DNA from: Clostridia bacterium
GTDB taxonomy: Bacteria; Bacillota; Clostridia; Christensenellales; Pumilibacteraceae
Length of the DNA stretch: 64,000 nt
Assembly (NCBI GenBank): GCA_017500845.1
Contig: JAFVXY010000013.1
Span: forward strand, 52,468 to 116,467
Reading direction: 5' to 3'
The position numbers were made by a program, and so were the translations under genes. Position 1 is the stretch's first letter. Each line of letters opens with the position of its first letter. Of the stretch, positions 1 to 64,000 are shown one piece after another. The notes under the pieces are model-generated. The model searched no databases, was not told where the DNA came from, and saw only the letters and a program-made list of their open reading frames with translations.

Positions 1-1433
1 TGAACGATTGCCGCAATTCCTGCTTTGCTTGCGGCGGTAACGCAGTCGTCAAACGGGAAGAATGCGTCCGAGCCAAGCACTGCGCCCTCTACCGAAGTAA
101 GGCTATGCTCAATTGCCTGATTGGTTGCCCAAATGCGGTTGGTTTGACCAACGCCAATACCCAAGGTGCAACCGTCCTTAACTACCACGATAGCGTTGGA
201 CTTGCAGTGCTTAACAACCTTCATCGCGAACTCCATATCGGCAAGCTGTGCCTCGGTGGGCTGAATTTTGGTTACTACCTTAAGCTCGCTACCAAAAACC
301 GTGCGGTCGGATTGCTGAACGAGCAAGCCGCCGTAAACCTTTTTGAACTCGTAGCCGCCCTTGTCCTTAAGCGCAATTTCGGGATGAACGAGAAGGCGCA
401 AATTCTGCTTTTTGCTAAGGATTTCTACAGCCTTTTCGCTGAACGAGGGAGCAATTACGATTTCGAGGAAGGTCTTGGTAAGCTCCTCGGCGGTGCGCTC
501 GTCAACCTCGCCGTTGAGGGCTACGATTCCACCGAACACCGAAACGGGGTCGCTGTCGTGAGCCTTTTTGTAAGCCTCGTAGATGGTGTCAGCCTGAGCA
601 ACGCCACACGGATTGGTGTGCTTGATTGCAACTGCCGCGGGACGGTCGAACTCTTTCAAAAGCGCAAGTGCGCCGTTTGCGTCATTGATATTATTAAACG
701 AAAGCTGTTTGCCGTTAAGCTGCTTTGCTTCAGCAAGCGAATTGCCCACAGGAATTGCCTCGCGGTAGAAAGCCGCGCTTTGGTGCGGATTTTCGCCGTA
801 GCGAAGCTCGTCCACACGCTCGAACGCAAGGGTGAGCTGATCGGGATATTCAATACCGATTTTGTTCCTTAGATAAGAAGCAATCATCGAATCGTACACT
901 GCGGTATGCTGATAAACCTTGTACATAAGGTAGGTGCGCGTTTCGATGCTGACTGCGCCGCTTGCCATCTCGTCAAGAACCTTATTGTAGTCATTAGGAT
1001 CAATAAGTACGACTACGTCCTTATAGTTTTTTGCCGCACTGCGGAGCATGGTCGGTCCGCCGATGTCAATATTCTCCACCGCCTCGGCAAAGCTCTTGCC
1101 TGCCATAACGGTCTGCTTAAAGGGATAAAGGTTGACGATAACCACGTCAATCGTGTCGATATTAAGCTTGTCAAGCTGAGCCATATGCTCGGGGTTGTCC
1201 CTCATTGCAAGCAATCCTGCGTGAACTGCCGGGTGCAAGGTCTTAACTCGTCCGTCAAGACACTCGGGGAAGTCGGTGATTTCGCTGATATTCATAACCG
1301 GCAAGCCTGCCTTTGCGATGGTTGCCATGGTGCCGCCTGTCGAAATAAGCTCGTAGCCCATTTCCACAAGCTTAGAACAAACCTCTACGATACCCGTTTT
1401 GTCCGAAACACTTACAAGCGCTCTCTTTTTCAT
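1..1433 (-). CDS. purH: Bifunctional AICAR transformylase / IMP cyclohydrolase PurH (3' end outside window)
   Basis: Catalyses the last two steps of purine synthesis: formylation of AICAR and ring closure to IMP, in the cytoplasm. The gene reads inward from an ATG at 1433 and has no stop before the left edge, so about 477 codons are visible of the roughly 510-530 usual for the family. The N-terminal cyclohydrolase domain starts MKKRALVSVSDKTG and shows ISTGGT and the KTLHPAVHAGLLA motif. The transformylase domain shows RYGENPHQ and NPCGVA. A GAGGAG ribosome binding site precedes the start. The start overlaps the purN stop as ATGA, which implies translational coupling. It is the last visible gene of the purE-F-M-N-H operon; purD may follow outside the window (inference). 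Confidence 0.97.
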   Translation of the reverse strand, partial: MKKRALVSVSDKTGIVEVCSKLVEMGYELISTGGTMATIAKAGLPVMNISEITDFPECLDGRVKTLHPAVHAGLLAMRDNPEHMAQLDKLNIDTIDVVIVNLYPFKQTVMAGKSFAEAVENIDIGGPTMLRSAAKNYKDVVVLIDPNDYNKVLDEMASGAVSIETRTYLMYKVYQHTAVYDSMIASYLRNKIGIEYPDQLTLAFERVDELRYGENPHQSAAFYREAIPVGNSLAEAKQLNGKQLSFNNINDANGALALLKEFDRPAAVAIKHTNPCGVAQADTIYEAYKKAHDSDPVSVFGGIVALNGEVDERTAEELTKTFLEIVIAPSFSEKAVEILSKKQNLRLLVHPEIALKDKGGYEFKKVYGGLLVQQSDRTVFGSELKVVTKIQPTEAQLADMEFAMKVVKHCKSNAIVVVKDGCTLGIGVGQTNRIWATNQAIEHSLTSVEGAVLGSDAFFPFDDCVTAASKAGIAAIV

Positions 1434-2017
1434 TTTCGCATCTCCTCTATTAACTGTGCCACTACCTTAGGCAGAAGCTCGTGTTCTTTTGCTAATACTT
1501 TTTTCTGTAACGACTGAGGGGTGTCGTCCTCGTCAACCGCCACTCTTGCTTGGGCAATAATCTTGCCCGTGTCCGCGCCGCCGTCCACGTAATGAACGGT
1601 ACAGCCGCTTTCTCTTTCGCCCGAGGCAATAACCGCCTCGTGAACGTGCATACCGTACATTCCAACGCCGCCGAACTTTGGCAAAAGCGCAGGGTGAATA
1701 TTGATAATTCTTCCCTCATACGCCTCCACGATATTGGGCGAAAGAATTGTAAGATATCCTGCAAGCACGACTAAATCAATTTCGTTTTGACGAAGAAGCT
1801 CGATTATTTTGTCGAACATTTCTTCGCCGCTGTTATAATCCTTTTTACGAAAAACGACATAACGTATGCCGTTTTTTTGCGCACGTTCTATTGCGCCGAT
1901 GTCGGGCTTGCTTGCAACAAGCAGCTTTATGTCAGCCCTGATCAGTCCGCTTTGTACGCCGTCAATCACCGACTGAAAATCGGTGCCGCCGCCCGAAGCA
2001 AAAACGGCTATGTTCAT
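1430..2017 (-). CDS. purN: Phosphoribosylglycinamide formyltransferase PurN
   Basis: Transfers a formyl group from 10-formyltetrahydrofolate to GAR, the third step of purine synthesis. The 195 residues match the family length. The N-terminus MNIAVFASGGGTDFQS is the phosphate-binding region. The catalytic stretch INIHPALLP (Asn and His) is present, as is the VHYVDGGADTG segment close to the C-terminus that holds the catalytic Asp. The start overlaps the purM stop (ATGA) and the end overlaps the purH start in the same way, so all three are likely translated in a coupled fashion. Confidence 0.97.
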   Translation of the reverse strand: MNIAVFASGGGTDFQSVIDGVQSGLIRADIKLLVASKPDIGAIERAQKNGIRYVVFRKKDYNSGEEMFDKIIELLRQNEIDLVVLAGYLTILSPNIVEAYEGRIINIHPALLPKFGGVGMYGMHVHEAVIASGERESGCTVHYVDGGADTGKIIAQARVAVDEDDTPQSLQKKVLAKEHELLPKVVAQLIEEMRK

Positions 2018-3030
2018 AAAATAACTCCGTTGCCCTCTACTACCTCGCCAAGACGAATGGGGTCCTCGCCGATAGACTTAAGATGAGCAATTGCCTTTTC
2101 TTCCTCTTCCTTTGCTACGCAGATAACGAGTCCCACGCCCATGTTGAAGGTGTTATACATCTTCTCGTCGCTGATTTCGGCACGATGCTGAAGCACCTTG
2201 AAAAGTCTGGGCAGCTCGTAAGAGCTTCGGTCGATTTTTGCCGCCAAGCCCTCGGGCAAAATTCTGGGAATATTTTCGATAAAGCCGCCGCCCGTGATGT
2301 GCGCCATACCAAGCACGTCGCAGTTTTCGATAAGGCTTAGTGCCTGCTTTACGTAAATGCGAGTGGGAACAAGAATTACGTCTGCGGGAATAGCGCCAAG
2401 CTCCTCGTCGAACTTAAGAAGATTCTCCTTGTTGGGCTCAAAAATTTTGCGAACAAGCGAATAGCCGTTGCTGTGAACGCCCGAGGAGCGAAGACCGATA
2501 AGTCTGTCGCCTGCCTTGATGCGCTCGCCGGTTATAATCTTGTTGCGCTTAGCAATGCCTACCGAGAAGCCTGCCATGTCGTAGTCGTCGCCCTCGTAGA
2601 AGCCGGGCATTTCGGCAGTTTCGCCGCCGATAAGCGCACAGCCAGCCATTTTGCAGCCCTCTGCTACACCCTTAACGATCTCGGCAACCTTGCCGGGAAC
2701 GAGTCTTCCGAGTGCGATATAGTCAAGGAAGATAAGCGGCTTTGCACCCTGACAAACGATGTCGTTTACGCACATTGCCACGCAGTCGATACCCACGGTG
2801 TCGTGCTTGTCAAGCACGAACGCGTACTTAAGCTTGGTGCCCACGCCGTCGGTGCCTGCAACCAAAACGTCCGCATTTTCGCCCTCGCCCAATGCATACA
2901 GTCCGCCAAACGAGCCGATGTCGCCCAAAACGCTGTCGTTGTACGTTTCCTTAACGTGCTTTTTCATGAGTTTCACAGCTTCGTAGCCGCGTTCTACGTC
3001 TACGCCTGCGCTCTTGTAATCAATCGCCAT
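2014..3030 (-). CDS. purM: Phosphoribosylformylglycinamidine cyclo-ligase PurM (AIR synthetase)
   Basis: Closes the imidazole ring of FGAM to give AIR, using ATP. The 338 residues match the family (about 340-350). Recognisable pieces are the N-terminal DYKSAGVDVERG, the G-rich GTDGVGTKLK nucleotide-binding loop, GGETAEMPGFY and SGVHSNGYSLVR. The start has a near-perfect AAGGAGG ribosome binding site and lies 9 nt after purF. It overlaps purN by 4 nt. Confidence 0.97.
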   Translation of the reverse strand: MAIDYKSAGVDVERGYEAVKLMKKHVKETYNDSVLGDIGSFGGLYALGEGENADVLVAGTDGVGTKLKYAFVLDKHDTVGIDCVAMCVNDIVCQGAKPLIFLDYIALGRLVPGKVAEIVKGVAEGCKMAGCALIGGETAEMPGFYEGDDYDMAGFSVGIAKRNKIITGERIKAGDRLIGLRSSGVHSNGYSLVRKIFEPNKENLLKFDEELGAIPADVILVPTRIYVKQALSLIENCDVLGMAHITGGGFIENIPRILPEGLAAKIDRSSYELPRLFKVLQHRAEISDEKMYNTFNMGVGLVICVAKEEEEKAIAHLKSIGEDPIRLGEVVEGNGVIL

Positions 3031-3039
3031 AAATCCTCC

Positions 3040-4464
3040 TTATATATCTAAAACGAATTTTCCACAGTTGAAGTTTTCCATATCAACAGGATACTTGCCG
3101 TCGAAGCAAGCGGCGCAGTACTCGCACTTTTTGCCGCCCGCCGCCTTGATAAGATAGTCAAGCGGCAAATAGTGAAGGCTGTCCGCACCGATAATCTTGC
3201 AAATTTCCTCCTCGGTCTTGTCCCAGCCGATAAGCTTTTCCTTAGAGTCGATGTCTACGCCAAAGTAGCACGGAAATTTAACCACCGGCGAAGCAATAAG
3301 CATATGTACCTCTTTTGCTCCGCAGTCGCGAAGAAGCTTGATGATCTTCATCGAGGTCGTGCCGCGAACGATGGAGTCGTCCACAAGGATAAGTCTTTTG
3401 CCATTGATGTTGTTCTTTATTGCGTTAAGCTTTACTCTTACGCCCTTTTCGCGAAGCGCTTGGTTGGGCTGAATAAAGGTTCTACCAATGTATCTGTTTT
3501 TGCTGAGAGCGTCCACAAGCGGAAGTCCGGCGGTTTCCGCATAGCCGCGAGCCGCAACCACTGCCGAGTCAGGCACGCCTGCAACCACATCTGCGTCGAT
3601 CTTGAACAGCTCCGCAAGGTGCTTGCCGCACTCATAACGCATATCGTATACGTATTTTCCGTCCATTTCGGAGTCGCTACGAGCGAGGTATACGTACTCG
3701 AATACGCAGAGGTTCTTTTTTACGCCCGACAAGAACGTACTGCTCATATTGTTGTTTTCGTCAACCACTACGATTTCGCCCGGCTGAACGTCGCGAACAA
3801 ATTCCGCATTGAGGGTATCGAGCGCACACGTTTCGCTTGCAAAGATTATGTCGTCGCCCTTCTTGCCGATAACAAGCGGCTTAAGACCGTAACGGTCGCG
3901 AACCGCAACCATCTTTCCGTCCGCTATTACCACGAAGGAGAATGCTCCCTCAAGCTCGGCACTTGCCTTTTCGACGCCTTCAAGCAATCCGCCCTCGCTG
4001 TAAAGGTTGATAAGCGAAGCGATAACCTCACAGTCAATCGAGCTTTGGAAAACGTGACCCTTTTTGATAAGCGTGCTTTTTAGGCTGTCACAGTTGATAA
4101 TGTTGCCGTTGTGAGCAATCGCCATACGGCCGAATCTGCCGTAGAAGATGATGGGCTGAGCGTTGACTACGTTGTTGGAGTCGGAAGTAGAATATCTTAC
4201 GTGACCGATAGCGCAGTCGCCGATGGGAAATTCCTTAAGGTTTTCCTCGTCAAAAACGTCATTGACAAGTCCCATCTTTTTGTAGTAGTAAACCTTGCGG
4301 GGTTCGTATGTAACTGCAATACCCGCGCTTTGCTGTCCGCGGTGCTGAAGCGCAAAAAGTCCAAAGTAGATATCGTACGCGAGCGCCTTTTTCTCGAGGC
4401 TTTTTATGCCGATGATTCCGCATTCCTCGTTAAGTTCCCTTTGGGGAACAATAATGCTGTTCAT
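3040..4464 (-). CDS. purF: Amidophosphoribosyltransferase PurF, Fe-S cluster type
   Basis: First committed enzyme of purine synthesis: makes phosphoribosylamine from PRPP and glutamine. The 474 residues carry an N-terminal propeptide of 14 residues ending before Cys15 (sequence EECGIIGI), which would become the nucleophilic N-terminal Cys of the glutaminase domain after processing. The C-terminal half has the PRPP-binding motif LILVDDSIVRGTT. Near the end the cysteines of KKCEYCAAC and FNCGKF fit the 4Fe-4S cluster of the Bacillus-type, oxygen-sensitive enzyme (established for B. subtilis PurF). A CGGAGG ribosome binding site precedes the start. It sits 31 nt after purE. Confidence 0.97.
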   Translation of the reverse strand: MNSIIVPQRELNEECGIIGIKSLEKKALAYDIYFGLFALQHRGQQSAGIAVTYEPRKVYYYKKMGLVNDVFDEENLKEFPIGDCAIGHVRYSTSDSNNVVNAQPIIFYGRFGRMAIAHNGNIINCDSLKSTLIKKGHVFQSSIDCEVIASLINLYSEGGLLEGVEKASAELEGAFSFVVIADGKMVAVRDRYGLKPLVIGKKGDDIIFASETCALDTLNAEFVRDVQPGEIVVVDENNNMSSTFLSGVKKNLCVFEYVYLARSDSEMDGKYVYDMRYECGKHLAELFKIDADVVAGVPDSAVVAARGYAETAGLPLVDALSKNRYIGRTFIQPNQALREKGVRVKLNAIKNNINGKRLILVDDSIVRGTTSMKIIKLLRDCGAKEVHMLIASPVVKFPCYFGVDIDSKEKLIGWDKTEEEICKIIGADSLHYLPLDYLIKAAGGKKCEYCAACFDGKYPVDMENFNCGKFVLDI

Positions 4465-4495
4465 TCTTATTTCCTCCGTCGCTAAAAAAAATCTA

Positions 4496-4978
4496 TTAAA
4501 TTTCGAGTCCCTCGTTGCTGTCGATTACGGTCTGACGCATCTTTTGCTTGTACTCAATAAGCTTGTCCATAAGCATTTTGTCGCCAAGCGAAAGCATTTG
4601 CAAAGCAAGCAAGCCTGCGTTTTGTCCGCCGTTTACCGCCACCGTTGCAACAGGCACGCCGTTTGGCATCATAACAGTGGAAAGCAAGCTGTCCATTCCG
4701 TCCATAAACGAGCTTTTTACGGGCAAGCCGATAACGGGAAGCGGAGTAGAAGCCGCAATAAAGCCTGCAAGATGAGCAGCCTTGCCCGCAACGGCAATAA
4801 TAACCCTTACGCCGCGTTCAAGTGCCGAAGATGCAAGTGCGGAAACCTCGCTTGGTGTACGGTGCGCGCTAAGCACCTTAACCTCTACGTCAACGCCGAA
4901 TTCCTTAAGCACTGTCGCCGCAGGACGGGCAACGTCTAAGTCGCTTTTGCTTCCCATAATAATTTCTACGGTTGCCAT
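4496..4978 (-). CDS. purE: N5-carboxyaminoimidazole ribonucleotide mutase PurE (class I)
   Basis: Converts N5-CAIR to CAIR in purine synthesis. The 160 residues are typical. Diagnostic motifs are IIMGSKSDL near the N-terminus, SAHRTPSEV and the AGKAAHLAGFIAA segment. It is the first gene of the operon; a GAGGTGA ribosome binding site lies just upstream and a clear promoter lies at 5009-5037. No purK, purC or purL is visible, so the N5-CAIR supplier must be encoded elsewhere. Confidence 0.97.
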   Translation of the reverse strand: MATVEIIMGSKSDLDVARPAATVLKEFGVDVEVKVLSAHRTPSEVSALASSALERGVRVIIAVAGKAAHLAGFIAASTPLPVIGLPVKSSFMDGMDSLLSTVMMPNGVPVATVAVNGGQNAGLLALQMLSLGDKMLMDKLIEYKQKMRQTVIDSNEGLEI

Positions 4979-5008
4979 AAAAATTCACCTCAAACAAAAA
5001 TATATTGT

Positions 5009-5037
5009 AGTATATCAAAAATGCGAAAAAAATGCAA
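5009..5037 (-). promoter_or_regulatory. Promoter of the purine operon
   Basis: On the minus strand, -35 TTGCAT (5032-5037) and -10 TATACT (5009-5014) are separated by 17 nt, leaving a leader of about 25 nt before purE. The leader is too short to hold a purine riboswitch and shows no conserved G-riboswitch core. No operator was recognised. Confidence 0.7.
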
Positions 5038-5192
5038 GCATTTTTATTGTCATATCATACCTCAAGCATATTTTTTTGCCGCCAAAAGCCAAGCAAAACC
5101 AAATATTGCCAAGCATATTTTGCGCCCCACCTTAATCAAAATACCCTCGCCATTGCATAAAGCCTCGGTTATAATTAGCCTGTGCTTGGGCA

Positions 5193-5198
5193 TATACT
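5193..5198 (+). promoter_or_regulatory. Probable -10 element of a leaderless uppP promoter
   Basis: TATACT ends exactly 6 nt before the uppP ATG, so transcription would start at or within a base of the A of the start codon. The -35 region 17-18 nt upstream is poor (TTATAA/TATAAT around 5169-5175). No Shine-Dalgarno sequence lies between the -10 box and the ATG. Confidence 0.45.
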
Positions 5199-5204
5199 TA
5201 CCGT

Positions 5205-5954
5205 ATGAGCGTTTGGCAAGCAATAATCGTAGGAATAATTCAGGGGCTAACCGAGTTTTTGCCGGTATCGAGCAGTGGTCATATACTTATTGCCGAGAGG
5301 CTGCTCGGCGTGCAAAGCGACCTTAGCTTTACTCTTATGCTGCACGTTGCCACCCTGCTTGCGGTATGCATTGTAATGCGAAAGGACCTGATTATGCTTA
5401 TACGCACTCCAAAAAGGTGGGGGCACGTTATTGTCGCATCGCTGTTTTCGCTTGGAGTAATTTTTGCGTTGAACCCCATTTTGGACGTTGCCTTGGACGG
5501 AGTTTTACTTCCGTTTGCCTTTTTGCTTACTGCCGCTCTACTGCTTGCAAGCGGGTTTCGTAAGCCCTTCAAAACAGAAATTTCCTGCTTTGATGCGGCA
5601 ATTATCGGCGCCATGCAGGGGCTTGCCGTAATACCCGGGCTGTCAAGAAGCGGCTCTACCGTATCCACCTCGCTGTTGCTTGGCAACGAGCGTGAAAAGT
5701 CGGTGTCCTTTAGCTTTTTGCTTTCTATCCCTATAATTATTGGCTCGGCGCTTCTTGATATAATTACTACGGGACTTGGTAGCACGCCCCTTTTGCCGCT
5801 GATATTTGGCTTTATCGCCGCACTAATAAGCGGTTACTTTGCCATAAAGGTAATGTTTAAGCTAACCTCGGCGGCGTATGACGGCTTTGCGATATACCTT
5901 ATTGCCCTATCTGTTTTGATGTTTATCAACGACTATGCCTTGCATCTTTTTTAG
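5205..5954 (+). CDS. uppP: Undecaprenyl-diphosphatase UppP (BacA family)
   Basis: Membrane enzyme that dephosphorylates undecaprenyl pyrophosphate so the lipid carrier can be reused for cell-wall synthesis; the family can confer bacitracin resistance. The 249 residues are slightly shorter than the usual 260-275. Both active-site motifs are intact: GLTEFLPVSSSGH (residues 14-26, catalytic Glu17) and PGLSRSGST (residues 144-152). The rest is hydrophobic with about seven to eight membrane segments. The N-terminus fits the family start, so the lack of any ribosome binding site upstream is notable. TspO follows after 53 nt on the same strand. Confidence 0.95.
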   Translation: MSVWQAIIVGIIQGLTEFLPVSSSGHILIAERLLGVQSDLSFTLMLHVATLLAVCIVMRKDLIMLIRTPKRWGHVIVASLFSLGVIFALNPILDVALDGVLLPFAFLLTAALLLASGFRKPFKTEISCFDAAIIGAMQGLAVIPGLSRSGSTVSTSLLLGNEREKSVSFSFLLSIPIIIGSALLDIITTGLGSTPLLPLIFGFIAALISGYFAIKVMFKLTSAAYDGFAIYLIALSVLMFINDYALHLF

Positions 5955-6007
5955 CGTGTGACACAAAATGCACGTATAGTGCGCCGTTTTTCGTACATAC
6001 TAAGGGT

Positions 6008-6511
6008 ATGCAAAACGAAATGACAAAAACCAAATCAAACAAATTTTGGACATTTATCGGCTGTGTGCTGTTCACCTTAGGCGTGGGAACGCTTAGCGGC
6101 TTCCTTAGTGGAGCTATGCGTGGTTATGTGGGAATAAATACGCCCGACTTCGCCCCGCCCGACTGGATTTTTAGCGTGGTGTGGACGGTGCTTTACGTAA
6201 TGATAGGCTGGTCGCTTTATCTTGCGATCACCTACCGTCCCATCGACCGCACGGGTGAGCATATAAAAAACGCATTTATTGTACTGTGGTTTGTTCAGCT
6301 GGCGCTAAACGTGCTTTGGCCGTTCATCTTCTTTAACGTTGATTACACCATAGCTTTTGTAATAGACGCCCTGCTCGTGGCGGCGGTAACCTCGCTTGTC
6401 ACCTTGGGATTTTTTATGCGCCCCCTAAGCTCGGTTATGCTTCTTCCCTACTGGGGTTGGCTTATCTTTGCGGCAGTAGAAAACTTGATGATTATAGTCC
6501 TCAACGCCTAA
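6008..6511 (+). CDS. tspO: TspO/MBR family tryptophan-rich membrane protein
   Basis: Small integral membrane protein of the TspO/translocator family, which binds porphyrins or other hydrophobic ligands in bacteria; the exact role here is unknown. The 167 residues form five membrane segments after a short basic N-terminus. Family marks are the PDFAPPDWIFSVVWTVLYVMIG segment split over residues 44-65, the Asn-Trp-Pro type run LNVLWPFIFF, and a C-terminal PYWGW. The ATG at 6008 has no useful ribosome binding site, and a CATACT box ends 6 nt before it; an alternative ATG at 6020 is also possible. Confidence 0.9.
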   Translation: MQNEMTKTKSNKFWTFIGCVLFTLGVGTLSGFLSGAMRGYVGINTPDFAPPDWIFSVVWTVLYVMIGWSLYLAITYRPIDRTGEHIKNAFIVLWFVQLALNVLWPFIFFNVDYTIAFVIDALLVAAVTSLVTLGFFMRPLSSVMLLPYWGWLIFAAVENLMIIVLNA

Positions 6512-6514
6512 CAG

Positions 6515-6603
6515 ACAAAGCCTGTTTTTGGGCGCAATTAGGTTTATTACGCTAAACAAGCCTTACTTGCGCTGTAACAAGCAAAGCTTGGCTTTGGGCG
6601 CAG
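6515..6603 (+). repeat. Dispersed intergenic repeat, copy 1
   Basis: Two short units of the form caa(g)c-aaagc-ttg followed by tttgggcgca flank a spacer containing cgctaaacaagcc and tgcgctgtaa. The same arrangement and spacer recur at 11624-11738, inverted at 60677-60757 and truncated at 63204-63270. It lies between tspO and the acyl carrier protein terminator. No coding potential was seen. Confidence 0.75.
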
Positions 6604-6637
6604 GCAAAGCCTGATATTATCACACACCTTATAACAC

Positions 6638-6672
6638 AAAAACGGCGGGTACGTACCCACCGTTTTTTGTTT
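6638..6672. terminator. Bidirectional terminator between tspO and acpP
   Basis: Hairpin with arms AAAACGG-C-GGGTAC and GTACCC-A-CCGTTTT, one mismatch, flanked by A-rich and T-rich runs on the two sides. It can end minus-strand acpP transcription and plus-strand transcription from tspO. Confidence 0.75.
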
Positions 6673-6679
6673 TTATTTT

Positions 6680-6892
6680 TTATTTGCTAAGAATATCAAC
6701 AATCTCTTTTACTGCGTTTACCTGAATATCATCGGGGAACTGCATATCGAATTCGTCCTCGAGGCGCATCAAAAGCTCTACCTTGTCAAGGGAGTCAAAG
6801 CCAAGCTCATCAAAGGTGGTTTCGGGCTTAAGCTCGATTTGCTCACCTCTATAATCGCAAACAATTTCCTGTAATTTTTTGAGTATATCCAT
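6680..6892 (-). CDS. acpP: Acyl carrier protein
   Basis: Carries acyl intermediates on a phosphopantetheine arm. The 70 residues are predicted to form a four-helix acidic ACP. The attachment site is Ser34 in GFDSLD, followed by KVELLMRLEDEFD of helix II. It is preceded by AAAGGAG 9 nt before the ATG and a near-consensus promoter. It is alone, not beside fab genes, so it may be the fatty-acid ACP or a specialised one; context does not decide. Confidence 0.93.
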   Translation of the reverse strand: MDILKKLQEIVCDYRGEQIELKPETTFDELGFDSLDKVELLMRLEDEFDMQFPDDIQVNAVKEIVDILSK

Positions 6893-6943
6893 TTTTGTAT
6901 TCTCCTTTTACGCCGCGAATGAAATATCTTGCGGCTGAATGTG

Positions 6944-6958
6944 GGTGTATTATACACC
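6944..6958. promoter_or_regulatory. Palindrome covering the acpP -10 box
   Basis: GGTGTAT-T-ATACACC is a perfect 7-1-7 inverted repeat whose centre is the -10 hexamer of the acpP promoter. It could be an operator; it does not match the FapR site I know. No regulator is encoded next to it. Confidence 0.45.
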
Positions 6959-6977
6959 TAAAATATATTTTTGTCAA
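6949..6977 (-). promoter_or_regulatory. acpP promoter
   Basis: Minus-strand -35 TTGACA (6972-6977) and -10 TATAAT (6949-6954), 17 nt apart: a full sigma-A consensus. Confidence 0.85.
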
Positions 6978-7035
6978 GTATATAACGTGCCTTAATTTTG
7001 GGCCGTATCATAACCAATACGGCAAGGCACAGCAC

Positions 7036-7064
7036 TTGACAAAGCCGAGTCTTTTGTTTATACT
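7036..7064 (+). promoter_or_regulatory. nrdG promoter, predicted leaderless
   Basis: -35 TTGACA (7036-7041), 17 nt spacer, -10 TATACT (7059-7064). The nrdG ATG starts 6 nt after the -10 box, so the expected +1 is the A or T of the start codon. No NrdR box is visible here. Confidence 0.75.
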
Positions 7065-7070
7065 ACTGTT

Positions 7071-7763
7071 ATGGAAATTTTTGGCATAGAAAAGCTTTCG
7101 CTTGTGGATTATGACGGATACGTTGCGGCAACGCTGTTTACCGCTTCCTGCAATTATAGGTGCGGCTTTTGTCACAATTCGCCGCTTGTTTTGGGTTCAA
7201 AAAGCCTTACCCCTATCCCCACGGACGAGATTTTTGAATATCTGACTAAGCGCAAGGGTATTTTGGACGGAGTATGTATATCGGGTGGCGAGCCTACCCT
7301 GCACGACGATTTGCCCAAGCTGTGTCAAAAAATCAAAGCACTTGGGTATCGTATAAAGCTGGACACCAACGGAACCAACCCCACCATGCTACGTATGCTT
7401 ATAGACAACAAGCTTATAGATTACGTTGCTATGGACATAAAAAACAGCCTGCCCTCTTACGGCAAAACGGTCGGCATAGACTACTACGACACGGCAAACG
7501 TACAGCGAAGCGCTCGCCTTTTGATGTCCGACGTAATAAGCTATGAATTCCGCACCACCCTTATAAAAGAATATCACACCAAGCAGGATATGACGCTTAT
7601 AGGCGAATGGATAGCCGGTGCGGAAAAATACGCCCTGCAACGGTTTAAGGACACGGGCAGCTGTCTTTCTTCGGGATTAAGCGAGGTCGACCCCACCACC
7701 GCAAGGCAATATCTTGACCTTATCCGTGAGTATGTGCCAAACACAATTCTAAGGGGATACTAA
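7071..7763 (+). CDS. nrdG: Anaerobic ribonucleotide reductase activating protein (radical SAM)
   Basis: Activase that generates the glycyl radical on NrdD using S-adenosylmethionine and a 4Fe-4S cluster. The 230 residues start MEIFGIEKLSLVDYDGYVA, as in the NrdG2-type family, and contain the radical SAM motif CNYRCGFC (Cys27, Cys31, Cys34). The SAM-binding glycine-rich stretch CISGGEPT follows. Its partner nrdD lies about 5 kb away on the opposite strand rather than in an operon with it. The start is firm by family comparison, yet there is no ribosome binding site. Confidence 0.93.
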   Translation: MEIFGIEKLSLVDYDGYVAATLFTASCNYRCGFCHNSPLVLGSKSLTPIPTDEIFEYLTKRKGILDGVCISGGEPTLHDDLPKLCQKIKALGYRIKLDTNGTNPTMLRMLIDNKLIDYVAMDIKNSLPSYGKTVGIDYYDTANVQRSARLLMSDVISYEFRTTLIKEYHTKQDMTLIGEWIAGAEKYALQRFKDTGSCLSSGLSEVDPTTARQYLDLIREYVPNTILRGY

Positions 7764-7771
7764 CCAAATAA

Positions 7772-7800
7772 TGGCGCGACTATCATCTAATAATCGCGCC
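7772..7800. repeat. Short inverted repeat after nrdG
   Basis: GGCGCGA and TCGCGCC separated by 14-15 nt. No T-run follows on either strand, so it is a poor terminator. Similar GGCGCG/CGCGCC words occur on the other side of the DUF4143 gene near 9284-9310, so they may mark the borders of that inserted gene (inference). Confidence 0.4.
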
Positions 7801-7937
7801 ACGATGTGTTTTAGATAAACACTATTAGCATTTTGGTTTTTGAATTTTTATAAGAATGTTTTCTCTTTTTTATTTTTGGCTTAGTCACAACCTGCTGGTG
7901 ATATTAAAATCAACCGTCTTTTGCGACAACCTTGTTT

Positions 7938-9167
7938 TTATATCATCCAAATTGGGACGATAAGATTATCTTTGTCAAATGCCCCGAATTGTTCAGCCAT
8001 GCATAGGACTGCGCCGGTGCCGACTTGCAACGGACCGCGGTCGATTACGCCAAATGTACGAATAATGCGCTTGTCGGGCATAGCAGTTTTCTTGATTTCC
8101 AAGGGATAAAGCCTGCCGTCGCCTTCCATAACAACGTCGATTTCCTTAGCATCCTTATCACGGTAAAAGTAAAGATACGGCTGAAGTCCTGCATTTTGAT
8201 ATCCCTTCATTATTTCTGATATCGTGAAGTTTTCAAGGAGTGCGCCGCTCATCGCTCCGCTTTCGGCAACCTCTGGGCTTGACCATTTTGTGAGATAGCA
8301 CACAAGTCCTGTATCATAGAAATAAACCTTAGGCGTTTTAATTGTGCGTTTGAGCACATTATTGGAGTATGGATGGAGCATAAAAATGATCCCCAGCGTT
8401 TCAAGAATATCCACCCACGTCTTTGCCATAGCCATATCAATATCGGCATCGTCCGCAATGGCTTTATAATTGAGCAGTTGCGAGGTTCTTGTCGCGACTG
8501 CAGTAATAAAGCGGTTAAATTTAAGAGCATCTACCGTTCCTGAGATATCACGCACGTCGCGTTCCACATACGTCGAAATATAGGACGAGTAATACATATT
8601 TCGGTCAGGATAAAGCTTTGCGATGATACCGGGCATTGAGCCTCGCCAAATACGTTCAAACAATGTAGGCGTATCTACGGATTCAATCTTTTTACTTTCA
8701 GCAAGAAGAGTTTCCATTTTTGTTGCGAAAGGAATACACTCTGCGCCGATGATTTCACGCTGTGACATGGGCGACATGTGCAGGAGCGCTACACGTCCTG
8801 CGAGCGATTCCTGTACACCTTTCATTAAACGAAAAATTTGCGAACCCGTCATCCAAAAATCTCCCGGATTGTGGTGTTCGTCAATATGAATTTTAATATA
8901 AGTAAACAATTCAGGCGCGTACTGAACCTCGTCAATTAAAACGGGGGGCTTATGCATTTGCAAAAACAGCGCAGGATCGTTCTTTGCCATAGCGCGCGTT
9001 GTAAGGTCATCAAGAGATACGTATTCACGCCCCTTGTTTTCCTTTTCCGCAAGAGCACGAAGCATGGTCGTTTTACCTGCCTGGCGCGGTCCGGTCAAAA
9101 GTATGGCTGAATATGACCGCGACAGCTCTAAAATTCGATTTTCCATGTGGCGGTAGATATAACTCAT
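7938..9167 (-). CDS. DUF4143-type AAA ATPase
   Basis: P-loop ATPase of the widespread AAA plus DUF4143 family, whose cellular role is not settled; members are often accessory genes. The N-terminal ATPase has Walker A GPRQAGKTT (residues 26-34 from my start), Walker B VLIDEVQYAPEL and a sensor-like FWMTGSQ. The C-terminal part carries the DUF4143 pattern with YFYDTGLVCYL and a PLEIKKTA segment like a nuclease-fold strand. The start is set at 9167: an upstream in-frame ATG at 9179 lies inside the GGAGG ribosome binding site. It has its own promoter. Flanking short GC-rich inverted repeats and a remnant-rich neighbourhood suggest acquisition. Confidence 0.88.
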   Translation of the reverse strand: MSYIYRHMENRILELSRSYSAILLTGPRQAGKTTMLRALAEKENKGREYVSLDDLTTRAMAKNDPALFLQMHKPPVLIDEVQYAPELFTYIKIHIDEHHNPGDFWMTGSQIFRLMKGVQESLAGRVALLHMSPMSQREIIGAECIPFATKMETLLAESKKIESVDTPTLFERIWRGSMPGIIAKLYPDRNMYYSSYISTYVERDVRDISGTVDALKFNRFITAVATRTSQLLNYKAIADDADIDMAMAKTWVDILETLGIIFMLHPYSNNVLKRTIKTPKVYFYDTGLVCYLTKWSSPEVAESGAMSGALLENFTISEIMKGYQNAGLQPYLYFYRDKDAKEIDVVMEGDGRLYPLEIKKTAMPDKRIIRTFGVIDRGPLQVGTGAVLCMAEQFGAFDKDNLIVPIWMI

Positions 9168-9209
9168 AAACTCCTCCATTTACACCTATAGCATTCTAAC
9201 ACTAAAAGT

Positions 9210-9238
9210 ATTATACTCTGATTTTATCCACTCGTCAA
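9210..9238 (-). promoter_or_regulatory. Promoter of the DUF4143 gene
   Basis: -35 TTGACG (9233-9238) and -10 TATAAT (9210-9215), 17 nt apart on the minus strand. The -10 lies within a short palindrome AGTATAATACT. Confidence 0.7.
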
Positions 9239-9242
9239 TACT

Positions 9243-9283
9243 TTTTCGGCTGATTTTATAAATTTTCTAAAATTAGCCGAAAA
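9243..9283. repeat. AT-rich inverted repeat upstream of the DUF4143 gene
   Basis: Arms TTTTCGGCT-g-ATTTTA and TAAAAT-t-AGCCGAAAA, about 16 bp each with one mismatch. It lies outside the promoter. The remaining stretch 9284-9463 is AT-rich and non-coding as far as I can see. Confidence 0.55.
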
Positions 9284-9463
9284 TCGCGCCAGGGCGTGAA
9301 GATGGCGCGGTTTATTTTCATAGCAGATGTTGAATTTGCCTTTAACAATTTGCTTTTTTTGAGGGAGTGCGATTTATACGTATAGGTATCAAAAAATCGT
9401 TATAGGACTAAAAAGCAACCAAGATCACCAAAAATTACATAAAAATCGACCTATATACCTTAT

Positions 9464-9544
9464 TTACCAAACGACAATCTCGCCGTCATTGCCATAGTGC
9501 CAGAAGCTACCCTCTACTTGCGGCTGAGTATAATTTTTTCGCCA
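9464..9544 (-). pseudogene. C-terminal remnant of a BspA-like surface protein
   Basis: In one minus-strand frame 26 codons and a stop encode a peptide containing EGSFWHYGNDGEIVVW. This matches the C-terminal signature of the large BspA-like lipoprotein in this window (GLYWHWAEDG then VEWVWQE). The reading frame is cut off at 9545, exactly where the first repeat-bounded element starts. I read it as the tail of an LRR surface protein whose body has been lost. Confidence 0.65.
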
Positions 9545-9691
9545 CAACCTTAAAGAAGCTCCATCTGATGAGGGAGCTGTCAACATAGCTGACTGAGCAA
9601 GAGATTTTTTGTGACATTTGTTTTTGTCTTTTTTTCTCTCCCTCCGTCATTTTCTTACGAAAATGCCACCTCCCTCGTCATAGGGAGGTTC
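9545..9691. mobile_element. Repeat-bounded element 1, empty (no cargo gene)
   Basis: About 147 bp with imperfect terminal inverted repeats of roughly 48 bp. The left end reads caaccttaaagaagctcc then gatgagggagctgtca; the right end, reverse-complemented, reads aacctccc then gacgagggaggtggca and tgacggagggagag. The left end is nearly identical to that of element 2, but no DUF559 gene lies between the ends. It resembles a MITE-like or REP-like unit. Confidence 0.7.
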
Positions 9692-9781
9692 TTTTTATGT
9701 GCAAGACCTATGCTTTTTTCGCTAAATTCACCTATCTTGCGTAATTTTCTATCCTTATCACCTCTTGGCAGGAAATAAACT

Positions 9782-10239
9782 CAACCTTAAAGAAGCTCCA
9801 TCTGATGAGGGAGCTGTCAGCGCAGCTGACTGAGGGAGAGATTTTTTACGGTCAAATCTATATATTCACATACGCCGTCAAAATTACGGTCGATATCCAA
9901 ATTGCAAATTCGCACAACCGTCAAATTCATAGTCTCCAATGCCTTTGTTCTGATTTCGTCGCTGTTTGCCTGCTTATCGGTATAATGCCCACCGCCATCC
10001 AGCTCGATTATAAGCCTTGCCTTGGCACAATAAAAGTCCGCAATATAATTACCAATCGCCTTTTGACGTTGAAAGCGAACCGAATAATTCCTTAAAAAAC
10101 CGTACCACAGCTTTCGTTCCCAAGGCGTCATATTTTTCTTAGCACCTTTGCAAGAGGGATATTAGCTTTGTTATATTCCTTCATTTCTCTCCCTCCGTCA
10201 AAAATCAAAGATTTTTGCCACCTTCCCTAGGGGGGATAT
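9782..10239. mobile_element. Repeat-bounded element 2 carrying a DUF559 gene
   Basis: The same left end as element 1 (from 9782) and a matching right end containing ctctccctccgtca followed by a small hairpin (aaaatc/gattttt) enclose a broken DUF559 gene. About 90 bp of AT-rich sequence without visible features separates it from element 1. The right end supplies the ribosome binding site of the cargo gene. Confidence 0.7.
9817..10184 (-). pseudogene. DUF559 endonuclease-like protein, frameshifted
   Basis: Small protein of the DUF559 family, which shares the fold of Vsr/PD-(D/E)XK-like nucleases; function unproven. The main frame 9817-10131 (104 codons) has TPWERKLWYGFLRN, YIADFYCAKARLIIELDGGGH and TVVRI, typical of the family core. 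The N-terminal 18 residues (MKEYNKANIPLAKVLRK) are encoded in another frame from an ATG at 10184. Compared with the intact copy at 16519-16881, one A is missing in an A-run near 10131-10136. The short upstream frame ends in TGA overlapping the downstream ATG (ATGA), so a coupled second start could still make a shortened protein. Confidence 0.75.
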
Positions 10240-10287
10240 TTATTTTGTGAACAACCCATATTTTTTGCCACAACATTACTTAATCCG

Positions 10288-10716
10288 TCACGGTTTATAC
10301 CGCAATATAAGCAAATAGACAAACGCGGGGAGTAAAAAAAGTACAATCCCCACCGCGGCACCAATACCAAGTCCAAGCCGCAAGCCGCCGCCCCAAAACG
10401 CCGAAATAATAACACCCAAAATCATCGACAAAATGAACATAACAAAAAGTATTGCACACGTCCTTGTGATTCTTTGCATTTTGATTATTTTGGGGCCATT
10501 TGGAGAATGACTTTCTATATCGGCATATTCCTCTCTTGTGGCTATACCGATGTCCATAAGCTCTTGCTTCCTTGCTCTCTCATCGATGCGGGCATGCGTT
10601 CCCGCAACGTAACCGCTTCTGCGCAGTCCGCCGTTAGTGCCGCTTCCTTTATACGCCATTTCTTGCGTGTATTCTTTAGTATCATAAGACTGCATACCGT
10701 CATTATTGTAATCCAT
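10288..10716 (-). CDS. Small membrane protein of unknown function
   Basis: 142 residues from the ATG at 10716, chosen because GGAGAAGGAGGG lies just upstream; a longer in-frame extension upstream lacks a ribosome binding site. The first 90 residues are polar, with a DERARKQELMDIGIATREEYADIE stretch that looks helical and charged and resembles SHOCT-like segments. Two hydrophobic membrane segments follow (about residues 84-105 and 112-138), ending in a short cytoplasmic tail. I do not recognise the family. Confidence 0.7.
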   Translation of the reverse strand: MDYNNDGMQSYDTKEYTQEMAYKGSGTNGGLRRSGYVAGTHARIDERARKQELMDIGIATREEYADIESHSPNGPKIIKMQRITRTCAILFVMFILSMILGVIISAFWGGGLRLGLGIGAAVGIVLFLLPAFVYLLILRYKP

Positions 10717-10873
10717 AGCACCCTCCTTCTCCTTTAGGCAAAGAAATAAATAACTGATTAGCTTAACGGTTTGATCGGCAAAACACAAAAAGAACAAGCG
10801 TTGTTATGTTGGCATGTAACCCATTATAACGCAAAAAAGGTTATTGGTACATTATTTTGCCGCCAAAAATCAC

Positions 10874-11539
10874 TCAGTTGAAGTAAAGACTATCTTTTGT
10901 AATTTTAAGTTTTGTGCCGTTAATATCGAATTCCTCAACCTTAGCTTCAGTTGTAAAATAGCTATGCTTAAAAAGCTCAACTTGCTCACCGTTAACCGTT
11001 ACGGCAGAATAGCCTTGCGCAAGAGGCTCAGGCAGAGACAGAGGTTTATCTCGACTAATCTTGGGAACAAAGAAATTATGATACGTGCCGCTAACTTCAA
11101 AAGAATAGAAGCCGCCTATAACGGTTTCTGTGCCATCTATTACAACGGGATATGCGTACACATCGGACGGAACGTACCACATTATAATCCAGGTTTTTGT
11201 CACAGGAGTTACGCTATAAATACCGTCGCCCATATGCGAGCCCGTGGTTAAGCTATAATAATCATCAATCGTCTCATAATAAAAATAGCAATCCTTGACT
11301 TTGATGTACTCCATATTGCTGGCGCTTTGCCCTATTGCCGCCTCGGGTGTAAAACGAATGCCAACAAACGCCCAATTGATTAAAAAAATTATGGCGAATC
11401 CTATAATTGCAATCGAGGCAATCGTAAGAAGCACACCGATTATAATAACCTTGAGCGATGCGCCACAAAAGCTCTTGAGTTTCTCTGAAAAAGAGCCGTT
11501 AGAAACAGTATCCACGTTGTCGATATTGCCGCTATTCAT
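10874..11539 (-). CDS. Single-pass membrane protein of unknown function
   Basis: 221 residues preceded by GAGGAGG. An N-terminal polar segment of about 27 residues is followed by one long membrane segment (about residues 29-57) and an extracytoplasmic domain rich in aromatic and beta-forming residues (IWYVPSDVYAYPVVIDG). It lies just upstream of the previous membrane protein on the same strand, with 157 nt between them. No family recognised. Confidence 0.7.
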   Translation of the reverse strand: MNSGNIDNVDTVSNGSFSEKLKSFCGASLKVIIIGVLLTIASIAIIGFAIIFLINWAFVGIRFTPEAAIGQSASNMEYIKVKDCYFYYETIDDYYSLTTGSHMGDGIYSVTPVTKTWIIMWYVPSDVYAYPVVIDGTETVIGGFYSFEVSGTYHNFFVPKISRDKPLSLPEPLAQGYSAVTVNGEQVELFKHSYFTTEAKVEEFDINGTKLKITKDSLYFN

Positions 11540-11623
11540 TGCACCATCCTCCTCGCAAAAATATTCTTCTACCTATATAATATCACATTTTTTGTAAAAG
11601 TCAATAGGCAGCCCCAAAATTTC

Positions 11624-11738
11624 ACAAGCGAAGCTTGGTCTTGGGCGCAAGCGAAGCTTGTCTTTGGGCGCGGCGCGCGTTATTTTGCTAAACAAACCAA
11701 ATCTGCGCTGCAACAAGCAAAGCTTGATTATGGGCGCA
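11624..11738 (+). repeat. Dispersed intergenic repeat, copy 2 (longest)
   Basis: Three caagc-aagcttg units, each followed by about ttgggcgc, with the spacer ttattttgctaaacaaacc and tgcgctgcaa. The second half aligns closely with 6551-6602. It lies between the membrane protein gene and the trxB terminator. Confidence 0.75.
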
Positions 11739-11768
11739 AAAAAGCCTAAGATTTCTCTTAGGCCTTTT
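11738..11768 (-). terminator. Terminator of the nrdD-trxB operon
   Basis: GCCTAAGA and TCTTAGGC form an 8 bp stem with a 4 nt loop; in the minus direction it is followed by a run of T residues. It lies immediately after the trxB stop. Confidence 0.8.
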
Positions 11769-11770
11769 CT

Positions 11771-12679
11771 TTACATACTCTCTAAATACATAACCGCGTT
11801 GGTTGCTGCAACTGCTCCGTCTGCGCAGGCGGTGGCGACTTGTCGAACCGTCTTAGTCCTGCAATCGCCCGCAACGAACAAGCCGTCCGTCCTCGTCCTG
11901 CAATCCTCACCTGCTACGATATAGCCACGGCTATCAAGCTCGACAAGCTCCGCAAACGCCTTATTGTCAGGCACCTGACCAATAGCCACGAACACGCCCG
12001 TTATCTCGTGCGTTTGAGTGTTGCCATCGCCGTCTACGTACTCCACCGCCTCAAGCGTTTTGTCGCCCACAAAGTCCGTTACACTAACGTTTTTGCGCCA
12101 CTCGATATTTTCTTTGCCCAGAAGATTGGTCACAAGTCTACCGTCACCCGAAAATCTATCCTTGGTGGTATAGATATAAACCTTAGAGCAATAGCCCGAC
12201 AGCATAAGAGCGTACTGCAAAGCGGTGTTACCGCTGCCGATAACCATAACCTCCTTGCCCTTATAGAACGGGCCGTCGCAAATAGCACAGTAATAAACAC
12301 CCTTGCCCACGAGGTCGTATCTATTAGATTTGGTAGTAATTTCGCGGTGCTTGACGCCCGTTGCAAGAATAACCGCCCTTGCCTTATACTCGCCATATTC
12401 CGTCTTTACAGTAAAGTCGCCGTTTTCTTTATTTATGCCTACCACCCTATCGATTTCAAGCTCAGCGCCTAAGGCAGAAATCTGCTCAAAAAGGTTGTCG
12501 GCAAACTGCTCGCCGCTTATTTCCTTTATGGACGGATAGTTTTCAAGCTTGGGCGAGGTTGCGATTTGACCGCCGAGGCTTTCGCCCTCGAGCACAAGCA
12601 CGGACTTACCGTTTCTTAATGCGTAAAGCGCGGCGGTCATTCCCGCCGCGCCTGCGCCGATAACAATTATATCGTACAT
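11771..12679 (-). CDS. trxB: Thioredoxin reductase-like flavoprotein
   Basis: NADPH- and FAD-dependent disulfide reductase. The 302 residues show the FAD Rossmann motif GAGAAG (residues 8-13), the redox-active CAIC (Cys131, Cys134) and the second nucleotide-binding motif GSGNTA (about 148). Length and order match TrxB. Its start overlaps the nrdD stop as TAATG, so it is translationally coupled to nrdD. The obvious partner is the glutaredoxin-like domain fused to NrdD: together they could reduce the active-site disulfide formed during deoxyribonucleotide synthesis (inference). Confidence 0.95.
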   Translation of the reverse strand: MYDIIVIGAGAAGMTAALYALRNGKSVLVLEGESLGGQIATSPKLENYPSIKEISGEQFADNLFEQISALGAELEIDRVVGINKENGDFTVKTEYGEYKARAVILATGVKHREITTKSNRYDLVGKGVYYCAICDGPFYKGKEVMVIGSGNTALQYALMLSGYCSKVYIYTTKDRFSGDGRLVTNLLGKENIEWRKNVSVTDFVGDKTLEAVEYVDGDGNTQTHEITGVFVAIGQVPDNKAFAELVELDSRGYIVAGEDCRTRTDGLFVAGDCRTKTVRQVATACADGAVAATNAVMYLESM

Positions 12680-15042
12680 TATTTTCTACTCTCTATATAT
12701 CTTCTGATTTCGCTTGCGTTGTCGAACTTTTCGATGCCCGATTCGGTGGGCACGATAAGCGTCGGTGCCTTAGAAATGCCATAACGTACTGCCGTTTCTT
12801 TGTCCGCCTCGGCATTTATTACCTCGTATGCAACGCCTGCTTTATCAAGCATCATCTTGGCAGTCTTGCAGTTGGGGCAAGCCTCTCTGGTGAAAAGTAT
12901 GGGCGAAGTAATAATCTCGGTGTTATGCGAGGCTTCGCACGAGCACTTAGCTTCCTTAGCCGTAAACTTGCTGCTTGCAACATCGTAAACCTTACGCGAA
13001 GCGAACTCCTCACGCTTACCGTCGTTCCAGTTTTGAACCGGGCGATAGTAGCCGGTTATGCGGCTGTAAACCTCGGTCTTTCTGCCGCAGGTGGGGCACT
13101 CGTATACCTCGCCCGCGATATAGCCGTGGTCTGCACATACCGAATAGGTGGGAGATAGCGTGTAGTACGGAAGCTTGTAGTTTTCGGCAATCTTGCGTAC
13201 AAGGCTTGCCGCCGCCTTCCAGTCGGGAAGCTTTTGACCGAGGAATGCGTGGAATACCGTTCCCGAGGTGTAAAGGGTTTGAAGCTCGTCCTGAATATCA
13301 AGTGCGGCAAAGATGTCCTCGGTATAGCCAACGGGCAAGTGCGAGCTGTTGGTGTAATACGGAGTCTTATCGCCCTCGGAAGCGGTTATGATATCCGGAT
13401 AACGCTTGCGGTCGTGCTTAGCGAGGCGGTACGAGGTCGACTCTGCCGGAGTAGCCTCAAGGTTGTAGAGGTCGCCGTACATTTCCTGATAGTCACTAAG
13501 CTTGTTGCGCATAAAGTTGAGCACGTTCTTTGTAAACTGCTGAGCCTTGGGGCTGGTCATATCTGCTCTTATCCAGCTTGCGTTAAGGCAAGCCTCGTTC
13601 ATGCCCACAAGACCGATTGTGGAGAAGTGGTTATTAAACGTGCCAAGATATCTCTTGGTGTACGGATACAAGCCTGCTTCCATAAGCTTTGTTACGGTGT
13701 CGCGCTTTACCTTAAGCGAACGAGCCGAAATGTCGAGCATTTTGGTAAGACGCTCGTAGAATTCGCCCTCGGTCTTAGAGAGGTATGCAATACGCGGCAT
13801 ATTGATGGTAACAACGCCGATCGAGCCTGTGCTTTCGCCCGAGCCGAAGAAGCCGCCCGACTTTTTGCGAAGCTCACGAAGGTCAAGGCGCAGTCTGCAG
13901 CACATCGAACGAACGTCGCTGGGCTCCATATCGCTGTTGATATAGTTGGAGAAATACGGCGTGCCATACTTTGCGGTCATCTCAAAAAGAAGCTTGTTGT
14001 TTTCGGTTTCGGACCAGTCGAAGTCACGGGTAATAGAGTAGGTCGGAATCGGGTACTGGAAGCCTCTGCCGTTAGCGTCGCCCTCGATCATAATCTCGAT
14101 AAACGCCTTGTTGACCATCGCCATTTCCTTAGCGCAGTCCTTATACTTGAAGTCTACCTCCTTGCCGCCTACGATTGCGTTCATTTCCGCAAGGTCGTTG
14201 GGCACTACCCAGTCAAGCGTAATGTTGGTGAACGGCGACTGCGTACCCCATCTGGACGGAGTATTTACGCCGTAGATAAACGACTGAATGCACTGCTTAA
14301 CCTCTTTGTAGCTGAGGTTGTCTATTTTTACGAACGGCGCAAGATAGGTGTCGAACGATGAGAACGCCTGCGCGCCCGCCCACTCGTTTTGCATGATGCC
14401 AAGGAAGTTAACCATCTGGTTGCACAGTGTGGAAAGGTGTCCTGCGGGCGACGAGGTGATCTTGCCGGGTACGCCGCCAAGGCCTTCCTTAATAAGCTGG
14501 CGAAGCGACCAGCCTGCACAGTAGCCGGTAAGCATCGAAAGGTCGTGGATATGAATATCCGCATTCTTGTGTGCGTCACCGATTTCGTCATCGTAAATCT
14601 CGCTAAGCCAGTAGTTTGCCGTAACCGCGCCGCTGTTGGAAAGGATAAGTCCGCCTACCGAATAGGTAACGGTGGAGTTTTCCTTTACGCGCCAGTCGTT
14701 TACCTTAACGTAGTCGTCAATAATCTTCTTGTAGTCAACGAGGGTACTGCCGATGTTACGCACCTTTTCGCGCTGCTTACGGTAAAGTATGTAGCTTTTT
14801 GCAACGTCAACGAAGCCCGTCTGAATAAGCACTACCTCGGCGCTGTCCTGAATGTCCTCTACGTTGATTACGTTGTCAATAATTTTCTTTTGGAAATCTG
14901 CGGAAACACGGAGCGCAAGCGTATTGAGCATATCCGCCGTATAGTTCACCTGCTTGGCATTGAACGCCTTGCTAAGCGCAGTCGTGATTTTGGACAAATC
15001 GAATTCTACAAGCTTGCCGTCTCTCTTTCTTACCTGAAACAT
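12679..15042 (-). CDS. nrdD: Anaerobic ribonucleoside-triphosphate reductase NrdD fused to a glutaredoxin-like domain
   Basis: Class III reductase that makes deoxyribonucleotides under anaerobic conditions. From the N-terminus it has an ATP-cone (MFQVRKRDGKLVEFD), the large catalytic barrel, a zinc-type segment CADHGYIAGE then CPTCG, and the glycyl-radical motif RITGYYRP (Gly near residue 664 of 787). The last 75 residues form a separate thioredoxin-fold domain starting SPILFTREACPNCKTAK with a CPNC redox motif and the cis-Pro segment KAPTLIV. I start it at the ATG at 15042; the GTG at 15051 lies inside the AAGGTG ribosome binding site. It is regulated by tandem NrdR boxes upstream. Confidence 0.96.
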   Translation of the reverse strand: MFQVRKRDGKLVEFDLSKITTALSKAFNAKQVNYTADMLNTLALRVSADFQKKIIDNVINVEDIQDSAEVVLIQTGFVDVAKSYILYRKQREKVRNIGSTLVDYKKIIDDYVKVNDWRVKENSTVTYSVGGLILSNSGAVTANYWLSEIYDDEIGDAHKNADIHIHDLSMLTGYCAGWSLRQLIKEGLGGVPGKITSSPAGHLSTLCNQMVNFLGIMQNEWAGAQAFSSFDTYLAPFVKIDNLSYKEVKQCIQSFIYGVNTPSRWGTQSPFTNITLDWVVPNDLAEMNAIVGGKEVDFKYKDCAKEMAMVNKAFIEIMIEGDANGRGFQYPIPTYSITRDFDWSETENNKLLFEMTAKYGTPYFSNYINSDMEPSDVRSMCCRLRLDLRELRKKSGGFFGSGESTGSIGVVTINMPRIAYLSKTEGEFYERLTKMLDISARSLKVKRDTVTKLMEAGLYPYTKRYLGTFNNHFSTIGLVGMNEACLNASWIRADMTSPKAQQFTKNVLNFMRNKLSDYQEMYGDLYNLEATPAESTSYRLAKHDRKRYPDIITASEGDKTPYYTNSSHLPVGYTEDIFAALDIQDELQTLYTSGTVFHAFLGQKLPDWKAAASLVRKIAENYKLPYYTLSPTYSVCADHGYIAGEVYECPTCGRKTEVYSRITGYYRPVQNWNDGKREEFASRKVYDVASSKFTAKEAKCSCEASHNTEIITSPILFTREACPNCKTAKMMLDKAGVAYEVINAEADKETAVRYGISKAPTLIVPTESGIEKFDNASEIRRYIESRK

Positions 15043-15066
15043 AAAAATCACCTTCCCTTTGATATT

Positions 15067-15194
15067 TTTACACGCTCTTACTCTGCTGTCTTACGTGTAA
15101 ATGGGCTCAAGATAAAAGGTCGTACGCGGTTGTTGCAAAATATTCGCTCCGATTGCGTACGGCTTACTTAACTAAGCAATAACTCTCAAGCCGT
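15067..15194 (-). promoter_or_regulatory. Structured leader of nrdD with alternative stems
   Basis: The leader is about 160 nt. It contains three inverted repeats: stem A 15159-15165 with 15188-15194 (7 bp), stem B 15121-15127 with 15155-15161 (7 bp) and stem C 15067-15074 with 15094-15101 (8 bp, next to the ribosome binding site). Stems A and B share nucleotides 15159-15161, so they exclude each other. I recognise no known riboswitch class. Confidence 0.5.
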
Positions 15195-15208
15195 TTCTTT
15201 CGTGTGAC

Positions 15209-15238
15209 AATATACCACATACCCCCAAGTCTTGTCAA
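15209..15238 (-). promoter_or_regulatory. Promoter of nrdD-trxB
   Basis: -35 TTGACA (15233-15238) and -10 TATATT (15209-15214), 18 nt apart on the minus strand. It lies directly downstream of the two NrdR boxes. Confidence 0.75.
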
Positions 15239-15267
15239 CCAAATTACACCCATTTTGAAAAATTTTT

Positions 15268-15315
15268 ATACTATATTTTCCGCCTTAATTTTACCCCCAC
15301 CACAATATATAGTGT
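15268..15315. promoter_or_regulatory. Tandem NrdR boxes
   Basis: The site 15300-15315 matches the NrdR consensus acaCwAtATaTwGtgt at 15 of 16 positions. A weaker second site, 15268-15283, matches 11 of 16 and starts 32 nt away, the spacing NrdR needs for two boxes on the same helical face (about three turns). NrdR represses nucleotide reductase genes when dATP is high; no nrdR gene is in the window. Confidence 0.75.
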
Positions 15316-15351
15316 TTACCATAAAATGTAAATTTTCACCGTCCGCCCATC

Positions 15352-15386
15352 AAAAAAAGCCAATAGGTCTGTCCTATTGCTTTTTT
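15352..15386 (-). terminator. Terminator after the surface-protein remnant
   Basis: GCCAATAGG and CCTATTG-C pair around a short loop, flanked by A and T runs on both sides, so it can act in both directions. Together with the promoter, NrdR boxes and leader it fills the 364 nt between nrdD and the remnant; nothing else is seen there. Confidence 0.75.
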
Positions 15387-15406
15387 ACATAATTTTTTGT
15401 CTTATA

Positions 15407-16260
15407 CTAGTCTAACGCTCTAATCTCATATACAGCATACATACTAAGCACGCCCGTTACACGGTTGCCATCTTCGTCATACACGCCGTAATTGCCTATT
15501 ATATTCGCTGTATCAAAGCCCGCCTCATAAATGTAAAGCTCCATGCTTTCAAAATCAGCTGCAGTTAGATCGATAATAAAGGTTTTTCCCGCGATAAAGA
15601 TCTCTTCAATATCAACGCCCTCGCCAACAGTAAGCTTGCCGGCTCCTTGTACGCAGTACACATCCTCAATATCGACACGATTCTCCGCCGTATTTACAAT
15701 AGAAGCCTCCACGTCCGGGCCTATAATGTTAACATTACTTGAATAATAATTTTCCGTACCCAGATCAAATCCGTTTAGATTCAACGTATAGCTTACACCG
15801 TTCCAGCTCAAGTCTGCCGATTTTTGTACATAAACGTCATCTGCATCTGCGTTTACGTCAGACCTCATAAGCGTAATCGTTGCGCCCTCCTTCGGATCGT
15901 AACTAATCTCCTCAAGCGTTTGATAATAAGCTACACTTTCGCCAACAGTAACACTAACAGCAGCCGCAAACAAGCCGCACGCATTTTGGCAATAACCCGT
16001 TTCGGAATCCACAACGTGTTTTCAAGCTCCCCGTGCTCAGCCCTGCAAGCCTCGCACTCGGCGTATTTTGTGCAAGTAGCCTCGCCACCGTAACAGCATT
16101 CGGTTATCGTTTCGTCACAAGCGGAACAATTAAAGGTATGGGTGCCATTACTGTTGTTCGTTGCATTTTCGTACGTATGATTGGGTGTCCCATCCACGCA
16201 AGCAAAGCTTATGCGCTTAAAGGTATAGCCACTCCACTCCCTAACGTCCACCGTTTATAA
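15407..16260 (-). pseudogene. Frameshifted remnant of a cell-surface repeat protein
   Basis: Two overlapping minus-strand frames make up one protein. The first (15931-16251) has Cys-rich repeats such as CSACDETITECCYGGEATCT and CEACRAEHGEL, the pattern seen at the N-terminus of clostridial BspA-like proteins. It then runs out of frame at about 16017-16024. The second (15407 to about 16020) continues with DSETGYCQNACGLFAAAV and a beta-rich region with VGEGVDIEEIFIAGKTF. Adding one nucleotide near GAAAACACG restores GELENHVVDSETG. There is no signal peptide: a TAA stop sits just upstream of the first GTG. It is therefore truncated at the front and frameshifted inside. Confidence 0.7.
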
Positions 16261-16337
16261 AAAAATTTTAACACTCTTTTATCATTTTATCAATATGGGT
16301 ATGCAAAGTTTTTGTCCTTTGCGTAATATAGCCAAAC

Positions 16338-16377
16338 AAAAAAGCGTGTTTACGAAAATTTGTTCCCGTAAGCACGC
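16338..16377 (-). terminator. Terminator, probably the original end of the hydrogenase transcript
   Basis: GCGTGTTTAC (16344-16353) and GTAAGCACGC (16368-16377) form a 10 bp stem, followed in the minus direction by six T residues. It lies just beyond the outlying copy of the hydrogenase gene tail (16386-16480). The same stem design appears at 63281-63318. Confidence 0.7.
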
Positions 16378-16385
16378 CCTACCCT

Positions 16386-16480
16386 TTTAGATACAAATAT
16401 AAAATTTAGCGACACGTACCGCCGTTTTTTGTCTTTATATACAACATTAACCGCTATTACAGCTCCTTTGTCGCATCTAT
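16386..16480 (-). repeat. Outlying copy of the hydrogenase gene tail and 3' flank
   Basis: Positions 16405-16455 are identical to about 17039-17089. The adjoining coding bases read DATKEL-stop in the same phase as the hydrogenase end at 17091, but with four synonymous changes over six codons. Homology stops at about 16478. Confidence 0.8.
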
Positions 16481-16490
16481 ACAAATCTAG

Positions 16491-16938
16491 GCTCCCTTGT
16501 GCAAAGGGAGCTGGCGCGTTAGCGACTGAGGGATTGTTTTACAACCTTATCAATATGCTCACACACACCGCAAAAATTTTTGTTTATATCCACATTATCT
16601 ATTCTTATAACGGTCAAACCGTACTCTTCAAGAAAAGCTGTTCGTTCTATATCATGCTTTATCCCATCATCGGTATAATGACCTGATCCGTCAAGCTCAA
16701 TAACCAACTTTGCTTGGGCAGAATAAAAATCGGCTATATATTTTCCAAGCACCTTTTGACGCGTAAAACGCACAGGATATTCACGCAAGAAATCATACCA
16801 AAGATGCTTTTCTTCTTTTGTCATATTTTTACGCAACATTTTGGCAGTAGGAACTATATTTTTATTATGTTTTCTTTGCATTACAATCCCTCCGTCATTT
16901 TTTGCTAAAATGACACCTCCCTTTACACAAGGGAGGCT
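16491..16938. mobile_element. Repeat-bounded element 3 carrying an intact DUF559 gene
   Basis: Ends gctccc-ttgtgcaaagggagc then agcgactgagggatt on the left and aatccctccgtca with cctccctttacacaagggagg on the right are inverted copies of each other, as in elements 1 and 2. The cargo is a DUF559 gene on the minus strand. The element lies between the two copies of the hydrogenase gene tail. Confidence 0.7.
16519..16881 (-). CDS. DUF559 endonuclease-like protein, intact copy
   Basis: 120 residues; small protein of the DUF559 family, related in fold to Vsr-type and PD-(D/E)XK nucleases, activity unproven. Order: N-terminal KNIVPTAKMLRKNMTKEEKHLWY, then KVLGKYIADFYSAQAK, the acidic strand LVIELDGSGHY and TVIRIDN. 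The ribosome binding site GGAGGG is part of the element's terminal repeat (tgacggagggattgta then ATG). It is roughly half identical to the broken copy at 9817-10184. Similar genes in other Firmicutes are often found inside repeat-bounded cassettes, which suggests the protein travels with or helps the element (inference). Confidence 0.85.
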   Translation of the reverse strand: MQRKHNKNIVPTAKMLRKNMTKEEKHLWYDFLREYPVRFTRQKVLGKYIADFYSAQAKLVIELDGSGHYTDDGIKHDIERTAFLEEYGLTVIRIDNVDINKNFCGVCEHIDKVVKQSLSR

Positions 16939-17090
16939 CTTTTTGCTCTTATTTCTTTACTTGAATAACAGCGAAATACATTTTGCTTCCTTTTTTTCGA
17001 ACGGGGATAGTTCCGCCTTTTTAGATAAAATGCAAGATTTTAGCGACACGTACCGCCGTTTTTTGTCTTTATATACAACATTAACCGCTT

Positions 17091-18506
17091 TTACAATTCC
17101 TTGGTTGCATCGGAGATTTTACGCTTACCCTTTTTGCCGTGAAGGTCTATACGCGCACTGCTATAGGTTACGTGCGACAAGCAGCCTGCGCCGCCGATAC
17201 AGCCGCCCTCGCAAGCCATACCCTCGACAAAATTTTCTTTTAGCGCCTTTTTGCTCTTTTTGAGCAGTGCTGTATGGCACTCGGTTATTCCGTCGCACAC
17301 ACACGGCGAAAGCGAGAAGTCGATATTTTGCTCCTTTAGCCCTTGCGCCACGGCTGAAGCAAGTCCGCCGCTACGGGCAAAAATTCTACCGTAGTACGAA
17401 GCGTCGTCAAGCGGAGTTTCTTCGAGTAGCGAAAGGTCTATTTCACGGCTATCAAGCAGGGCTTGAAGCTCCTCGAAGGTGATTACGGTATCTATATACG
17501 GCTTGACGGAATCAAGCTGAGCCTCTGCCTTTTTAGCCGTGCAAGGTCCAATAAATACGATTTTTGCGCCCTCGTGCTTCTCTTTTAGGTACTTGCCGAT
17601 GGTTGCCATAGGCGAAAGATTTTCGGAAATATGCTGCGCTAGATCGGGGAACGCATTTTTTACGTGCATCACAAAGCCGGGACAGCACGAGCTTAGCAAA
17701 AAGCCCTTTTCGGCAAGCTCCTTGGCTTCCTTTTCTGCCACCATGTCCGCACCGAGCGCAACCTCGACAACGTCGGTAAAGCCAAGCTTTTTGATTCCGC
17801 TGATCACCTGACCTATCGATGCGTACGAGAACTGATCGGCAAGCGCAGGTGCTACAAGCGCGAAAAGCTTCGAGCCGTCCTTTGCGCTGCTTTTTATTGC
17901 ATCGACAACCTCCAGTATGTACGACTTATCCATAATTGCGCCAAAGGGACATTGGTGCATACATGCGCCGCACGAAATGCAACGCTCGTCGTTTATGTGT
18001 GCTATGTTGTTGTCATTTATGGATATCGCCTTAACCTTGCACGCATTTTGACACGGGCGTTTGCGGTTGACTATCGCAGAAAACGGACATACGTTAGCGC
18101 ATTTTCCGCACTCTACGCACTTTGTCTTATCTATGTGCGCCACGTGAGCCGCATCAAACGAAATCGCTCCCTGCTTGCAAACGCTCTCGCATCGATGCGC
18201 CAAGCAGCCTCTACACGACGCCGTAACCTCGTAGCCTGCGGCAGGACATTCTTCACAAGCAATGTCAATAACCTCAATCACGTTGGGGTCCTTTTTGTTG
18301 CCGCCCATAGCAAGCTTAACACGCTTAGCCAAAATTGCGCGCTCCTTGTACACACAACAGCGCATTGTGGGGATTTTGCTGGGGTGAATAATCTTGGGTA
18401 TATCCAGCACGTTTTGAAGCAGCGTATCGTTAAACGCCTGCCTCGCCACCTCGCGCAGCACCCTGAACTTCAAGTTATCCACGTAAGTATCAAATCTTTT
18501 TTCCAT
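17091..18506 (-). CDS. [FeFe] hydrogenase, group B type (monomeric, ferredoxin-like N-terminus)
   Basis: Catalyses or senses H2 turnover with an H-cluster. The 471 residues begin with a helical region and a Cys-rich part (CEECPAAGYEVTASCRGC), followed by two ferredoxin-type 4Fe-4S motifs (CVECGKCANVCP and CISCGACMHQCP, about residues 130-200). The three H-cluster motifs follow: SSCCPGFV, FIGPCTAKK and EGMACEGGCIGGAG, with all ligand cysteines present. The group-B variants of these motifs differ from the classical TSCCPGW. No maturation genes (hydE, hydF, hydG) lie nearby. Promoter and ribosome binding site are clear. Confidence 0.9.
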   Translation of the reverse strand: MEKRFDTYVDNLKFRVLREVARQAFNDTLLQNVLDIPKIIHPSKIPTMRCCVYKERAILAKRVKLAMGGNKKDPNVIEVIDIACEECPAAGYEVTASCRGCLAHRCESVCKQGAISFDAAHVAHIDKTKCVECGKCANVCPFSAIVNRKRPCQNACKVKAISINDNNIAHINDERCISCGACMHQCPFGAIMDKSYILEVVDAIKSSAKDGSKLFALVAPALADQFSYASIGQVISGIKKLGFTDVVEVALGADMVAEKEAKELAEKGFLLSSCCPGFVMHVKNAFPDLAQHISENLSPMATIGKYLKEKHEGAKIVFIGPCTAKKAEAQLDSVKPYIDTVITFEELQALLDSREIDLSLLEETPLDDASYYGRIFARSGGLASAVAQGLKEQNIDFSLSPCVCDGITECHTALLKKSKKALKENFVEGMACEGGCIGGAGCLSHVTYSSARIDLHGKKGKRKISDATKEL

Positions 18507-18541
18507 TATAAAACACCTCTTATCGCTTGCGCGCCTTTTCT

Positions 18542-18570
18542 ATTATACAATTATAGCATATATTTTGCAA
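18542..18570 (-). promoter_or_regulatory. Hydrogenase promoter
   Basis: -35 TTGCAA (18565-18570), 17 nt, -10 TATAAT (18542-18547) on the minus strand. Confidence 0.75.
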
Positions 18571-18643
18571 AAGCACAACAAGAAAAAACAGGAAATCTCC
18601 GTTTGCCCCAATTTTTATACGCAAAACCGAATTTAGGGGGGCG

Positions 18644-18677
18644 GCGAAAAAATATGAAGGCCGATTTCTCGACCTTC
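18644..18677 (-). terminator. Terminator of the large BspA-like lipoprotein gene
   Basis: On the minus strand GAAGGTCGA, a GAAA loop and TCGGCCTTC form a stem, followed by ATATTTTTT. Confidence 0.75.
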
Positions 18678-18695
18678 ACCGTAATTTCGCACTTA

Positions 18696-21600
18696 TTATT
18701 CTTGCCATACCCACTCGACAGGGGTTACTCCGTCCTCAGCCCAGTGCCAATACAAGCCTTCTGCGGTGGGAGCATCCTCGCGGTAGTAATAGCGAGAAGC
18801 ATTAAATACCGGTCCGCCATAAGCCTCTACTTCGAGGCTGTTCCACTCGTCCTCGGTACCCTCGTAATAAACCTTTTGCAGCTGTGAATCCCAGCCGCTG
18901 AACATAGATTCGCCAAGCCACACCACATTTTTGCCGATAACCACGGTAGTAACGTCGTTGGTATCGAAGAACGCCATTCCGTTGATATGCGTTACGTCCT
19001 TTGGTATAACGACGGTGGTTGCCGTACCGATATAGCGCACCAGCACAACCTTGTCGCCGTCATGCAAAACAACAAAGCCGTCCTCACTGACCGTAACCTT
19101 GCTGGTGTAAGGCTGGGTATAAATTACGCCGTGAATGCTACCGCCGCTTACGCTTGCCTCCGACTTGTTGTAGATTTCGACCAATCTCGGGCAGTTGCTA
19201 AGCGCGCCCGCGCCAAAATATTCTAACGCCTCGCCCACAGTTACTGAGATAAGCTCCCAGCAACCAACGAATGCATAGTCGCCCAATCTCTTGACGGTGT
19301 CCGGAATAATTGCAGAAGCGTAGTCGCCCTGCGAGAACGCGTACATTCCGATAGCCGTAACGTCACGGGCTTCGATTTGGCTTGGAATAACAAGGTCGGT
19401 TGCATCACCCTCATAGCCGTAAATAACCACCGTTTGGTCTCTCATAAGCGCCCACTTAAAGCCATCCTCGGTAACGCCGTTTACTCCGCCATAGCTCCAA
19501 ACCACAGGCGTTTCATCATCCTTCCAGCCGTACTCATACTCGCTGGGATTAGCGCCTACGTCGGCTTTTCGTTCGCTGAAAATCACCAACTCCTTACCAC
19601 AGCCGCAGAACGCAAATCTGTCAACGCCGCCGGTAATCAATGCACTCAGCTTGACGCTATTGAGGTCAGTGCGCTTATAGAAGGCGTACGCGTTTATTGC
19701 CGTAACCGTATCGGGCACGATGGGTGCGCTTGCACTTCCCTCATACGAAACAAGCCTTACCTCAGCTCCGTCGGCATAAACGACAAAGCCGTTAGCGTCG
19801 ATGCTGAGCTTGCTGTCCTCAGAATTTTTGTATATATTTAAGGCATATCGCGCGATATCGCCGGGGGAATTTAGGTCATTTTTCACAATATTTACCGTGG
19901 ATCTGTTATAAATTTCCACAAGGCGGTAGCAGCCATAAAACGCCATCGAGCCGATTGACGTAACGGTTTGCGGCAAGCTTACGCTTGTTATTCTTTCGCA
20001 ACCTTCAAATGCACGCTCGCCGATTGACGTAATGCCCGAGGCAGTCAAATCAACCGCCGTAGTGGGCACGCCGTCCTCTTGATAATGCCTTACCTCGGTA
20101 AGCGAACTGCAGCCGCTGAACAGATACGCAGGCACGCTGGTAATACTCATACGAACGGACTCAAGCGCGAAGCAATCGGAGAACAAGCCGTAGCCAAGCT
20201 CGCCGCCCTGTGTGTCAAGCTCCGATATAACCTGACGGATCTCCACAGCTTTGAGCTTTTCGTTGCGATAAAAGGCGTAATCGCCGATTTTGCGAAGAGT
20301 CGCACCGCCCGCTATATATACGCTTTCGAGATTGGGGCACTCCGCAAACGATTCTCTGCCGATGCTCGATACGGAATAGGTTACGTTGATTCTCTTAAGC
20401 GTCTTGCAGCCCTTAAATGCGTAGTCCGAAATTGCTTCCTCGTTGATGTCAGTGCCAAAGCTTTCAAACAGCTCGCCGTTTACGTAAAAGTCGCCAAAAT
20501 ATTCAAGCACCGGTCCATCAAACGTAATATCGCTTGCCCAGTCGTCCTCGTATCCCTTAAAATACAAGACGGTATCGGTGGTTACTACGTCGCGCAAGGA
20601 ATATTGCGAAATGGATGCAAGGCTTGCGGGAAGCGTTACGCTTTGTAGTCTGCCCTCTTCCTCGTCAAGCGAATAACCAAAGGCGTTCTGCCCTATAGCG
20701 GTTACGCCGTCGGGAATAACCAGGCTATCCTGCTGATAGCCACTCGCCGTATAAAAGGCGTAGTCGCCGATAGATCTTATTTGCGAGCCGCTTTCGAATA
20801 CGATGCTCTTGATTGCAACCTCCTGCTGATATCCGCCGTAAAACAGTCTGTTAGGAATAACCTGCGCGCTTGCGCCTACGGTAACCTCGATACCGCCCGA
20901 CGCTGTGCCAGCCCCTGCAAACGGACTTCCGCTGTAATTTGCTTGATTTATTACGTCGTAATATACGCTGCTAAGCGCTGTGCATTGTGCGAATGCGTTT
21001 GCACCAAGTGTCTCTACGCAGGACGGAATTACTACCGATGCAATAGAGGCACAGCCGTAAAACGCATAATCGGATACGCTCGTCACGCCCGTCAAGTCGA
21101 CCTCGGCAACAGCCTCGCCGTCAATATACAAATCGCCCGCGTACTGCGTGGGGCTGTAGTTTTGCGAATATCCCCACTCGCTGTTGTACGTAATCTGCGC
21201 CCATTCCTTTGCGGTGCCCGTGTAGCTTACCTTCTCAAGAGCCTCGCTCAAGCCCCAGTCGTAAATATTGGTAATGCCCTTGCCTATTGTGATTTCCTGC
21301 ACACCACATCCGCCAAAGGCGTATGTGCCAATTTCGGTTACGCTGTCGGGAATAACCACGCTTGTAAGCTCTCTACCGCAAAAGGCATCATTCGCGATTG
21401 CCGTAACGGTATATCCGAATATCTCCTCAGGAATAACAAGGTTGTCTCCAAGCATACCGCCAATGCCCGTAACGGTGCAAGACTGGCCGTCACCGTTAAT
21501 TTCGTAATCAAGCTGCTCGGGAGGAAGATCTATCACGGTCGTGCCGTAATGGGAAAAGCTCCATACCGCGTCCTCATACGAAGTAGTTTGGTTGTTTACC

Positions 21601-22328
21601 GTTTCGGTATAATCGCAGGAAAGCTCAATAAGCTTGCCACCGTTTGCTTTAACCACGCCGTTTGTCATTGCAACCTCTACCGTCACAGGGTCACCTGCTC
21701 CGTTTTCGTAGATATATTCAGCGTTTACCGTTCCGCTTACGGTGTATTTGTCCTGCGCCGCATTATAATTAGCCGCTTCGTAGTTTGCCGCAAGCACGGC
21801 AATAGGTACCGATATAAATTCGCCCAATCTGTCGTACGAATTTTGCGGAATGATTACGCTCTCCACTTCCTCGCCGTTCATTCTAAGCACGTACTGCAAT
21901 GCGCCCTCAGCATGCTTTACCGTGTATTCGCCCTCTACGCCATCCACAGTCAACGACCAGACAAGACTGAAGTTGCCAAAGTTGCTCATGTCAAGCATTG
22001 CATTCCATTCTGCAAGGCTCATTTTGCTTGCGGGTGCTTGCTCGGTCTTGGTTGCCTCGCAAACGTCGCAGGTATAATTGATTTGACCGTCAAACTCTAC
22101 ACCCTCGTCCCACTGGTGAACGTCCTTGTCGATTACCGAATCGCAATCCTCACCCTTGCAGGCGTGCCAATGGTGCGTTGCGTCCTTTTCCCAATTTGCC
22201 CAATAGCTGTGCTTATGATCGCCGCCCGTTGGTTTCACATCCGTAGTGCCGTCATCACAAGCAACAGCCGCTACGCCAAGGCAAAAAAGCATACATACCG
22301 ACAGTAAAAGCGTCAATATTTTTTTCAT
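18696..22328 (-). CDS. BspA-like leucine-rich repeat lipoprotein
   Basis: Surface lipoprotein of about 1210 residues. I start it at the ATG at 22328, preceded by AGGAGGA; the in-frame upstream codons have no ribosome binding site. The signal peptide MKKILTLLLSVCMLFCLG ends in a lipobox AVAC (Cys24). A short Cys-His region (HKHSYWANW, CKGEDCDS, CDVCEATK) follows, then a beta-rich domain and many LRR_5/TpLRR repeats of the pattern SVVIPDSVTEIGTYAF and FEGCERITSVSLPQTV. It ends with the GLYWHWAEDG...WVW signature. BspA-like proteins are linked to adhesion in host-associated bacteria; binding partner unknown here. Confidence 0.92.
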   Translation of the reverse strand: MKKILTLLLSVCMLFCLGVAAVACDDGTTDVKPTGGDHKHSYWANWEKDATHHWHACKGEDCDSVIDKDVHQWDEGVEFDGQINYTCDVCEATKTEQAPASKMSLAEWNAMLDMSNFGNFSLVWSLTVDGVEGEYTVKHAEGALQYVLRMNGEEVESVIIPQNSYDRLGEFISVPIAVLAANYEAANYNAAQDKYTVSGTVNAEYIYENGAGDPVTVEVAMTNGVVKANGGKLIELSCDYTETVNNQTTSYEDAVWSFSHYGTTVIDLPPEQLDYEINGDGQSCTVTGIGGMLGDNLVIPEEIFGYTVTAIANDAFCGRELTSVVIPDSVTEIGTYAFGGCGVQEITIGKGITNIYDWGLSEALEKVSYTGTAKEWAQITYNSEWGYSQNYSPTQYAGDLYIDGEAVAEVDLTGVTSVSDYAFYGCASIASVVIPSCVETLGANAFAQCTALSSVYYDVINQANYSGSPFAGAGTASGGIEVTVGASAQVIPNRLFYGGYQQEVAIKSIVFESGSQIRSIGDYAFYTASGYQQDSLVIPDGVTAIGQNAFGYSLDEEEGRLQSVTLPASLASISQYSLRDVVTTDTVLYFKGYEDDWASDITFDGPVLEYFGDFYVNGELFESFGTDINEEAISDYAFKGCKTLKRINVTYSVSSIGRESFAECPNLESVYIAGGATLRKIGDYAFYRNEKLKAVEIRQVISELDTQGGELGYGLFSDCFALESVRMSITSVPAYLFSGCSSLTEVRHYQEDGVPTTAVDLTASGITSIGERAFEGCERITSVSLPQTVTSIGSMAFYGCYRLVEIYNRSTVNIVKNDLNSPGDIARYALNIYKNSEDSKLSIDANGFVVYADGAEVRLVSYEGSASAPIVPDTVTAINAYAFYKRTDLNSVKLSALITGGVDRFAFCGCGKELVIFSERKADVGANPSEYEYGWKDDETPVVWSYGGVNGVTEDGFKWALMRDQTVVIYGYEGDATDLVIPSQIEARDVTAIGMYAFSQGDYASAIIPDTVKRLGDYAFVGCWELISVTVGEALEYFGAGALSNCPRLVEIYNKSEASVSGGSIHGVIYTQPYTSKVTVSEDGFVVLHDGDKVVLVRYIGTATTVVIPKDVTHINGMAFFDTNDVTTVVIGKNVVWLGESMFSGWDSQLQKVYYEGTEDEWNSLEVEAYGGPVFNASRYYYREDAPTAEGLYWHWAEDGVTPVEWVWQE

Positions 22329-22411
22329 AACTCCTCCTATTTCCCTTTTTTTAGCAAGACACTTACTTCTTGCCCATCGCATATACGTAATGCATACCTA
22401 TATACACTATA

Positions 22412-22439
22412 ATTATATAACAAATCAAAAATAAGTCAA
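22412..22439 (-). promoter_or_regulatory. Promoter of the BspA-like lipoprotein gene
   Basis: -35 TTGACT (22434-22439), 16 nt, -10 TATAAT (22412-22417) on the minus strand. Confidence 0.7.
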
Positions 22440-22518
22440 GCACTTTGACTTACGGCAATCAAAAAAACACACACCCGTGCGCTTGTTTTTTGCAAAAAAC
22501 TCGACTAAGCGATAACGC

Positions 22519-22554
22519 AAAAAAAGTGCCGCCTCAAAATGCGACACCTTTTTT
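22519..22554 (-). terminator. Terminator of the small lipoprotein gene
   Basis: GTG-c-CGC and GCG-a-CAC pair across a short loop within A7 and T6 runs. It lies 37 nt past the stop of the gene at 22591. Confidence 0.65.
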
Positions 22555-22590
22555 ATTAGCCTGTGGGGTTAGCAAAATATCCTTTAATTT

Positions 22591-23007
22591 TCAGTCGTCA
22601 ATGTCGATCTCGCAGATGCCAAAGCCTTGGTCGTTTCTTACCATTTCAACAGAAAGCTCTAAGTCCTTACCGCCGACCGTAATATCCATATCCAGCTCGT
22701 ATTTAGCTCCGTCCACCTCGGTTGTATACACGGCAGACGAAAAGCCTGTGTATCGCTTTATCTCAATGCCGGCTTGAAAATCCACGCCCTCCTCGGCTTC
22801 CTCTCTGTTAAAGAATGCCTCAAGGTCGGTTTTCACACCGGGGTGAAGCAGCTTTTCGGCTTCGACAAAATCACCCGACGAGACAGCCGTTATAAGAGCG
22901 TTGACTTGCTCCTTCGCCTCATCTGTTGTAATTCTGTTTTCACAGCCCACCATAAAAATCGAGAACCCCAAAACAAGCAAAATTGCAACAATCCGCTTAA
23001 TTTTCAT
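22591..23007 (-). CDS. Small lipoprotein of unknown function
   Basis: 138 residues from the ATG at 23007, chosen for the AGGGAGG ribosome binding site. A signal peptide MKIKRIVAILLVLGFSIF ends in lipobox FMVGC (Cys22). The mature part has a helical segment (DEAKEQVNALITAVSSGDFVEAEKLL) and a beta-rich domain, resembling a DUF4878/NTF2-like fold: short helical entry then strands around YELDMDITVGGKDLELSVEMV. Family not identified with certainty. Confidence 0.75.
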   Translation of the reverse strand: MKIKRIVAILLVLGFSIFMVGCENRITTDEAKEQVNALITAVSSGDFVEAEKLLHPGVKTDLEAFFNREEAEEGVDFQAGIEIKRYTGFSSAVYTTEVDGAKYELDMDITVGGKDLELSVEMVRNDQGFGICEIDIDD

Positions 23008-23094
23008 AATTGACCTCCCTTTTTGTGCATAGTACAAGCTGAATGCAATGTGTTTAGAGAGCCTACAAGCAACAGACTTGCGAAAGCACGCCTC

Positions 23095-23640
23095 TTACTT
23101 TCTGAAATATCTGTTCAAAAGTCCCTCAAAAGCCTTGCCGTGACGAGCCTCGTCGCGCGCCATCTCGTGAACGGTATCGTGAATAGCATCGTGGTTTTGT
23201 TCCTTTGCAAGCTTAGCAAGCTCAACCTTGCCAAGAGTAGCGCCGTTTTCTGCCTCCACTCTCATTTCAAGGTTCTTTTTGGTGCAATCGGTTACAACCT
23301 CGCCAAGAAGCTCGGCAAACTTAGCCGCATGCTCTGCCTCCTCCCAAGCCGCCTTTTCGTAATACAAGCCCACCTCGGGATAGCCCTCGCGGTGCGCCAC
23401 CCTTGCCATAGCAAGGTACATACCAACCTCGGTGCACTCACCCATAAAATTAGCTCTTAAGCCCTCGATAATTTCGGGCGAAGCGCCCTTTGCCACGCCG
23501 ATAACGTGCTCGGCAGCCCAAGTAAGGCCATCGGACATTTCGTTGAATTTTTCACCGGGCACCTTGCAAACAGGGCACTTGTCGGGAGCAGCATCTCCCT
23601 CGTGAACGTAACCGCATACCGGACAAACAAACTTTTTCAT
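23095..23640 (-). CDS. Reverse rubrerythrin
   Basis: Non-haem di-iron peroxidase that protects anaerobes from hydrogen peroxide. The 181 residues carry the rubredoxin domain first (Cys6, Cys9, Cys22, Cys25 in CPVCG and CPVC), then the ferritin-like four-helix domain with Glu/His ligand motifs ([43 protein letters not shown]). The domain order marks it as the reverse type. It follows the perR-like gene after 33 nt and is probably co-transcribed and controlled by it. Confidence 0.95.
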
Positions 23641-23673
23641 TTTTCTTTTCTCCTTATATAAACATAAATTTTA

Positions 23674-24057
23674 TTATTTTACAGATTTCTCTGAAATTTT
23701 GCACTTAGAACACTTGCCATAATAAATAACTCTTTCGCTGTCAACCGTAAAGCCCGCTTCTAAAATGGACGTGCGCTTTTCGGGCTCGATGGGAAAATCA
23801 TAAATTTCCTTACAGCCGCTACACACAAAATGCGCGTGATCCTCGGCAAAACCATCGTAGTATATGCACTTGTCCACAGCCTCTACCGAAATTATCTCGC
23901 CCTGCTCCAAAAGCTGACCCAGATTCCTATAAACCGTACCAAGGCTGATATTAGGAATTTTCTCCCTTACCGCATCGTAGATTTGCACAGCACTACAATG
24001 TTGCCTTTTTGAACGAAGAAACTTTAGTATTTCTGCTCTTTGTGTTGTGTTCCTCAT
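23674..24057 (-). CDS. Fur-family repressor, PerR-like
   Basis: DNA-binding repressor of the Fur superfamily; linkage to rubrerythrin points to peroxide sensing (PerR). The 127 residues have the winged-helix motif ISLGTVYRNLGQL (about 37-49), metal-site residues in DHAHF (His74, His76) and two structural zinc pairs CSGC (79, 82) and CSKC (116, 119). It is transcribed first in the perR-rubrerythrin pair from a promoter overlapped by a 7-1-7 palindrome, so autoregulation is likely. Confidence 0.9.
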   Translation of the reverse strand: MRNTTQRAEILKFLRSKRQHCSAVQIYDAVREKIPNISLGTVYRNLGQLLEQGEIISVEAVDKCIYYDGFAEDHAHFVCSGCKEIYDFPIEPEKRTSILEAGFTVDSERVIYYGKCSKCKISEKSVK

Positions 24058-24105
24058 AATGCTCCTTTTTTAACAATCATCTATTCGCCTTGCTCAATTG
24101 CTTAT

Positions 24106-24120
24106 TAGTAATGATTACTA
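24106..24120. promoter_or_regulatory. PerR/Fur-type operator
   Basis: TAGTAAT-G-ATTACTA is a perfect 7-1-7 inverted repeat, 10 of 14 matches to the PerR box TTATAATnATTATAA. It lies just downstream of the -10 box, over the expected transcription start. Confidence 0.7.
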
Positions 24121-24125
24121 TTATC

Positions 24126-24154
24126 ATTATACTTATAATCCTACCTCTTGTCAA
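24126..24154 (-). promoter_or_regulatory. Promoter of perR-rubrerythrin
   Basis: -35 TTGACA (24149-24154), 17 nt, -10 TATAAT (24126-24131): full consensus on the minus strand. Confidence 0.85.
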
Positions 24155-24257
24155 GCATTTTTTTCAAAAAAAATAAAAAATTTTTTGTCGGCGAAAATTA
24201 TGGCAGACAAATTACACTAATATGTTTTTTGTAACACGATTTTCCTTTTTGCCCGTA

Positions 24258-24291
24258 TAAAAAATCGACAAGCCCTAAAAACCTGTCGATT
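24258..24291 (-). terminator. Terminator of the XRE regulator gene
   Basis: AATCGACA (24263-24270) and TGTCGATT pair; a run of T residues follows in the minus direction. Confidence 0.7.
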
Positions 24292-24306
24292 ATATAAGCA
24301 TACATA

Positions 24307-24747
24307 TTATTTTACACGACCTAATAAATAGTCAATGGATACGTCCATATAATCAGCAAGCTTATCCAAGCTTTCTACGGTAGGCAGTGTCTTGTTATTA
24401 AGCCAGCTGAACATACTTTCGCCGCTAATTTTAAGGTCGTGCTCGATTCTGTACTGCGTTGTTTTAGTTTCTTCCATTACCATTCGCAGACGTTCGCCAA
24501 ACGGCGGAAGCGGCAAAAAGTCCATTTCGTCCGTATAGTCCATACGCCCGAGAAGCACATCTGCAGAAATATTGAAAAACTCAAGCATGGCAACAAATCC
24601 ATTAAACAAAGGGAGCCTCTTCCCCTGCAAATATCTGGTTATATTAGATCTATCCGTTCTCAGAATTTTGGCAAGCATCGGCGCATTTAGACCGCGCTCC
24701 GCCATAAGTGCAGAAAGGTTTTCAGCAAATTTCGACATTATAATCAT
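24307..24747 (-). CDS. XRE-family regulator with two helix-turn-helix domains
   Basis: Transcriptional regulator. The translation holds two tandem HTH_3-type units: the first is FAENLSALMAERGLNAPMLAK with TDRSNITRYLQGK, the second is GERLRMVMEETKTTQYRIE with SGESMFSWLNNKTLP. Both end in a similar ISADVLLGR or VSIDYLLGR segment, so this looks like an internal duplication. The start is uncertain; I use the ATG at 24747, which has GGAG 12 nt upstream, while 24768 and 24738 are possible. It is divergent from a 64-residue gene, and an inverted repeat between them is the probable operator. Confidence 0.85.
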   Translation of the reverse strand: MIIMSKFAENLSALMAERGLNAPMLAKILRTDRSNITRYLQGKRLPLFNGFVAMLEFFNISADVLLGRMDYTDEMDFLPLPPFGERLRMVMEETKTTQYRIEHDLKISGESMFSWLNNKTLPTVESLDKLADYMDVSIDYLLGRVK

Positions 24748-24773
24748 AAAATATGAAATCTCCTGCATCTATT

Positions 24774-24821
24774 ATCATTGTTTCCGCCATCAAAAAGTTA
24801 ATTGGTGGCAGAAACAATGAT
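24774..24821. promoter_or_regulatory. Divergent operator/promoter region
   Basis: ATCATTGTTTC (24774-24784) and GAAACAATGAT (24811-24821) are perfect 11 bp inverted copies 26 nt apart, with inner partial symmetry CGCCA/TGGTGG. The -10 box TATAAT of the plus-strand gene begins at 24821. The neighbouring XRE protein is the likely binder. Confidence 0.65.
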
Positions 24822-24885
24822 ATAATATAACTACACTTTTTCTTGCGCGCGACTAAGTGAATTAAATTATAGGAGTATCTTTATA

Positions 24886-25080
24886 ATGAAAGTAAAGTCT
24901 AAAGAAAATACAAACGAGAACACGCAAATCAAGCGAGCAAAAATCGACGTTTTATTCAATGAAATATTGGAAGTTGTTACCGATAGCTTTGTTGCAATTT
25001 ATGAAATAGAACAAAATTCTATCATCATGCGGTTTCTTAACGGACAAAAATTTCTAATTTCCGTAAAGGAAGTAAATTAA
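24886..25080 (+). CDS. Small protein of unknown function
   Basis: 64 residues, AT-rich codons, with AGGAG 10 nt before the ATG. It has a lysine-rich polar N-terminus and then a region like a small alpha/beta domain (VLFNEILEVVTDSFVAIYEIE). Divergent from the double-HTH regulator and sharing its operator region, so probably its target. No family recognised. Confidence 0.6.
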   Translation: MKVKSKENTNENTQIKRAKIDVLFNEILEVVTDSFVAIYEIEQNSIIMRFLNGQKFLISVKEVN

Positions 25081-25130
25081 ATTAGCATAAGAATATTTCC
25101 AGCTTTTATGCGCAGTAAATATCGCAAAAA

Positions 25131-25166
25131 GAAAAGGCCGCACGGTACTACCGTACGGTCTTTTGC
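25131..25166 (+). terminator. Terminator after the 64-residue gene
   Basis: GCCGCACGG and CCGTACGGTC pair across a TACTA loop, flanked by an A-rich 5' side and CTTTT. The stretch 25167-25294 shows no gene. Confidence 0.65.
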
Positions 25167-25294
25167 TTATAAATTAAACCATTTTACAATCCAAATTTAT
25201 GCCGCAAACATCAATGTGAGTCAAAAAATATACTCACGCTTAGTAAGCAATAGGGGTTAAACAAAAACCGCACTTATAAAAAGCACGGCTTTTT

Positions 25295-25370
25295 TGGAGC
25301 TACTGGCCGGATTTGAACCGGCGACCTATTGATTACGAATCAATTGCTCTACCGACTGAGCCACAGTAGC
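25295..25370 (-). tRNA. tRNA-Thr (anticodon CGT)
   Basis: 76 nt on the minus strand. Acceptor stem GCTACTG pairs with CAGTAGC; D-arm GGCTCAGTCGGTAGAGC; anticodon stem ATTGA/TCAAT with loop TTCGTAA giving anticodon CGT (reads ACG); T-arm GCCGGTTCAAATCCGGC. Discriminator T and an encoded CCA complete it. Confidence 0.95.
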
Positions 25371-25401
25371 ATTTTTGCTTATTTACCTATACCCCACCTT
25401 A

Positions 25402-26511
25402 TTACACCATTCTTACGGGCAGGACGAGGTACATAAAGTCCTCTACCGAGCCGCTGGGAACAACGATACACGGGCTAACCGCGTTGGTGAACTTGATTAC
25501 GATATTCTCGCTGTTAACGTAGCGAAGCATCTCGGTAAAGTAGCGGGCGTTGAATGCAATTGCAAGGTCGTTACCCATAAGCTTAACCACGATTTTTTCG
25601 TTGATGTTGCCGATTTCGCTACCGGCGGAAACCTCCATCATATCCTCTTTGATATTGAACTTAACGAGGTTGTTCCTATCCGAGCCGGTATGAGCAAGCA
25701 AGATTGCGCGGTCGAGCGCGTCTGCAAACTGCTCGGTGGGGAGCGTCACAACCGTGTTGAAGTTGTACGGAATGATATGCTTGTAGTTCATAAAGTCGCC
25801 GTCAAGGAGGCTCGCGTAAATCTTGGTGTGAATAAGATCCACCATAAGATAGCGCTTTTGGATATAGACGGTAACGGGGTCGGTGGTGTCCTCGATCTGC
25901 TTAGCTATTTCATTGATGCACCTTGCGGGAACAACTGCCGACATCATAGCCGTGGTGCCCTCGATTTGCTTAACGCACTTAGCAAGGCGGAAGCCGTCAA
26001 GCGCAACGCCGGTAAGCGTGCTTTGCTCCACCTCAAGATTGACGCCCTTAAGCATAGGACGGGCGTCGTCAAGGCTTACCGCAAACGAAATCTTGCCGAT
26101 AAGATCCTTAAGCTCGTTTTTGATAATAACGAAATGCTGAGCACCCGAAACGTCGGGCATAACGGGGAATTCCTCGGCGGATCTGCACGCAAGCACGCCC
26201 TCGTTGCCCTGATAGCGAATAACCATTCTGCCATTTTCGGCAACCGAAAGCTCGATTTGCTCGCGGTTGAGCTTCTTTACGAACTCTGCGAAAAACCTAC
26301 CGGGAACAAGCGTTTCACCCTCGATTTTTACATCGGCGGTGATGCTCTTTTCGATATAAAGCTCCTGATCGGTAGCAGACAACGTCAAAGCGCCACCCTC
26401 GGCCTTAAGCTTGATGCTTTCGAGGATAGGATTGGTGGTTTTGCTACCTACCGCTTTGAAAACCTTGCCGACTGCGTCGGAGAGGTCGTTGCCGTTACAA
26501 ATCAATTTCAT
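25402..26511 (-). CDS. dnaN: DNA polymerase III beta subunit (sliding clamp)
   Basis: Ring-shaped clamp that tethers DNA polymerase to the template. The 369 residues match the family with three similar domains. Typical pieces are the N-terminal MKLICNGNDLSDAVGKVFKAV, the ALDGFRLAK segment and the C-terminal YLVLPVRMV. It has its own consensus promoter and a GGTGA ribosome binding site. Neither dnaA nor recF is next to it: a tRNA lies downstream and dusB upstream, so the usual dnaA-dnaN arrangement is broken here, or this is a second copy. Confidence 0.95.
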   Translation of the reverse strand: MKLICNGNDLSDAVGKVFKAVGSKTTNPILESIKLKAEGGALTLSATDQELYIEKSITADVKIEGETLVPGRFFAEFVKKLNREQIELSVAENGRMVIRYQGNEGVLACRSAEEFPVMPDVSGAQHFVIIKNELKDLIGKISFAVSLDDARPMLKGVNLEVEQSTLTGVALDGFRLAKCVKQIEGTTAMMSAVVPARCINEIAKQIEDTTDPVTVYIQKRYLMVDLIHTKIYASLLDGDFMNYKHIIPYNFNTVVTLPTEQFADALDRAILLAHTGSDRNNLVKFNIKEDMMEVSAGSEIGNINEKIVVKLMGNDLAIAFNARYFTEMLRYVNSENIVIKFTNAVSPCIVVPSGSVEDFMYLVLPVRMV

Positions 26512-26527
26512 ATCGTCACCATTGGGG

Positions 26528-26556
26528 ATTATACACTTTTTTTGCGCTTATGTCAA
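26528..26556 (-). promoter_or_regulatory. dnaN promoter
   Basis: -35 TTGACA (26551-26556), 17 nt, -10 TATAAT (26528-26533) on the minus strand. Confidence 0.85.
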
Positions 26557-26602
26557 TGTTTTTAGCCGCGAAGAAGCGCAAAATTTGAAATTTTTTCTCG
26601 CC

Positions 26603-27535
26603 TTAGATATGAGCGAGATATTTGTCCACGAGCGCGTGCACCTCGCTAAGCGTGTTCGCCGAATAAATCAGCCCCTTAAATTCCTTTACACCCCGCTCGC
26701 CCTTAAGGTAGTAGCCGAAGAATTTTCGCATGGTAACTACCGAATAATGCTCGTCAAAATACTGACTAAGGTAGTATAAATGCTTTTTGATCAGCGGATA
26801 TTTTTTGGCAAGCTCGCCACCTGTAAGCAGTGCGAAAATACTTGGGTTTACAAGCGCACCTCTGCCTATCATATAACCGTCGCCGTACGGCAGTCGCTGC
26901 AAAAAGGTAGCCTCGTCCTCGATATCGCCGCTTAGGATTACGGGAATGCTAAGGGCTTCTCTTACCCTACCCACTATCTCGTAATTTGCCTTGCCGCTAT
27001 AGAGCTGAGCAGTCGTACGCGCGTGCACTGTTACGGCATCTGCACCCGCTTCTTGCATCTTTTGTGCAAAAATTACCGCTACGTCCTCGTCTTTTTTGTA
27101 CCCACAGCGCATTTTTACCGTTACGGGCTTGCCGCTTTTTTTTAGCGCCTCGACAATCCTTGCCGCCTTATCGGGGGTGCGTAGCAGTGCCGAGCCCTCG
27201 CCGTTTTTGACAACCTTAGTCACAGGACAGCCCATATTGACGTCTATAATATCAAATCCATCAAGCGCGCCAAGCTTTAGCGCGGCGGCAAAATCCTCGC
27301 TGTCCGAGCCGAACAGCTGAACGCACGAGGGAGCTTCCGCCTCCGATATGCGCAGCATCTCGAACGTTTGGCGATTTTTGTAGCACAGCCCCTTTACGCT
27401 TATCATCTCGGTGACGGCAAGTCCCGCCCCTTGCTCTAAGCAAAGCCTGCGAAAGGCGATATCGGTATAGCCCGCCAGCGGCGCAAGTATAAGGTTGTTT
27501 TTGAGCGTTACGCTCCCTATCTTAAACTGTTCCAT
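26603..27535 (-). CDS. dusB: tRNA-dihydrouridine synthase (DusB type)
   Basis: FMN-dependent enzyme that reduces specific uridines in tRNA to dihydrouridine. The 310 residues show NNLILAPLAGYTDIAFR, the catalytic Cys103 in NMGCPVTKVVK, VKMRCGY, the VHARTTAQLYSGKANY segment and GDGYMIGRGAL. The C-terminal helical domain is present. The start overlaps the end of mazG by 14 nt, so the two form one operon. Confidence 0.93.
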   Translation of the reverse strand: MEQFKIGSVTLKNNLILAPLAGYTDIAFRRLCLEQGAGLAVTEMISVKGLCYKNRQTFEMLRISEAEAPSCVQLFGSDSEDFAAALKLGALDGFDIIDVNMGCPVTKVVKNGEGSALLRTPDKAARIVEALKKSGKPVTVKMRCGYKKDEDVAVIFAQKMQEAGADAVTVHARTTAQLYSGKANYEIVGRVREALSIPVILSGDIEDEATFLQRLPYGDGYMIGRGALVNPSIFALLTGGELAKKYPLIKKHLYYLSQYFDEHYSVVTMRKFFGYYLKGERGVKEFKGLIYSANTLSEVHALVDKYLAHI

Positions 27536-28895
27536 TTTTTACTCTGTCGTAATATTGCTTGCGCTCGTCTTGCGAAAGATTGTTTACGTCCTTGCCGTCG
27601 GCAATAACCATATTCTCATACAAATCGTACTGCTTTTGCACAGCCGAAACGACGTCGAGCAACTCCTGCTCGCAGTCCTCGCCCGTAGCCTGCGACAGCC
27701 ACGCAAGCGCAAAAAGAAGCTTACCAAGCGACCTTGCCGCACCCACCTTGTCGCCGCCTTGCATTTTGTCAAGCACAGAAGCAAGCTGAGCCTGTATATT
27801 GCCGCAAATTTCCTCACGCTTCCAGCCGCCCTTTTCGGCACGCTTTGCCACCTTTTGAGCACGAAGCAATGCGGGAAAAATAGACGGAACGTCGTTAACA
27901 GCCGCCGCAAAGGTGGTTTGATGCTTTTCCTTCATCTTATTCTTTTCCCACACATTAAGCGCGCCGCTTGCGCTGTCAGCCTTGTCGGTGCCAAAAATGT
28001 GCGAGTGGCGGCTTACGAGCTTGTCGTTTAGCCCCTTAATTACGTCCTCGAGGGTGAACTCGCCACTGCGCAAGGCAATGTCACAATGGAATACCACCTG
28101 TAGCAGAACGTCACCAAGCTCCTCTATCATACCGCCCAAATTGCCGTCCGTGATTGCCTGAACCGCCTCGTAGGCTTCCTCTATAAGATTGATACGAATG
28201 CTTTGGTGCGTTTGAGCCTTGTCCCACGGACAGCCGTCCGGCGCAGTGAGTCTTGTCATGATGCGGGTAAGCTCGGCAAACGAGGAATTATTGCCACCTT
28301 CTACGAACACGGCGGTTGTTTCGATATACTCCCCTTGTCTGTCGAGGTCCATAATTTGAATATGCGTCATGCCGTTTTCGTTACAAAGAAGAGCTTTTTG
28401 CTCAGCATCATAAAAACGCAAAAGAAACAACTTGACGTCACCGGCAAGGTGCACATCGTCTATGCCGTACACGCAAAGCGGAATACTTGGGTCGGGATAG
28501 AAATTTTCCCTAAGGTCGTAAGCACTAAGGTAGCTGCAGCTTGTAGACGGCGGAATAGGCAGATCGAACGGACCGCAAATTACGTTGATTTGCGTTCGCT
28601 TAGATAGCTCCACCACCGAGCTATCCTTATATCCGTCACCGTCCACACAGTAAACAAGGTCGGGATATTCGGCGTTAAGCCTTATAAGCTCGCTTGCAAT
28701 CGTTTGATTAAGCTCGTCATAGCTGCTTGCCTTTTCGTACAAGTAGTCAAAGCTGCCGTGGCAAAGCCCCATAAGCGATTTTGCCGCCCTTGTTTTTGTG
28801 GTGCGAAAAACAACAAGCCCTGCACATTGAATAGTGTCAAGTCCACGCTTAGACACACTGCCTTCTTTAAATCCCAATCCTATTACGGTAATCAT
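27522..28895 (-). CDS. mazG: Tetrapyrrole methylase-like / MazG nucleotide pyrophosphohydrolase fusion (YabN type)
   Basis: House-cleaning nucleotide pyrophosphohydrolase. I start at the ATG at 28895 (GGAGTGTGGGT upstream), giving 457 residues. Residues 1 to about 215 form a tetrapyrrole methylase-like domain (MITVIGLGFKEGS, VYCVDGDGY). The rest is MazG with the metal-binding EExxE pattern (NLIEEAYEAVQAI and EELGDVLLQVVFH) and a second, degenerate repeat. B. subtilis YabN has the same fusion. It precedes dusB in one operon. Confidence 0.92.
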   Translation of the reverse strand: MITVIGLGFKEGSVSKRGLDTIQCAGLVVFRTTKTRAAKSLMGLCHGSFDYLYEKASSYDELNQTIASELIRLNAEYPDLVYCVDGDGYKDSSVVELSKRTQINVICGPFDLPIPPSTSCSYLSAYDLRENFYPDPSIPLCVYGIDDVHLAGDVKLFLLRFYDAEQKALLCNENGMTHIQIMDLDRQGEYIETTAVFVEGGNNSSFAELTRIMTRLTAPDGCPWDKAQTHQSIRINLIEEAYEAVQAITDGNLGGMIEELGDVLLQVVFHCDIALRSGEFTLEDVIKGLNDKLVSRHSHIFGTDKADSASGALNVWEKNKMKEKHQTTFAAAVNDVPSIFPALLRAQKVAKRAEKGGWKREEICGNIQAQLASVLDKMQGGDKVGAARSLGKLLFALAWLSQATGEDCEQELLDVVSAVQKQYDLYENMVIADGKDVNNLSQDERKQYYDRVKNGTV

Positions 28896-28914
28896 ACCCA
28901 CACTCCTTTCTTTC

Positions 28915-28943
28915 ATTCTACCATATTTTGCAAATAAAAACAA
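28915..28943 (-). promoter_or_regulatory. Promoter of mazG-dusB
   Basis: -35 TTGTTT (28938-28943), 17 nt, -10 TAGAAT (28915-28920) on the minus strand. The divergent plus-strand gene starts at 28994. Confidence 0.6.
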
Positions 28944-28993
28944 GTATATTTTGCCCCACCCTGCAAATACTAAGCGTACAAGGAGGAATGATT

Positions 28994-29155
28994 ATGAAAA
29001 AGCAAAAGCTTAACTGTGGCGAAATTGCACCCTGGTCCGGCGAATACAACGTCGTTGACTCTAACGGTGAAATCGTAGGAACCGTTAACGTTTCTAAGGG
29101 CGACAGAATGCCCCCGACGCAAAGCAGCGGCGATCACTTTGAGTACGTAGAGTAA
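28994..29155 (+). CDS. YjzC-like small protein
   Basis: 53 residues from the ATG at 28994, set by GGAGG 7 nt upstream. The order APWSGEYNVVD, then GTVNVSKGDRMPPTQ and HFEYVE, follows the YjzC-type pattern of small uncharacterised proteins (Gly-Tyr-Val, then KGD.mPPT, then a short strand). No cysteine pair or membrane segment. Function unknown. Confidence 0.75.
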   Translation: MKKQKLNCGEIAPWSGEYNVVDSNGEIVGTVNVSKGDRMPPTQSSGDHFEYVE

Positions 29156-29282
29156 TCGAATCCGACTAAGGCGATGATGCAATAAAAGACTGATAGATTA
29201 TACGGCAAGCTGACAAAATGCGATAGCTGTGCTTTAGCTTGCTTCTAAAATCAATCAAATATTGTGGAAGCGTCAAAAAAAC

Positions 29283-29318
29283 AAAAGGCCGTACCTTGAT
29301 TTTTGGTACGGCTTTTTG
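29283..29318. terminator. Bidirectional terminator at the end of the large island
   Basis: GCCGTACC (29288-29295) and GGTACGGC (29305-29312) with a 9 nt loop, flanked by AAAA and TTTTT. It can stop the 53-residue gene and the minus-strand island transcript. Confidence 0.85.
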
Positions 29319-29336
29319 TTTGTGTTTGTTTTTATG

Positions 29337-31169
29337 TTAGTTTAACTTTAGATAAACCTTGGGCACTACCGCCACCGAGGTGCAATCCACATACATTTTG
29401 GACAGTCCCATCAGCGACGAAAGCACGGGGGCCTCATTGCCGTCACAGCAAGAGCAATCGCGAATCCAACAGCTGCTGATATTTGCGCTACGGTTGTCAC
29501 CCATACCGCCTATGCAACGGAAGTAGTCGCTACCCGCAAACACGGGGTGCATAGTCGTATAGTACTTTTTGTCAAGCGAGCTTTCCTTGTCCATTAAGAA
29601 GACCTTGTCGTCGTCGAAGTCGCCGCCCTCGTAGCACAAATACTTTTCGTCCTCGCCAAACGCATCCTTTATAAACGCGGTATTAAGCCAGAATCTAAGA
29701 GTTGACGCATCCCAATTGTTGTCAAGCCCCTTGCCGTTAAGCTCGCGGCTGTCAAGCCCCACGCTGGAAACAAGGGTAGCCACGTTGCCGCTAAAATTCT
29801 CGACGTCCCAAATTATATCCTCGAAGGCAAAGCAATACACCTTGCCGGGCATATAGTCGTGAATGCGCTGATCCTTGGGCTTTACGTCCGTCTTTTGCAC
29901 CGAATACACGCCGCGGAATTTTACAAAGTACACGCCGCGGTATTTTTTGCCACCTATCGTTTCGTCACGGTACCAAGTATACGCCATGCCATTCTTCATA
30001 AAGAACATGGGCGTCCAGCCATTATTATCACCCATAAACTCCGGCTTAATAAGAGCCTCGAATCGATCGGTTACCACATTGCTATTGACCAGCGATTGCG
30101 GATAGCTGCCAAACGCTATTTGCTTTCTTGACGGAGCCATACGGAACCACGACTTTTTTTGAACCTCAAGCGTTGCCTCGCCCATCTTTTGCGCGGTCTG
30201 CCCCGTGGGCTTTTGCGTAGGCTTCTTTTCCGACACCACTACGCCATTACAGGTCAAAACGAAATCGTTATACGTTTCTTTTTCGTCATACTTATACACA
30301 CGCTCGGCTATGCTGTCGTCAGGAAGCGATACGATAATTTTGCCGCGATACAGCACAAAACCAAGATTTTCGCCTGCAAAGGCACTATTGTCTATGCTCT
30401 TGTAATAAAATCTTGTGTAAATATCGGTAAGCCTTGCGTCAATGCTGTTGTCCGCAACGACGAGCATACTGTTGGAGTGGTCAATTGCATAAAGTATTGC
30501 CGCCTCGTACTCGGTTTTGTCACGGTAGTCATCTATATCGGGCACGAACGCATTTTTTACCACTCTGTCTGGCAGATTATTGCGAATCGTAGATGCTACC
30601 TTAAAGCCCTCGTCGCCCTCGTCTTGAGAATAATCCTCGTAAGCGATAAACACAGAGTAATGGAAGTCCTTGCCCTTTTCGCTTTCGATTTTGTCGTAGG
30701 TTTCCTTAATGCCATCCACGAAGTTTGCGTAATAGCTAATCTTACGCTCGGCTTCAAGATCTCCTCGCTTTGTTATAATTTCCTTAGCGGTGATATATTC
30801 TACGCTTTCGGTAAGATACATCTCGTTGCGGCTATGACAAACAAGGTCGGGAAGCTCGTCTTCATTTTCCTCGCTGAAAATAGCCTGCACGTGAAATTCC
30901 GAAAGTGCCATACCGATATAAGTATCGGCAGATGGAGTTTTTTTGTGATGCTTTGCATCATCGATGGCGCGTCTGAATTGATTGGACGCACGCGCAAATT
31001 CGCCCTGCGCGAGCAATTCGTAACCGCTCGCCGTCCTTGTTCTGCTGCTTTCTTCCACCGCAGTGGGCTCGCCGCAATACTTACAAACGATAAAGCCGCC
31101 GTTTGTCTTAGCCTCTTGAAGCTGTTTTAGCGAAAATGACTCTCCACAAACTGAACAGGTATGTATCAT
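29337..31169 (-). CDS. Zinc ribbon + TPR-like + TIR-like + DUF6273 protein
   Basis: 610 residues, last gene of the island. Residues 1-40 form a zinc ribbon (Cys5, Cys8, Cys29, Cys32). Residues 48-95 look like a TPR hairpin (GYELLAQGEFARASNQFRRAI). Residues 168-285 are TIR-like: YSVFIAYEDY, then TEYEAAILYAIDHSNSMLVVAD. The position where related clostridial TIR proteins have a WVKNEW-type motif with the catalytic Glu here reads TDIYTRF, so NADase activity is doubtful. The C-terminal part (about 350-605) is DUF6273, with IIWDVENFSGNVATLVSS, STLRFWLNTAF and KVFLMDKESS, and it is Cys-rich near SSCWIRDCSCCDG. A GGGAG ribosome binding site precedes the ATG. Confidence 0.82.
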   Translation of the reverse strand: MIHTCSVCGESFSLKQLQEAKTNGGFIVCKYCGEPTAVEESSRTRTASGYELLAQGEFARASNQFRRAIDDAKHHKKTPSADTYIGMALSEFHVQAIFSEENEDELPDLVCHSRNEMYLTESVEYITAKEIITKRGDLEAERKISYYANFVDGIKETYDKIESEKGKDFHYSVFIAYEDYSQDEGDEGFKVASTIRNNLPDRVVKNAFVPDIDDYRDKTEYEAAILYAIDHSNSMLVVADNSIDARLTDIYTRFYYKSIDNSAFAGENLGFVLYRGKIIVSLPDDSIAERVYKYDEKETYNDFVLTCNGVVVSEKKPTQKPTGQTAQKMGEATLEVQKKSWFRMAPSRKQIAFGSYPQSLVNSNVVTDRFEALIKPEFMGDNNGWTPMFFMKNGMAYTWYRDETIGGKKYRGVYFVKFRGVYSVQKTDVKPKDQRIHDYMPGKVYCFAFEDIIWDVENFSGNVATLVSSVGLDSRELNGKGLDNNWDASTLRFWLNTAFIKDAFGEDEKYLCYEGGDFDDDKVFLMDKESSLDKKYYTTMHPVFAGSDYFRCIGGMGDNRSANISSCWIRDCSCCDGNEAPVLSSLMGLSKMYVDCTSVAVVPKVYLKLN

Positions 31170-31199
31170 AATTTTCTCCCTAATGTCTTTTTGGTTGGT

Positions 31200-31231
31200 T
31201 TTGCCGCGCGGTTAAGTTCCGCTGCGGCAAA
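31200..31231 (-). promoter_or_regulatory. Strong hairpin between the LRR and TIR-like genes
   Basis: On the minus strand GCCGC-A-GCGG and CCGC-G-CGGC form a stem of about 10 bp around AACTTAA, extended by TTT/AAA. No T-run follows, so it is more likely an RNA-processing or stability element than a terminator. Confidence 0.5.
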
Positions 31232-31238
31232 GCCTTGT

Positions 31239-34200
31239 TTATTTGTATTCGTCGTATCCGTCAAGCCAATCACAGCCTCTGAACACGCCCTTGCCAAACT
31301 TGGCATCATTGTTTCCCACAACGAACGAAGTGAGAGAGTAGCAATTTTGGAACGCCTTTTTTTGAATCCTTTTAGCGCTGGAGATATGTACGTAAGAAAG
31401 ATTTAAGCATTCCTTAAACGCACGCTTACCGATTTTATTGAGGTCGCCCTGCACGTCAAGCGAAGAAATTCCGCTACCCTTAAATGCACGCGCCTCGATT
31501 TTGGTAACGCCAACGGGAATAGTTACACTCTCAAGATTTTTGCATTCCCTAAACGCGCGGTTAGAAATAGTCTTAAGCGAGCTCGAAAGGCGAAGCGTGT
31601 AAATTCCGCTGTCTGCCGCAACCTGTTTGCCAATTCTTTCTACCGAGTCGGGCATATAAAGCGACTCCAAGCTGTTGCATCTTTTGAATGCCTTTGCTCC
31701 AATCGAACGAAGCGTTTCAGGAAGCTCAATCCAAGTTAAGTTTCCGCAATCCTTAAAGGTGTTGCTTCCGATTTTGGCAACCTGAGTTTGGCTGAGGTCA
31801 ACGCCCTCCAGGGAATAGCATCGCATAAACGCCTTATCGCCAATTCTGCCGAGAGTAGTCGGCAAAATGATGGTATCCATCGCAGTGTAATCGACAAACG
31901 ATTTTCTGCCTATTGAGGTAACGCCCTCGTTAAGCTGAAGACCGTTAAGGCAGTCTTGCGCACCCTTAAAGGTGGTTTTGTTTACCCTCTTCATCGAGGT
32001 GGTAACAATAATCTTTACCTCGTTAAAGCCGAACATGTGTCTATATCCACGATAGCAAAAGCTGCGAGATGCGCCCACGAACGGAGTAACTATACCCTCG
32101 ATGGTGCTGTATCCGCCGGCAAAAGCCTTTTTGCCAATTTTTTGTACCGCATCCGAAAGCTCGATTTCGGTAAGGCTATCGCATCTAAAGAACGCCTTTT
32201 TGCCAATCTTTTCGACGTTTACCGTCCTAACGGACGTGATACTCGTCCTTGCGTAAGCCTTTGCGCCGATTTTGGTCACCGTTTCGGGCAAGTCAAGCTC
32301 GGTTTTGCTATTGCACTGATAGAACGTTCCTGCCGGAATTTCGGTTATTCCCTCGGGGAAGTCTACCCACTGGAGGCTGTTGCAATCGTAAAATATGTTT
32401 TTGCCAAGCTTTTGTATGGGCGCAACCGAGAAGTCCATCGACATAAGATTGTCGCAGTTGCGGAAGGCACCCGAGCCGATTTTGGTAAGCGCCGTTCCAC
32501 CAAGGTCGATTTCGCTAATGTTAAGGTCGCGGAACGCATTGTTGCCGATTTCCTCAAGAGTGGACGGAAGCGAAATGTACATAAGGCTGCCAAAGCCGCG
32601 GAACGCTCCATTACCGATTTTGGTAAGCCCCTCGTTGAGGTAAATGCTCTCTACCGTAGTCGCGCCCTTAAAGGTGTTGCGTTTTGCATTATCGAGTCCG
32701 GTCACCGTAATACTGGAAACACTGTAAGATGTGCCAAACATATAGCTAAAGCCCTCGCCCGACTTATCATTTTTGCCAAGGAACGGAGTAGTGATCTCAA
32801 CAAGCTGCTCGCAATCCTTAAAGGCGTGCTTGCCCACCTCGGTAACCGAGTTGGGTATAGTCAAGGTGATTATGTTGTCGCAATCGTAGAACGCACGCTT
32901 ACCTATCTTTTCGACGTTCTTAAGGTCAATTGAGTCAAGCACAGTGCTTTCAAACGCGCTGTCACCCACCTCCTTTAGCGAGTCGGGGAGGCTTATCGAG
33001 CTAAGCGAGCTACAATCCTTAAATGCATTTGCGGGCAAGCCTTCGATTCCTGATGGCAAAATTACCGAGCTGAGATTGACACACGCCTCAAACGCACCCT
33101 TGCCCATACTCTCAAGCGGAATCTGAGTAAGGTCGATTGCCGTAATTGAGTTGCATCCGCTGAACGCACTGTCGCCTATGCTTTGGAGGCTACTGAACGC
33201 CGTAATGCCGCTTAGGCTTTCGCAACCTGCGAACGCTTTTTTGCCGATATGAGCTACCAAAGCTGCACCGTCAATATTGATTAAGCTACGGCAATCCACA
33301 AAGGCGCTGTCGCCAATAGCCTCAAGCGAAGCGGGCAACGAAACGGCCACAAGGTCATTAAAGCCCTTAAATGCTTTTTTGCCGATTTCGGTAACAGAGC
33401 CGCTAAGCATCAGGCTTTGAATACTCTCGGCCCCCTTAAAAGTCTTTTTGTCTATCTTTGAAATATTATTTACAGTTATGCTTTTTACGCTGTCCGATTT
33501 GCCGAACGCATACCTAAAGCCATCGTTAGAATCTATATTTTCGCCAAGATACTCAGCGGTAATAGACTCAAGCGAGTCGCAACCCTCAAACGCCTTTTTG
33601 CCCACGCTTTCTACCGAAGCGGGAACGGTCAATTCGGTCAAGCCGTCGCAATCTCTAAATGCGCTCTTGCCTATTGTCGAAATGCCCGCAAGGTCTATTG
33701 TCACAAGTCCCGAGCCCTCAAACGCGCTTTCAGATATTTCTTTCATCGATTCGGGCAAGCTTATGCTCATAAGCGCCGAACAACCGTAGAACGTTTTTGC
33801 AGGAATACGCTCCATTGTAGACGGAAGAGTAACACTATCAAGGTTTTCGCAGCCTGCAAAAACGCCCTCGCCGATTTCGCCAAGCGGCGCAACCGTAAGG
33901 TCGATTGCGGTAAGCGAGGCGCAGCCCTCGAATGCACCGTCTCCAACGATATTGAGACCGCGGAAAGCCGAAATGCTATTAAGGTTTTGGCAATCCTTAA
34001 ATGCTTTTTTGCCTATTTGCTCGACCGCCTCAAAGCCGTAAAGACCCGAAAGGTTGTCGCAGTCCTCAAACGCCTTTTCGCCTACCTCGATAAGGCCGCC
34101 TGCGTTTGAGTATACCTCGGTAAGGCCGCCGTTTTTGCTGAATGCTCCGTCTCCGATTTTTGTCACCGTTTGCGACAAGTAAATCGATTGGAACGATTCC

Positions 34201-35471
34201 CCCCTAAAAGCTTTTGCGGCAATACCCACAACCGTTTTGCCGTCTATTTGATCGTCCACCGTTACGGCTTCACCTGAATTAGGCTGAGCATTGATATTGC
34301 TGTCTACAAAGCCTGCGATAACTATGCCGTCGCCCTCGTTGCAATAATAGAAAATATCGTTGTAGCCGTCGTATCTGAAATTATAAAGAGCGGTAAAGCC
34401 GATTACCGCAATCGCAATCACACCAAACACGCTTGCTGTTGCTTTTACCCGTTTTGTAAAATACCTATACGAGTACACCTTTATGCGTCGTTTTTTTGCT
34501 CTGAAAGCAGAATAGACTATAATGCCCACGTTGGCAAGCCACCAAACAAGAAGCAATATCTCATAAAACTGCATTATTTGTGCCTTGATAATGGTGTACC
34601 TATGCCAGAATGCAATAAGACCTGTCGCGGCAAGCGTAAGAAAGCCAAAGATAAACGGATATATTTTTAGGCGAATATCTCTGCGGCGAGCAAGATGCTC
34701 CTTAAATGCGCCGTTAAGCTCGCTGATAATATTGGCAAAGCTACGGCCGGGCAATAGGCTTTTTAGAACATATATGTTGCTTTTGCGAATATCGTTAAGC
34801 TTTTGTATTCCCGAATCAAAAAGAGCATTCACCTCGTCGTTGGTAAAAATTCCGCCAACGGCAACCCCTAAAGGCACCTTATGTTTGTAGTTTTTGATTT
34901 TTTTCCAAGTGGCTTCGAGCATTTTGGACTCTGCCATATCGGTGTCGATTGCCTTTTTTAGAAGGTTGAGTGTGTCCTTCTGATGCGAAAGCCCCATCTC
35001 GCTAAGGTCGATTGCGCTAAGGCTCAGCACGTCCTGCACGCACGCTTCCTTGCCCAGCGACCTATGCAAAATCGATACGTTTTTCTCCCAAACGCCCTTA
35101 GTCACCTCACAACACTTGTTGCCTACAACCTGACTTGCGTCCTCAAGCTTTTTCCACACTGCACTAAGCGGAATCTTGGGCAAAATACCCACCTTGTCGC
35201 CGGAGAGAGTAAGAATCTCGTTGCTACCCTTATAGCGGCATTTTGCGGCGAACTTATATTTCATGTAGCCGTTTAGGACGTTGCCGTTGTCGAACGGCAT
35301 AACGTTACGCGCGCCAAAATAAATATCCTGACTGCGCTTGTCAAAATATTTTTCCTCGGCAAGCGCGCCATCGCCGATTGGCACTTGCTCTTCCGCCTCC
35401 GCCTCGTCGGTTACGATAACCTCGTCCGTTTCGACTATCGGCGTTTCTTGTTTTTTCTTTTTTCTTGCCAT
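31239..35471 (-). CDS. Membrane-anchored giant leucine-rich repeat protein
   Basis: 1410 residues. The N-terminal 270 residues are cytoplasmic by prediction (MARKKKKQE start, acidic then helical; the NALFDSGIQKLNDIR part resembles a helix-hairpin-helix). Three membrane segments follow (about 271-289, 301-322, 343-363), placing the C-terminal thousand residues outside. These are BspA-type LRR_5 repeats (TKIGDGAFSKNGGLTEV, IPAKTFYGCSALMSISLP) in several long cycles, each ending in a YAFGKSDSVKSITV-like unit. There is no signal peptide or LPXTG. An AAAGGGG ribosome binding site lies upstream; 9 nt separate it from the preceding gene. Likely a surface sensor or adhesin that can contact cytoplasmic island partners (inference). 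Confidence 0.88.
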   Translation of the reverse strand: MARKKKKQETPIVETDEVIVTDEAEAEEQVPIGDGALAEEKYFDKRSQDIYFGARNVMPFDNGNVLNGYMKYKFAAKCRYKGSNEILTLSGDKVGILPKIPLSAVWKKLEDASQVVGNKCCEVTKGVWEKNVSILHRSLGKEACVQDVLSLSAIDLSEMGLSHQKDTLNLLKKAIDTDMAESKMLEATWKKIKNYKHKVPLGVAVGGIFTNDEVNALFDSGIQKLNDIRKSNIYVLKSLLPGRSFANIISELNGAFKEHLARRRDIRLKIYPFIFGFLTLAATGLIAFWHRYTIIKAQIMQFYEILLLVWWLANVGIIVYSAFRAKKRRIKVYSYRYFTKRVKATASVFGVIAIAVIGFTALYNFRYDGYNDIFYYCNEGDGIVIAGFVDSNINAQPNSGEAVTVDDQIDGKTVVGIAAKAFRGESFQSIYLSQTVTKIGDGAFSKNGGLTEVYSNAGGLIEVGEKAFEDCDNLSGLYGFEAVEQIGKKAFKDCQNLNSISAFRGLNIVGDGAFEGCASLTAIDLTVAPLGEIGEGVFAGCENLDSVTLPSTMERIPAKTFYGCSALMSISLPESMKEISESAFEGSGLVTIDLAGISTIGKSAFRDCDGLTELTVPASVESVGKKAFEGCDSLESITAEYLGENIDSNDGFRYAFGKSDSVKSITVNNISKIDKKTFKGAESIQSLMLSGSVTEIGKKAFKGFNDLVAVSLPASLEAIGDSAFVDCRSLINIDGAALVAHIGKKAFAGCESLSGITAFSSLQSIGDSAFSGCNSITAIDLTQIPLESMGKGAFEACVNLSSVILPSGIEGLPANAFKDCSSLSSISLPDSLKEVGDSAFESTVLDSIDLKNVEKIGKRAFYDCDNIITLTIPNSVTEVGKHAFKDCEQLVEITTPFLGKNDKSGEGFSYMFGTSYSVSSITVTGLDNAKRNTFKGATTVESIYLNEGLTKIGNGAFRGFGSLMYISLPSTLEEIGNNAFRDLNISEIDLGGTALTKIGSGAFRNCDNLMSMDFSVAPIQKLGKNIFYDCNSLQWVDFPEGITEIPAGTFYQCNSKTELDLPETVTKIGAKAYARTSITSVRTVNVEKIGKKAFFRCDSLTEIELSDAVQKIGKKAFAGGYSTIEGIVTPFVGASRSFCYRGYRHMFGFNEVKIIVTTSMKRVNKTTFKGAQDCLNGLQLNEGVTSIGRKSFVDYTAMDTIILPTTLGRIGDKAFMRCYSLEGVDLSQTQVAKIGSNTFKDCGNLTWIELPETLRSIGAKAFKRCNSLESLYMPDSVERIGKQVAADSGIYTLRLSSSLKTISNRAFRECKNLESVTIPVGVTKIEARAFKGSGISSLDVQGDLNKIGKRAFKECLNLSYVHISSAKRIQKKAFQNCYSLTSFVVGNNDAKFGKGVFRGCDWLDGYDEYK

Positions 35472-35480
35472 AATTCCCCT

Positions 35481-36260
35481 TTATTCGCGTATAATTCTAT
35501 ACGCACTCAGCCTTGAAGAATAGCTGATTTTGTACTTACGAGTTGACGCCTCGTTGCCGTCAATATAATTGAACTCCTCGGTTAGGTAGTAGTCAATAAC
35601 GCCCTCGCTTGCAGTAATCGGCGCAACGTACATTACATTCTCCTCTACCACCGCTATGTTAGCATTCCTTACCTCGATACGCACTCTCTTGCCCTCTCGG
35701 GTCTCCAGCTGAAGCTCGTCACGGTCGAACACAAGCCCAAGCACCGCAGCATTATAAGCGTTGACAATTGCGTAGCAATAACCGTCACGGTGCTTGCATT
35801 CCGAGGCGTAGCTTATATCTACGGTGAACGGTTTTTCTTCTTTAAGAACGGTTCCCTCGTCCATATCCGCAACAAACCTAAGCGGCGCCGCAGTAACCTC
35901 GGCAAAGCCATCTACAAAGCTATTAGCGTCCTCATTGCGCGGAGCAACGTCTATAATCGTGCCGCTGTCGTTTCGACAAAGGCGAATATCCTTGTCCCTG
36001 CCCTTGTCGTCCATGTAGGTGACGTGCTTTACGTTTTCGGCTTCCTTAATAAAGTCAAGAATATCCTGCCTGCCATAAAGCCCCTTTTTAGGAAGTCCCA
36101 CGAACAAAAAGCTGGGCTTGCCGCTTGGCTCGGATATATAAGCTATTATTAGGCCGTGCGGCTGACGCTTGGCTTTTGGGAGTGCGGGGCAAGCACCCAC
36201 GCTTAACAAAACGAGGTCGCTTGCCTTATTCTTTTCAATTTGCTTATACTGCATCTCCAT
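35481..36260 (-). CDS. Island protein of unknown function (259 residues)
   Basis: I do not recognise a family. It is a soluble protein of mixed alpha/beta character, without signal peptide or membrane segment. An N-terminal domain (DLVLLSVGACPALPKAKRQPHGLIIAYIS) is followed by a beta-rich half with TVDISYASECKHRDGYCYAIVNAYN and VRIEVRNANIAVVEENVMYVAP. Placed between the two giant membrane-anchored genes with 9 and 22 nt gaps, it is probably a cytoplasmic partner of those proteins. AAAGGA ribosome binding site. Confidence 0.75.
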   Translation of the reverse strand: MEMQYKQIEKNKASDLVLLSVGACPALPKAKRQPHGLIIAYISEPSGKPSFLFVGLPKKGLYGRQDILDFIKEAENVKHVTYMDDKGRDKDIRLCRNDSGTIIDVAPRNEDANSFVDGFAEVTAAPLRFVADMDEGTVLKEEKPFTVDISYASECKHRDGYCYAIVNAYNAAVLGLVFDRDELQLETREGKRVRIEVRNANIAVVEENVMYVAPITASEGVIDYYLTEEFNYIDGNEASTRKYKISYSSRLSAYRIIRE

Positions 36261-36282
36261 AAATTTGTCCTTTTTTCTTTGC

Positions 36283-39200
36283 TTAGTCGTTGCCTTGGTC
36301 GCTACCGCCGGTTACCTCGTCCCAGCTCTCTTGGCTAATCTCCTCGAATACAAGAACCTCGTCGCCCCTGTAAGAATAATTTGCCGCGTCCGCTCCGGTC
36401 AAGCCAACAAATTTTGCCTCGTAATATCCCGGTCCGTCAACCTTGTCTACCTCGACGCCGTCCTTATAAAGCTTGAACAAAATTCTTACGTCGTCACCGC
36501 TTACCGCGTCGTCAACAGTGAACGTAAACTGAAAGGTACTCATATCGAAGTCGGTGCTTACGTTATCAAATCTCATTGGAAATATGTCGTACGTTGTTTG
36601 AATATTTCCCACAATCTCGTAGTTGGTGTTGCCGTCCACTCCGATTACGGTAGCAGTATACGTGCCTACATCAATGGGCGTTCTGTCTGTGCTGATAATA
36701 AACGAAACGTGGCCGCCAAGCTCGGGGTCGACATAGTCTGCGGTCATAGGCTGCTCGGTACCGTTGTAATTAAAGCCAAAGTGCAGCCAGTTTACCGAAG
36801 TAATGCCCTTTGCCTTGATGGTGTACGAATGCGAAATTCCGCCATCGGGAAGCTTAACGTTTTCGCTGTCGATTGCAGTCAAGGTTACGGTATATTCGCC
36901 TGCATTTACCGTTTCCTCGCCGTTATATCCGGTTACGCTTATGCTGTCGCCAAAAATCGTTATGCTTGCAGTGGGGCGCTGAGCCTTGCCATTAAAGACG
37001 TACTCGCTTGCCGACCAGATTACGTCGCTTGCCTTAAGGGTGTAAGCCTGAATGCTGTAATCCTTAGAAATTGTACCCGTACCGCCGATAACAAAGTTGC
37101 TGTTGCCGTTTACGCTTGTAAGAGTAACCTTGTAGCTTCTTCTTGCGTCCTTGCTATCCGTGTCGCCCGTCGCGTTAAACTCTACGCTTACGCCATTAAA
37201 CGAGAACGATGCCTTGGGCGACTGAACCTTGCCGTTGTAGGTATACTCAAACGTGGTGGTATCCCAAGTGATTTCGTCAGCCGTGATGGTGTACGGTGTA
37301 ATGGAATACTCGTAGGTGAAGGTGGTAGAAAGCTTGAAGTTATTATTGTTTCGTACCGACCTTGCTACGATGGAATAGTCGCCCACGTCTATGCTTGTTG
37401 CAACGTCGGTAGCTATCTCTACCGTGATTCCGTTGTAAACGTACGATGCATCGGGGAACCTGATACTGCCATTGTAAACAAAGCTATTTGACGACCAAGC
37501 GATTCCGCCTGTTATGATATGCGGAGTAATCTGGTACGTATGAGTAAGACCGCTGCTAAGCGCGAAATTGCTGTTTGCTACACCAGTTGCCGTAATGGTG
37601 TACGTGCCTGCGTCTTTTGCCGTCTTTTTGTCATAAGTCGAAACGCTTATGTCCTCGCCGCCGTAGGTAAAGTAAGCCGAAGGATAATGCTCGCTTCCGT
37701 CAAACACAAACTCGTCATTCGACCAGGTAAGCACGGAGATAATTCTCGGCGTTACCTTGAAGCTATGGGTAAGACCGCCGCTAAGCACGAAGTTGCTGTT
37801 GTCCACAGCCGTTGCCGTAGCGGTGTAGTTGCCTACGTTTATCGGGGTTGCGTTGTACGTAATATTGCTTACGTTTACCCTTATGCCTGTCGGCTGAGCG
37901 TTGAAGTAGAAGTATGCATACGGGCTCTTTTGCGTTCCGTCATACTCGAACTCGGTACCCTCCCAGCTAAGCGTTGTGATTTGATACGGCTCGATTTTGT
38001 AGGTATAGCTTATTGCAGACGCAATAGCATAGTTGCTGTCGCTGATGCCTGTTACCGTAACGGTATGCTCGCCTACGTTTGTCGAATCAGACGGAGCCGT
38101 TTTGGAGAACTTATCCCAGCTAAGCGTTTCGCTATTGTACGTACAGCTTGCGGTGGGCATTTGCTGTGCGCCGTTGTAAACGTAGCTCTTTGCCGTCCAA
38201 ACAAGGTCGCTTGCGGTGATGCTGTACGGCTTAATCTCGTAATTTTTGGTGACGGTGCCGTCAAGCACGAAGTTGCTGTTACCGTTTATGCCGGTAAGAG
38301 TTACCGAGTAGCTGCCCGCATTTTTAGAGGTAGCCGCGCCCATTGTAAACTGTACCGAAGCACCTGCAAACGAGAACGAGGGGGCGGGGTACTGCACTCT
38401 GCCGTTGTATACAAAGCTATCTGCGCTCCACGAAATTTCGCCGCCCTTGATGCTGTACGGCGTAATGGAGTACTCCTTGGTAAGTCCGCTTTTAAGCACG
38501 AAGTTACTGTTATTCACGCCCGTTGCCGTAACGGTGTACGTGCCTACGTTTTTTGATGTGTTCTTGTCGTATGCCGTAACGTCTATCCTCTCGCTGCCGT
38601 AGCTAAAGTAAGCGGTGGGATAATGCTCGGCTCCGTCATACTGGTAAGTGCCGCCCTCCCAAATGATAACGTCTATGGTCAACGGATTGATGGTAAAGCT
38701 GTGCGTAAGACCGCTTGCAAGCACGAAGTTGCCGTTATCCACGCCCGTTGCCGTAGCGGTATAGCTGCCTGCATTTATCGGGCTTGCGCTAAACGACATA
38801 GTGGTTACGCTTATCCTCTGACCGTTGTACATATAATGTGCGGTGGGGTGATGCTCGCTGCCGTTGTAGGTAAATACGTCACCGTCCCAAGCAAGCGAGG
38901 TGATTTGACGATTGTCGATAGTATAGCTATAGCTTAACGCCGTAGATATATTATAGTTGTCGTTGCTTACACCCGTCACCGAAACGATATAGCCACCCAC
39001 GTTTATGGGGCTTTCGGGAAGCGTTTTTGTAAACATTTCCCACGTAATGGTATTGTTTTCGCCCTCATAGCTTGCTGTGGGGATTTGCGCCTCGCCGTTA
39101 TAAACAAAGCTTTGCGCCGACCAGTTAAGATTACTTAAGGAAATACTCTTTTTGGCGATGGTAAAGTCGGCAGTTATGCCGCTGCCGGTCATATGGAAGT

Positions 39201-42200
39201 TGGGATTGTCAAGGGCAGTAATCTTTATCTCATACGTGCCTGCGTTAACTGCCTCGGCAATTTTTTTGCCACTCTCGTCATAAAGCTCGTACTCTGCCGC
39301 CGCCAATTCGATTCCGCACATCGTGCTGGAGAATATGGGATGCTGGCTTGCTCCGTTATACGTAAATGTCGTATCGTGAAATCTATGAGAGTTGACCCAA
39401 CAGGTGTTTATCGTCCACGGCAAAATCTTGTCTAAGCCGCTTGCAAGAGTGTAGTTGGGGTTGTTAATCTTGAACGTTGCCTTATAGCTGCCCGCATTGG
39501 TTGCCTTGTTGCCCGAAAGCTCAAACATTGCGTCCTCGCCGCTTACTACGTCTGTCGAGCTGATGCTGGGAGTATAGACGTGTTCGGTGTTGTTAAAGGT
39601 GAACTCCGCGGTGCCGCTTACGTCCACGCTACCGATAACCTTTTTGTCAATCGACCAATTAAAGCTGTACTCCACTCCGTCGAGCGTATAGTTGCTGTTG
39701 CTGATACCTGTAACCTTAGCGGTATATTTGTCGCTCGCATCGGTCGCTTGATTGCCCTCGTAGGATATGGTAACGGTATCGCTTCCAAACAAGCCGCTTG
39801 CCACCGTGGTGGTAACGGTGTACGTTTTTCCGCTATACGTAGGCGTGCTATATGCGCTACCGTCAAGAAGCCAGCTGCTGCTGAGTGTGATTTTTGCCTT
39901 TTGTATGGTAAGCGTAAAGCTTGCCGTGCTTGCCTTTACGGTATAGTTGGCGTTATCCTCAATGCCGGACACCTTGATGATATACGTGTCTGCGCTTCTC
40001 TTGCTTCCGTACGAGGTTTCGTACACTACCGCAAGCGTACTGCCGTCGCCATCGCAAAGCTCGCCTTCGGGTACGCTTGCAGGCGCAGAGTGCGTTTTTC
40101 CGTCGTAGGTAATGGTGCTGCTAAAGCCCTTTACCTCTTGGTTATCAAGCGTCCAAACAAGCGAAACCTCCTTGGGGTCGATTGCCCAGCTTATAGATGC
40201 CGAATCCATCTTGTAGTTTTGATGCTCTACAAGGCTTACCGTGGTGTTGTAGTTGCCCGCAACCGCCTTGTGCGTATCGCCCGAAAGCGTAAGGTTAACC
40301 TCGTCGCCCTCGATTACTCCGGTTGCCGAAGCGAACACGTCGTAGCCGTAATGCTCGCCGTTGTACGTTTTGCGCACACCCGACTGGATTGCGGTGCTGT
40401 TGCTTGCGCCCGTCTTATCCTGCATACTCCAAGCCACGCCGATTGTCTTTTTTGCTACGTTAAGTGTGTTTATTTGCGTTTCGTTTTTAATCTCGTAATT
40501 GTCGTGCGTAAATCCGCCAAACTCTATCTCGTAGCTACCTGCGTTTGTAGCGGCATCGCTTAACGCCACTCTTATTTGATAAAGTCCGCCGCTTACGCTA
40601 CCCGAAACGTCGTTGGTCTGAATGCCTCCCAGCTTTACCGTAAAGTCATCCATGGAAATTCCATTCAAATCACTGCTGTAAAAGCCGTCTACAGTCCACG
40701 TTCCGTACTGCTTTTCGCCATTGTAGGTTGCGTAAATGTTGTCCGTATTTTCTCCTACAAGCGCAAACGAAATTCCCCTTTTGCTGATACTAAAGCTTGT
40801 GGACCTACCTACTATACTGTAGTTTGCAAGGGACGTACCGTCTATTGCAACATTGTAGCTGCCGGCATTGATTGCCTCAAAGCTAAGCGACATTGCGGTA
40901 GAGCTTGCACCCTCCTTTACGCCTGCCATGCTACTGCCCGTGTAGGTAAATACATCTGCGCCAAAGCCTTGTGCCTCGCCCGAAACAAAGCCCTCTACGC
41001 TGGCGGTAACACCCTGCGCCTTAGCACTATACGTCTTACCACTGTCACCCGTAAAGGTTACTGTAAGCTGCTTTTTGGTTATGCTCCACTCGCGCTCGGC
41101 GTTAGATGCGCCTGCGTTAAAGAAATAGTTTGCGTTGTCAACTCCGGTAACAACTGCGCTGTATGTGCTTACGTTATTTGCATTGACCGTGCCACTGTAA
41201 ACGAAATTAACGGTATCGCTTCCGTAAACGATAGACATAACTGCTTGCACTCTGTGAGTGCCGCCGCTATAAACGGTGCTTGCCGTCGCGGTATCCGCTA
41301 CCGTGTTGCCGTCAAGCTCCCAGCGAACTATGGAAACCTCGTGCTGATTGATTACCCATTCATGAGAGGTGGTAGTATTTTCGGCAAGATAGTAGTTAGT
41401 ACTTGCACCGCCCTCCAATCCGGTGATGGTAGCGGTGTAGCTACCTGCGTTAGTCTTTGTATTGTTTGTGTAAACAAATCTTACGTCGTCCGAGCCACAC
41501 TTGCCCTTCATTGCGAGTGTAACAGTCTTTTGGTTGCTGTCGTACACAAACGAGGTATTGCTCCAGGTATCGCCGCTGATTGCCTTTTGCTTTATTACAA
41601 ACTGATTGCTAAACGTCTTGGTGTTGTAGTTTGCCGCTTCTGCGGTGTCGCTCTTTTTCCAAAGAACCTCAACAAGGTACGTGCCTGCTTCCCTTACGCC
41701 GCCGCTAACGGTAACCTCGTCACCCTTAGTGTCGCCCGAATAATCGTAGTAACGGTACGTGGGAATCACGTTTTGCGACACAATGGAGCTTACGTTGGCG
41801 CATTCAAGCGTTTGTACGGCGCCATTATACTCTACCTCGGTGTAGATAAGCTTGGCGTCGCCAAGGTTAAGATCCTTTCTGTTTATGGTTATACTGATAT
41901 CAGTGCTTGCCTCGCTAATCTCGCCGTCCTCAGCATAAGCCGTAACGGTAAGCGTATACGTGCCCGACTGAGCTACGTTTTGAAGCTGAACGTAATCGTT
42001 AATATCAAATTCTTCGTTATTTATGCTCCAAGAGTACTCGTAGTCTACAACGCCGTTGCCCGAACGCGCAAGGTCGTGATTAGCCTCTGCCTCAAGTCTG
42101 AGTCTTTGAGCCTCGTCATAGGTTACCTGTACGGTATTGCCATCCACCGAGCTGTAATAGTCGTTTACGCTATCCTCGTCGATTAGTCCGCAAAGAATAT

Positions 42201-43908
42201 CAATTTCGGGCGCATCCAACTGCCACGTAGCCGTAAAGTCTACGTCACGCATAAGCCCCGTCGTGTCGGTTACATCCTGACTGTTGTCTGCCGTAACCCA
42301 TCTTACACCTGCGTCATAGCCCGCGCGGTCGAGATAGTTGGGAAGATTGTAATCGTCCTCCTCCGTCCACGTAATATTAGTTGCTACGCCGACGGGAGTA
42401 TGTCCCCAGTTGAGGTCGCCGTAAAATTCCTCGACCCACTTAGCATAAAGCTTAGTGTTGCCGCGAAGCTCTACCGCGCCGTCTAAGGTAAACTCACACG
42501 GTGTGGTAAATTCGGGGTCGTAGTACCAGCCACGGAACGCCGCCTTTTCCTTTATACCGCTTGTGTTCATTTCCTTTCTGTCACGAATATACGCAACCGT
42601 ATCGGTCTTTAAGCCGATTCCACCAAGCGTTGAGCTTATAAGGTCGTCAACGGTAAGCAATATTTCGTCACCCTTGGTGCAGAAAAGACTGTCAAGGTAG
42701 TAGTCGCAGCCCGTAAAGAAGTCAACGTAAAATTCCTCTCTGGGCAAAATGGGCGAGAAGTTTGATTCGTACTCGATATTTGCCTCGCGGTACTCGTTGT
42801 AAATTGACTTGTCTACCTCGATGCTTACAGCGCTACTCATGCCGCTTAGCGAAGCAATTTTACCTACGCTTTCGCCCTGCATAACAATGGTGCTGAGAGA
42901 AGGAGTAGAAAGTGCCGAAATATTAAAGTCTGCCTTGCTCTCGTACGTTAGTGTTTGGAGCGAGGTAGAGGAAATTGCGTTTGGTCCGATAAAGCCAACC
43001 GAAGCAGGCAAAACTATGCTTGAGATTCTGTCATTTACAATCGCGCCGCTTTCGATATATTGAAGGTTGCTTACAAGCGTTTCGTTACCGTTTTCGTCCA
43101 CCGAAAGCGTACCGAATACGATTTCGTCAATCTTATATCTGTCGATAATCTCGGTCTGGTCGATTGCACCCTCGGCGATACCGACAACCGGCTTGCCGTT
43201 GTATTCGGCAGGAATGTTAAGATAGCTGGATGTTCCGCGATAGACGTCAACAACAATATAACCGTCTCCCCCCTCGTTGGATGCGTACTTGATTGCACGC
43301 GACTCGTCAAAGAGGTCGTAAAGCGTGGGCGGAAGCTTGTAGATAAGCAAAGCGCAAACCTGAAGCAATACGATTGCCACGCAGATTACCGCATACTTAA
43401 TTACGTAGCCCTTAGCCTTTTTAAGCTTTGCCGCCTCGTTGTCGCGAATCTTTTTTGCGGTCATTGCGCCAATCGCACGTCTGTCGAGCACCGGCCATAC
43501 CACGTACGCCACGAACGCCACCACAAACTGAACTACCGCTACAATCGCAAGGTCGGTACGAAGCTCGCCAAGCTCGGACGTGCCGGCAAGCATTTCGCCA
43601 AGGACAGCAATCACCCAAAGCGCCGCCAATCCGTACGACACAAAGGGAAGCCATTTTATGTACACACCCTTGGTCCACTTAAGAACGAAGTCTACTACGC
43701 ACACAGCAACCTGCATAATGTTGAGTGCAAGAATGCCGTACATAATATAGAGCATGGTGTCGCTACACCCTCTCTTGGTCAAGAAGAACAGGGTGATTGC
43801 CGTACCAAAAAGAACGGCTATAAAGTTTACGAGCGCAAGCATGTGTCTTGTTCTCGAAACCCTGCTATGCCCTGATAATACTATTGAATTGGAAATTTTG
43901 TTAGCCAT
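36283..43908 (-). CDS. Giant membrane-anchored MBG-type repeat protein
   Basis: 2541 residues, the largest gene here. A short cytoplasmic N-terminus leads into five membrane segments (about residues 23-43, 50-73, 84-104, 118-139, 168-190), so the rest faces outward. Then come a few LRR_5-like units (YNGKPVVGIAEGAI), InlB/Listeria-type repeats (AFRGWYYDPEF, NTKLYAKWVEEF), one Ig-like segment and about twenty MBG-type repeats of 70-85 residues with the pattern FVYNG..Q.P...Y...AGSYTVTATGV.N.NF. It ends without LPXTG or sortase signal. The repeats are in frame throughout with no frameshift seen. AGAGGAA ribosome binding site. Probable adhesin or contact sensor; ligand unknown. Confidence 0.88.
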   Translation of the reverse strand: MANKISNSIVLSGHSRVSRTRHMLALVNFIAVLFGTAITLFFLTKRGCSDTMLYIMYGILALNIMQVAVCVVDFVLKWTKGVYIKWLPFVSYGLAALWVIAVLGEMLAGTSELGELRTDLAIVAVVQFVVAFVAYVVWPVLDRRAIGAMTAKKIRDNEAAKLKKAKGYVIKYAVICVAIVLLQVCALLIYKLPPTLYDLFDESRAIKYASNEGGDGYIVVDVYRGTSSYLNIPAEYNGKPVVGIAEGAIDQTEIIDRYKIDEIVFGTLSVDENGNETLVSNLQYIESGAIVNDRISSIVLPASVGFIGPNAISSTSLQTLTYESKADFNISALSTPSLSTIVMQGESVGKIASLSGMSSAVSIEVDKSIYNEYREANIEYESNFSPILPREEFYVDFFTGCDYYLDSLFCTKGDEILLTVDDLISSTLGGIGLKTDTVAYIRDRKEMNTSGIKEKAAFRGWYYDPEFTTPCEFTLDGAVELRGNTKLYAKWVEEFYGDLNWGHTPVGVATNITWTEEDDYNLPNYLDRAGYDAGVRWVTADNSQDVTDTTGLMRDVDFTATWQLDAPEIDILCGLIDEDSVNDYYSSVDGNTVQVTYDEAQRLRLEAEANHDLARSGNGVVDYEYSWSINNEEFDINDYVQLQNVAQSGTYTLTVTAYAEDGEISEASTDISITINRKDLNLGDAKLIYTEVEYNGAVQTLECANVSSIVSQNVIPTYRYYDYSGDTKGDEVTVSGGVREAGTYLVEVLWKKSDTAEAANYNTKTFSNQFVIKQKAISGDTWSNTSFVYDSNQKTVTLAMKGKCGSDDVRFVYTNNTKTNAGSYTATITGLEGGASTNYYLAENTTTSHEWVINQHEVSIVRWELDGNTVADTATASTVYSGGTHRVQAVMSIVYGSDTVNFVYSGTVNANNVSTYSAVVTGVDNANYFFNAGASNAEREWSITKKQLTVTFTGDSGKTYSAKAQGVTASVEGFVSGEAQGFGADVFTYTGSSMAGVKEGASSTAMSLSFEAINAGSYNVAIDGTSLANYSIVGRSTSFSISKRGISFALVGENTDNIYATYNGEKQYGTWTVDGFYSSDLNGISMDDFTVKLGGIQTNDVSGSVSGGLYQIRVALSDAATNAGSYEIEFGGFTHDNYEIKNETQINTLNVAKKTIGVAWSMQDKTGASNSTAIQSGVRKTYNGEHYGYDVFASATGVIEGDEVNLTLSGDTHKAVAGNYNTTVSLVEHQNYKMDSASISWAIDPKEVSLVWTLDNQEVKGFSSTITYDGKTHSAPASVPEGELCDGDGSTLAVVYETSYGSKRSADTYIIKVSGIEDNANYTVKASTASFTLTIQKAKITLSSSWLLDGSAYSTPTYSGKTYTVTTTVASGLFGSDTVTISYEGNQATDASDKYTAKVTGISNSNYTLDGVEYSFNWSIDKKVIGSVDVSGTAEFTFNNTEHVYTPSISSTDVVSGEDAMFELSGNKATNAGSYKATFKINNPNYTLASGLDKILPWTINTCWVNSHRFHDTTFTYNGASQHPIFSSTMCGIELAAAEYELYDESGKKIAEAVNAGTYEIKITALDNPNFHMTGSGITADFTIAKKSISLSNLNWSAQSFVYNGEAQIPTASYEGENNTITWEMFTKTLPESPINVGGYIVSVTGVSNDNYNISTALSYSYTIDNRQITSLAWDGDVFTYNGSEHHPTAHYMYNGQRISVTTMSFSASPINAGSYTATATGVDNGNFVLASGLTHSFTINPLTIDVIIWEGGTYQYDGAEHYPTAYFSYGSERIDVTAYDKNTSKNVGTYTVTATGVNNSNFVLKSGLTKEYSITPYSIKGGEISWSADSFVYNGRVQYPAPSFSFAGASVQFTMGAATSKNAGSYSVTLTGINGNSNFVLDGTVTKNYEIKPYSITASDLVWTAKSYVYNGAQQMPTASCTYNSETLSWDKFSKTAPSDSTNVGEHTVTVTGISDSNYAIASAISYTYKIEPYQITTLSWEGTEFEYDGTQKSPYAYFYFNAQPTGIRVNVSNITYNATPINVGNYTATATAVDNSNFVLSGGLTHSFKVTPRIISVLTWSNDEFVFDGSEHYPSAYFTYGGEDISVSTYDKKTAKDAGTYTITATGVANSNFALSSGLTHTYQITPHIITGGIAWSSNSFVYNGSIRFPDASYVYNGITVEIATDVATSIDVGDYSIVARSVRNNNNFKLSTTFTYEYSITPYTITADEITWDTTTFEYTYNGKVQSPKASFSFNGVSVEFNATGDTDSKDARRSYKVTLTSVNGNSNFVIGGTGTISKDYSIQAYTLKASDVIWSASEYVFNGKAQRPTASITIFGDSISVTGYNGEETVNAGEYTVTLTAIDSENVKLPDGGISHSYTIKAKGITSVNWLHFGFNYNGTEQPMTADYVDPELGGHVSFIISTDRTPIDVGTYTATVIGVDGNTNYEIVGNIQTTYDIFPMRFDNVSTDFDMSTFQFTFTVDDAVSGDDVRILFKLYKDGVEVDKVDGPGYYEAKFVGLTGADAANYSYRGDEVLVFEEISQESWDEVTGGSDQGND

Positions 43909-43931
43909 AATAATTCCTCTGTTCTCAAGAT

Positions 43932-45635
43932 TTATTTTTTGCCCTTAGCCTTTTTTTGCGCGGGTTCTTCGGCAACCTCGGTGCCGTCACCCGTGGTCGT
44001 ATCCAAAACGTACGACGAAATCTTGCGCAAATTGCCAAGCTTTGTCATTACGTATTTGCTTACGATTTGCTTTTTGCCTACGACCCTGCGCATAAATACA
44101 AGTCCGTCCGAGCGAGTAAGCATGTGTCTCTTTTCGCCCACAAGCTCATCGCAAACGCCGCAACGAAATTCGTAGTCATACGCACCGCCCTCGCCTCGGT
44201 AATACTCGCCGCCGCAGGTGTTACACTTTCGACAGCCGTCAATTGAGGTAACGCGAATGTCCTTTACGTCAATATCAAACTGAGCTGCAAGCCTTTGCTT
44301 GAACCTTGCAATGGTTTTCATTGCAAACTCCCCTTCCTTAAAGCCCTTAAGCTCGGTCTTTTTGCCATCCTCGGCAAGGCGTCGTTGCTCGTAGAACGCC
44401 TCAAACTCGTGGTACGAAGCAAGCTTTTCGAACGCGGTATTTATAAATACCATCTTTTCCTTTAATATTACGCCGTGCTCCTCGGCAGATCCCGACATTT
44501 CATCATATATCCAGTCGATACCCTCTCGGCAAGCACAATAGTTGCAGTCCTCCTCCAGCGTGCGAAGCGACTTAATAAACTCTCTGCCCGGGCGAAGCCT
44601 TATGCCGTTGTATAGGTTTGAACCAAGAAACTTCTCGTAATCGAAGTGCCAGCCGCCGCAATCGGGACACCTAACAAGACAGTCCTCGCAGCCAACCGCA
44701 AGCATCTCGCCGCTTTCGCCGGCGTAGGCGTCCATATTGATGTGCAGACGCGCCACCTTTGAGGCGTCTTTAACGTCCACCAGCTCGTGCGAGCAAATGT
44801 TACAGGTGTGAATGCTGGCGTTAAGAGCGCCAAACTCGTTGTTTGCGCTTGCTATGTACGAGGTGTAGTATTCGGCCTTTCTGCCCGCCTCGTCAGAAAG
44901 CTTAACGCCGATATTCTTAAACGAAAGGCTTATCTCGAAAATGGACTTTACCGTTACGCTTTGAATATCCACGTCGTCCTTTGTGTACTTTTCGTAAACC
45001 GCCCTTTGAATTTGGTCGCGGTTTTCGTTGAGCACCTCGTGGTCCTTTAGGATATTAAGCTTGCCACCCTCGCTGCGTGCCACCTGATGCATAACGCTTG
45101 GCGGAATTTCCTTGATCTCGCCACCCTTTATCATAAAGGTGTACGCGTCGGGCGAAGCGGATACGCCGGTGTCCTTTACAAGCTGACACTCAAAGATATT
45201 TGCACTGTAATCCACGTTTTCCGCATCACTGTATATCGTTACGGTGTCGATAGTGGTGTCGTCTCCCACCAGTCCCTTCATGCTCTCGCTCATTTCGGCA
45301 ACGCTTGGAAGCGCGTCCACCTTGGACACACGCTGAATGTACGTTATGCGAGAATAAACCTCGTCGATAAGCGTAGAGGAGGTTTCCGTATCAATTACGG
45401 CGAACTTATTGTTTATGCTGTTGTAAAACAGCGGACTAATGTTTTGCGCTTCGGTCGCGCTGTCCACGCTTTGGTACACCTCGTTGATAACGATATAGTC
45501 CATTTCGCCTATGCGGATTGTTTCTACGTCGCCATACTTTGCCCTAAAACGCTCTACGTCGCTTGGGCTGATGGCGGCGCTACCGAAGCCGCTAAATAGC
45601 TCTTTGAGTTGTCTTGCAATATCAGTTAATGCCAT
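43932..45635 (-). CDS. Multi-zinc-ribbon protein of unknown function
   Basis: 567 residues, soluble. The first half (residues 1-270) has no recognised domain and mixes strands and helices. The middle and C-terminal parts hold several Cys pairs that look like zinc ribbons: CNICSHEL, CEDCLVRCPDCGGWH, CNYCAC and CRKCNTCGGEYY with FRCGVCDE. The tail is lysine-rich (AQKKAKGKK). It follows the 878-residue gene after 80 nt and precedes the giant repeat gene by 23 nt. It could be an adaptor binding nucleic acid or protein; nothing in sequence decides. Confidence 0.78.
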   Translation of the reverse strand: MALTDIARQLKELFSGFGSAAISPSDVERFRAKYGDVETIRIGEMDYIVINEVYQSVDSATEAQNISPLFYNSINNKFAVIDTETSSTLIDEVYSRITYIQRVSKVDALPSVAEMSESMKGLVGDDTTIDTVTIYSDAENVDYSANIFECQLVKDTGVSASPDAYTFMIKGGEIKEIPPSVMHQVARSEGGKLNILKDHEVLNENRDQIQRAVYEKYTKDDVDIQSVTVKSIFEISLSFKNIGVKLSDEAGRKAEYYTSYIASANNEFGALNASIHTCNICSHELVDVKDASKVARLHINMDAYAGESGEMLAVGCEDCLVRCPDCGGWHFDYEKFLGSNLYNGIRLRPGREFIKSLRTLEEDCNYCACREGIDWIYDEMSGSAEEHGVILKEKMVFINTAFEKLASYHEFEAFYEQRRLAEDGKKTELKGFKEGEFAMKTIARFKQRLAAQFDIDVKDIRVTSIDGCRKCNTCGGEYYRGEGGAYDYEFRCGVCDELVGEKRHMLTRSDGLVFMRRVVGKKQIVSKYVMTKLGNLRKISSYVLDTTTGDGTEVAEEPAQKKAKGKK

Positions 45636-45715
45636 AATACCCCCGATAATACTTGTCTTTGCCTGTCTGTAAGCGGATTACCGCCTGTTCTTATATCCTT
45701 ATACATTTTTGTTAG

Positions 45716-48352
45716 TTATTTTAGCGCCGCGATCAGCGTACCGATTGAAGCTTGTTGCTTTTGGGTCGCCGCATCCAAGATTTCCATTATGGTTTGTATG
45801 TGCTTTCCAAGTATTTCTCCATAAACGGAAAGCACATCGTTGTAAATAGCGTCTACAAGCGCAAATTCTACCGAGAAGAAAATACCCGACTGCGCTAATT
45901 CCTCGATATAATCAAGGTGCGTCATTGCATCTGCTGAAGCCGATGCCACCTTGCTTTGATCCAACGCAGAAAGCGGATTGTCGGACGCGTTGCTGAAAAT
46001 TACCTCACCCTCACCGCGCTCCTCGGTCTGCGGCTTTTCAACTCGCTTTATATACCTATCTGTTCTTGCAAAGAAATCCTTTACGCACGAAACAAACGCG
46101 TTAGCATCGTTGGTAACAAGCCTGTTTTTCTCCTTGCAAGCGGCACAGTCGTCAAACAGCATATTGCACGCGCGCCACAGCACCTTTAGGCATACATTGA
46201 AGAACAAGCTGTGTTCCTCCTTGCGCTCGATCTTTTCGACAAGCTCTGCTCTTTTGCCGCCATTGTCTGGAACGTACGAGTATTTGCTTTCGATAACGTG
46301 CTCGCCCTCATCGCCAAGATACTTGCTGTTTGCGAACACACCCATAAAGCTTTGTCCAAGCTTGAACAGATAATCAAGCTCGGCATTAAGCCTTCTGCTC
46401 TCGGGTGCGCCACCCATTGCGTACAGCGTAACCAGTCTGCGTATCTTTTCTGCCGTTTCTCTTTGAGCATCCTGCTCGGCAGTAGATACTATACGGTTTA
46501 GTCCCCTGTACGCGCTGTCGGCGTATCGCACGATTTCGCCGTAGTCTACGTAGTTACGCTCACGCATTGCTACGGGTGTAGCGCGCAAAGGAATGGCAAG
46601 CTGATTATTTTTTAGCAATACGTCCTGCCACTTTTGTAAAAAATGTGCGCTTGCATCTGCATACTGTGCAATCAAGAACACCGAGCCGCAGCTTTCTCTT
46701 AGCCTGCAAATCGTATTGTTCATAGCGCAAACGTCATAGTCCAAATCCGCAAGGAAGGCTATCCCTGCGTTAGCCGGATAAGGCCAACGTGCAAGCTTAT
46801 CGTACGAGGTGACAACTATCTTTTTGTCACCTGCTTGCGCCGAGGATAGCATAGCCAAGTCGCCGCTGATTTCGTATCCCTTGACCTGTCGCTTAATTGC
46901 CTCCATAAATCTGTCCGCGTGATTTTTGCTTACGATAATTGCGGGAAGCGCAGACCTGACATTTTCGTCACGGCCGTCCAAAATGCGTTCGATTGCAACG
47001 CACTTTACGGTATAATCGTTGCCCGGACGAAGAAGCGAATACGTAAGCTCGTCGTCAATAACAGCCTTGTGATTGCGTCTTATATACTCCTCAAAGCCCG
47101 AGTTATCACGGTTTATCTTTATAACCTTGCAGTTGTTTACGGCAGCTTCGGGCTGATGACACAAGCCGTATCTTCCAAAAATCTCTATTACGCTTTTAAG
47201 CTCATCCGCCGTAAGCTCTACAACAGCCGCCGAGGAAATCTTGCTTTCCAGCTCGCTTTTCATTGCGCCGTAAAAGCACATTTCGCAGAGTGCCGCCGCC
47301 GCTTTGGTAGGTGCCGATTCGGTCATAAGCATATCCAACACCTCGGCAGCGGTAATTCTTTTTCCGCCGTACACCGCCTTGGAAAATGCGCACATCGTCC
47401 TAAGATACGACTCCTCCTCGGACATAAATTCAAGCTTACGTAACAAATATTTACGCATATCGGCAACGCTACGCGGAACGCCGCTTATTCTGCCGGCTAC
47501 GTTTCTTAAGCACAGCGACACCACGCCGTCCTCGTCAATCATATTGACCATTTCGGAGTTGACCGCTTGGCAGTCGTCGAGGTACTCGGCATATTCGTGT
47601 GGCACTATGGAGTACGCCTCGTCGAATGAAAATTCGCCGTGAAGCAAGTGCAGTCCCGCATACAAATTCGCCACACTGTCGCCCACCGCGTACGGCGAAA
47701 GGGCAATTACACCCTTAATACTATCGACGATGTTTTCCAGCCTCTTGTACGAAGCCGAAAGCGGCGAGAAATATTCCTTTCCAAAAAAGTCAATACGGTC
47801 AAACTCGATGGGCTCGATTTTGACGTCCGCTCTCTTTTTGGGGTCGATCATCTCGAACTGCTCAAAAAAGTTATCTATTATCGCAAAGTCGTAGCCGCAA
47901 AGCGCAAGCATATCCGAAAAGCAGAATTTTGCCTGTCTGTCGCGGAACATACCTCTAAGACTGCGGTCGCTTCCAAGCTCGGCATTAAGGATGGGCGTTT
48001 CGCCGTCCTTTGCCGCCACAATAAGGTGCGGATGCTTTTTGATAAACTCTGCCGCTTTTTCCCTTGCCGCCTGCTCGTCGTAGCTGCGGTTAGTGCTGCC
48101 TACCGCCTCGTCAAGCTGCGCCTTGCTTGCTATTACGTGACAGTCAAGAGTGCCTTCAAGAATATGGGCAATCTGGTTTGCCATCGCCTTATCGTCCACG
48201 ATGATAAGGTTAGACCTTTTGCTAAAAAGCTCGGTTGCGGCTTTAAGCGCAAGGCTCTTATCGTAATCGACAAGCACGATCTTTTCCTTTGCAGAATAAA
48301 GCTCCTTTAGCTTTGCCATATATGAAGGAGTTTTAATTTTACTAACGCTCAT
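45716..48352 (-). CDS. Large partner of the SNF2 helicase (878 residues, unknown)
   Basis: No family recognised. The start overlaps the end of the SNF2 gene by 11 nt, with GGAGTAGGTA as ribosome binding site, so the two products are made together and may act as a complex. Parts resemble helicase cores without their motifs: KIVLVDYDKSLALKAATELF, ALCGYDFAIIDNFFEQFE at a DEAD-box-like position, and LPAIIVSKNHADRFMEAI followed by KKIVVTSYDKLARWP. No Walker A lysine motif is present. The C-terminal 250 residues are helical. A degenerate helicase or structural subunit is my best guess, at low certainty. Confidence 0.78.
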   Translation of the reverse strand: MSVSKIKTPSYMAKLKELYSAKEKIVLVDYDKSLALKAATELFSKRSNLIIVDDKAMANQIAHILEGTLDCHVIASKAQLDEAVGSTNRSYDEQAAREKAAEFIKKHPHLIVAAKDGETPILNAELGSDRSLRGMFRDRQAKFCFSDMLALCGYDFAIIDNFFEQFEMIDPKKRADVKIEPIEFDRIDFFGKEYFSPLSASYKRLENIVDSIKGVIALSPYAVGDSVANLYAGLHLLHGEFSFDEAYSIVPHEYAEYLDDCQAVNSEMVNMIDEDGVVSLCLRNVAGRISGVPRSVADMRKYLLRKLEFMSEEESYLRTMCAFSKAVYGGKRITAAEVLDMLMTESAPTKAAAALCEMCFYGAMKSELESKISSAAVVELTADELKSVIEIFGRYGLCHQPEAAVNNCKVIKINRDNSGFEEYIRRNHKAVIDDELTYSLLRPGNDYTVKCVAIERILDGRDENVRSALPAIIVSKNHADRFMEAIKRQVKGYEISGDLAMLSSAQAGDKKIVVTSYDKLARWPYPANAGIAFLADLDYDVCAMNNTICRLRESCGSVFLIAQYADASAHFLQKWQDVLLKNNQLAIPLRATPVAMRERNYVDYGEIVRYADSAYRGLNRIVSTAEQDAQRETAEKIRRLVTLYAMGGAPESRRLNAELDYLFKLGQSFMGVFANSKYLGDEGEHVIESKYSYVPDNGGKRAELVEKIERKEEHSLFFNVCLKVLWRACNMLFDDCAACKEKNRLVTNDANAFVSCVKDFFARTDRYIKRVEKPQTEERGEGEVIFSNASDNPLSALDQSKVASASADAMTHLDYIEELAQSGIFFSVEFALVDAIYNDVLSVYGEILGKHIQTIMEILDAATQKQQASIGTLIAALK

Positions 48353-51300
48353 TACCTACTCCTTCCATATTGTTCATAAAGTCAGCGATGGACAAGGTCT
48401 TGATAAACCTCTCAAAAAGGCTCGCGCCCTCAAGCACGCTGTCGCACTGACGGTGGAATCTGTCTATTATCCTGTTGATATATTCTGCAACCACATCGTC
48501 CCAATAAAGCTTTTTGAGCTTGCCAAAAATCTCGGAGTATTCCTCGAAAGGCATGGTAAACGGGTCGTTTGTATTGTCAGGAAGAAGCTTCTTTATTTCG
48601 CTCTTTGCCGCCTTAAACGCCTTTGCTCTGTTTCTGAGGTAGTCCAGCAATGTTTCCTTGCTTGCACCGCTGATTACCTCACTGGGGCTATGCATCTTGT
48701 CTTGCTTTGAATTGTAGAACTTCTCGCCCATCGTGAGGAAGGATTTGATTGCGTCAGCAAACACGCTGTACTTGTTTTTGATTTGGCTGTCGTTGCCACG
48801 GCATTTGTTTTTGTACTCACATTCCTTACAGCTAAGCGCATAGCACTTGCGCGAGCTACCGCCAAGCACGGTGTTGAAGCGCACCACTCGCTCCTCTCGG
48901 TCGTGAATCTCGTTACCCTCACGCTTGGGCGAAATGGAGTTGCGGAACATTGTGTCAAACGGCTTACGAAGCTCTTGGATAAACTCGAAGTCGATTTGAG
49001 CCTGTGCCTCGTCCACCTTTTTTTCATGCGCCCTGTTGGAGCTGAAGAATCTGCGGAAGGCTGTTGCCATTTCCTTAATTCTTTCTTGCGATACTTCGTT
49101 TTTGCACAAATCGTATATAAACTTGTAGTACTCCTCAAGCTTGTATACCTTGCCCTCGAAAGATACGTCCTCTCCACCGGACGCCTGCTTTTCCTCCTCC
49201 GGAACTGATACAATACCCGTTGTTTCACCCATCCACTGCGTGAACATTTTAAGCTCGTTTGCAAAGAAATTGATTACGTATCCACTCATATCGTTTAGCG
49301 GAACGAACGAAATAATATTGATTTCCTGCTTTTGTCCGGACGGACGGATACGGTCGATACGACCGATACGCTGCTCCATCTTAAGCGGGCAGTAGTTGAT
49401 GTCAAAGTTTATTATGGTGTTAGCCTTTTGTAGGTCGACACCCTTTTCATAACGCTTGGGGTCGATGATGATAAGAAGGTTTTGATTTGCCGAGCCGAGA
49501 ATTTCAAGCACGCCCGCGTTCTCCGAAATATACCAATCGGAGGAGGGAACGCCGTAACGTGCCCACTTTCTTTCGTACTCGCGATACATTTCGTTGCTTA
49601 GGGTCTGCTCGTAGCCATCAAACTCGTTTTGCTCCTCGGGGGTGAGTCCGTCCGACCTCTTTTCTTTAAGGTGCCTGTATCTGATATAGCTAAACCACTC
49701 TACGATTTTTTCACGCTCATTTTCGGCAAAGAGCAAAACTCTGCCATCGATTTGACCAAGCGCGGCGTCCGAGCCTGCCATAAGACGGCTTACGAGCGCA
49801 AGCTTGTAGTCAACCATTTCGGCGTCGTCTATTTCCACCGAGTCGTATTTGCTGCTGGACGGCTCGTGAAAATCGCCCTCGCCGCCGCTCATAGCGTTGT
49901 TGATATAATCGAATATCGCTACCGCGGTTTGGAAGCGTTCTGCCTTTTCGGCTTCGCTACCCGTAAGATTTTCGAAGTTAGGAAGCTCTTCTATTTTTAT
50001 GGGGCGAAGCTCGTTGCGCTTGTGATTTCGTCTAACCTGCTGGAAGCAGTCGAAGAAAATATCGTCACGAACAAGGAATATTACCTTGCCGTCACGCCTT
50101 GGCCATATCGGAAGGTTAAGGTATCTTTCGCGCTTACCGGAGCGAAGCTTATTTATCTCGGGGCAAGAGGCGAGGTTGTAGGTTTGGTGACGGGTATGAC
50201 GAATTCCGTACTTGCGGTATGTCTTGTGCCATTTACGCGGACCGTCCTCCGTTTCAAGAAGTTCGCGAATACGCTTGATGGGCGTGCCGTCCGGTTTTGT
50301 GAAGTCCTCCTCGAATCTCATCTTGATGCTATTGTTGAACAAGCTGCGGAACACTATTCTCGTGCGAAGGTACGCCCTTTCGCGGTCGAGATCGAGCGCG
50401 CTGAGCAAGTCTGCAAGGTCGGCAATAAGCTGCTTAATATCCACGATTACGTTGTCCATATCGCGGTTTTTGGTCTTCTTTTCGGCAAGATAAGCAGTTA
50501 TAAGCTCCATTACCACCTCCTCCATGGATAGATATGTAATGGTGGCTTTAAGGTACTGCTCGATAGCCTCTGCGCGGTTGTAGTTGTTGCTAAGGTACGA
50601 GCCGCCAAAGTACGGATAGCGCAAGCGATACTTGCCGCCACTAACTGCGCCGCCCTTTTCCTCGGGCTGAATGTAATGGTCGTGGAACTGGCTGAAATGC
50701 TTTGCCGCCTCGCCAATGCCATTCTCAAACGAATAGTACAAGTCCTTAATTGCCTCTTCTCTCTCGGAATCCTGCAAGAATGCAACGTCAAGCTGTGCTT
50801 TGATTTTTTTGTACATCTCGGAGTCCTTGTTGCTTGCAAGCAGGGTGAGTAAGTAAAAGTCCACCATGTCCGACTTGATAGGCGTTGCAGTAAGGAATAT
50901 CTTTCGGTTTGCATTGTCTGCAAGCGACTTAAGCTTTTTGTAAAGGCTGGATTTTTTGATAAAGTAATAGTCGTCAAACAGCTCGTATCTGTTGTACTCG
51001 GACGAGGGGTAGCTGCGATAGCCGCCGTTGCCGCCACGGTGGAACTGGTCGCGATCCATCTTTGCGCAAACGTCGATATAGTCGTGCACCTCGTCTACGA
51101 TTATGGTCTGGTACGCTACGTCTATAAAGAAGTCAACGATGCGGTACTCCTCGTACCTCGGCTTGTTTTCGCCGTTATCGTCCTGAATTATGTACTCGTG
51201 CTTGTAGTTTTCGGTCTTTGCCCTAAGCGTGCGATTGAGGAACTCGTGAAGCTTTACGCCGCCGCCCTCGGTATGCTCGGAGTATGCAATGGGTATTACG

Positions 51301-52334
51301 AGAATGGGATAGTTGTTTATCATGCTGTCCGAAACGGAGGAAATTCCGCCCTCGAGCGTGGTAAAGAATTCGCCCACAAGTGTGAACAGGCCGTTAAGCT
51401 CCTGTCTTATGATTTTGTCGTATCGATTGCGAAGACCGTTTTGCGACTGCAAAATTCTTTTTAGCGATGCCGTGTTGTTTGCGCGGTGACCTGCAAGCTT
51501 AAGGTATTCCTTGATTGCATTACCGCTGTCGTAAACGTATTCACGCGCAAAATCCGTGCCTACGATAGCAAACTTTTTGCCGTCAAACACAACGGTAGCG
51601 TCTATATCGTTGAACATAAAGCCTCTGTTTATAAGGTCTATCGACAGCTTAATGTCCTCCTTTACGAAGCCTTCGATAACGCCGCCAAGCGTGTCGCCCT
51701 CTTTTACCTCGTATTTGTCGTGGTTAAAGCCGTGATCCTTAAGCTTAGCCGCAAGATCGTAGAAATTTTCTTCTACCAAGCAGTCGAAAACGCATCTGCA
51801 AAAATCGTCGTAGCTTTTAAGCGCCTTTACGACGGGATACTTGCGTTCTACTCTGTGCGCTACGCCGTCCTCGCCAACGACCTCCTCGGTATTGGTGTAC
51901 TCGTCGATACCGAACTTGTGCTTAAGCTCGTCTTCCCACTTGTTTGCCATAATCTCGTTGGGGACGATGATAAGCAGCGACCTAAGCTCGTTTCGGCTTG
52001 CAAGCTCGCTGATAATCATACCCGCCTCGATGGTTTTACCCATACCTACTTGATCGGACAAAATGCCGCTTTTGTTAAGGTTGAAAATAAAGTCATAAAC
52101 AGCCTCTTCCTGATACGAGAAGTAGCTCTTTTTTGCGGACTCGCTCATCCTTGTAAGTCCAAACCAATTAAAGCGACCGTAATAGTCCTGCTTTAGGCGC
52201 AGCTTTTGCTCGCTGGGCGTGTTGCCGACAAGCGCAAGCAAGTCCTCGACGCCGCGCATCTTGTCTTCATCGCCAAGCAATTCGTCGATGTCATCTCGCT
52301 GAACAGGCATTTTTACGTCATTCTTATCTATCAT
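48342..52334 (-). CDS. SNF2-family helicase-like ATPase
   Basis: 1330-residue ATP-dependent nucleic-acid translocase of the SNF2/RapA type. Motifs in order: Walker A DQVGMGKTIEAG (residues 94-105), LLIIVPNEIMANKWEDEL (Ia region), DEVH box in IIVDEVHDYID (about 415), FLTATPI (about 483), and motif VI QRIGRIDRIRPSGQ (about 990). A long insertion lies between the lobes. Near the end a Cys cluster CYALSCKECEYKNKC (about 1175) could bind zinc or an Fe-S cluster. Overlaps the 878-residue partner gene by 11 nt. Such helicases occur in many defence systems, but also in chromatin-like and transcription roles. Confidence 0.92.
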   Translation of the reverse strand: MIDKNDVKMPVQRDDIDELLGDEDKMRGVEDLLALVGNTPSEQKLRLKQDYYGRFNWFGLTRMSESAKKSYFSYQEEAVYDFIFNLNKSGILSDQVGMGKTIEAGMIISELASRNELRSLLIIVPNEIMANKWEDELKHKFGIDEYTNTEEVVGEDGVAHRVERKYPVVKALKSYDDFCRCVFDCLVEENFYDLAAKLKDHGFNHDKYEVKEGDTLGGVIEGFVKEDIKLSIDLINRGFMFNDIDATVVFDGKKFAIVGTDFAREYVYDSGNAIKEYLKLAGHRANNTASLKRILQSQNGLRNRYDKIIRQELNGLFTLVGEFFTTLEGGISSVSDSMINNYPILVIPIAYSEHTEGGGVKLHEFLNRTLRAKTENYKHEYIIQDDNGENKPRYEEYRIVDFFIDVAYQTIIVDEVHDYIDVCAKMDRDQFHRGGNGGYRSYPSSEYNRYELFDDYYFIKKSSLYKKLKSLADNANRKIFLTATPIKSDMVDFYLLTLLASNKDSEMYKKIKAQLDVAFLQDSEREEAIKDLYYSFENGIGEAAKHFSQFHDHYIQPEEKGGAVSGGKYRLRYPYFGGSYLSNNYNRAEAIEQYLKATITYLSMEEVVMELITAYLAEKKTKNRDMDNVIVDIKQLIADLADLLSALDLDRERAYLRTRIVFRSLFNNSIKMRFEEDFTKPDGTPIKRIRELLETEDGPRKWHKTYRKYGIRHTRHQTYNLASCPEINKLRSGKRERYLNLPIWPRRDGKVIFLVRDDIFFDCFQQVRRNHKRNELRPIKIEELPNFENLTGSEAEKAERFQTAVAIFDYINNAMSGGEGDFHEPSSSKYDSVEIDDAEMVDYKLALVSRLMAGSDAALGQIDGRVLLFAENEREKIVEWFSYIRYRHLKEKRSDGLTPEEQNEFDGYEQTLSNEMYREYERKWARYGVPSSDWYISENAGVLEILGSANQNLLIIIDPKRYEKGVDLQKANTIINFDINYCPLKMEQRIGRIDRIRPSGQKQEINIISFVPLNDMSGYVINFFANELKMFTQWMGETTGIVSVPEEEKQASGGEDVSFEGKVYKLEEYYKFIYDLCKNEVSQERIKEMATAFRRFFSSNRAHEKKVDEAQAQIDFEFIQELRKPFDTMFRNSISPKREGNEIHDREERVVRFNTVLGGSSRKCYALSCKECEYKNKCRGNDSQIKNKYSVFADAIKSFLTMGEKFYNSKQDKMHSPSEVISGASKETLLDYLRNRAKAFKAAKSEIKKLLPDNTNDPFTMPFEEYSEIFGKLKKLYWDDVVAEYINRIIDRFHRQCDSVLEGASLFERFIKTLSIADFMNNMEGVGNER

Positions 52335-52356
52335 AAGCCTTATGTCCCCTTGTTAT

Positions 52357-52372
52357 CTTAATAGTGCGACGT
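52357..52372. other. Small hairpin in the gap before the SNF2 gene
   Basis: GCGACG and CGTCGC pair around four bases in the 98 nt gap between the 283-residue gene and the SNF2 gene. No T-run follows. No promoter of good quality was seen in the gap, so read-through from upstream is assumed. Confidence 0.35.
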
Positions 52373-52432
52373 CCCCGTCGCCGATAATATTAGTCGTTGC
52401 CGTAGCATTCAAATAAAATTTGTACGCCGCTT

Positions 52433-53284
52433 TTAGTCGTAATGAATACACGAAATCTCTGTGCCGTGTCTTCGTTTTGTGTACACGTTTAGTCCGCCGC
52501 CAAGGCAGTCTATGTGCTCCACCACCTCGCCCTCTACGCTGCGGTACTCGCTAACGGAAGAAGGTAATCCAATAGTAAAAGCATAAACGCTTTCGTCCGA
52601 AATCCAAAACACCTTGTGCGCCTCGTTTGCCACCACGTAGCCCTTTACGTGGTGCAAAAAGTCCTTGTCACAGCCGTCGTTAACGCCGATTGCCACGGGC
52701 TGAAGGTCCTTATGGCTAAAATAGTAATAGCGAAGCTGTCCGCCAAGCACCAAGAATACGTGCCTACCTAGCGTAACCAGCGTCGCGCTTAGGTCAAGCA
52801 CCGTGGGAAGCGGCTCCTCACACAAAAGCACAAACTCGCTGGGGTGAGGGCGGTACGAATATACCGCAAGCGTCGTTCCCTTGCCGCCGGGGCGTTTTGC
52901 AACGGCAAACATAAAGGTCTTAACGCCCGAGGTGGTCGGTATCGAGCTTAACGCCCACGCCTTGACCTCGGTGCCGATATTCAGCACATCCTTTTTGCTC
53001 CCTACAGCTACCCTGCCCGACTGAACGCAAAATACTTCGCCGTCCAGCTTTAGCGATGGAAGCTCGCCCTTGCTGCCCTTTGCCTCGGTAAATGTCTTAC
53101 CCGCTGCGTTGCCGCCGTCAAACAGCACGAAACCGCCACGGGCAGTAAGCCATCTAGAAGAATGATACCTAAGCCAATCGGCGTACTCCTTTTTTACGTC
53201 CTCGCCGTATGCAAGCGAGCGAACGTTGGCATTGCAAGAAAAGAAATTCTTTTTTGCTGTTTTCTTTTTGCAAAAGGTTTTCAC
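52433..53284 (-). CDS. Island protein of unknown function (283 residues)
   Basis: Starts with GTG at 53284, preceded by GGGAG at 7 nt. No recognised family. The basic N-terminus (KTFCKKKTAKKNFF) is followed by strand-rich sequence with evenly spaced blade-like segments (EVFCVQSGRVAVGS, TFMFAVAKRPGGKGTTLAVYSY, RHVFLVLGGQLRYYYFS, HKVFWISDESVYAFTIG), which suggests a beta-propeller. It sits between the RuvB-nuclease gene (15 nt upstream) and the SNF2 gene. A scaffold role would fit a propeller, but this is inference. Confidence 0.72.
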   Translation of the reverse strand: MKTFCKKKTAKKNFFSCNANVRSLAYGEDVKKEYADWLRYHSSRWLTARGGFVLFDGGNAAGKTFTEAKGSKGELPSLKLDGEVFCVQSGRVAVGSKKDVLNIGTEVKAWALSSIPTTSGVKTFMFAVAKRPGGKGTTLAVYSYRPHPSEFVLLCEEPLPTVLDLSATLVTLGRHVFLVLGGQLRYYYFSHKDLQPVAIGVNDGCDKDFLHHVKGYVVANEAHKVFWISDESVYAFTIGLPSSVSEYRSVEGEVVEHIDCLGGGLNVYTKRRHGTEISCIHYD

Positions 53285-53299
53285 TGTTAATCTCCCGCC

Positions 53300-55594
53300 T
53301 TAGGTAAGCTGAATCATAAAGCCGTTTCCGCTACGATCCACGTTTTTAAGCCTGCGATTGTTGAGCAAAATCGTATAAACCTCGCATTTGTCCAGCGTTC
53401 CATACATAGCCTCGTATTCGGCAAGCGCCGCAGAGTCACACTGACCGATACCCGTTGCGTTACCCGTTTCTTCTATCTTAGCGTAGATAAACTGCTCGAG
53501 CTGCGTGTTTATGGGCGCATTTCTAAGCATTTCTACGGACACGTACGTTTTTGTACCGTACGGCTGCATAACCTCGGCATAGCCGTAGCCGTGCTGAATG
53601 CAAAACTCTCTTAATCTTTCGTACTTGTCGATGTTGAGGTGATACGAGCACATATCAAAGTTCTTCATCTCTATTACGGCAATACGGTCCTTGTAATCCC
53701 TTACAACAAAGTCGGGGAAGTATCTGCGGTCGCTAAGCTCCTGCGATATGTACGGAATTTCCAGCGTCTGCGCACGCAAATCCTTAGCAAAGCCAACAGT
53801 CGCCATCATGGTAGCAAACCTGCTTTCGAGGAATGAATCGCACTCTATCGTGCGCTTGTAGCTGTCGAAGTCAAGCTCGAGCAAGCAAAAGTGCTTGGGC
53901 GCTTCCACAATCGGCTTTTCTACGTCCGAGAAAAGCTCGTCGAGATTGCCGCCAAAGGTGATTGCGTTTTCGGGATAAACGATAAGCTCCTCTACCTTTT
54001 CGCACTTGATTTCGTCGGGCACCTTCGCCACTATAACGGTGCGCTTGTCGTATTTACTTTGAAGCGTATCGTCATTTTTTTGACCATAGCTGTTATTTTG
54101 ACTGCCGCACTCATCGCCGCTTGCCGTGTTTGTCTCTTCTTTTTTTGCCTCCTGCTCGTCAAGAGCCTTAGGAACAGGCAGTCCAAGCACCTTGTAGGCA
54201 TCGGGCATTGCCACTCTGCCGTCACGGTCGACGCGCACAAGCCCCTTCTTTATAAGATACGCCTCGTACTTTTGCGCTATAACGTTGTTGCTTTCGTTCA
54301 TTGCGCGTGCAAGGTTGTCAAGACCAACGGGGCCGCCGCCGTAGCGGTGAATTATCATCTTAAGCAGCTCGCGGTCGCCGTTTTCCAAGCCGTATTCGTC
54401 TATTCCGTTTTCCTCAAAGAAGTCTATAATTATGTTTTCGGCAATACTTATGTTAAGCTTGCGGATTTCCTCAAGAGTAAGGGGTCCGTCCACCTTGATG
54501 TTGTTTTGCACTATGTGCTTAACAAGCGCCTTGTCGGTAATACGCTTTATCATATTGTTGGCGGTACGCGGATTGTTGCGACAGCGTTTGGATATAAGAA
54601 GCGCGTTTTGATCCGAAATGCTCATGCCAAGCTTGTAGGTGGACTTTGCGATTATGCCGGCAAGCACCTCGTCCGTGTATTCCTCCAGCCTAACCGCTAT
54701 GGTACGGTGAGTGAACGGCTTTGCAAGCTTACCGATTTCGGTGGTTGCACCAATAAGCGTAAAGGGCGGAAGCTGGAACTCAACGGGTCTTGCAAACTTG
54801 CCCTTGCCCTCGATGTACGTGATTCTGCCGTCTTGCATAGCGGAGTACAGCACCGACTCTGCAACGGGCAGAGGAATCGTGTGAATTTCGTCAATAAACA
54901 CTACGTCACGGGGCTTGAGCTTTTTGAAGATTGCCACCATCTCGGGAATGGTTATTTTAGAAACGTTGATTTCGGTAAAGCCTACGCCAAGCTCGTTGGC
55001 AATAATGCGCGAAAAGGTGCTTTTGCCAAGACCGTGCGAGCCGTACAGCATTATGTGCGGCATTGCCGCGTTTTTGAGCTTTGCGGCTGTTATAAGATCC
55101 TTTACTGCCGTAACAGCCTTGGGCTGACCAACGTACTCGGACAGCCATTTGGGCGCAAGCGCATTGCTTCCGCTTACCGTCTTTTTGTGCGACTGTTCAT
55201 TTGCATGCGGAGCAGCAGGAGCGGTAGGTGCGCCGGGCACAGTGGAAGCGGGCGGCACAGTAGGCGTTGTCGGAGCAATAGGCGTTGTCGGAGCTATGGG
55301 CGTGATAGGCGCAGCGGAAGGCGGTGCAATCGGTGCGGTAGGCGCAACGGGAGGCGGAGCTATTGGGGCAGAAGCCTTAAGCTTTTTATCGATGCCCTCA
55401 AGAAGCGCCGTAAGCTGCTTGCACTGATCGAGATACCTTTTTTGTACCGCGCCCGCACTGCTTTTTGCAAGCATAAGCGCTGTTTTTGCCGCACTTTGCA
55501 AATAACTGTACGCATGGGTAAGCTTGCCTGCTGTCATTGCCGCATTGGCAAGCCTAATATATTCATTCAAAAGACTTTCTTCTTTATTACTCAT
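53300..55594 (-). CDS. MIT-like domain + RuvB-like AAA ATPase + PD-(D/E)XK nuclease-like fusion
   Basis: 764 residues in four parts. Residues 5-70 form a helical domain (EYIRLANAAMTAGKLTHAYSYLQ, AAKTALMLAK) resembling the MIT domain and similar to the start of the island's other AAA protein. Residues 75-130 are a Pro/Ala-rich linker. Residues 150 to about 465 are a RuvB-like AAA module: Walker A GSHGLGKST (185-193), Walker B VVFIDEIH, sensor LIGATTEIGKL, arginine-finger-type THRTI and the winged helix RYGGGPVGLDNLARAM. The C-terminal domain has PDFVVRDYKDRIAVIEMK (PD about 629, ExK about 642-644), a PD-(D/E)XK active-site pattern. Genuine RuvB is about 330-350 residues, so this is a specialised fusion. 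Confidence 0.85.
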   Translation of the reverse strand: MSNKEESLLNEYIRLANAAMTAGKLTHAYSYLQSAAKTALMLAKSSAGAVQKRYLDQCKQLTALLEGIDKKLKASAPIAPPPVAPTAPIAPPSAAPITPIAPTTPIAPTTPTVPPASTVPGAPTAPAAPHANEQSHKKTVSGSNALAPKWLSEYVGQPKAVTAVKDLITAAKLKNAAMPHIMLYGSHGLGKSTFSRIIANELGVGFTEINVSKITIPEMVAIFKKLKPRDVVFIDEIHTIPLPVAESVLYSAMQDGRITYIEGKGKFARPVEFQLPPFTLIGATTEIGKLAKPFTHRTIAVRLEEYTDEVLAGIIAKSTYKLGMSISDQNALLISKRCRNNPRTANNMIKRITDKALVKHIVQNNIKVDGPLTLEEIRKLNISIAENIIIDFFEENGIDEYGLENGDRELLKMIIHRYGGGPVGLDNLARAMNESNNVIAQKYEAYLIKKGLVRVDRDGRVAMPDAYKVLGLPVPKALDEQEAKKEETNTASGDECGSQNNSYGQKNDDTLQSKYDKRTVIVAKVPDEIKCEKVEELIVYPENAITFGGNLDELFSDVEKPIVEAPKHFCLLELDFDSYKRTIECDSFLESRFATMMATVGFAKDLRAQTLEIPYISQELSDRRYFPDFVVRDYKDRIAVIEMKNFDMCSYHLNIDKYERLREFCIQHGYGYAEVMQPYGTKTYVSVEMLRNAPINTQLEQFIYAKIEETGNATGIGQCDSAALAEYEAMYGTLDKCEVYTILLNNRRLKNVDRSGNGFMIQLT

Positions 55595-55685
55595 TACTCT
55601 CTCTACCGTTGTTATTTTTTCTGCCGTTTAGACAGGGGCTGTGCGTTATGCACAAAATTCGTTGCCACGTATAGGCAAAAACCTG

Positions 55686-56261
55686 TTATTGACCAAGCTT
55701 GCGCTGAAGCTCTGCTAATTCTGCGTCAATCGAAGAGCTTGCGGCGCTTGCGCCCGTGTTGCCATAAATAAGAGCATTGATTTCGTCGTCGGTCGCCTTA
55801 GCGTTTTCGTCCGCAAAGGAGCCTACGGTATCCTGCGATTCGTCCATCAAATCCTCAAGGCTTTCGGTCTGAGCCTCTACCTTGCCCATAGCCATCTTAA
55901 GGTCGCTGTTGATTTTGCGAACGTCCGTAGTGGTATTGCCCGCGATCTGCTTTGCAATAACGTGGATAGCCTTAAGGAACTCGGTGGTCATTTCGGTCAT
56001 ATCGTTCATCTGCTCGATAATGCGTGCATTAAGAAGCATCTTAAGGGTACGCTTACGCTCGGTGATGGTCATCTGAAGTGCCTTTTTTGCAAGCTCAACC
56101 TGCTCGGGCAAATCTTCCTTAACTGCGATCTGAGCCTGCTGAATGTAAATTTCCTTTTGGGAATCAAGCTTTTTGATTCTCTTTTCGAGCTCCTTCATGG
56201 ACTGTCTTACAGCCATCTTTTTTTCTTGCTTACGCTCTTCCTTACTCTTGAAAATTGCCAT
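55686..56261 (-). CDS. ESCRT-III/Snf7-like helical protein
   Basis: 191 residues, almost all helical. A basic N-terminus (FKSKEERKQEKKMAVRQSMKELEKRIKKLD) leads to long helices (QVELAKKALQMTITERKRTLKML, MNDMTEMTTEFLKAIHVIAKQI), an acidic C-terminal part (MDESQDTVGSFADENAKATDDEIN), and a terminal IDAELAELQRKLGQ. The basic-core/acidic-tail layout and a final leucine-spaced helix like a MIM1 motif are features of ESCRT-III (CHMP) proteins. No primary-sequence match can be proven by eye. AGGAG ribosome binding site. Encoded directly after the MIT-like AAA ATPase (45 nt). Confidence 0.75.
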   Translation of the reverse strand: MAIFKSKEERKQEKKMAVRQSMKELEKRIKKLDSQKEIYIQQAQIAVKEDLPEQVELAKKALQMTITERKRTLKMLLNARIIEQMNDMTEMTTEFLKAIHVIAKQIAGNTTTDVRKINSDLKMAMGKVEAQTESLEDLMDESQDTVGSFADENAKATDDEINALIYGNTGASAASSSIDAELAELQRKLGQ

Positions 56262-56306
56262 TTTTATTTCTCCTAAATTTTATTTGGGTTATGAATTTTA
56301 TTTCGC

Positions 56307-57422
56307 TTACGCAATGTCCTCGGGCAACAGGGTCATAAGTGCGTCCTTGGTTATCGAAGACACGCCCGCAATACGGTTTGCCTGCTTTCTACACGTTTTT
56401 TCGAACAAGTTACGTACGTCACGGGCGTTACCGAAATTTTCGTCACGGGTGTCGTACATCTTTTGCAATCTTGTGCGAAGAATTCTCTCTGCCGGCTCGG
56501 AAAGAACCTTTCCGCCCTTGCGGCAGTTAAGCTTGAAAATAGCCACCATTTCGTCCACGGTGTAGTCGTCGAAGTGAAGCGTGTTGGGGAAACGCGATTT
56601 AAGACCGGGGTTCATCCTAATAAAGTCGTCCATTCTGTTTTCGTAGCCAGCAAGCACGGTTACGAACTCGCCACGCCTATCCTCTACTGCTTTAAGAAGA
56701 ACGCCCACAGCCTCCTTACCGAAGTCGTTTTCGCCACCCTCGGCAAGACGGTAAATCTCGTCGATGAACAGCACGCCGCCCATAGCTTCCTCTACCTTTT
56801 CCTGCGTTTTTATACCGGTTTGACCAACGTAGCCCGCAACGAGGTCCTCACGCTGAACCTCAACCAGCTGACCCTTTTCGATTATGCCAAGCGAGTATAA
56901 AATGTCCGCGATAATACGCGCAACAGTCGTTTTACCTGTACCCGGGCTGCCTGCAAAAATAAGGTGATTGTTTTGGTCGCCCGTGGGAAGCCCAAACTCC
57001 TTGTTCATTTGCTGAACCTTGAGATAGTTAATAAGATCCCTAACCTCGTTCTTTACCGCGCCAAGACCGATAAGCTCGTCGAGCTTAGCCAGCGACTCCT
57101 CTACCGAAAGCTTTGGGAGCGGCTCGGTGTTTTCCTGCTTTTTCTCCTGCGGCTTAGCGGAAGCGCCCGGCTTGTTTGTGCCTGCCGCGGGCTGCTGCTT
57201 GCTTTGAATAAGCTTTATGGCGTCCGTGATGTTTTTTACCTTAATCATATAGCCGTCACGCTCGGCGCTTACCGTAATTTTTGCAAGCTGAATAGCATTC
57301 TCTAGCGCACGCTTAAGGCAATCCAGCGCACCGTCAAGATTATTCTGAGCAATATATCTGTTTGCGCCCTCGTAGCTCGACTTAAAGCGCATTTCCAATA
57401 TGGCTTTATCCTTGTTATCCAT
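56307..57422 (-). CDS. CbbX/SpoVK-type AAA ATPase with MIT-like N-terminal domain
   Basis: 371-residue ATPase. Residues 10-75 form a helical bundle (SSYEGANRYIAQNNLDGALDC, KRALENAIQLAKI) resembling MIT and similar to the RuvB-like island protein. A charged linker (80-105) precedes a CbbX/SpoVK-type AAA module: LIGLGAVKNEVRDL, Walker A GSPGTGKTT (158-166), YVGQTGIKTQEKV pore-side segment, Walker B GVLFIDEIYRL (about 216-225), LAGYENRMDDF and GLKSRFPN arginine finger. MIT + AAA is the layout of Vps4, the ATPase that disassembles ESCRT-III in eukaryotes and archaea, although this AAA module is of another clade. Confidence 0.88.
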   Translation of the reverse strand: MDNKDKAILEMRFKSSYEGANRYIAQNNLDGALDCLKRALENAIQLAKITVSAERDGYMIKVKNITDAIKLIQSKQQPAAGTNKPGASAKPQEKKQENTEPLPKLSVEESLAKLDELIGLGAVKNEVRDLINYLKVQQMNKEFGLPTGDQNNHLIFAGSPGTGKTTVARIIADILYSLGIIEKGQLVEVQREDLVAGYVGQTGIKTQEKVEEAMGGVLFIDEIYRLAEGGENDFGKEAVGVLLKAVEDRRGEFVTVLAGYENRMDDFIRMNPGLKSRFPNTLHFDDYTVDEMVAIFKLNCRKGGKVLSEPAERILRTRLQKMYDTRDENFGNARDVRNLFEKTCRKQANRIAGVSSITKDALMTLLPEDIA

Positions 57423-57433
57423 ACAAACCTCGC

Positions 57434-58087
57434 TTAGCCCAAGCTTTTAAGCAGCTGCTCGGCACTTGCAAGCTCGGGAGCTACGTCCTTTTCGCTTGCG
57501 CCCGAAAAAGCGCTGAGGTTGCCATTCATCATAAACGCATCGATTTCGGCGTCTATCATGGGGTCTGCCGTGCCGCCGTCCGAAACCTCGTCGGGGAGCG
57601 CCATTTCCATCGAGCCAAGGAACTGGTCGAACATCATGCCCTGCTTGTCAAGCTCGCTTTGGGTCTTAGCAAAATTCCTTTGCGTTTCCATCATAACGTT
57701 CTTGTCAAGCGAAAGCTTGCCGAGCGATCCTGCGATTTCCTGCATTGCGCCCAAAAGTCCTGCGGTGTTTTTGGAAAGCGCCTGCATATCCTGCATACAC
57801 TCCATCTGGAAGAGGAACTGCTCTGCCTGAGCCTTTCTCGCCCTCGTTACCTTTATAAACGTAACGCACTGGGTGTAAATCTGACCGTATCCCTTTTGCT
57901 TAGCCGCAGCCGCACGCTGAATAAGGTTTTGCTCGGTCTTATTTATTTCGGCAATAAGCTTCTCTACCTCTTTCTTTTTCATCTTAGCGGTATACTTTGC
58001 CTGAAACTCCTGGTCTCTTTTTGCTTCCTCTTCGGCCCTTGCCTTTTCTTCCTTGGTTTGCTTGTTTTTTCCAAATAACATAATCAT
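57434..58087 (-). CDS. Helical coiled-coil protein, ESCRT-III-like
   Basis: 217 residues (the in-frame ATG at 58081 is an alternative start). The N-terminus is highly charged and helical (KNKQTKEEKARAEEEAKRDQEF), followed by KYTAKMKKKEVEKLIAEINKTEQNL and long amphipathic helices with several Met. The tail is acidic (DPMIDAEIDAFMMNG) and ends SAEQLLKSLG. The plan is the same as in the 191-residue island protein: basic helical core, acidic tail and leucine-spaced terminal helix. It lies 11 nt before the MIT-like AAA gene. Confidence 0.72.
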   Translation of the reverse strand: MIMLFGKNKQTKEEKARAEEEAKRDQEFQAKYTAKMKKKEVEKLIAEINKTEQNLIQRAAAAKQKGYGQIYTQCVTFIKVTRARKAQAEQFLFQMECMQDMQALSKNTAGLLGAMQEIAGSLGKLSLDKNVMMETQRNFAKTQSELDKQGMMFDQFLGSMEMALPDEVSDGGTADPMIDAEIDAFMMNGNLSAFSGASEKDVAPELASAEQLLKSLG

Positions 58088-58121
58088 TGTTTCCTTTTAT
58101 TTGTTTTTGTTTACGGTTTGC

Positions 58122-59048
58122 CTATCTTCTGCCGTTTACCAAGGCATCAAACTCGTCTGCCGCGGAATTGCGCGAGCTAAGACTACCGGTAGAATTTGCA
58201 ATTTGATTTTGCATATCCTGCGCCTTGCTTTCTTGCACCATAGCGTCGAAGCCGTCGTTTGCAGCCGCTGCCGCCGCACCCTGTCTGCGCGATCTTGTGT
58301 CCGCCATAATTTCGTTGTCGGTAAATATCTGCTCGTTCTTTCTTGCGATGATCGCCTCGCTGTCTGCCACCCACGAAGCAAGCTGAGCACCCGTCTTAGG
58401 CGGCTCGGGCATCTTTTGGATAGCCTCCACCTCGTTGAGTAGTCCTATTTGGTCTACAAGGTTGTTATACTGACCCTGTAGGGTAGCAACGGTTGCCTGA
58501 ACGGTCTGAAGCTGGCTTTGCTGAGTCATGTACTCTGCCTTTGCCCTTTGATATTCGTAGCTACCCGGAGCCGCTTCCTTAGCGCGGTCGAGTGCTCTTT
58601 GCATAGCCTCGTTGTGGTGAGCGATCTGCTTGAAGGCATCGCACATCTGAGCAAGCGTATCCGCACGTGCCTCGTCAAAGGCAAGGAAGTTTTTGGAATA
58701 CTTTTCCTTACCGTTAATTCTGGAGTGCATTATAGCGGAGTAAAGCATATTTGCATGAACTGCAATGGACTCGGCAGAGCCCTGCTGACAGTCCGCGGCA
58801 ATCTTGTCAAGCATTTTAAAGATTCTCTCGTCAATCGGCGCTATTTCCTTGCCGTCCATAGCGCGACCTCTTGAATCCATCGGGTACTCCATTTGCTGAA
58901 GCTGCATCATGGCTTGGTTAAGCACCTTGCCTGCGCCGCCAACCTGCATGCTACCGATTTTCATAAGAATACGCTGGATGCTTTCGGACATTAGCTGCGA
59001 ATTTTTTGCAAAATCCTTATTGTTGTATTTATGTGAAAAAAGTCCCAT
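58122..59048 (-). CDS. Helical coiled-coil protein (PspA/ESCRT-III-like), 308 residues
   Basis: Second gene of the island. It begins MGLFSHKYNNKDFAKN and is mostly helical, with a long coiled coil around AEYMTQQSQLQTVQATVATLQGQ, Ala-rich stretches and a C-terminal end DEFDALVNGRR. No cysteine, signal or membrane segment. The short hydrophobic N-terminus (MGLFS) could touch membrane, as in PspA/Vipp1 proteins. It lies 19 nt after the SPFH gene. In B. subtilis an SPFH protein (YdjI) works with PspA, which supports the grouping. Assignment to ESCRT-III is by architecture only. Confidence 0.7.
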   Translation of the reverse strand: MGLFSHKYNNKDFAKNSQLMSESIQRILMKIGSMQVGGAGKVLNQAMMQLQQMEYPMDSRGRAMDGKEIAPIDERIFKMLDKIAADCQQGSAESIAVHANMLYSAIMHSRINGKEKYSKNFLAFDEARADTLAQMCDAFKQIAHHNEAMQRALDRAKEAAPGSYEYQRAKAEYMTQQSQLQTVQATVATLQGQYNNLVDQIGLLNEVEAIQKMPEPPKTGAQLASWVADSEAIIARKNEQIFTDNEIMADTRSRRQGAAAAAANDGFDAMVQESKAQDMQNQIANSTGSLSSRNSAADEFDALVNGRR

Positions 59049-59067
59049 TGTTTTTTATCCTCTCTTT

Positions 59068-59991
59068 TTATTTGTTAAGCTTTTCGCCGCACTTATTGCA
59101 GTAATTACCACCATGGTTACGCTCGCCGCAACGCGGACAGATGATTACGGGCTTGTCGTCTCTGTCTGCGCGGTCGTGCTTACCGGCATGAGCCTCGACG
59201 TCCTTAGGCAAAGCATTTGTTTCTCTGATGTTCTCCACAAAGGCCTGCTCTTTATCTACGCCGATATCGTCGCGCTTGCCCTTGTTTTGCTCGGATCCGA
59301 TAGCGTTATTGATTTTTGCGTCCTTAAGGCGATTTCTTTTAAGCTCGTGATCGGGAGTATAAGCAAATTTGTTGATTACTACGCTTTCTACGCCAATGCC
59401 CTTGCTTTCAAGCCTATTGTTGATTTCTTCCTTAATCTTTTCCACAAACCTTTCGGCATTTGCCTTGCAGTCGTTGATGGTCGACCTCATAAGCACGGGA
59501 GCAAGAATCTTTTTGAAGATGCCCGTGCTTTCCTGACGCAAGAACTCACGAATATCGTCTCGCGTTATTGCGCCTCTTTCGCCCACCGCCATAGCAGTAA
59601 TAAAGCTGTAGAAGTTGCTTATCGTGTAATAGTAATTACCCGTTGCAATTACGCTTGCCTCTACGTTGAAGTCGGGGTCGATGGTGGTCATAGCATTGGA
59701 GCCGGCAAGCGCCCATTCCGCATTGTACTGGCTGGATTGGTCGATTGCATAAATCTCAAACTTTTCGTACGGCTTGTCGCCGCCAAAAAACTTCTTGTTC
59801 TTTCCGGGATTGAAAAGCCCGAAAACGGTGGACGACTGTCTCATTTGAACCTTGGTTTGATTGCCTATTTTTACAAGCACCGTAACCTTTCCGTCCGTTT
59901 CGATAACAGTGTTGGGAGTAAGCTCCGCCACCTTAACGCGCCAGCAAGCAACCTCCTCGGCTCCTCTGTTCTTGATTTCAATAACGCTCAT
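59068..59991 (-). CDS. SPFH/Band 7 protein with C-terminal zinc ribbons (YdjI-like)
   Basis: 307 residues, first gene of the island. It has an SPFH domain: strands around TVLVKIGNQTKVQMRQSSTVFG and FEIYAIDQSSQY, then the helical part (DDIREFLRQESTGIFKKIL, AERFVEKIKEEINNRLESKGIGVESVVI). It ends in paired zinc-ribbon knuckles CPRCGERNHGGNYCNKCGEKL. No membrane segment, as in the YdjI/virion-core-like branch. SPFH proteins build scaffolds on membranes; YdjI of B. subtilis is tied to the PspA stress system. It has an AGAGG ribosome binding site and the only strong promoter of the island in front. Confidence 0.9.
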   Translation of the reverse strand: MSVIEIKNRGAEEVACWRVKVAELTPNTVIETDGKVTVLVKIGNQTKVQMRQSSTVFGLFNPGKNKKFFGGDKPYEKFEIYAIDQSSQYNAEWALAGSNAMTTIDPDFNVEASVIATGNYYYTISNFYSFITAMAVGERGAITRDDIREFLRQESTGIFKKILAPVLMRSTINDCKANAERFVEKIKEEINNRLESKGIGVESVVINKFAYTPDHELKRNRLKDAKINNAIGSEQNKGKRDDIGVDKEQAFVENIRETNALPKDVEAHAGKHDRADRDDKPVIICPRCGERNHGGNYCNKCGEKLNK

Positions 59992-60091
59992 ACTTTACCT
60001 CTCTATTTTACAGCGAATTTCGCCAAATTTGCATGTTTTTGGGCGAGCAAAAAACGCAACGCCAAAAAAAGCGTATAAATATACACGTATG

Positions 60092-60120
60092 AGTATAGCA
60101 TATATTTCGACTTTTGTCTA
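60092..60120 (-). promoter_or_regulatory. Promoter of the 30.7 kb island
   Basis: -35 TAGACA (60115-60120), 17 nt, -10 TATACT (60092-60097) on the minus strand, giving a leader of about 95 nt before the SPFH gene. I found no second good promoter in the short gaps downstream, but internal promoters inside genes cannot be excluded. Confidence 0.7.
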
Positions 60121-60194
60121 CGGAAAATCAACATTTTCTTGATGTTTATTGATGTAAAAATCAAGAAAAAAAAGCTTTTTTCTAATAAATGTTA

Positions 60195-60223
60195 TTGTAA
60201 TTTCCAACACAATATGATATACT
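60195..60223 (+). promoter_or_regulatory. Promoter of the divergent zinc-ribbon gene
   Basis: -35 TTGTAA (60195-60200), 17 nt, -10 TATACT (60218-60223). It is back to back with the island promoter, about 75 nt between the -35 boxes. Confidence 0.65.
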
Positions 60224-60252
60224 GCTTGTATACCAACGACGGAGGACGAGCT

Positions 60253-60594
60253 ATGAGCATTTTTAAACGAAAGGTAGACTACACCTCGCTTACCTGCCCC
60301 GAGTGCGGCGAGCACCTCGACTACAACAAAGAGGCGGGAACGGCAAGGTGCAAATATTGCAACACCGAGATTATTATCGACGCTCCGTCTGCCCGCAAAT
60401 CCAACATGCTCGAAACGGTTTTTGACTTTGTTGAACGTCAGCAGGATCGCTACGAGCAGAATGCCGAAAAGCGCCGCCTTGCCGAGGAGCATGAAGCCGC
60501 GCGTCGCCGAGCCGCCGCAAAAAAGCGCAATATTATTCTTGGCGTTATCGTAACCGTTGCACTTATCGCATACGCTTTGATTATCCTACTATAG
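60253..60594 (+). CDS. Tail-anchored zinc-ribbon membrane protein
   Basis: 113 residues from the ATG at 60253 (GGAGG 7 nt upstream). A zinc ribbon (CPECGEHLDYNKEAGTARCKYC, four Cys at about residues 15-37) is followed by a charged coiled coil (RQQDRYEQNAEKRRLAEEHEAARRRAAAKK) and one C-terminal membrane helix (NIILGVIVTVALIAYALIILL), so the ribbon faces the cytoplasm. It is divergent from the SPFH gene and could be part of the same membrane system (inference). Strong terminator follows. Confidence 0.8.
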   Translation: MSIFKRKVDYTSLTCPECGEHLDYNKEAGTARCKYCNTEIIIDAPSARKSNMLETVFDFVERQQDRYEQNAEKRRLAEEHEAARRRAAAKKRNIILGVIVTVALIAYALIILL

Positions 60595-60605
60595 CAAATC
60601 GACAA

Positions 60606-60655
60606 CAAAAAAGAGGGAACGTACAAAAAACACCGTTACGTTCCCTCTTTTTATT
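60606..60655 (+). terminator. Terminator after the tail-anchored protein
   Basis: AAAAAGAGGGAACGTA (60608-60623) and TACGTTCCCTCTTTTT (60637-60652) form a perfect 16 bp stem with a 13 nt loop; it may work in both directions. Confidence 0.9.
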
Positions 60656-60676
60656 GTCTTATTTTGTTACTATCCC

Positions 60677-60757
60677 CAAACTTTGCTTCAGCGCAAAATT
60701 GGTTTTTTAGCAGAAAAAGCGCAATCACACCCAAAATCAAGCTTCGCTTGTCACCAA
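60677..60757 (-). repeat. Dispersed intergenic repeat, copy 3 (inverted)
   Basis: Read on the minus strand: caagcgaagcttgattttgg, then gcgctttttctgctaaaaaacc and tgcgctgaagcaaagtttgg. This follows the same order as copies 1 and 2. It overlaps the end of the first small Cys-rich gene by a few bases. Confidence 0.65.
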
Positions 60758-60924
60758 ATTTTTTTATCGTATTGAGGACACTCGCACGGCTGATGCGGCT
60801 CCTGCTTAGAGCGATACGACATGCCTTTTTTACAAATGCGCCTATCTACGTTATAGAAGCGGCAATTTGCACAGCACTTATCCTTTCTTTCCCATTCTTC
60901 CTTAAAGAAACCAAAAAGTCCCAT
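60751..60924 (-). CDS. Small Cys-rich protein, paralogue 1
   Basis: 57 residues from the ATG at 60924 (GGTGG upstream). MGLFGFFKEEWERKDKCC is followed by CRFYNVDRRIC and a C-terminal CECPQYDKKIW; six Cys in all suggest a metal site. It follows its paralogue at 60938-61165 after 13 nt, with the same MGLFGF start and Cys arrangement. Family not recognised. Confidence 0.65.
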   Translation of the reverse strand: MGLFGFFKEEWERKDKCCANCRFYNVDRRICKKGMSYRSKQEPHQPCECPQYDKKIW

Positions 60925-60937
60925 ATTTACCACCGAT

Positions 60938-61165
60938 TTATCTGTTTTTTGCATCGAACTTAGGGCAGTCCGTATAGCTGTTGGGCTTGTGTCGACAGTT
61001 GTACTTATAGCTTTGCGGCGCCCAGAAGTTATTGCACTTATATTCGCGATCCATACTGCTCCACCAGCACGACGTGCAATTTGTGCAACGCCTGTCCTTT
61101 TTTTCAAACGGTTCATTTTTGCCAAGTGCATCGGAAATTTTTTCTAAAAATCCAAAAAGTCCCAT
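60938..61165 (-). CDS. Small Cys-rich protein, paralogue 2
   Basis: 75 residues from the ATG at 61165, after a GAGGGGG ribosome binding site and a good promoter. MGLFGFLEKISDALGK is a hydrophobic-amphipathic start; then CTNCTSCWW, EYKCNNFW, NCRHKPNSYTDCPKF. The shared start with paralogue 1 and the Cys spacing point to tandem duplication. The long in-frame extension upstream has no ribosome binding site. Confidence 0.65.
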   Translation of the reverse strand: MGLFGFLEKISDALGKNEPFEKKDRRCTNCTSCWWSSMDREYKCNNFWAPQSYKYNCRHKPNSYTDCPKFDAKNR

Positions 61166-61196
61166 AATTACTATCCCCCTCTTTATGTATACATAT

Positions 61197-61225
61197 ATTG
61201 TACCACCACACAAAAGCATTGTCAA
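61197..61225 (-). promoter_or_regulatory. Promoter of the small Cys-rich gene pair
   Basis: -35 TTGACA (61220-61225), 17 nt, -10 TACAAT (61197-61202) on the minus strand. Confidence 0.7.
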
Positions 61226-61277
61226 GCACAAAAAGAAAAAATTAAAGATTTGTCGTTTTCCAAGCAAAGCAAGAGAC

Positions 61278-61306
61278 AAAAAGCACCTTGATTTAAGGTG
61301 CTTTTT
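61278..61306 (-). terminator. Terminator of the MarR-cysS operon
   Basis: AAAAAGCACCTT and AAGGTGCTTTTT form a 12 bp stem 21 nt past the cysS stop. Confidence 0.85.
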
Positions 61307-61327
61307 GCTTAACGCCACTAAGGAGTA

Positions 61328-62704
61328 TTACTTCTTTTTGATATCGTAGCCGTCTTTTTTGTCTATTACCACAAATCCGAGCTGAGCGATTTTATCGCGG
61401 AGAATATCGCTCTGCGCCCAGTCCTTATTTTTGCGCGCGGCAAGGCGTTGCTCGGCAAGGGCTGTTACCTCGTCGGGAACGTCCACCCTTTCCTCTTGCG
61501 GTACGGCATCGAGGCTAAGCCCGAATACTGCATCGAACTTTTGTACAAGGTCGTAAATTTGCTTGGACACAGGCTCTTTCAGCATACTCCAAAGCACGCC
61601 GAGCGCCATGGGAATATTTACGTCGTCGCTTACCGCGTCTGCAAATTCTTGTTCATATTTTGCCAATACGTCTAAAGGAATTTCGTTCTTGCCACCCTTA
61701 TGCTCGTTGATTAAGGTAAGCAATCTCGTGTACGCAGTCTTTGCCGCGTCCATGCCCGCAAAGGTAAAGTTGAGGGTCTTGCGGTAGTGAGTGTTAAGGC
61801 AGAAGTAGCGGAACATCATGGGCGAATAGCCCTTAGCCTCGAGGTCGCTTACCGTGTAGGTGTTGCCCAGCGACTTGCTCATCTTGCCGCCGTCCACCTG
61901 CATGAACTCACCGTGCATCCAGTAGTTGACGGTCTGATGACCCTCAAGCGCCTCACTTTGCGCAATCTCGTTTTCGTGATGGACGGGGATATGATCCACG
62001 CCGCCTGTGTGAATATCGAATCTGCTGCCGAGGTACTTTTTGCTCATTGCGCTGCATTCGATATGCCAGCCGGGATAACCCATGCCCCACGGCGACTCCC
62101 ACTGCATAATATGCTCCTTGGGAGCTTTTTTCCAAAGCGCGAAGTCGGCAGGGTGGCGCTTCTCATCGTTGACGTCCACGCGCGCACCTGCGATTTGGTT
62201 GTCGAGGTTAAGCCCGCTAAGCTTGCCGTACTCGGGGAACTTGGATATATCAAAGTAGATACCGTCGCTTGTTTCGTAGCCGTAGCCGAGCTCTACAAGC
62301 TTAACCACGTAGTTAAGCATATCGGTGATATGGTCGGTCGCCTTAGCCACCACCTCGGGCCTAGAGATATTAAGCTTAGCAAGGTCGGTCATAAACGCCT
62401 TGGTGTACATTTCGGCGATTTCGTAAACGGACTTTTGCTGTTCGCGGCTGGCCTTTGCCATCTTGTCCTCGCCCTCGTCACCGTCGCTAAGAAGGTGACC
62501 AACGTCAGTGACGTTCATTACGCCCTTGATTTTGTAGCCGCAATAGCGGAGCGCGCGCCTTACGCTGTCCATAAAAACGTACGCACGCATATTGCCTATG
62601 TGCGCAAAGTTGTAAACCGTCGGGCCGCACGAGTACATGGTAACCGTCTTGCCGATGGGGATAAATTCTTCCTTCTTGCGTGTAAGTGTGTTGTAAAGCC
62701 TCAT
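61328..62704 (-). CDS. cysS: Cysteinyl-tRNA synthetase
   Basis: Class I synthetase that charges tRNA-Cys in the cytoplasm. The 458 residues are normal. MYSCGPTVYNFAHIGN holds the zinc ligand Cys26 and the HIGH-type motif HIGN (35-38). Further marks are GWHIECSAMS, IHTGGVDHIPVHHENEIAQSEA, and the KMSKSLGN loop. The C-terminal helical domain ends in a lysine tail. AAGGAG precedes the ATG; the MarR-like gene lies 9 nt upstream, so both are co-transcribed. Confidence 0.97.
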   Translation of the reverse strand: MRLYNTLTRKKEEFIPIGKTVTMYSCGPTVYNFAHIGNMRAYVFMDSVRRALRYCGYKIKGVMNVTDVGHLLSDGDEGEDKMAKASREQQKSVYEIAEMYTKAFMTDLAKLNISRPEVVAKATDHITDMLNYVVKLVELGYGYETSDGIYFDISKFPEYGKLSGLNLDNQIAGARVDVNDEKRHPADFALWKKAPKEHIMQWESPWGMGYPGWHIECSAMSKKYLGSRFDIHTGGVDHIPVHHENEIAQSEALEGHQTVNYWMHGEFMQVDGGKMSKSLGNTYTVSDLEAKGYSPMMFRYFCLNTHYRKTLNFTFAGMDAAKTAYTRLLTLINEHKGGKNEIPLDVLAKYEQEFADAVSDDVNIPMALGVLWSMLKEPVSKQIYDLVQKFDAVFGLSLDAVPQEERVDVPDEVTALAEQRLAARKNKDWAQSDILRDKIAQLGFVVIDKKDGYDIKKK

Positions 62705-62713
62705 AATAGCTCC

Positions 62714-63124
62714 TTATATAAACGACAAAATGTTGATAGCGTCACTCATGATTTTTAGAGCGCGCTGGTAGTCCTTTTTGCTGTATCGCTCGTTGAGCAT
62801 ATCCTCGATGGCGCGAAGTCTGCCATCAAGATATTCCTTACCCTTGTCCGTGATGGCATACCAAACCGAACGCTTATCCAGCTCGGGCTTTTCCTTTACT
62901 ATAAGCCCGTCCTTTATCATCTCGGCAGCAATGAGCGCAACATTGGTTTTGGCAAGGTGAAGGGACGAAATTATATCCGAGGGCGGCAAGCTCTTGTCCC
63001 TTATCAGGAACAATATCTTGGTCTTTAGTGACAGCGTGTTTTTGGTCTTGCCGTACATATTCTCGCACATCGTTGCACCGCGCGTTGCTATGCGTAGCTC
63101 GACAAGCTTTTGTGCCAGTTCCAT
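62714..63124 (-). CDS. MarR-like winged-helix regulator
   Basis: 136 residues from the ATG at 63124, set by AAAGGAGGGCGAT. Pattern: dimer helix (ELAQKLVELRIATRGA), LSLKTKILFLIRDKSLPPSDIISSL, recognition helix region HLAKTNVALIAAEMIKDGLI, wing with ELDKRSVWYAITDKGKEYLD and a final helix. Typical MarR family order. First gene of an operon with cysS; what it senses is not shown by the sequence. Confidence 0.8.
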   Translation of the reverse strand: MELAQKLVELRIATRGATMCENMYGKTKNTLSLKTKILFLIRDKSLPPSDIISSLHLAKTNVALIAAEMIKDGLIVKEKPELDKRSVWYAITDKGKEYLDGRLRAIEDMLNERYSKKDYQRALKIMSDAINILSFI

Positions 63125-63176
63125 ATCGCCCTCCTTTGCCTGATTTGTTATACGAGCCCTTCTCTCGCCACTAATT

Positions 63177-63206
63177 ATTATATACTTACCCACGCCTCCT
63201 TGTCAA
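63177..63206 (-). promoter_or_regulatory. Promoter of the MarR-cysS operon
   Basis: -35 TTGACA (63201-63206) and -10 TATAAT (63177-63182), 18 nt apart on the minus strand. Copy 4 of the dispersed repeat abuts the -35 box. Confidence 0.75.
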
Positions 63207-63270
63207 GCAATCGAAGATTGTCTTTGGGCGCGGCGAGATTTTTATTCTACCCCAACTATTTTTGCACTAT
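63204..63270 (+). repeat. Dispersed intergenic repeat, copy 4 (truncated)
   Basis: cgaagattgtctttgggcgc then ggcgagatttttattctacc and tttgcactata align with the first two-thirds of copy 2; the second caagc unit is missing. Confidence 0.6.
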
Positions 63271-63280
63271 ACTTGCCAAC

Positions 63281-63318
63281 AAAAAAACGTGCTTACAAGT
63301 ATTTTACCCATAAGCACG
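63281..63318 (-). terminator. Terminator of the right-edge BspA-like gene
   Basis: CGTGCTTA (63288-63295) and TAAGCACG (63311-63318) form a stem followed in the minus direction by seven T residues. Its design and flanks resemble the terminator at 16338-16377. Confidence 0.75.
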
Positions 63319-63360
63319 CTTTGCTTAATTATTTATAAAACTGTTCTTCCCTTAGCCGCC

Positions 63361-64000
63361 CTATATATACATTATAAACTGAATATACTCGGCAAGCTCT
63401 TCTTCTCCCTTTGACACCAAATCGTTATAATACGCATAATAGCTTGCTTCATCATACACCCTAAAGCATACATTGTCGCTTCCCTCAAATGCTGTAGCAG
63501 ATATGTCGGTTATCCCCTCCGCAGCTGTTCTTAAAAGAATCGCCATTCCAAGATTGTCGCAGTTAGCAAAAGCACTTTCTCCTATTGCCTCTATACTGCT
63601 TGGGACTATTACGTCCTCTATCGCACAATTTATAAAACCGTTGTCAGCAATTCTCGTCACAGGCTCTCCATTGTACATAGAGGGTATTATAATCTCACCA
63701 ACCAAAGGATCTGCCCCCTTACTTACTTCATACGTTCCATTCTCAAGCAAAGTAAAGTTAAGCCCGGCAGTTTCGCGTACAACCATGTCCTCAAATCCCT
63801 GCGCTTCAAATTCTGCCACATATTCATTGTAAATGTAATCATCGTTTGGTACGATAATACGACCCAGTCTTTGGCAACCGTCAAACGCAGAATCTTCCAG
63901 CTCTAATATATCTGAGGTGCTTGAGGAATTTGACATGTTTGCATTTATACAAACAAACATTAGCATTACGCATCTCCCAAATGCACCCTCACCTATTGAC
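63361..64000 (-). CDS. BspA-like leucine-rich repeat protein (5' end outside window)
   Basis: C-terminal part of an LRR_5 surface protein. The frame is open to the right edge: beyond the first internal Met it continues upstream as SIGEGAFGRC, so the start lies outside the window. Repeats include LEDSAFDGCQRLGRIIVP, DNGFINCAIEDVIVPSSIEAIGESAF and DISATAFEGSDNVCFRVY, and one beta segment (NFTLLENGTYEVSKG) interrupts them. About 213 codons are visible. It ends without the YWHW-type C-terminal signature of the other BspA proteins. Confidence 0.85.
   Translation of the reverse strand, partial: SIGEGAFGRCVMLMFVCINANMSNSSSTSDILELEDSAFDGCQRLGRIIVPNDDYIYNEYVAEFEAQGFEDMVVRETAGLNFTLLENGTYEVSKGADPLVGEIIIPSMYNGEPVTRIADNGFINCAIEDVIVPSSIEAIGESAFANCDNLGMAILLRTAAEGITDISATAFEGSDNVCFRVYDEASYYAYYNDLVSKGEEELAEYIQFIMYI

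Follow-up and report, generated by a model that had tools for sequence, protein, structure and literature searches.

The closest described counterparts of the locus reported here pair membrane-shaping proteins with SPFH scaffolds or AAA ATPases. In Bacillus subtilis, an SPFH protein with a zinc-finger motif, YdjI, is required to bring PspA to the membrane, according to the part of that study drawn on here (PMC8581546). Some bacterial PspA/Snf7 members adjoin AAA ATPases, Band-7 proteins join PspA operons, and Vps4-like ATPases have been transferred, an unrelated gene having taken the place of snf7, as stated in the sections cited of PMC11237479. Homologues of many ESCRT components are reported, in the part of PMC10936438 used here, to be identifiable in archaea and not in bacteria, and the passage cited from PMC8281802 calls it unclear whether any ATPase serves PspA/Vipp1 as Vps4 serves ESCRT-III. 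The PspA/Vipp1 ATPase question becomes testable with a bacterial operon in which Snf7-like proteins and MIT-like AAA motors occur together. A literature search did not find such an ESCRT-like operon with DNA motors described.

The operon lies in the window, that is, the whole stretch of 64,000 nucleotides from a Clostridia bacterium that was analysed. The reading favoured here, at a probability of about one half, is that it encodes an ESCRT-III-like membrane platform that recruits DNA motors and a nuclease, most likely against foreign DNA crossing the envelope.

Operon layout and distribution

Fourteen open reading frames, all on the minus strand, occupy positions 29337-59991 with intergenic gaps of -11 to 98 nt, in agreement with the sequence-only reading of fourteen same-strand genes spaced by at most 98 nt. 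Its SPFH scaffold, SNF2 helicase with a coupled partner, zinc-ribbon protein and two giant membrane-anchored repeat proteins are likewise borne out by the features below (percentages with genome names are identities; all membrane segments come from simple hydropathy).

59068..59991, minus: g2, SPFH protein (Band_7_1, 1.9e-10; 41.1 bits against a Pfam cut-off of 24) whose C-terminus resembles a zinc ribbon, presumably a membrane scaffold; 96% in G021, 34% in G204
58122..59048, minus: g3, helical protein of 308 aa; 98% in G021
57434..58087, minus: g4, ESCRT-III-like protein, diverged paralogue (g4 lineage against alignment A5: hhalign 98.3%, E 1.7e-14)
56307..57422, minus: g5, MIT-like N-terminus, AAA (3.8e-16) and AAA_lid_6 (6.5e-21), CbxX/CbbX type
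55686..56261, minus: g6, ESCRT-III-like protein of the A1/A4 family, tail SIDAELAELQRKL; 46% in G204
53300..55594, minus: g7, MIT-like N-terminus, RuvB-type AAA (RuvB_N 7.5e-40, RuvB_C 9.2e-17) and PD-(D/E)xK (TnsA-like) nuclease
52433..53284, minus: g8, no Pfam family over cut-off; 84% in G021, 24% in G204
48342..52334, minus: g9, SNF2-type helicase with a large insert (SNF2-rel_dom 6.3e-11); 45-48% in G204
45716..48352, minus: g10, helicase partner, 11-nt overlap with g9; 80% in G021; in G204, 30% over the N-terminus and 20% further on
43932..45635, minus: g11, several CxxC (zinc-ribbon-like) pairs seen by eye, Pfam scan empty; 36% in G204
36283..43908, minus: g12, giant protein, 5 predicted membrane segments, MBG repeats (MBG_2 4e-11); 29% over about 2,000 aa in G204
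35481..36260, minus: g13; 32% in G204, same position
31239..35471, minus: g14, giant protein, 3 predicted membrane segments, LRR_5 repeats (2.1e-214); 29% in G204
29337..31169, minus: g15, zinc ribbon/TPR-like/TIR-like protein with a DUF6273-like C-terminus; 28% over its full length in G204
60092..60120, minus: promoter-like site at chance level, 10/12 matches
29283..29318 (about), minus: intrinsic terminator read by eye, 8-bp stem, 9-nt loop, T-run

The transcription signals are less certain than the genes. The terminator, previously called clear, is readable by eye as a stem, loop and T-run but is absent from the list of the terminator scanner, which permits loops of 3-8 nt and is therefore silent on one of 9 nt. 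The promoter had been called strong; a site does exist there, but it is at chance level, since 3 such sites were found where 2.4 are expected and a better one (11/12) lies at 61225-61197. Base composition of the window gave no sign of recent acquisition, and a tRNA-Thr was the sole result of the tRNA and Rfam scans.

G204, which belongs to another family, has all fourteen genes in the same order and orientation; identities run from 20% to 58%, and the g3 equivalent is assigned by position only (a 300-aa protein, BLAST match absent). The few kb inspected around the G204 copy hold different neighbours. The sequence-only reading had made its case hang on synteny in relatives, and this conserved order, which we regard as decisive, argues against a chance grouping. 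On the sequence evidence, the fourteen genes are one conserved unit.

Of 297 genomes of the order, 29 carry the ESCRT-III-like family of this operon; 397 further genomes, sampled across the phylum, yielded no member. These counts are lower bounds because genes were picked by a longest-ORF rule, which drops real genes shadowed by opposite-strand ORFs (for example, g2 in L033). Loci L072-L101 went into building the profiles, so that counts for them are not independent, and several of L104-L183 are identical contigs listed by their public name. A search for a viral home of the family gave 147 pattern matches, of which 0 were confirmed.

One could also take the operon to deal with envelope stress and membrane repair, doing the work of PspA-YdjGHI: the SPFH protein and an ESCRT-III-like polymer would reseal damaged membrane, and the DNA genes would serve repair or regulation. 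The Band_7_1 domain of g2 with its zinc-ribbon-like end does recall zinc-finger SPFH YdjI, which PspA needs to reach the membrane in the part of PMC8581546 cited, and PspA_IM30 is over its cut-off in only 2 of the 297 genomes, making a substitute plausible. However, a nuclease, a SNF2 motor, giant repeat proteins and TIR-type partners would be unexpected in a repair system, and the patchy presence (29/297) is unlike a housekeeping one. This explanation is rather unlikely.

ESCRT-III-like proteins and MIT-like motors

Three small helical proteins had been noted, and two of them, g4 and g6, are by sequence members of one ESCRT-III-like family, whereas g3 is not. As ESCRT-III relatives, g3 (hhalign to the A5 alignment, 0.1%), S110 (0.1%) and the 200-aa B200 protein (5.8%; Snf7 in 0/16) were each rejected. 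Alignment A4 holds 35 of 39 search matches plus g4 and g6; A3 and A5 were hand-picked.

No other Pfam family is matched by as many members as Snf7, which was hit by 12 of 37 (best 2.8e-8) and 15 of 74 (best 3.3e-4), the two test sets partly overlapping; for B200, a control taken from these operons and likewise helical, the figure is 0 of 16. The curated Snf7 cut-off is passed in 3 of the 297 genomes of the order, always at loci of this family, and a scan of 14 control genomes gave only Sulfolobus matches, below the cut-off. Nine Snf7 matches in the order comprise four family members, three variant loci (G025, G092 and G214, the last with its own gene hidden by an opposite ORF) and two places unrelated by neighbourhood (G271, G141). 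The helical proteins that variant loci encode score 1-3% against A5, too low for a match, although the one of G025 matches Snf7 directly. PspA_IM30 gave 14 matches in the 297 genomes and none at places of the family, so membership of PspA/Vipp1 was not found.

Among known structures, the family profile finds CHMP2A (7zcg) colinearly at E 0.0028, with a designed coiled coil ranked above it, and hhalign of the family to the 7zcg segment gives 56% (E 1e-4); the A9 profile finds 0 PDB chains at E <=1. Taken individually, g4 and g6 have no Snf7 match in Pfam.

Proteins of the Snf7 branch of ESCRT-III have a basic N-terminal core and an acidic C-terminal region. The family, with g4 (+8/-11 for its N and C halves) and g6 (+5/-8), has the same arrangement: the N half is more basic than the C half in 93 of 94 members, and by at least 8 charges in 18 of 19 representatives, a contrast that is not exclusive, being found at the same size in 153 of 442 other ORFs at these loci. 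A MIM1-like tail, by a pattern defined after the sequences were inspected, occurs in 69 of the 94 members against a shuffle mean of 2.6, and in 17 of the 442 other ORFs. Among the 19 representatives, the strict pattern finds 8 and the relaxed one 15. The tail of g6 is MIM1-like under the relaxed pattern only, and by the patterns used g4 lacks one.

The AAA proteins g5 and g7 have N-termini that score 94% and 97% against an MIT-like family and are related to each other (95.7%). An MIT-like AAA had been claimed, with Vps4 as the comparison; the MIT-like half of that claim is supported through the family profile, but the AAA of g5 is nearest in the PDB to CbbX (1e-53) and EccA1 (8e-46). As a Vps4 orthologue g5 was rejected, for these neighbours and for its AAA_lid_6 in place of the AAA_lid_3 and Vps4_C of Vps4. 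Relatives L073 and L083 do carry AAA_lid_3 with a borderline Vps4_C; L083 is nearest p97/Cdc48 among the best 60 of 267 PDB rows, a score raised by the two AAA domains of p97/Cdc48.

Pfam MIT is matched by 1 of 28 MIT-like N-termini (1.1e-6) and by 5 of 65 (alignment A8, 65 of the 75 MIT-AAA N-termini), and other families by more, namely TPR_2 (6/28) and DUF1771 (11/65). MIT structures are among the PDB matches of the N-termini, with TPR structures above them in one search, and a single MIT-like domain gave 0 PDB matches. Alone, the N-termini of g5 and g7 have no MIT match and are related to MIT only via the family profile. Variant loci also encode RuvB-like proteins, whose N-termini give no match to the MIT-like family (13%). 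In the 297 genomes, an MIT scan found nothing over cut-off, and three of its four matches lay outside the MIT-like family, one of them in a TPR protein.

Such results leave room for the view that these are plain coiled coils and ordinary TPR-like hairpins, whose ESCRT-III and MIT resemblance is compositional, in an unrelated conflict island. The window proteins alone lack Snf7 and MIT matches, A9 finds no PDB chain, TPR exceeds MIT in the 28-member set, and of the four MIT matches found across the order, three fall outside the family. However, Snf7 leads in both partly overlapping sets while the helical control of these operons stays at 0/16, the Snf7 cut-off is passed only at loci of the family, and the tail is conserved with MIT-AAA and SPFH genes adjacent. 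We think a compositional origin distinctly unlikely.

DNA-acting and TIR-type genes

The nuclease of g7 appears from its motif to be intact: the TnsA-like match (2.4e-5) is just under cut-off, and LExRFA, PDF and EMK are retained in all four proteins compared. In three relatives (L034, L035 and L072), a single protein combines an ESCRT-III-like domain with a RuvB-type AAA, and one relative's fusion also carries a nuclease. We know of no other case in which ESCRT is used to deliver DNA-destroying enzymes to the membrane, a use that the fusion of a polymer domain to a DNA motor (with a nuclease in one relative) would add. PADLOC, run on 5 of the 14 operon proteins, gave helicase-level matches for g9 (best model DrmD, 1.6e-27, partial), DolB for g7 (1.9e-4), Csn2 for g10 (0.0034) and nothing for g11 and g15.

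The TIR-like/DUF6273 protein that had been claimed holds up in part. A zinc-ribbon/TPR/TIR-type protein cluster follows in 54 of 74 named loci, and g15 has BLAST matches to this downstream cluster, of which it is, as judged from the alignment, a diverged relative. However, its DUF6273 match is weak (E 0.02, below the Pfam cut-off), a Pfam TIR match is absent, and the TIR-like part is visible only in the family alignment (A7: 58 of 59 cluster members plus two, with L115, by eye a membrane/LRR protein, omitted). Of the 60 TIR-type proteins aligned, 26 have Glu in the column that we take to hold the catalytic glutamate of TIR NADases; g15 and 33 others lack it, the residue being Ile in g15 and Leu in its G204 homologue. 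A retroelement driving g15 was not found, as its own genome (75% complete) yielded no reverse transcriptase.

Related loci also have defence-type neighbours (BrxL, TIR and TIR-NB-ARC) and carry trypsin-like proteases, and by PADLOC the AAA of relative L085 matches the defence ATPase IetA (2.8e-44). These neighbours bear on another possible role, a membrane-attached machine for DNA export, import or vesicles, in which RuvB and SNF2 drive the DNA and the ESCRT-III-like polymer drives scission. It would explain why DNA motors, a nuclease and a scission-type polymer share one operon; yet relaxase, coupling protein and secretion channel are absent among the Pfam matches listed for the operon proteins, and TIR-type proteins, trypsin-like proteases and BrxL are what related loci hold. 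Such a machine is very unlikely.

Proposed working and known systems

In the platform favoured here, the SPFH protein g2 would mark a membrane site at which g4 and g6 polymerise. Their acidic C-terminal tails would bind the MIT-like domains of g5 and g7, so that g5 could remodel the polymer and g7 would be the recruited RuvB-type motor with its nuclease. The SNF2 helicase g9, with g10 and g11, would handle DNA, the membrane-anchored g12 and g14 may sense the outside, and the TIR-like g15 may relay or scaffold. The defence-type neighbours of related loci and the patchy presence of the family speak for this reading; the failure to confirm any viral match speaks against it. If true, bacteria would have in it a novel means of acting on DNA at the membrane. 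More broadly, and more tentatively, a true bacterial Snf7-type branch of ESCRT-III with MIT-AAA motors in gut-type Clostridia might serve as a platform for immunity, with a polymer at the membrane that recruits, or by fusion contains, a RuvB-driven nuclease and TIR-type effectors where foreign DNA enters.

Among known defence systems, IetAS, like the operon here, pairs an AAA with other effectors, and the likeness to IetA is that of the L085 AAA (2.8e-44). The helicases DrmD of DISARM, BrxHI of BREX and DpdE of Dpd share the SNF2-type core of g9, with only the helicase motifs aligning, and companion genes of these systems were not seen among the five window proteins scanned with PADLOC (g7, g9, g10, g11, g15). 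The NTP-dependent conflict systems of Kaur et al. also bring AAA ATPases together with effectors, trypsin-like ones among them, but are built on MoxR-vWA pairs in the portion of that work cited (PMC7159879), whereas the Pfam matches listed for the operon here include no vWA and only a weak AAA_3 in g7 (0.13).

Other likenesses are to membrane systems. In archaeal ESCRT/Cdv loci, a Snf7-type protein adjoins an MIT-bearing AAA, and the Meth_adaptin type has an SPFH protein with a coiled coil and a zinc ribbon, as given in the part of PMC10936438 used here. By comparison, the host here is bacterial, the AAA is CbbX-like (g5) or Cdc48-like (L083) rather than Vps4, and the operon adds a nuclease, SNF2, TIR-type and giant surface proteins. 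As for the PspA/Snf7-AAA neighbourhoods of PMC11237479, the sections cited do not describe a version with TIR, RuvB-nuclease or SNF2. The pspA-ydjGHI operon of B. subtilis likewise joins a zinc-finger SPFH protein to a member of the ESCRT-III superfamily, in the part of PMC8581546 cited; here that member is Snf7-like rather than PspA-like, and MIT-AAA motors and DNA-acting genes are added.

Layout of the operon and its counterpart in another family

The operon is real and conserved. In the host genome (1.28 Mb, 75% complete, 22 contigs), its fourteen genes lie on the minus strand, with intergenic gaps of -11 to 98 nt, between a MazG/Dus/DnaN block on one side and cysS on the other.

Genes of the operon in order, minus strand, 59991 down to 29337
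g2, first: SPFH-zinc ribbon protein
g3, second: helical protein
g4, third: ESCRT-III-like protein (putative)
g5, fourth: MIT-like AAA protein (putative) with AAA_lid_6
g6, fifth: ESCRT-III-like protein (putative)
g7, sixth: MIT-like (putative) RuvB-type AAA protein with nuclease
g8, seventh: protein of no assigned kind
g9, eighth: SNF2 helicase
g10, ninth: partner of g9
g11, tenth: CxxC-rich protein
g12, eleventh: giant MBG protein
g13, twelfth: protein of no assigned kind
g14, thirteenth: giant LRR_5 protein
g15, fourteenth and last: zinc ribbon/TIR-like protein

The sequence-only reading had placed a single promoter before this set and a single terminator after it. The terminator 3' of g15 can be seen by eye, and the promoter-like site named 5' of g2 is no better than chance expectation. 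Another promoter-like site, at 61197-61225 on the minus strand, scores 11/12 and beats the named one. Base composition does not set the operon region apart from its surroundings. Beyond the operon, additional LRR_5 proteins are encoded at 18696-22382 and 63361-63966.

The exact form of the operon is rare, and its genes nevertheless stay together, since a g9 query at 1e-40 matches 4 of 297 genomes of the host's order (itself, G204 in full and two in part) and the gene order is kept in G204, a genome of another family. There, the operon set is identical in order and strand, with gaps of at most 56 nt for gene pairs both seen whole; the sequence-only reading had pointed to co-occurrence in order as its test, and the genes do so co-occur. 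Identity to the window is 34% for g2, 42% for g5, 46% for g6, 24% for g8, 45% for g9, 36% for g11, 29% for g12, 32% for g13, 29% for g14 and 28% for g15. It reaches 58% for g7, over the RuvB part, and 30% at the N-terminus of g10, with 20% further on; g3 has a counterpart by position only, and two genes resemble g4 (27%). For ten proteins that flank the operon in the window, cysS, mazG, dus and dnaN among them, the stretches of G204 flank compared (~3 and ~6.5 kb) encode no counterpart, and the sole matches of window flank proteins to G204 are LRR to LRR, within the operon. In the host's own family (74 genomes), a full-length g7 occurs only in the host genome and in G021, of the same genus (90%). 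G030 matches it in two pieces that cover the AAA and nuclease regions (44-45%) and lacks the MIT-like end. G021 keeps g2 to g11 up to its contig end, at about 80 to 99.5% identity, with g11 partial.

Relation to ESCRT-III and MIT domains

Judged by sequence comparison, the ESCRT-III-like assignment is fair to good for the family and weak for g4 and g6 on their own. The two are members of a single family (98.3%, E 1.7e-14 by hhalign for the g4 lineage and alignment A5). Snf7 is the commonest Pfam match both among 37 members (12, best 2.8e-8) and in a partly overlapping set of 74 (15, best 3.3e-4), and it matches 0/16 of a control helical protein from the same operons. Across the 297 genomes, Snf7 gave nine matches: three over the curated cut-off, all in this family, one more in the family, three in variant loci and two unrelated. 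In 14 control genomes, it rings in Sulfolobus only, below cut-off, and no PspA_IM30 match in the order falls on the family. The A4 family profile is colinear with CHMP2A (E 0.0028; hhalign 56%, E 1e-4), which a designed coiled coil outscores in the profile search; the A9 profile found no PDB chain, and g4 and g6 searched alone matched nothing relevant.

The N-terminal half is more basic than the C-terminal half in 93/94 members, and a comparable charge step occurs in 153/442 other ORFs. A MIM1-like C-terminal helix, by a pattern defined after the sequences had been seen, is present in 69/94 members compared to 2.6 in shuffled tails and 17/442 other ORFs. Of 19 representatives sharing less than 60% identity, 8 have the strict motif; g6 has a relaxed tail only, and g4 has none. 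MIM elements are treated in PMC9477494.

The MIT-like assignment of the AAA N-termini is likewise fair to good for the family and weak for g5 and g7 alone. These two N-termini are related to each other (95.7% by profile comparison) and to those of the family's AAA proteins (94-97%). Pfam MIT matches 1/28 (1.1e-6) and 5/65 of the family, less often than TPR_2 (6/28) and DUF1771 (11/65). The PDB hits include archaeal Vps4-type and chitin-synthase structures, which are MIT domains, and TPR structures outscore MIT in one such search. An MIT scan of the order gave no match over cut-off and four below it, one in this family and three outside, including one in a TPR protein. The AAA module of g5 is CbxX-type (CbbX, EccA1). 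Elsewhere in the family, it is classical, with AAA_lid_3 and a borderline Vps4_C, and p97/Cdc48 is nearest to one AAA_lid_3-type protein among the matches listed. Since the modules differ between loci, these motors may act like Vps4 without being Vps4. The nuclease motif of g7 is intact in all four proteins compared. In one related locus, an MIT-like AAA protein (L085:4438-5538) matches PADLOC IetA, a defence ATPase, at 2.8e-44 and TRIP13 at 3e-19.

Spread of the wider family and its neighbours

Profile A1 matches 29 of the order's 297 genomes, in 17/125 genera, and A4 matches only the host genome among 398 sampled phylum-wide. A single scan of a collection of 84,980 species turned up 96 relatives, and 80 of them were retained. 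These are MAGs, mostly of uncultured Clostridia, with some Christensenella sp., Candidatus Coproplasma and Caccovivens, one Bacilli and a few unassigned, and their sample names point to animal guts. By simple gene picking, which gives lower bounds and includes some loci that repeat profile-building genomes, the 80 loci carry an ESCRT-III-like gene in at least 74, an MIT-AAA gene in at least 75, SPFH in at least 66, a 200-aa helical protein in at least 65 and a 110-aa protein in at least 55. Viral contigs encoded no relative. In L034, L035 and L072, the ESCRT-III-like domain precedes a RuvB-type AAA in a single fusion protein; the L034 fusion also bears a nuclease, and the L035 one ends in what looks by eye like a nuclease. 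A reverse transcriptase with the motif LPIGNQTSQ, which is typical of diversity-generating retroelements, lies 114 nt 5' of the L035 fusion gene (L035:301-1365).

In 54 of the 74 loci with an ESCRT-III-like gene, a member of one 59-protein cluster is encoded no more than four genes downstream, usually as the second gene (42/59). When 58 of these, g15 and its G204 homologue are considered, TIR_2 is found in 27/60 and TIR in 12/60, with g15 matched by neither; at the catalytic position of the alignment, 26/60 have Glu, g15 has Ile and the G204 homologue Leu. A trypsin-like protease cluster occurs in 14 loci, including L112 (the contig of L080, whose protease was scanned as Trypsin_2), and L088 has another trypsin. 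A BrxL-type cluster is found in L149, L160 and L171, the last being the contig of L077, where a BrxL (BREX Lon-like) gene lies immediately 3' of the MIT-AAA gene (L077:11901-13343). Further neighbours are LRR_5 proteins, and integrase-like ORFs occur in 6/119 loci.

Single loci add other combinations. Near downstream of the ESCRT-III-like and MIT-AAA genes, L091:12390-15713 encodes a TIR, NB-ARC and APAF1_C-like protein, and the TPR/TIR protein of L084:3702-7592 has at its end a domain resembling the C-terminal domain of ribosomal L7/L12. Three variant loci (L038, L040, L041) combine, by eye, small helical proteins, an MIT-like AAA, a trypsin-type protease (its N-terminus 94.6% against the MIT-like family) and a RuvB-like AAA. 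A tyrosine integrase adjoins all three, and L040 also has a NusG/LoaP-like gene, by eye.

Proposed working and known systems

We infer the whole mechanism from anatomy and offer the function as a proposal. The SPFH protein would mark a membrane site at which an ESCRT-III-like polymer forms, and the polymer tails would recruit the MIT-bearing motors, one to remodel the polymer and the other to bring the DNA motor with its nuclease. The SNF2 helicase and its partners would work on DNA, the giant anchored proteins would sense the exterior, and g15 would relay. The main rival is envelope repair, consistent with the B. subtilis SPFH protein YdjI, which has a zinc-finger motif and takes PspA to the membrane (PMC8581546), and with the near absence of PspA from the order (2/297 over cut-off). 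Incoming foreign DNA, of phage or plasmid, is the most likely target, since the motors act on DNA, relatives have immune-type partners and presence is patchy.

Among the open-licence papers listed, no title or abstract start pointed to a bacterial operon that unites SPFH, ESCRT-III and MIT-AAA with TIR or nuclease genes, and to that extent the operon is without prior description. Many ESCRT components are reported from archaea and not from bacteria, as are archaeal loci with SPFH (PMC10936438). Some bacterial PspA/Snf7 proteins go with AAA, and Band-7 with PspA (PMC11237479); there is doubt over whether any ATPase serves PspA/Vipp1 (PMC8281802), and conflict systems of the MoxR-vWA kind are described (PMC7159879).
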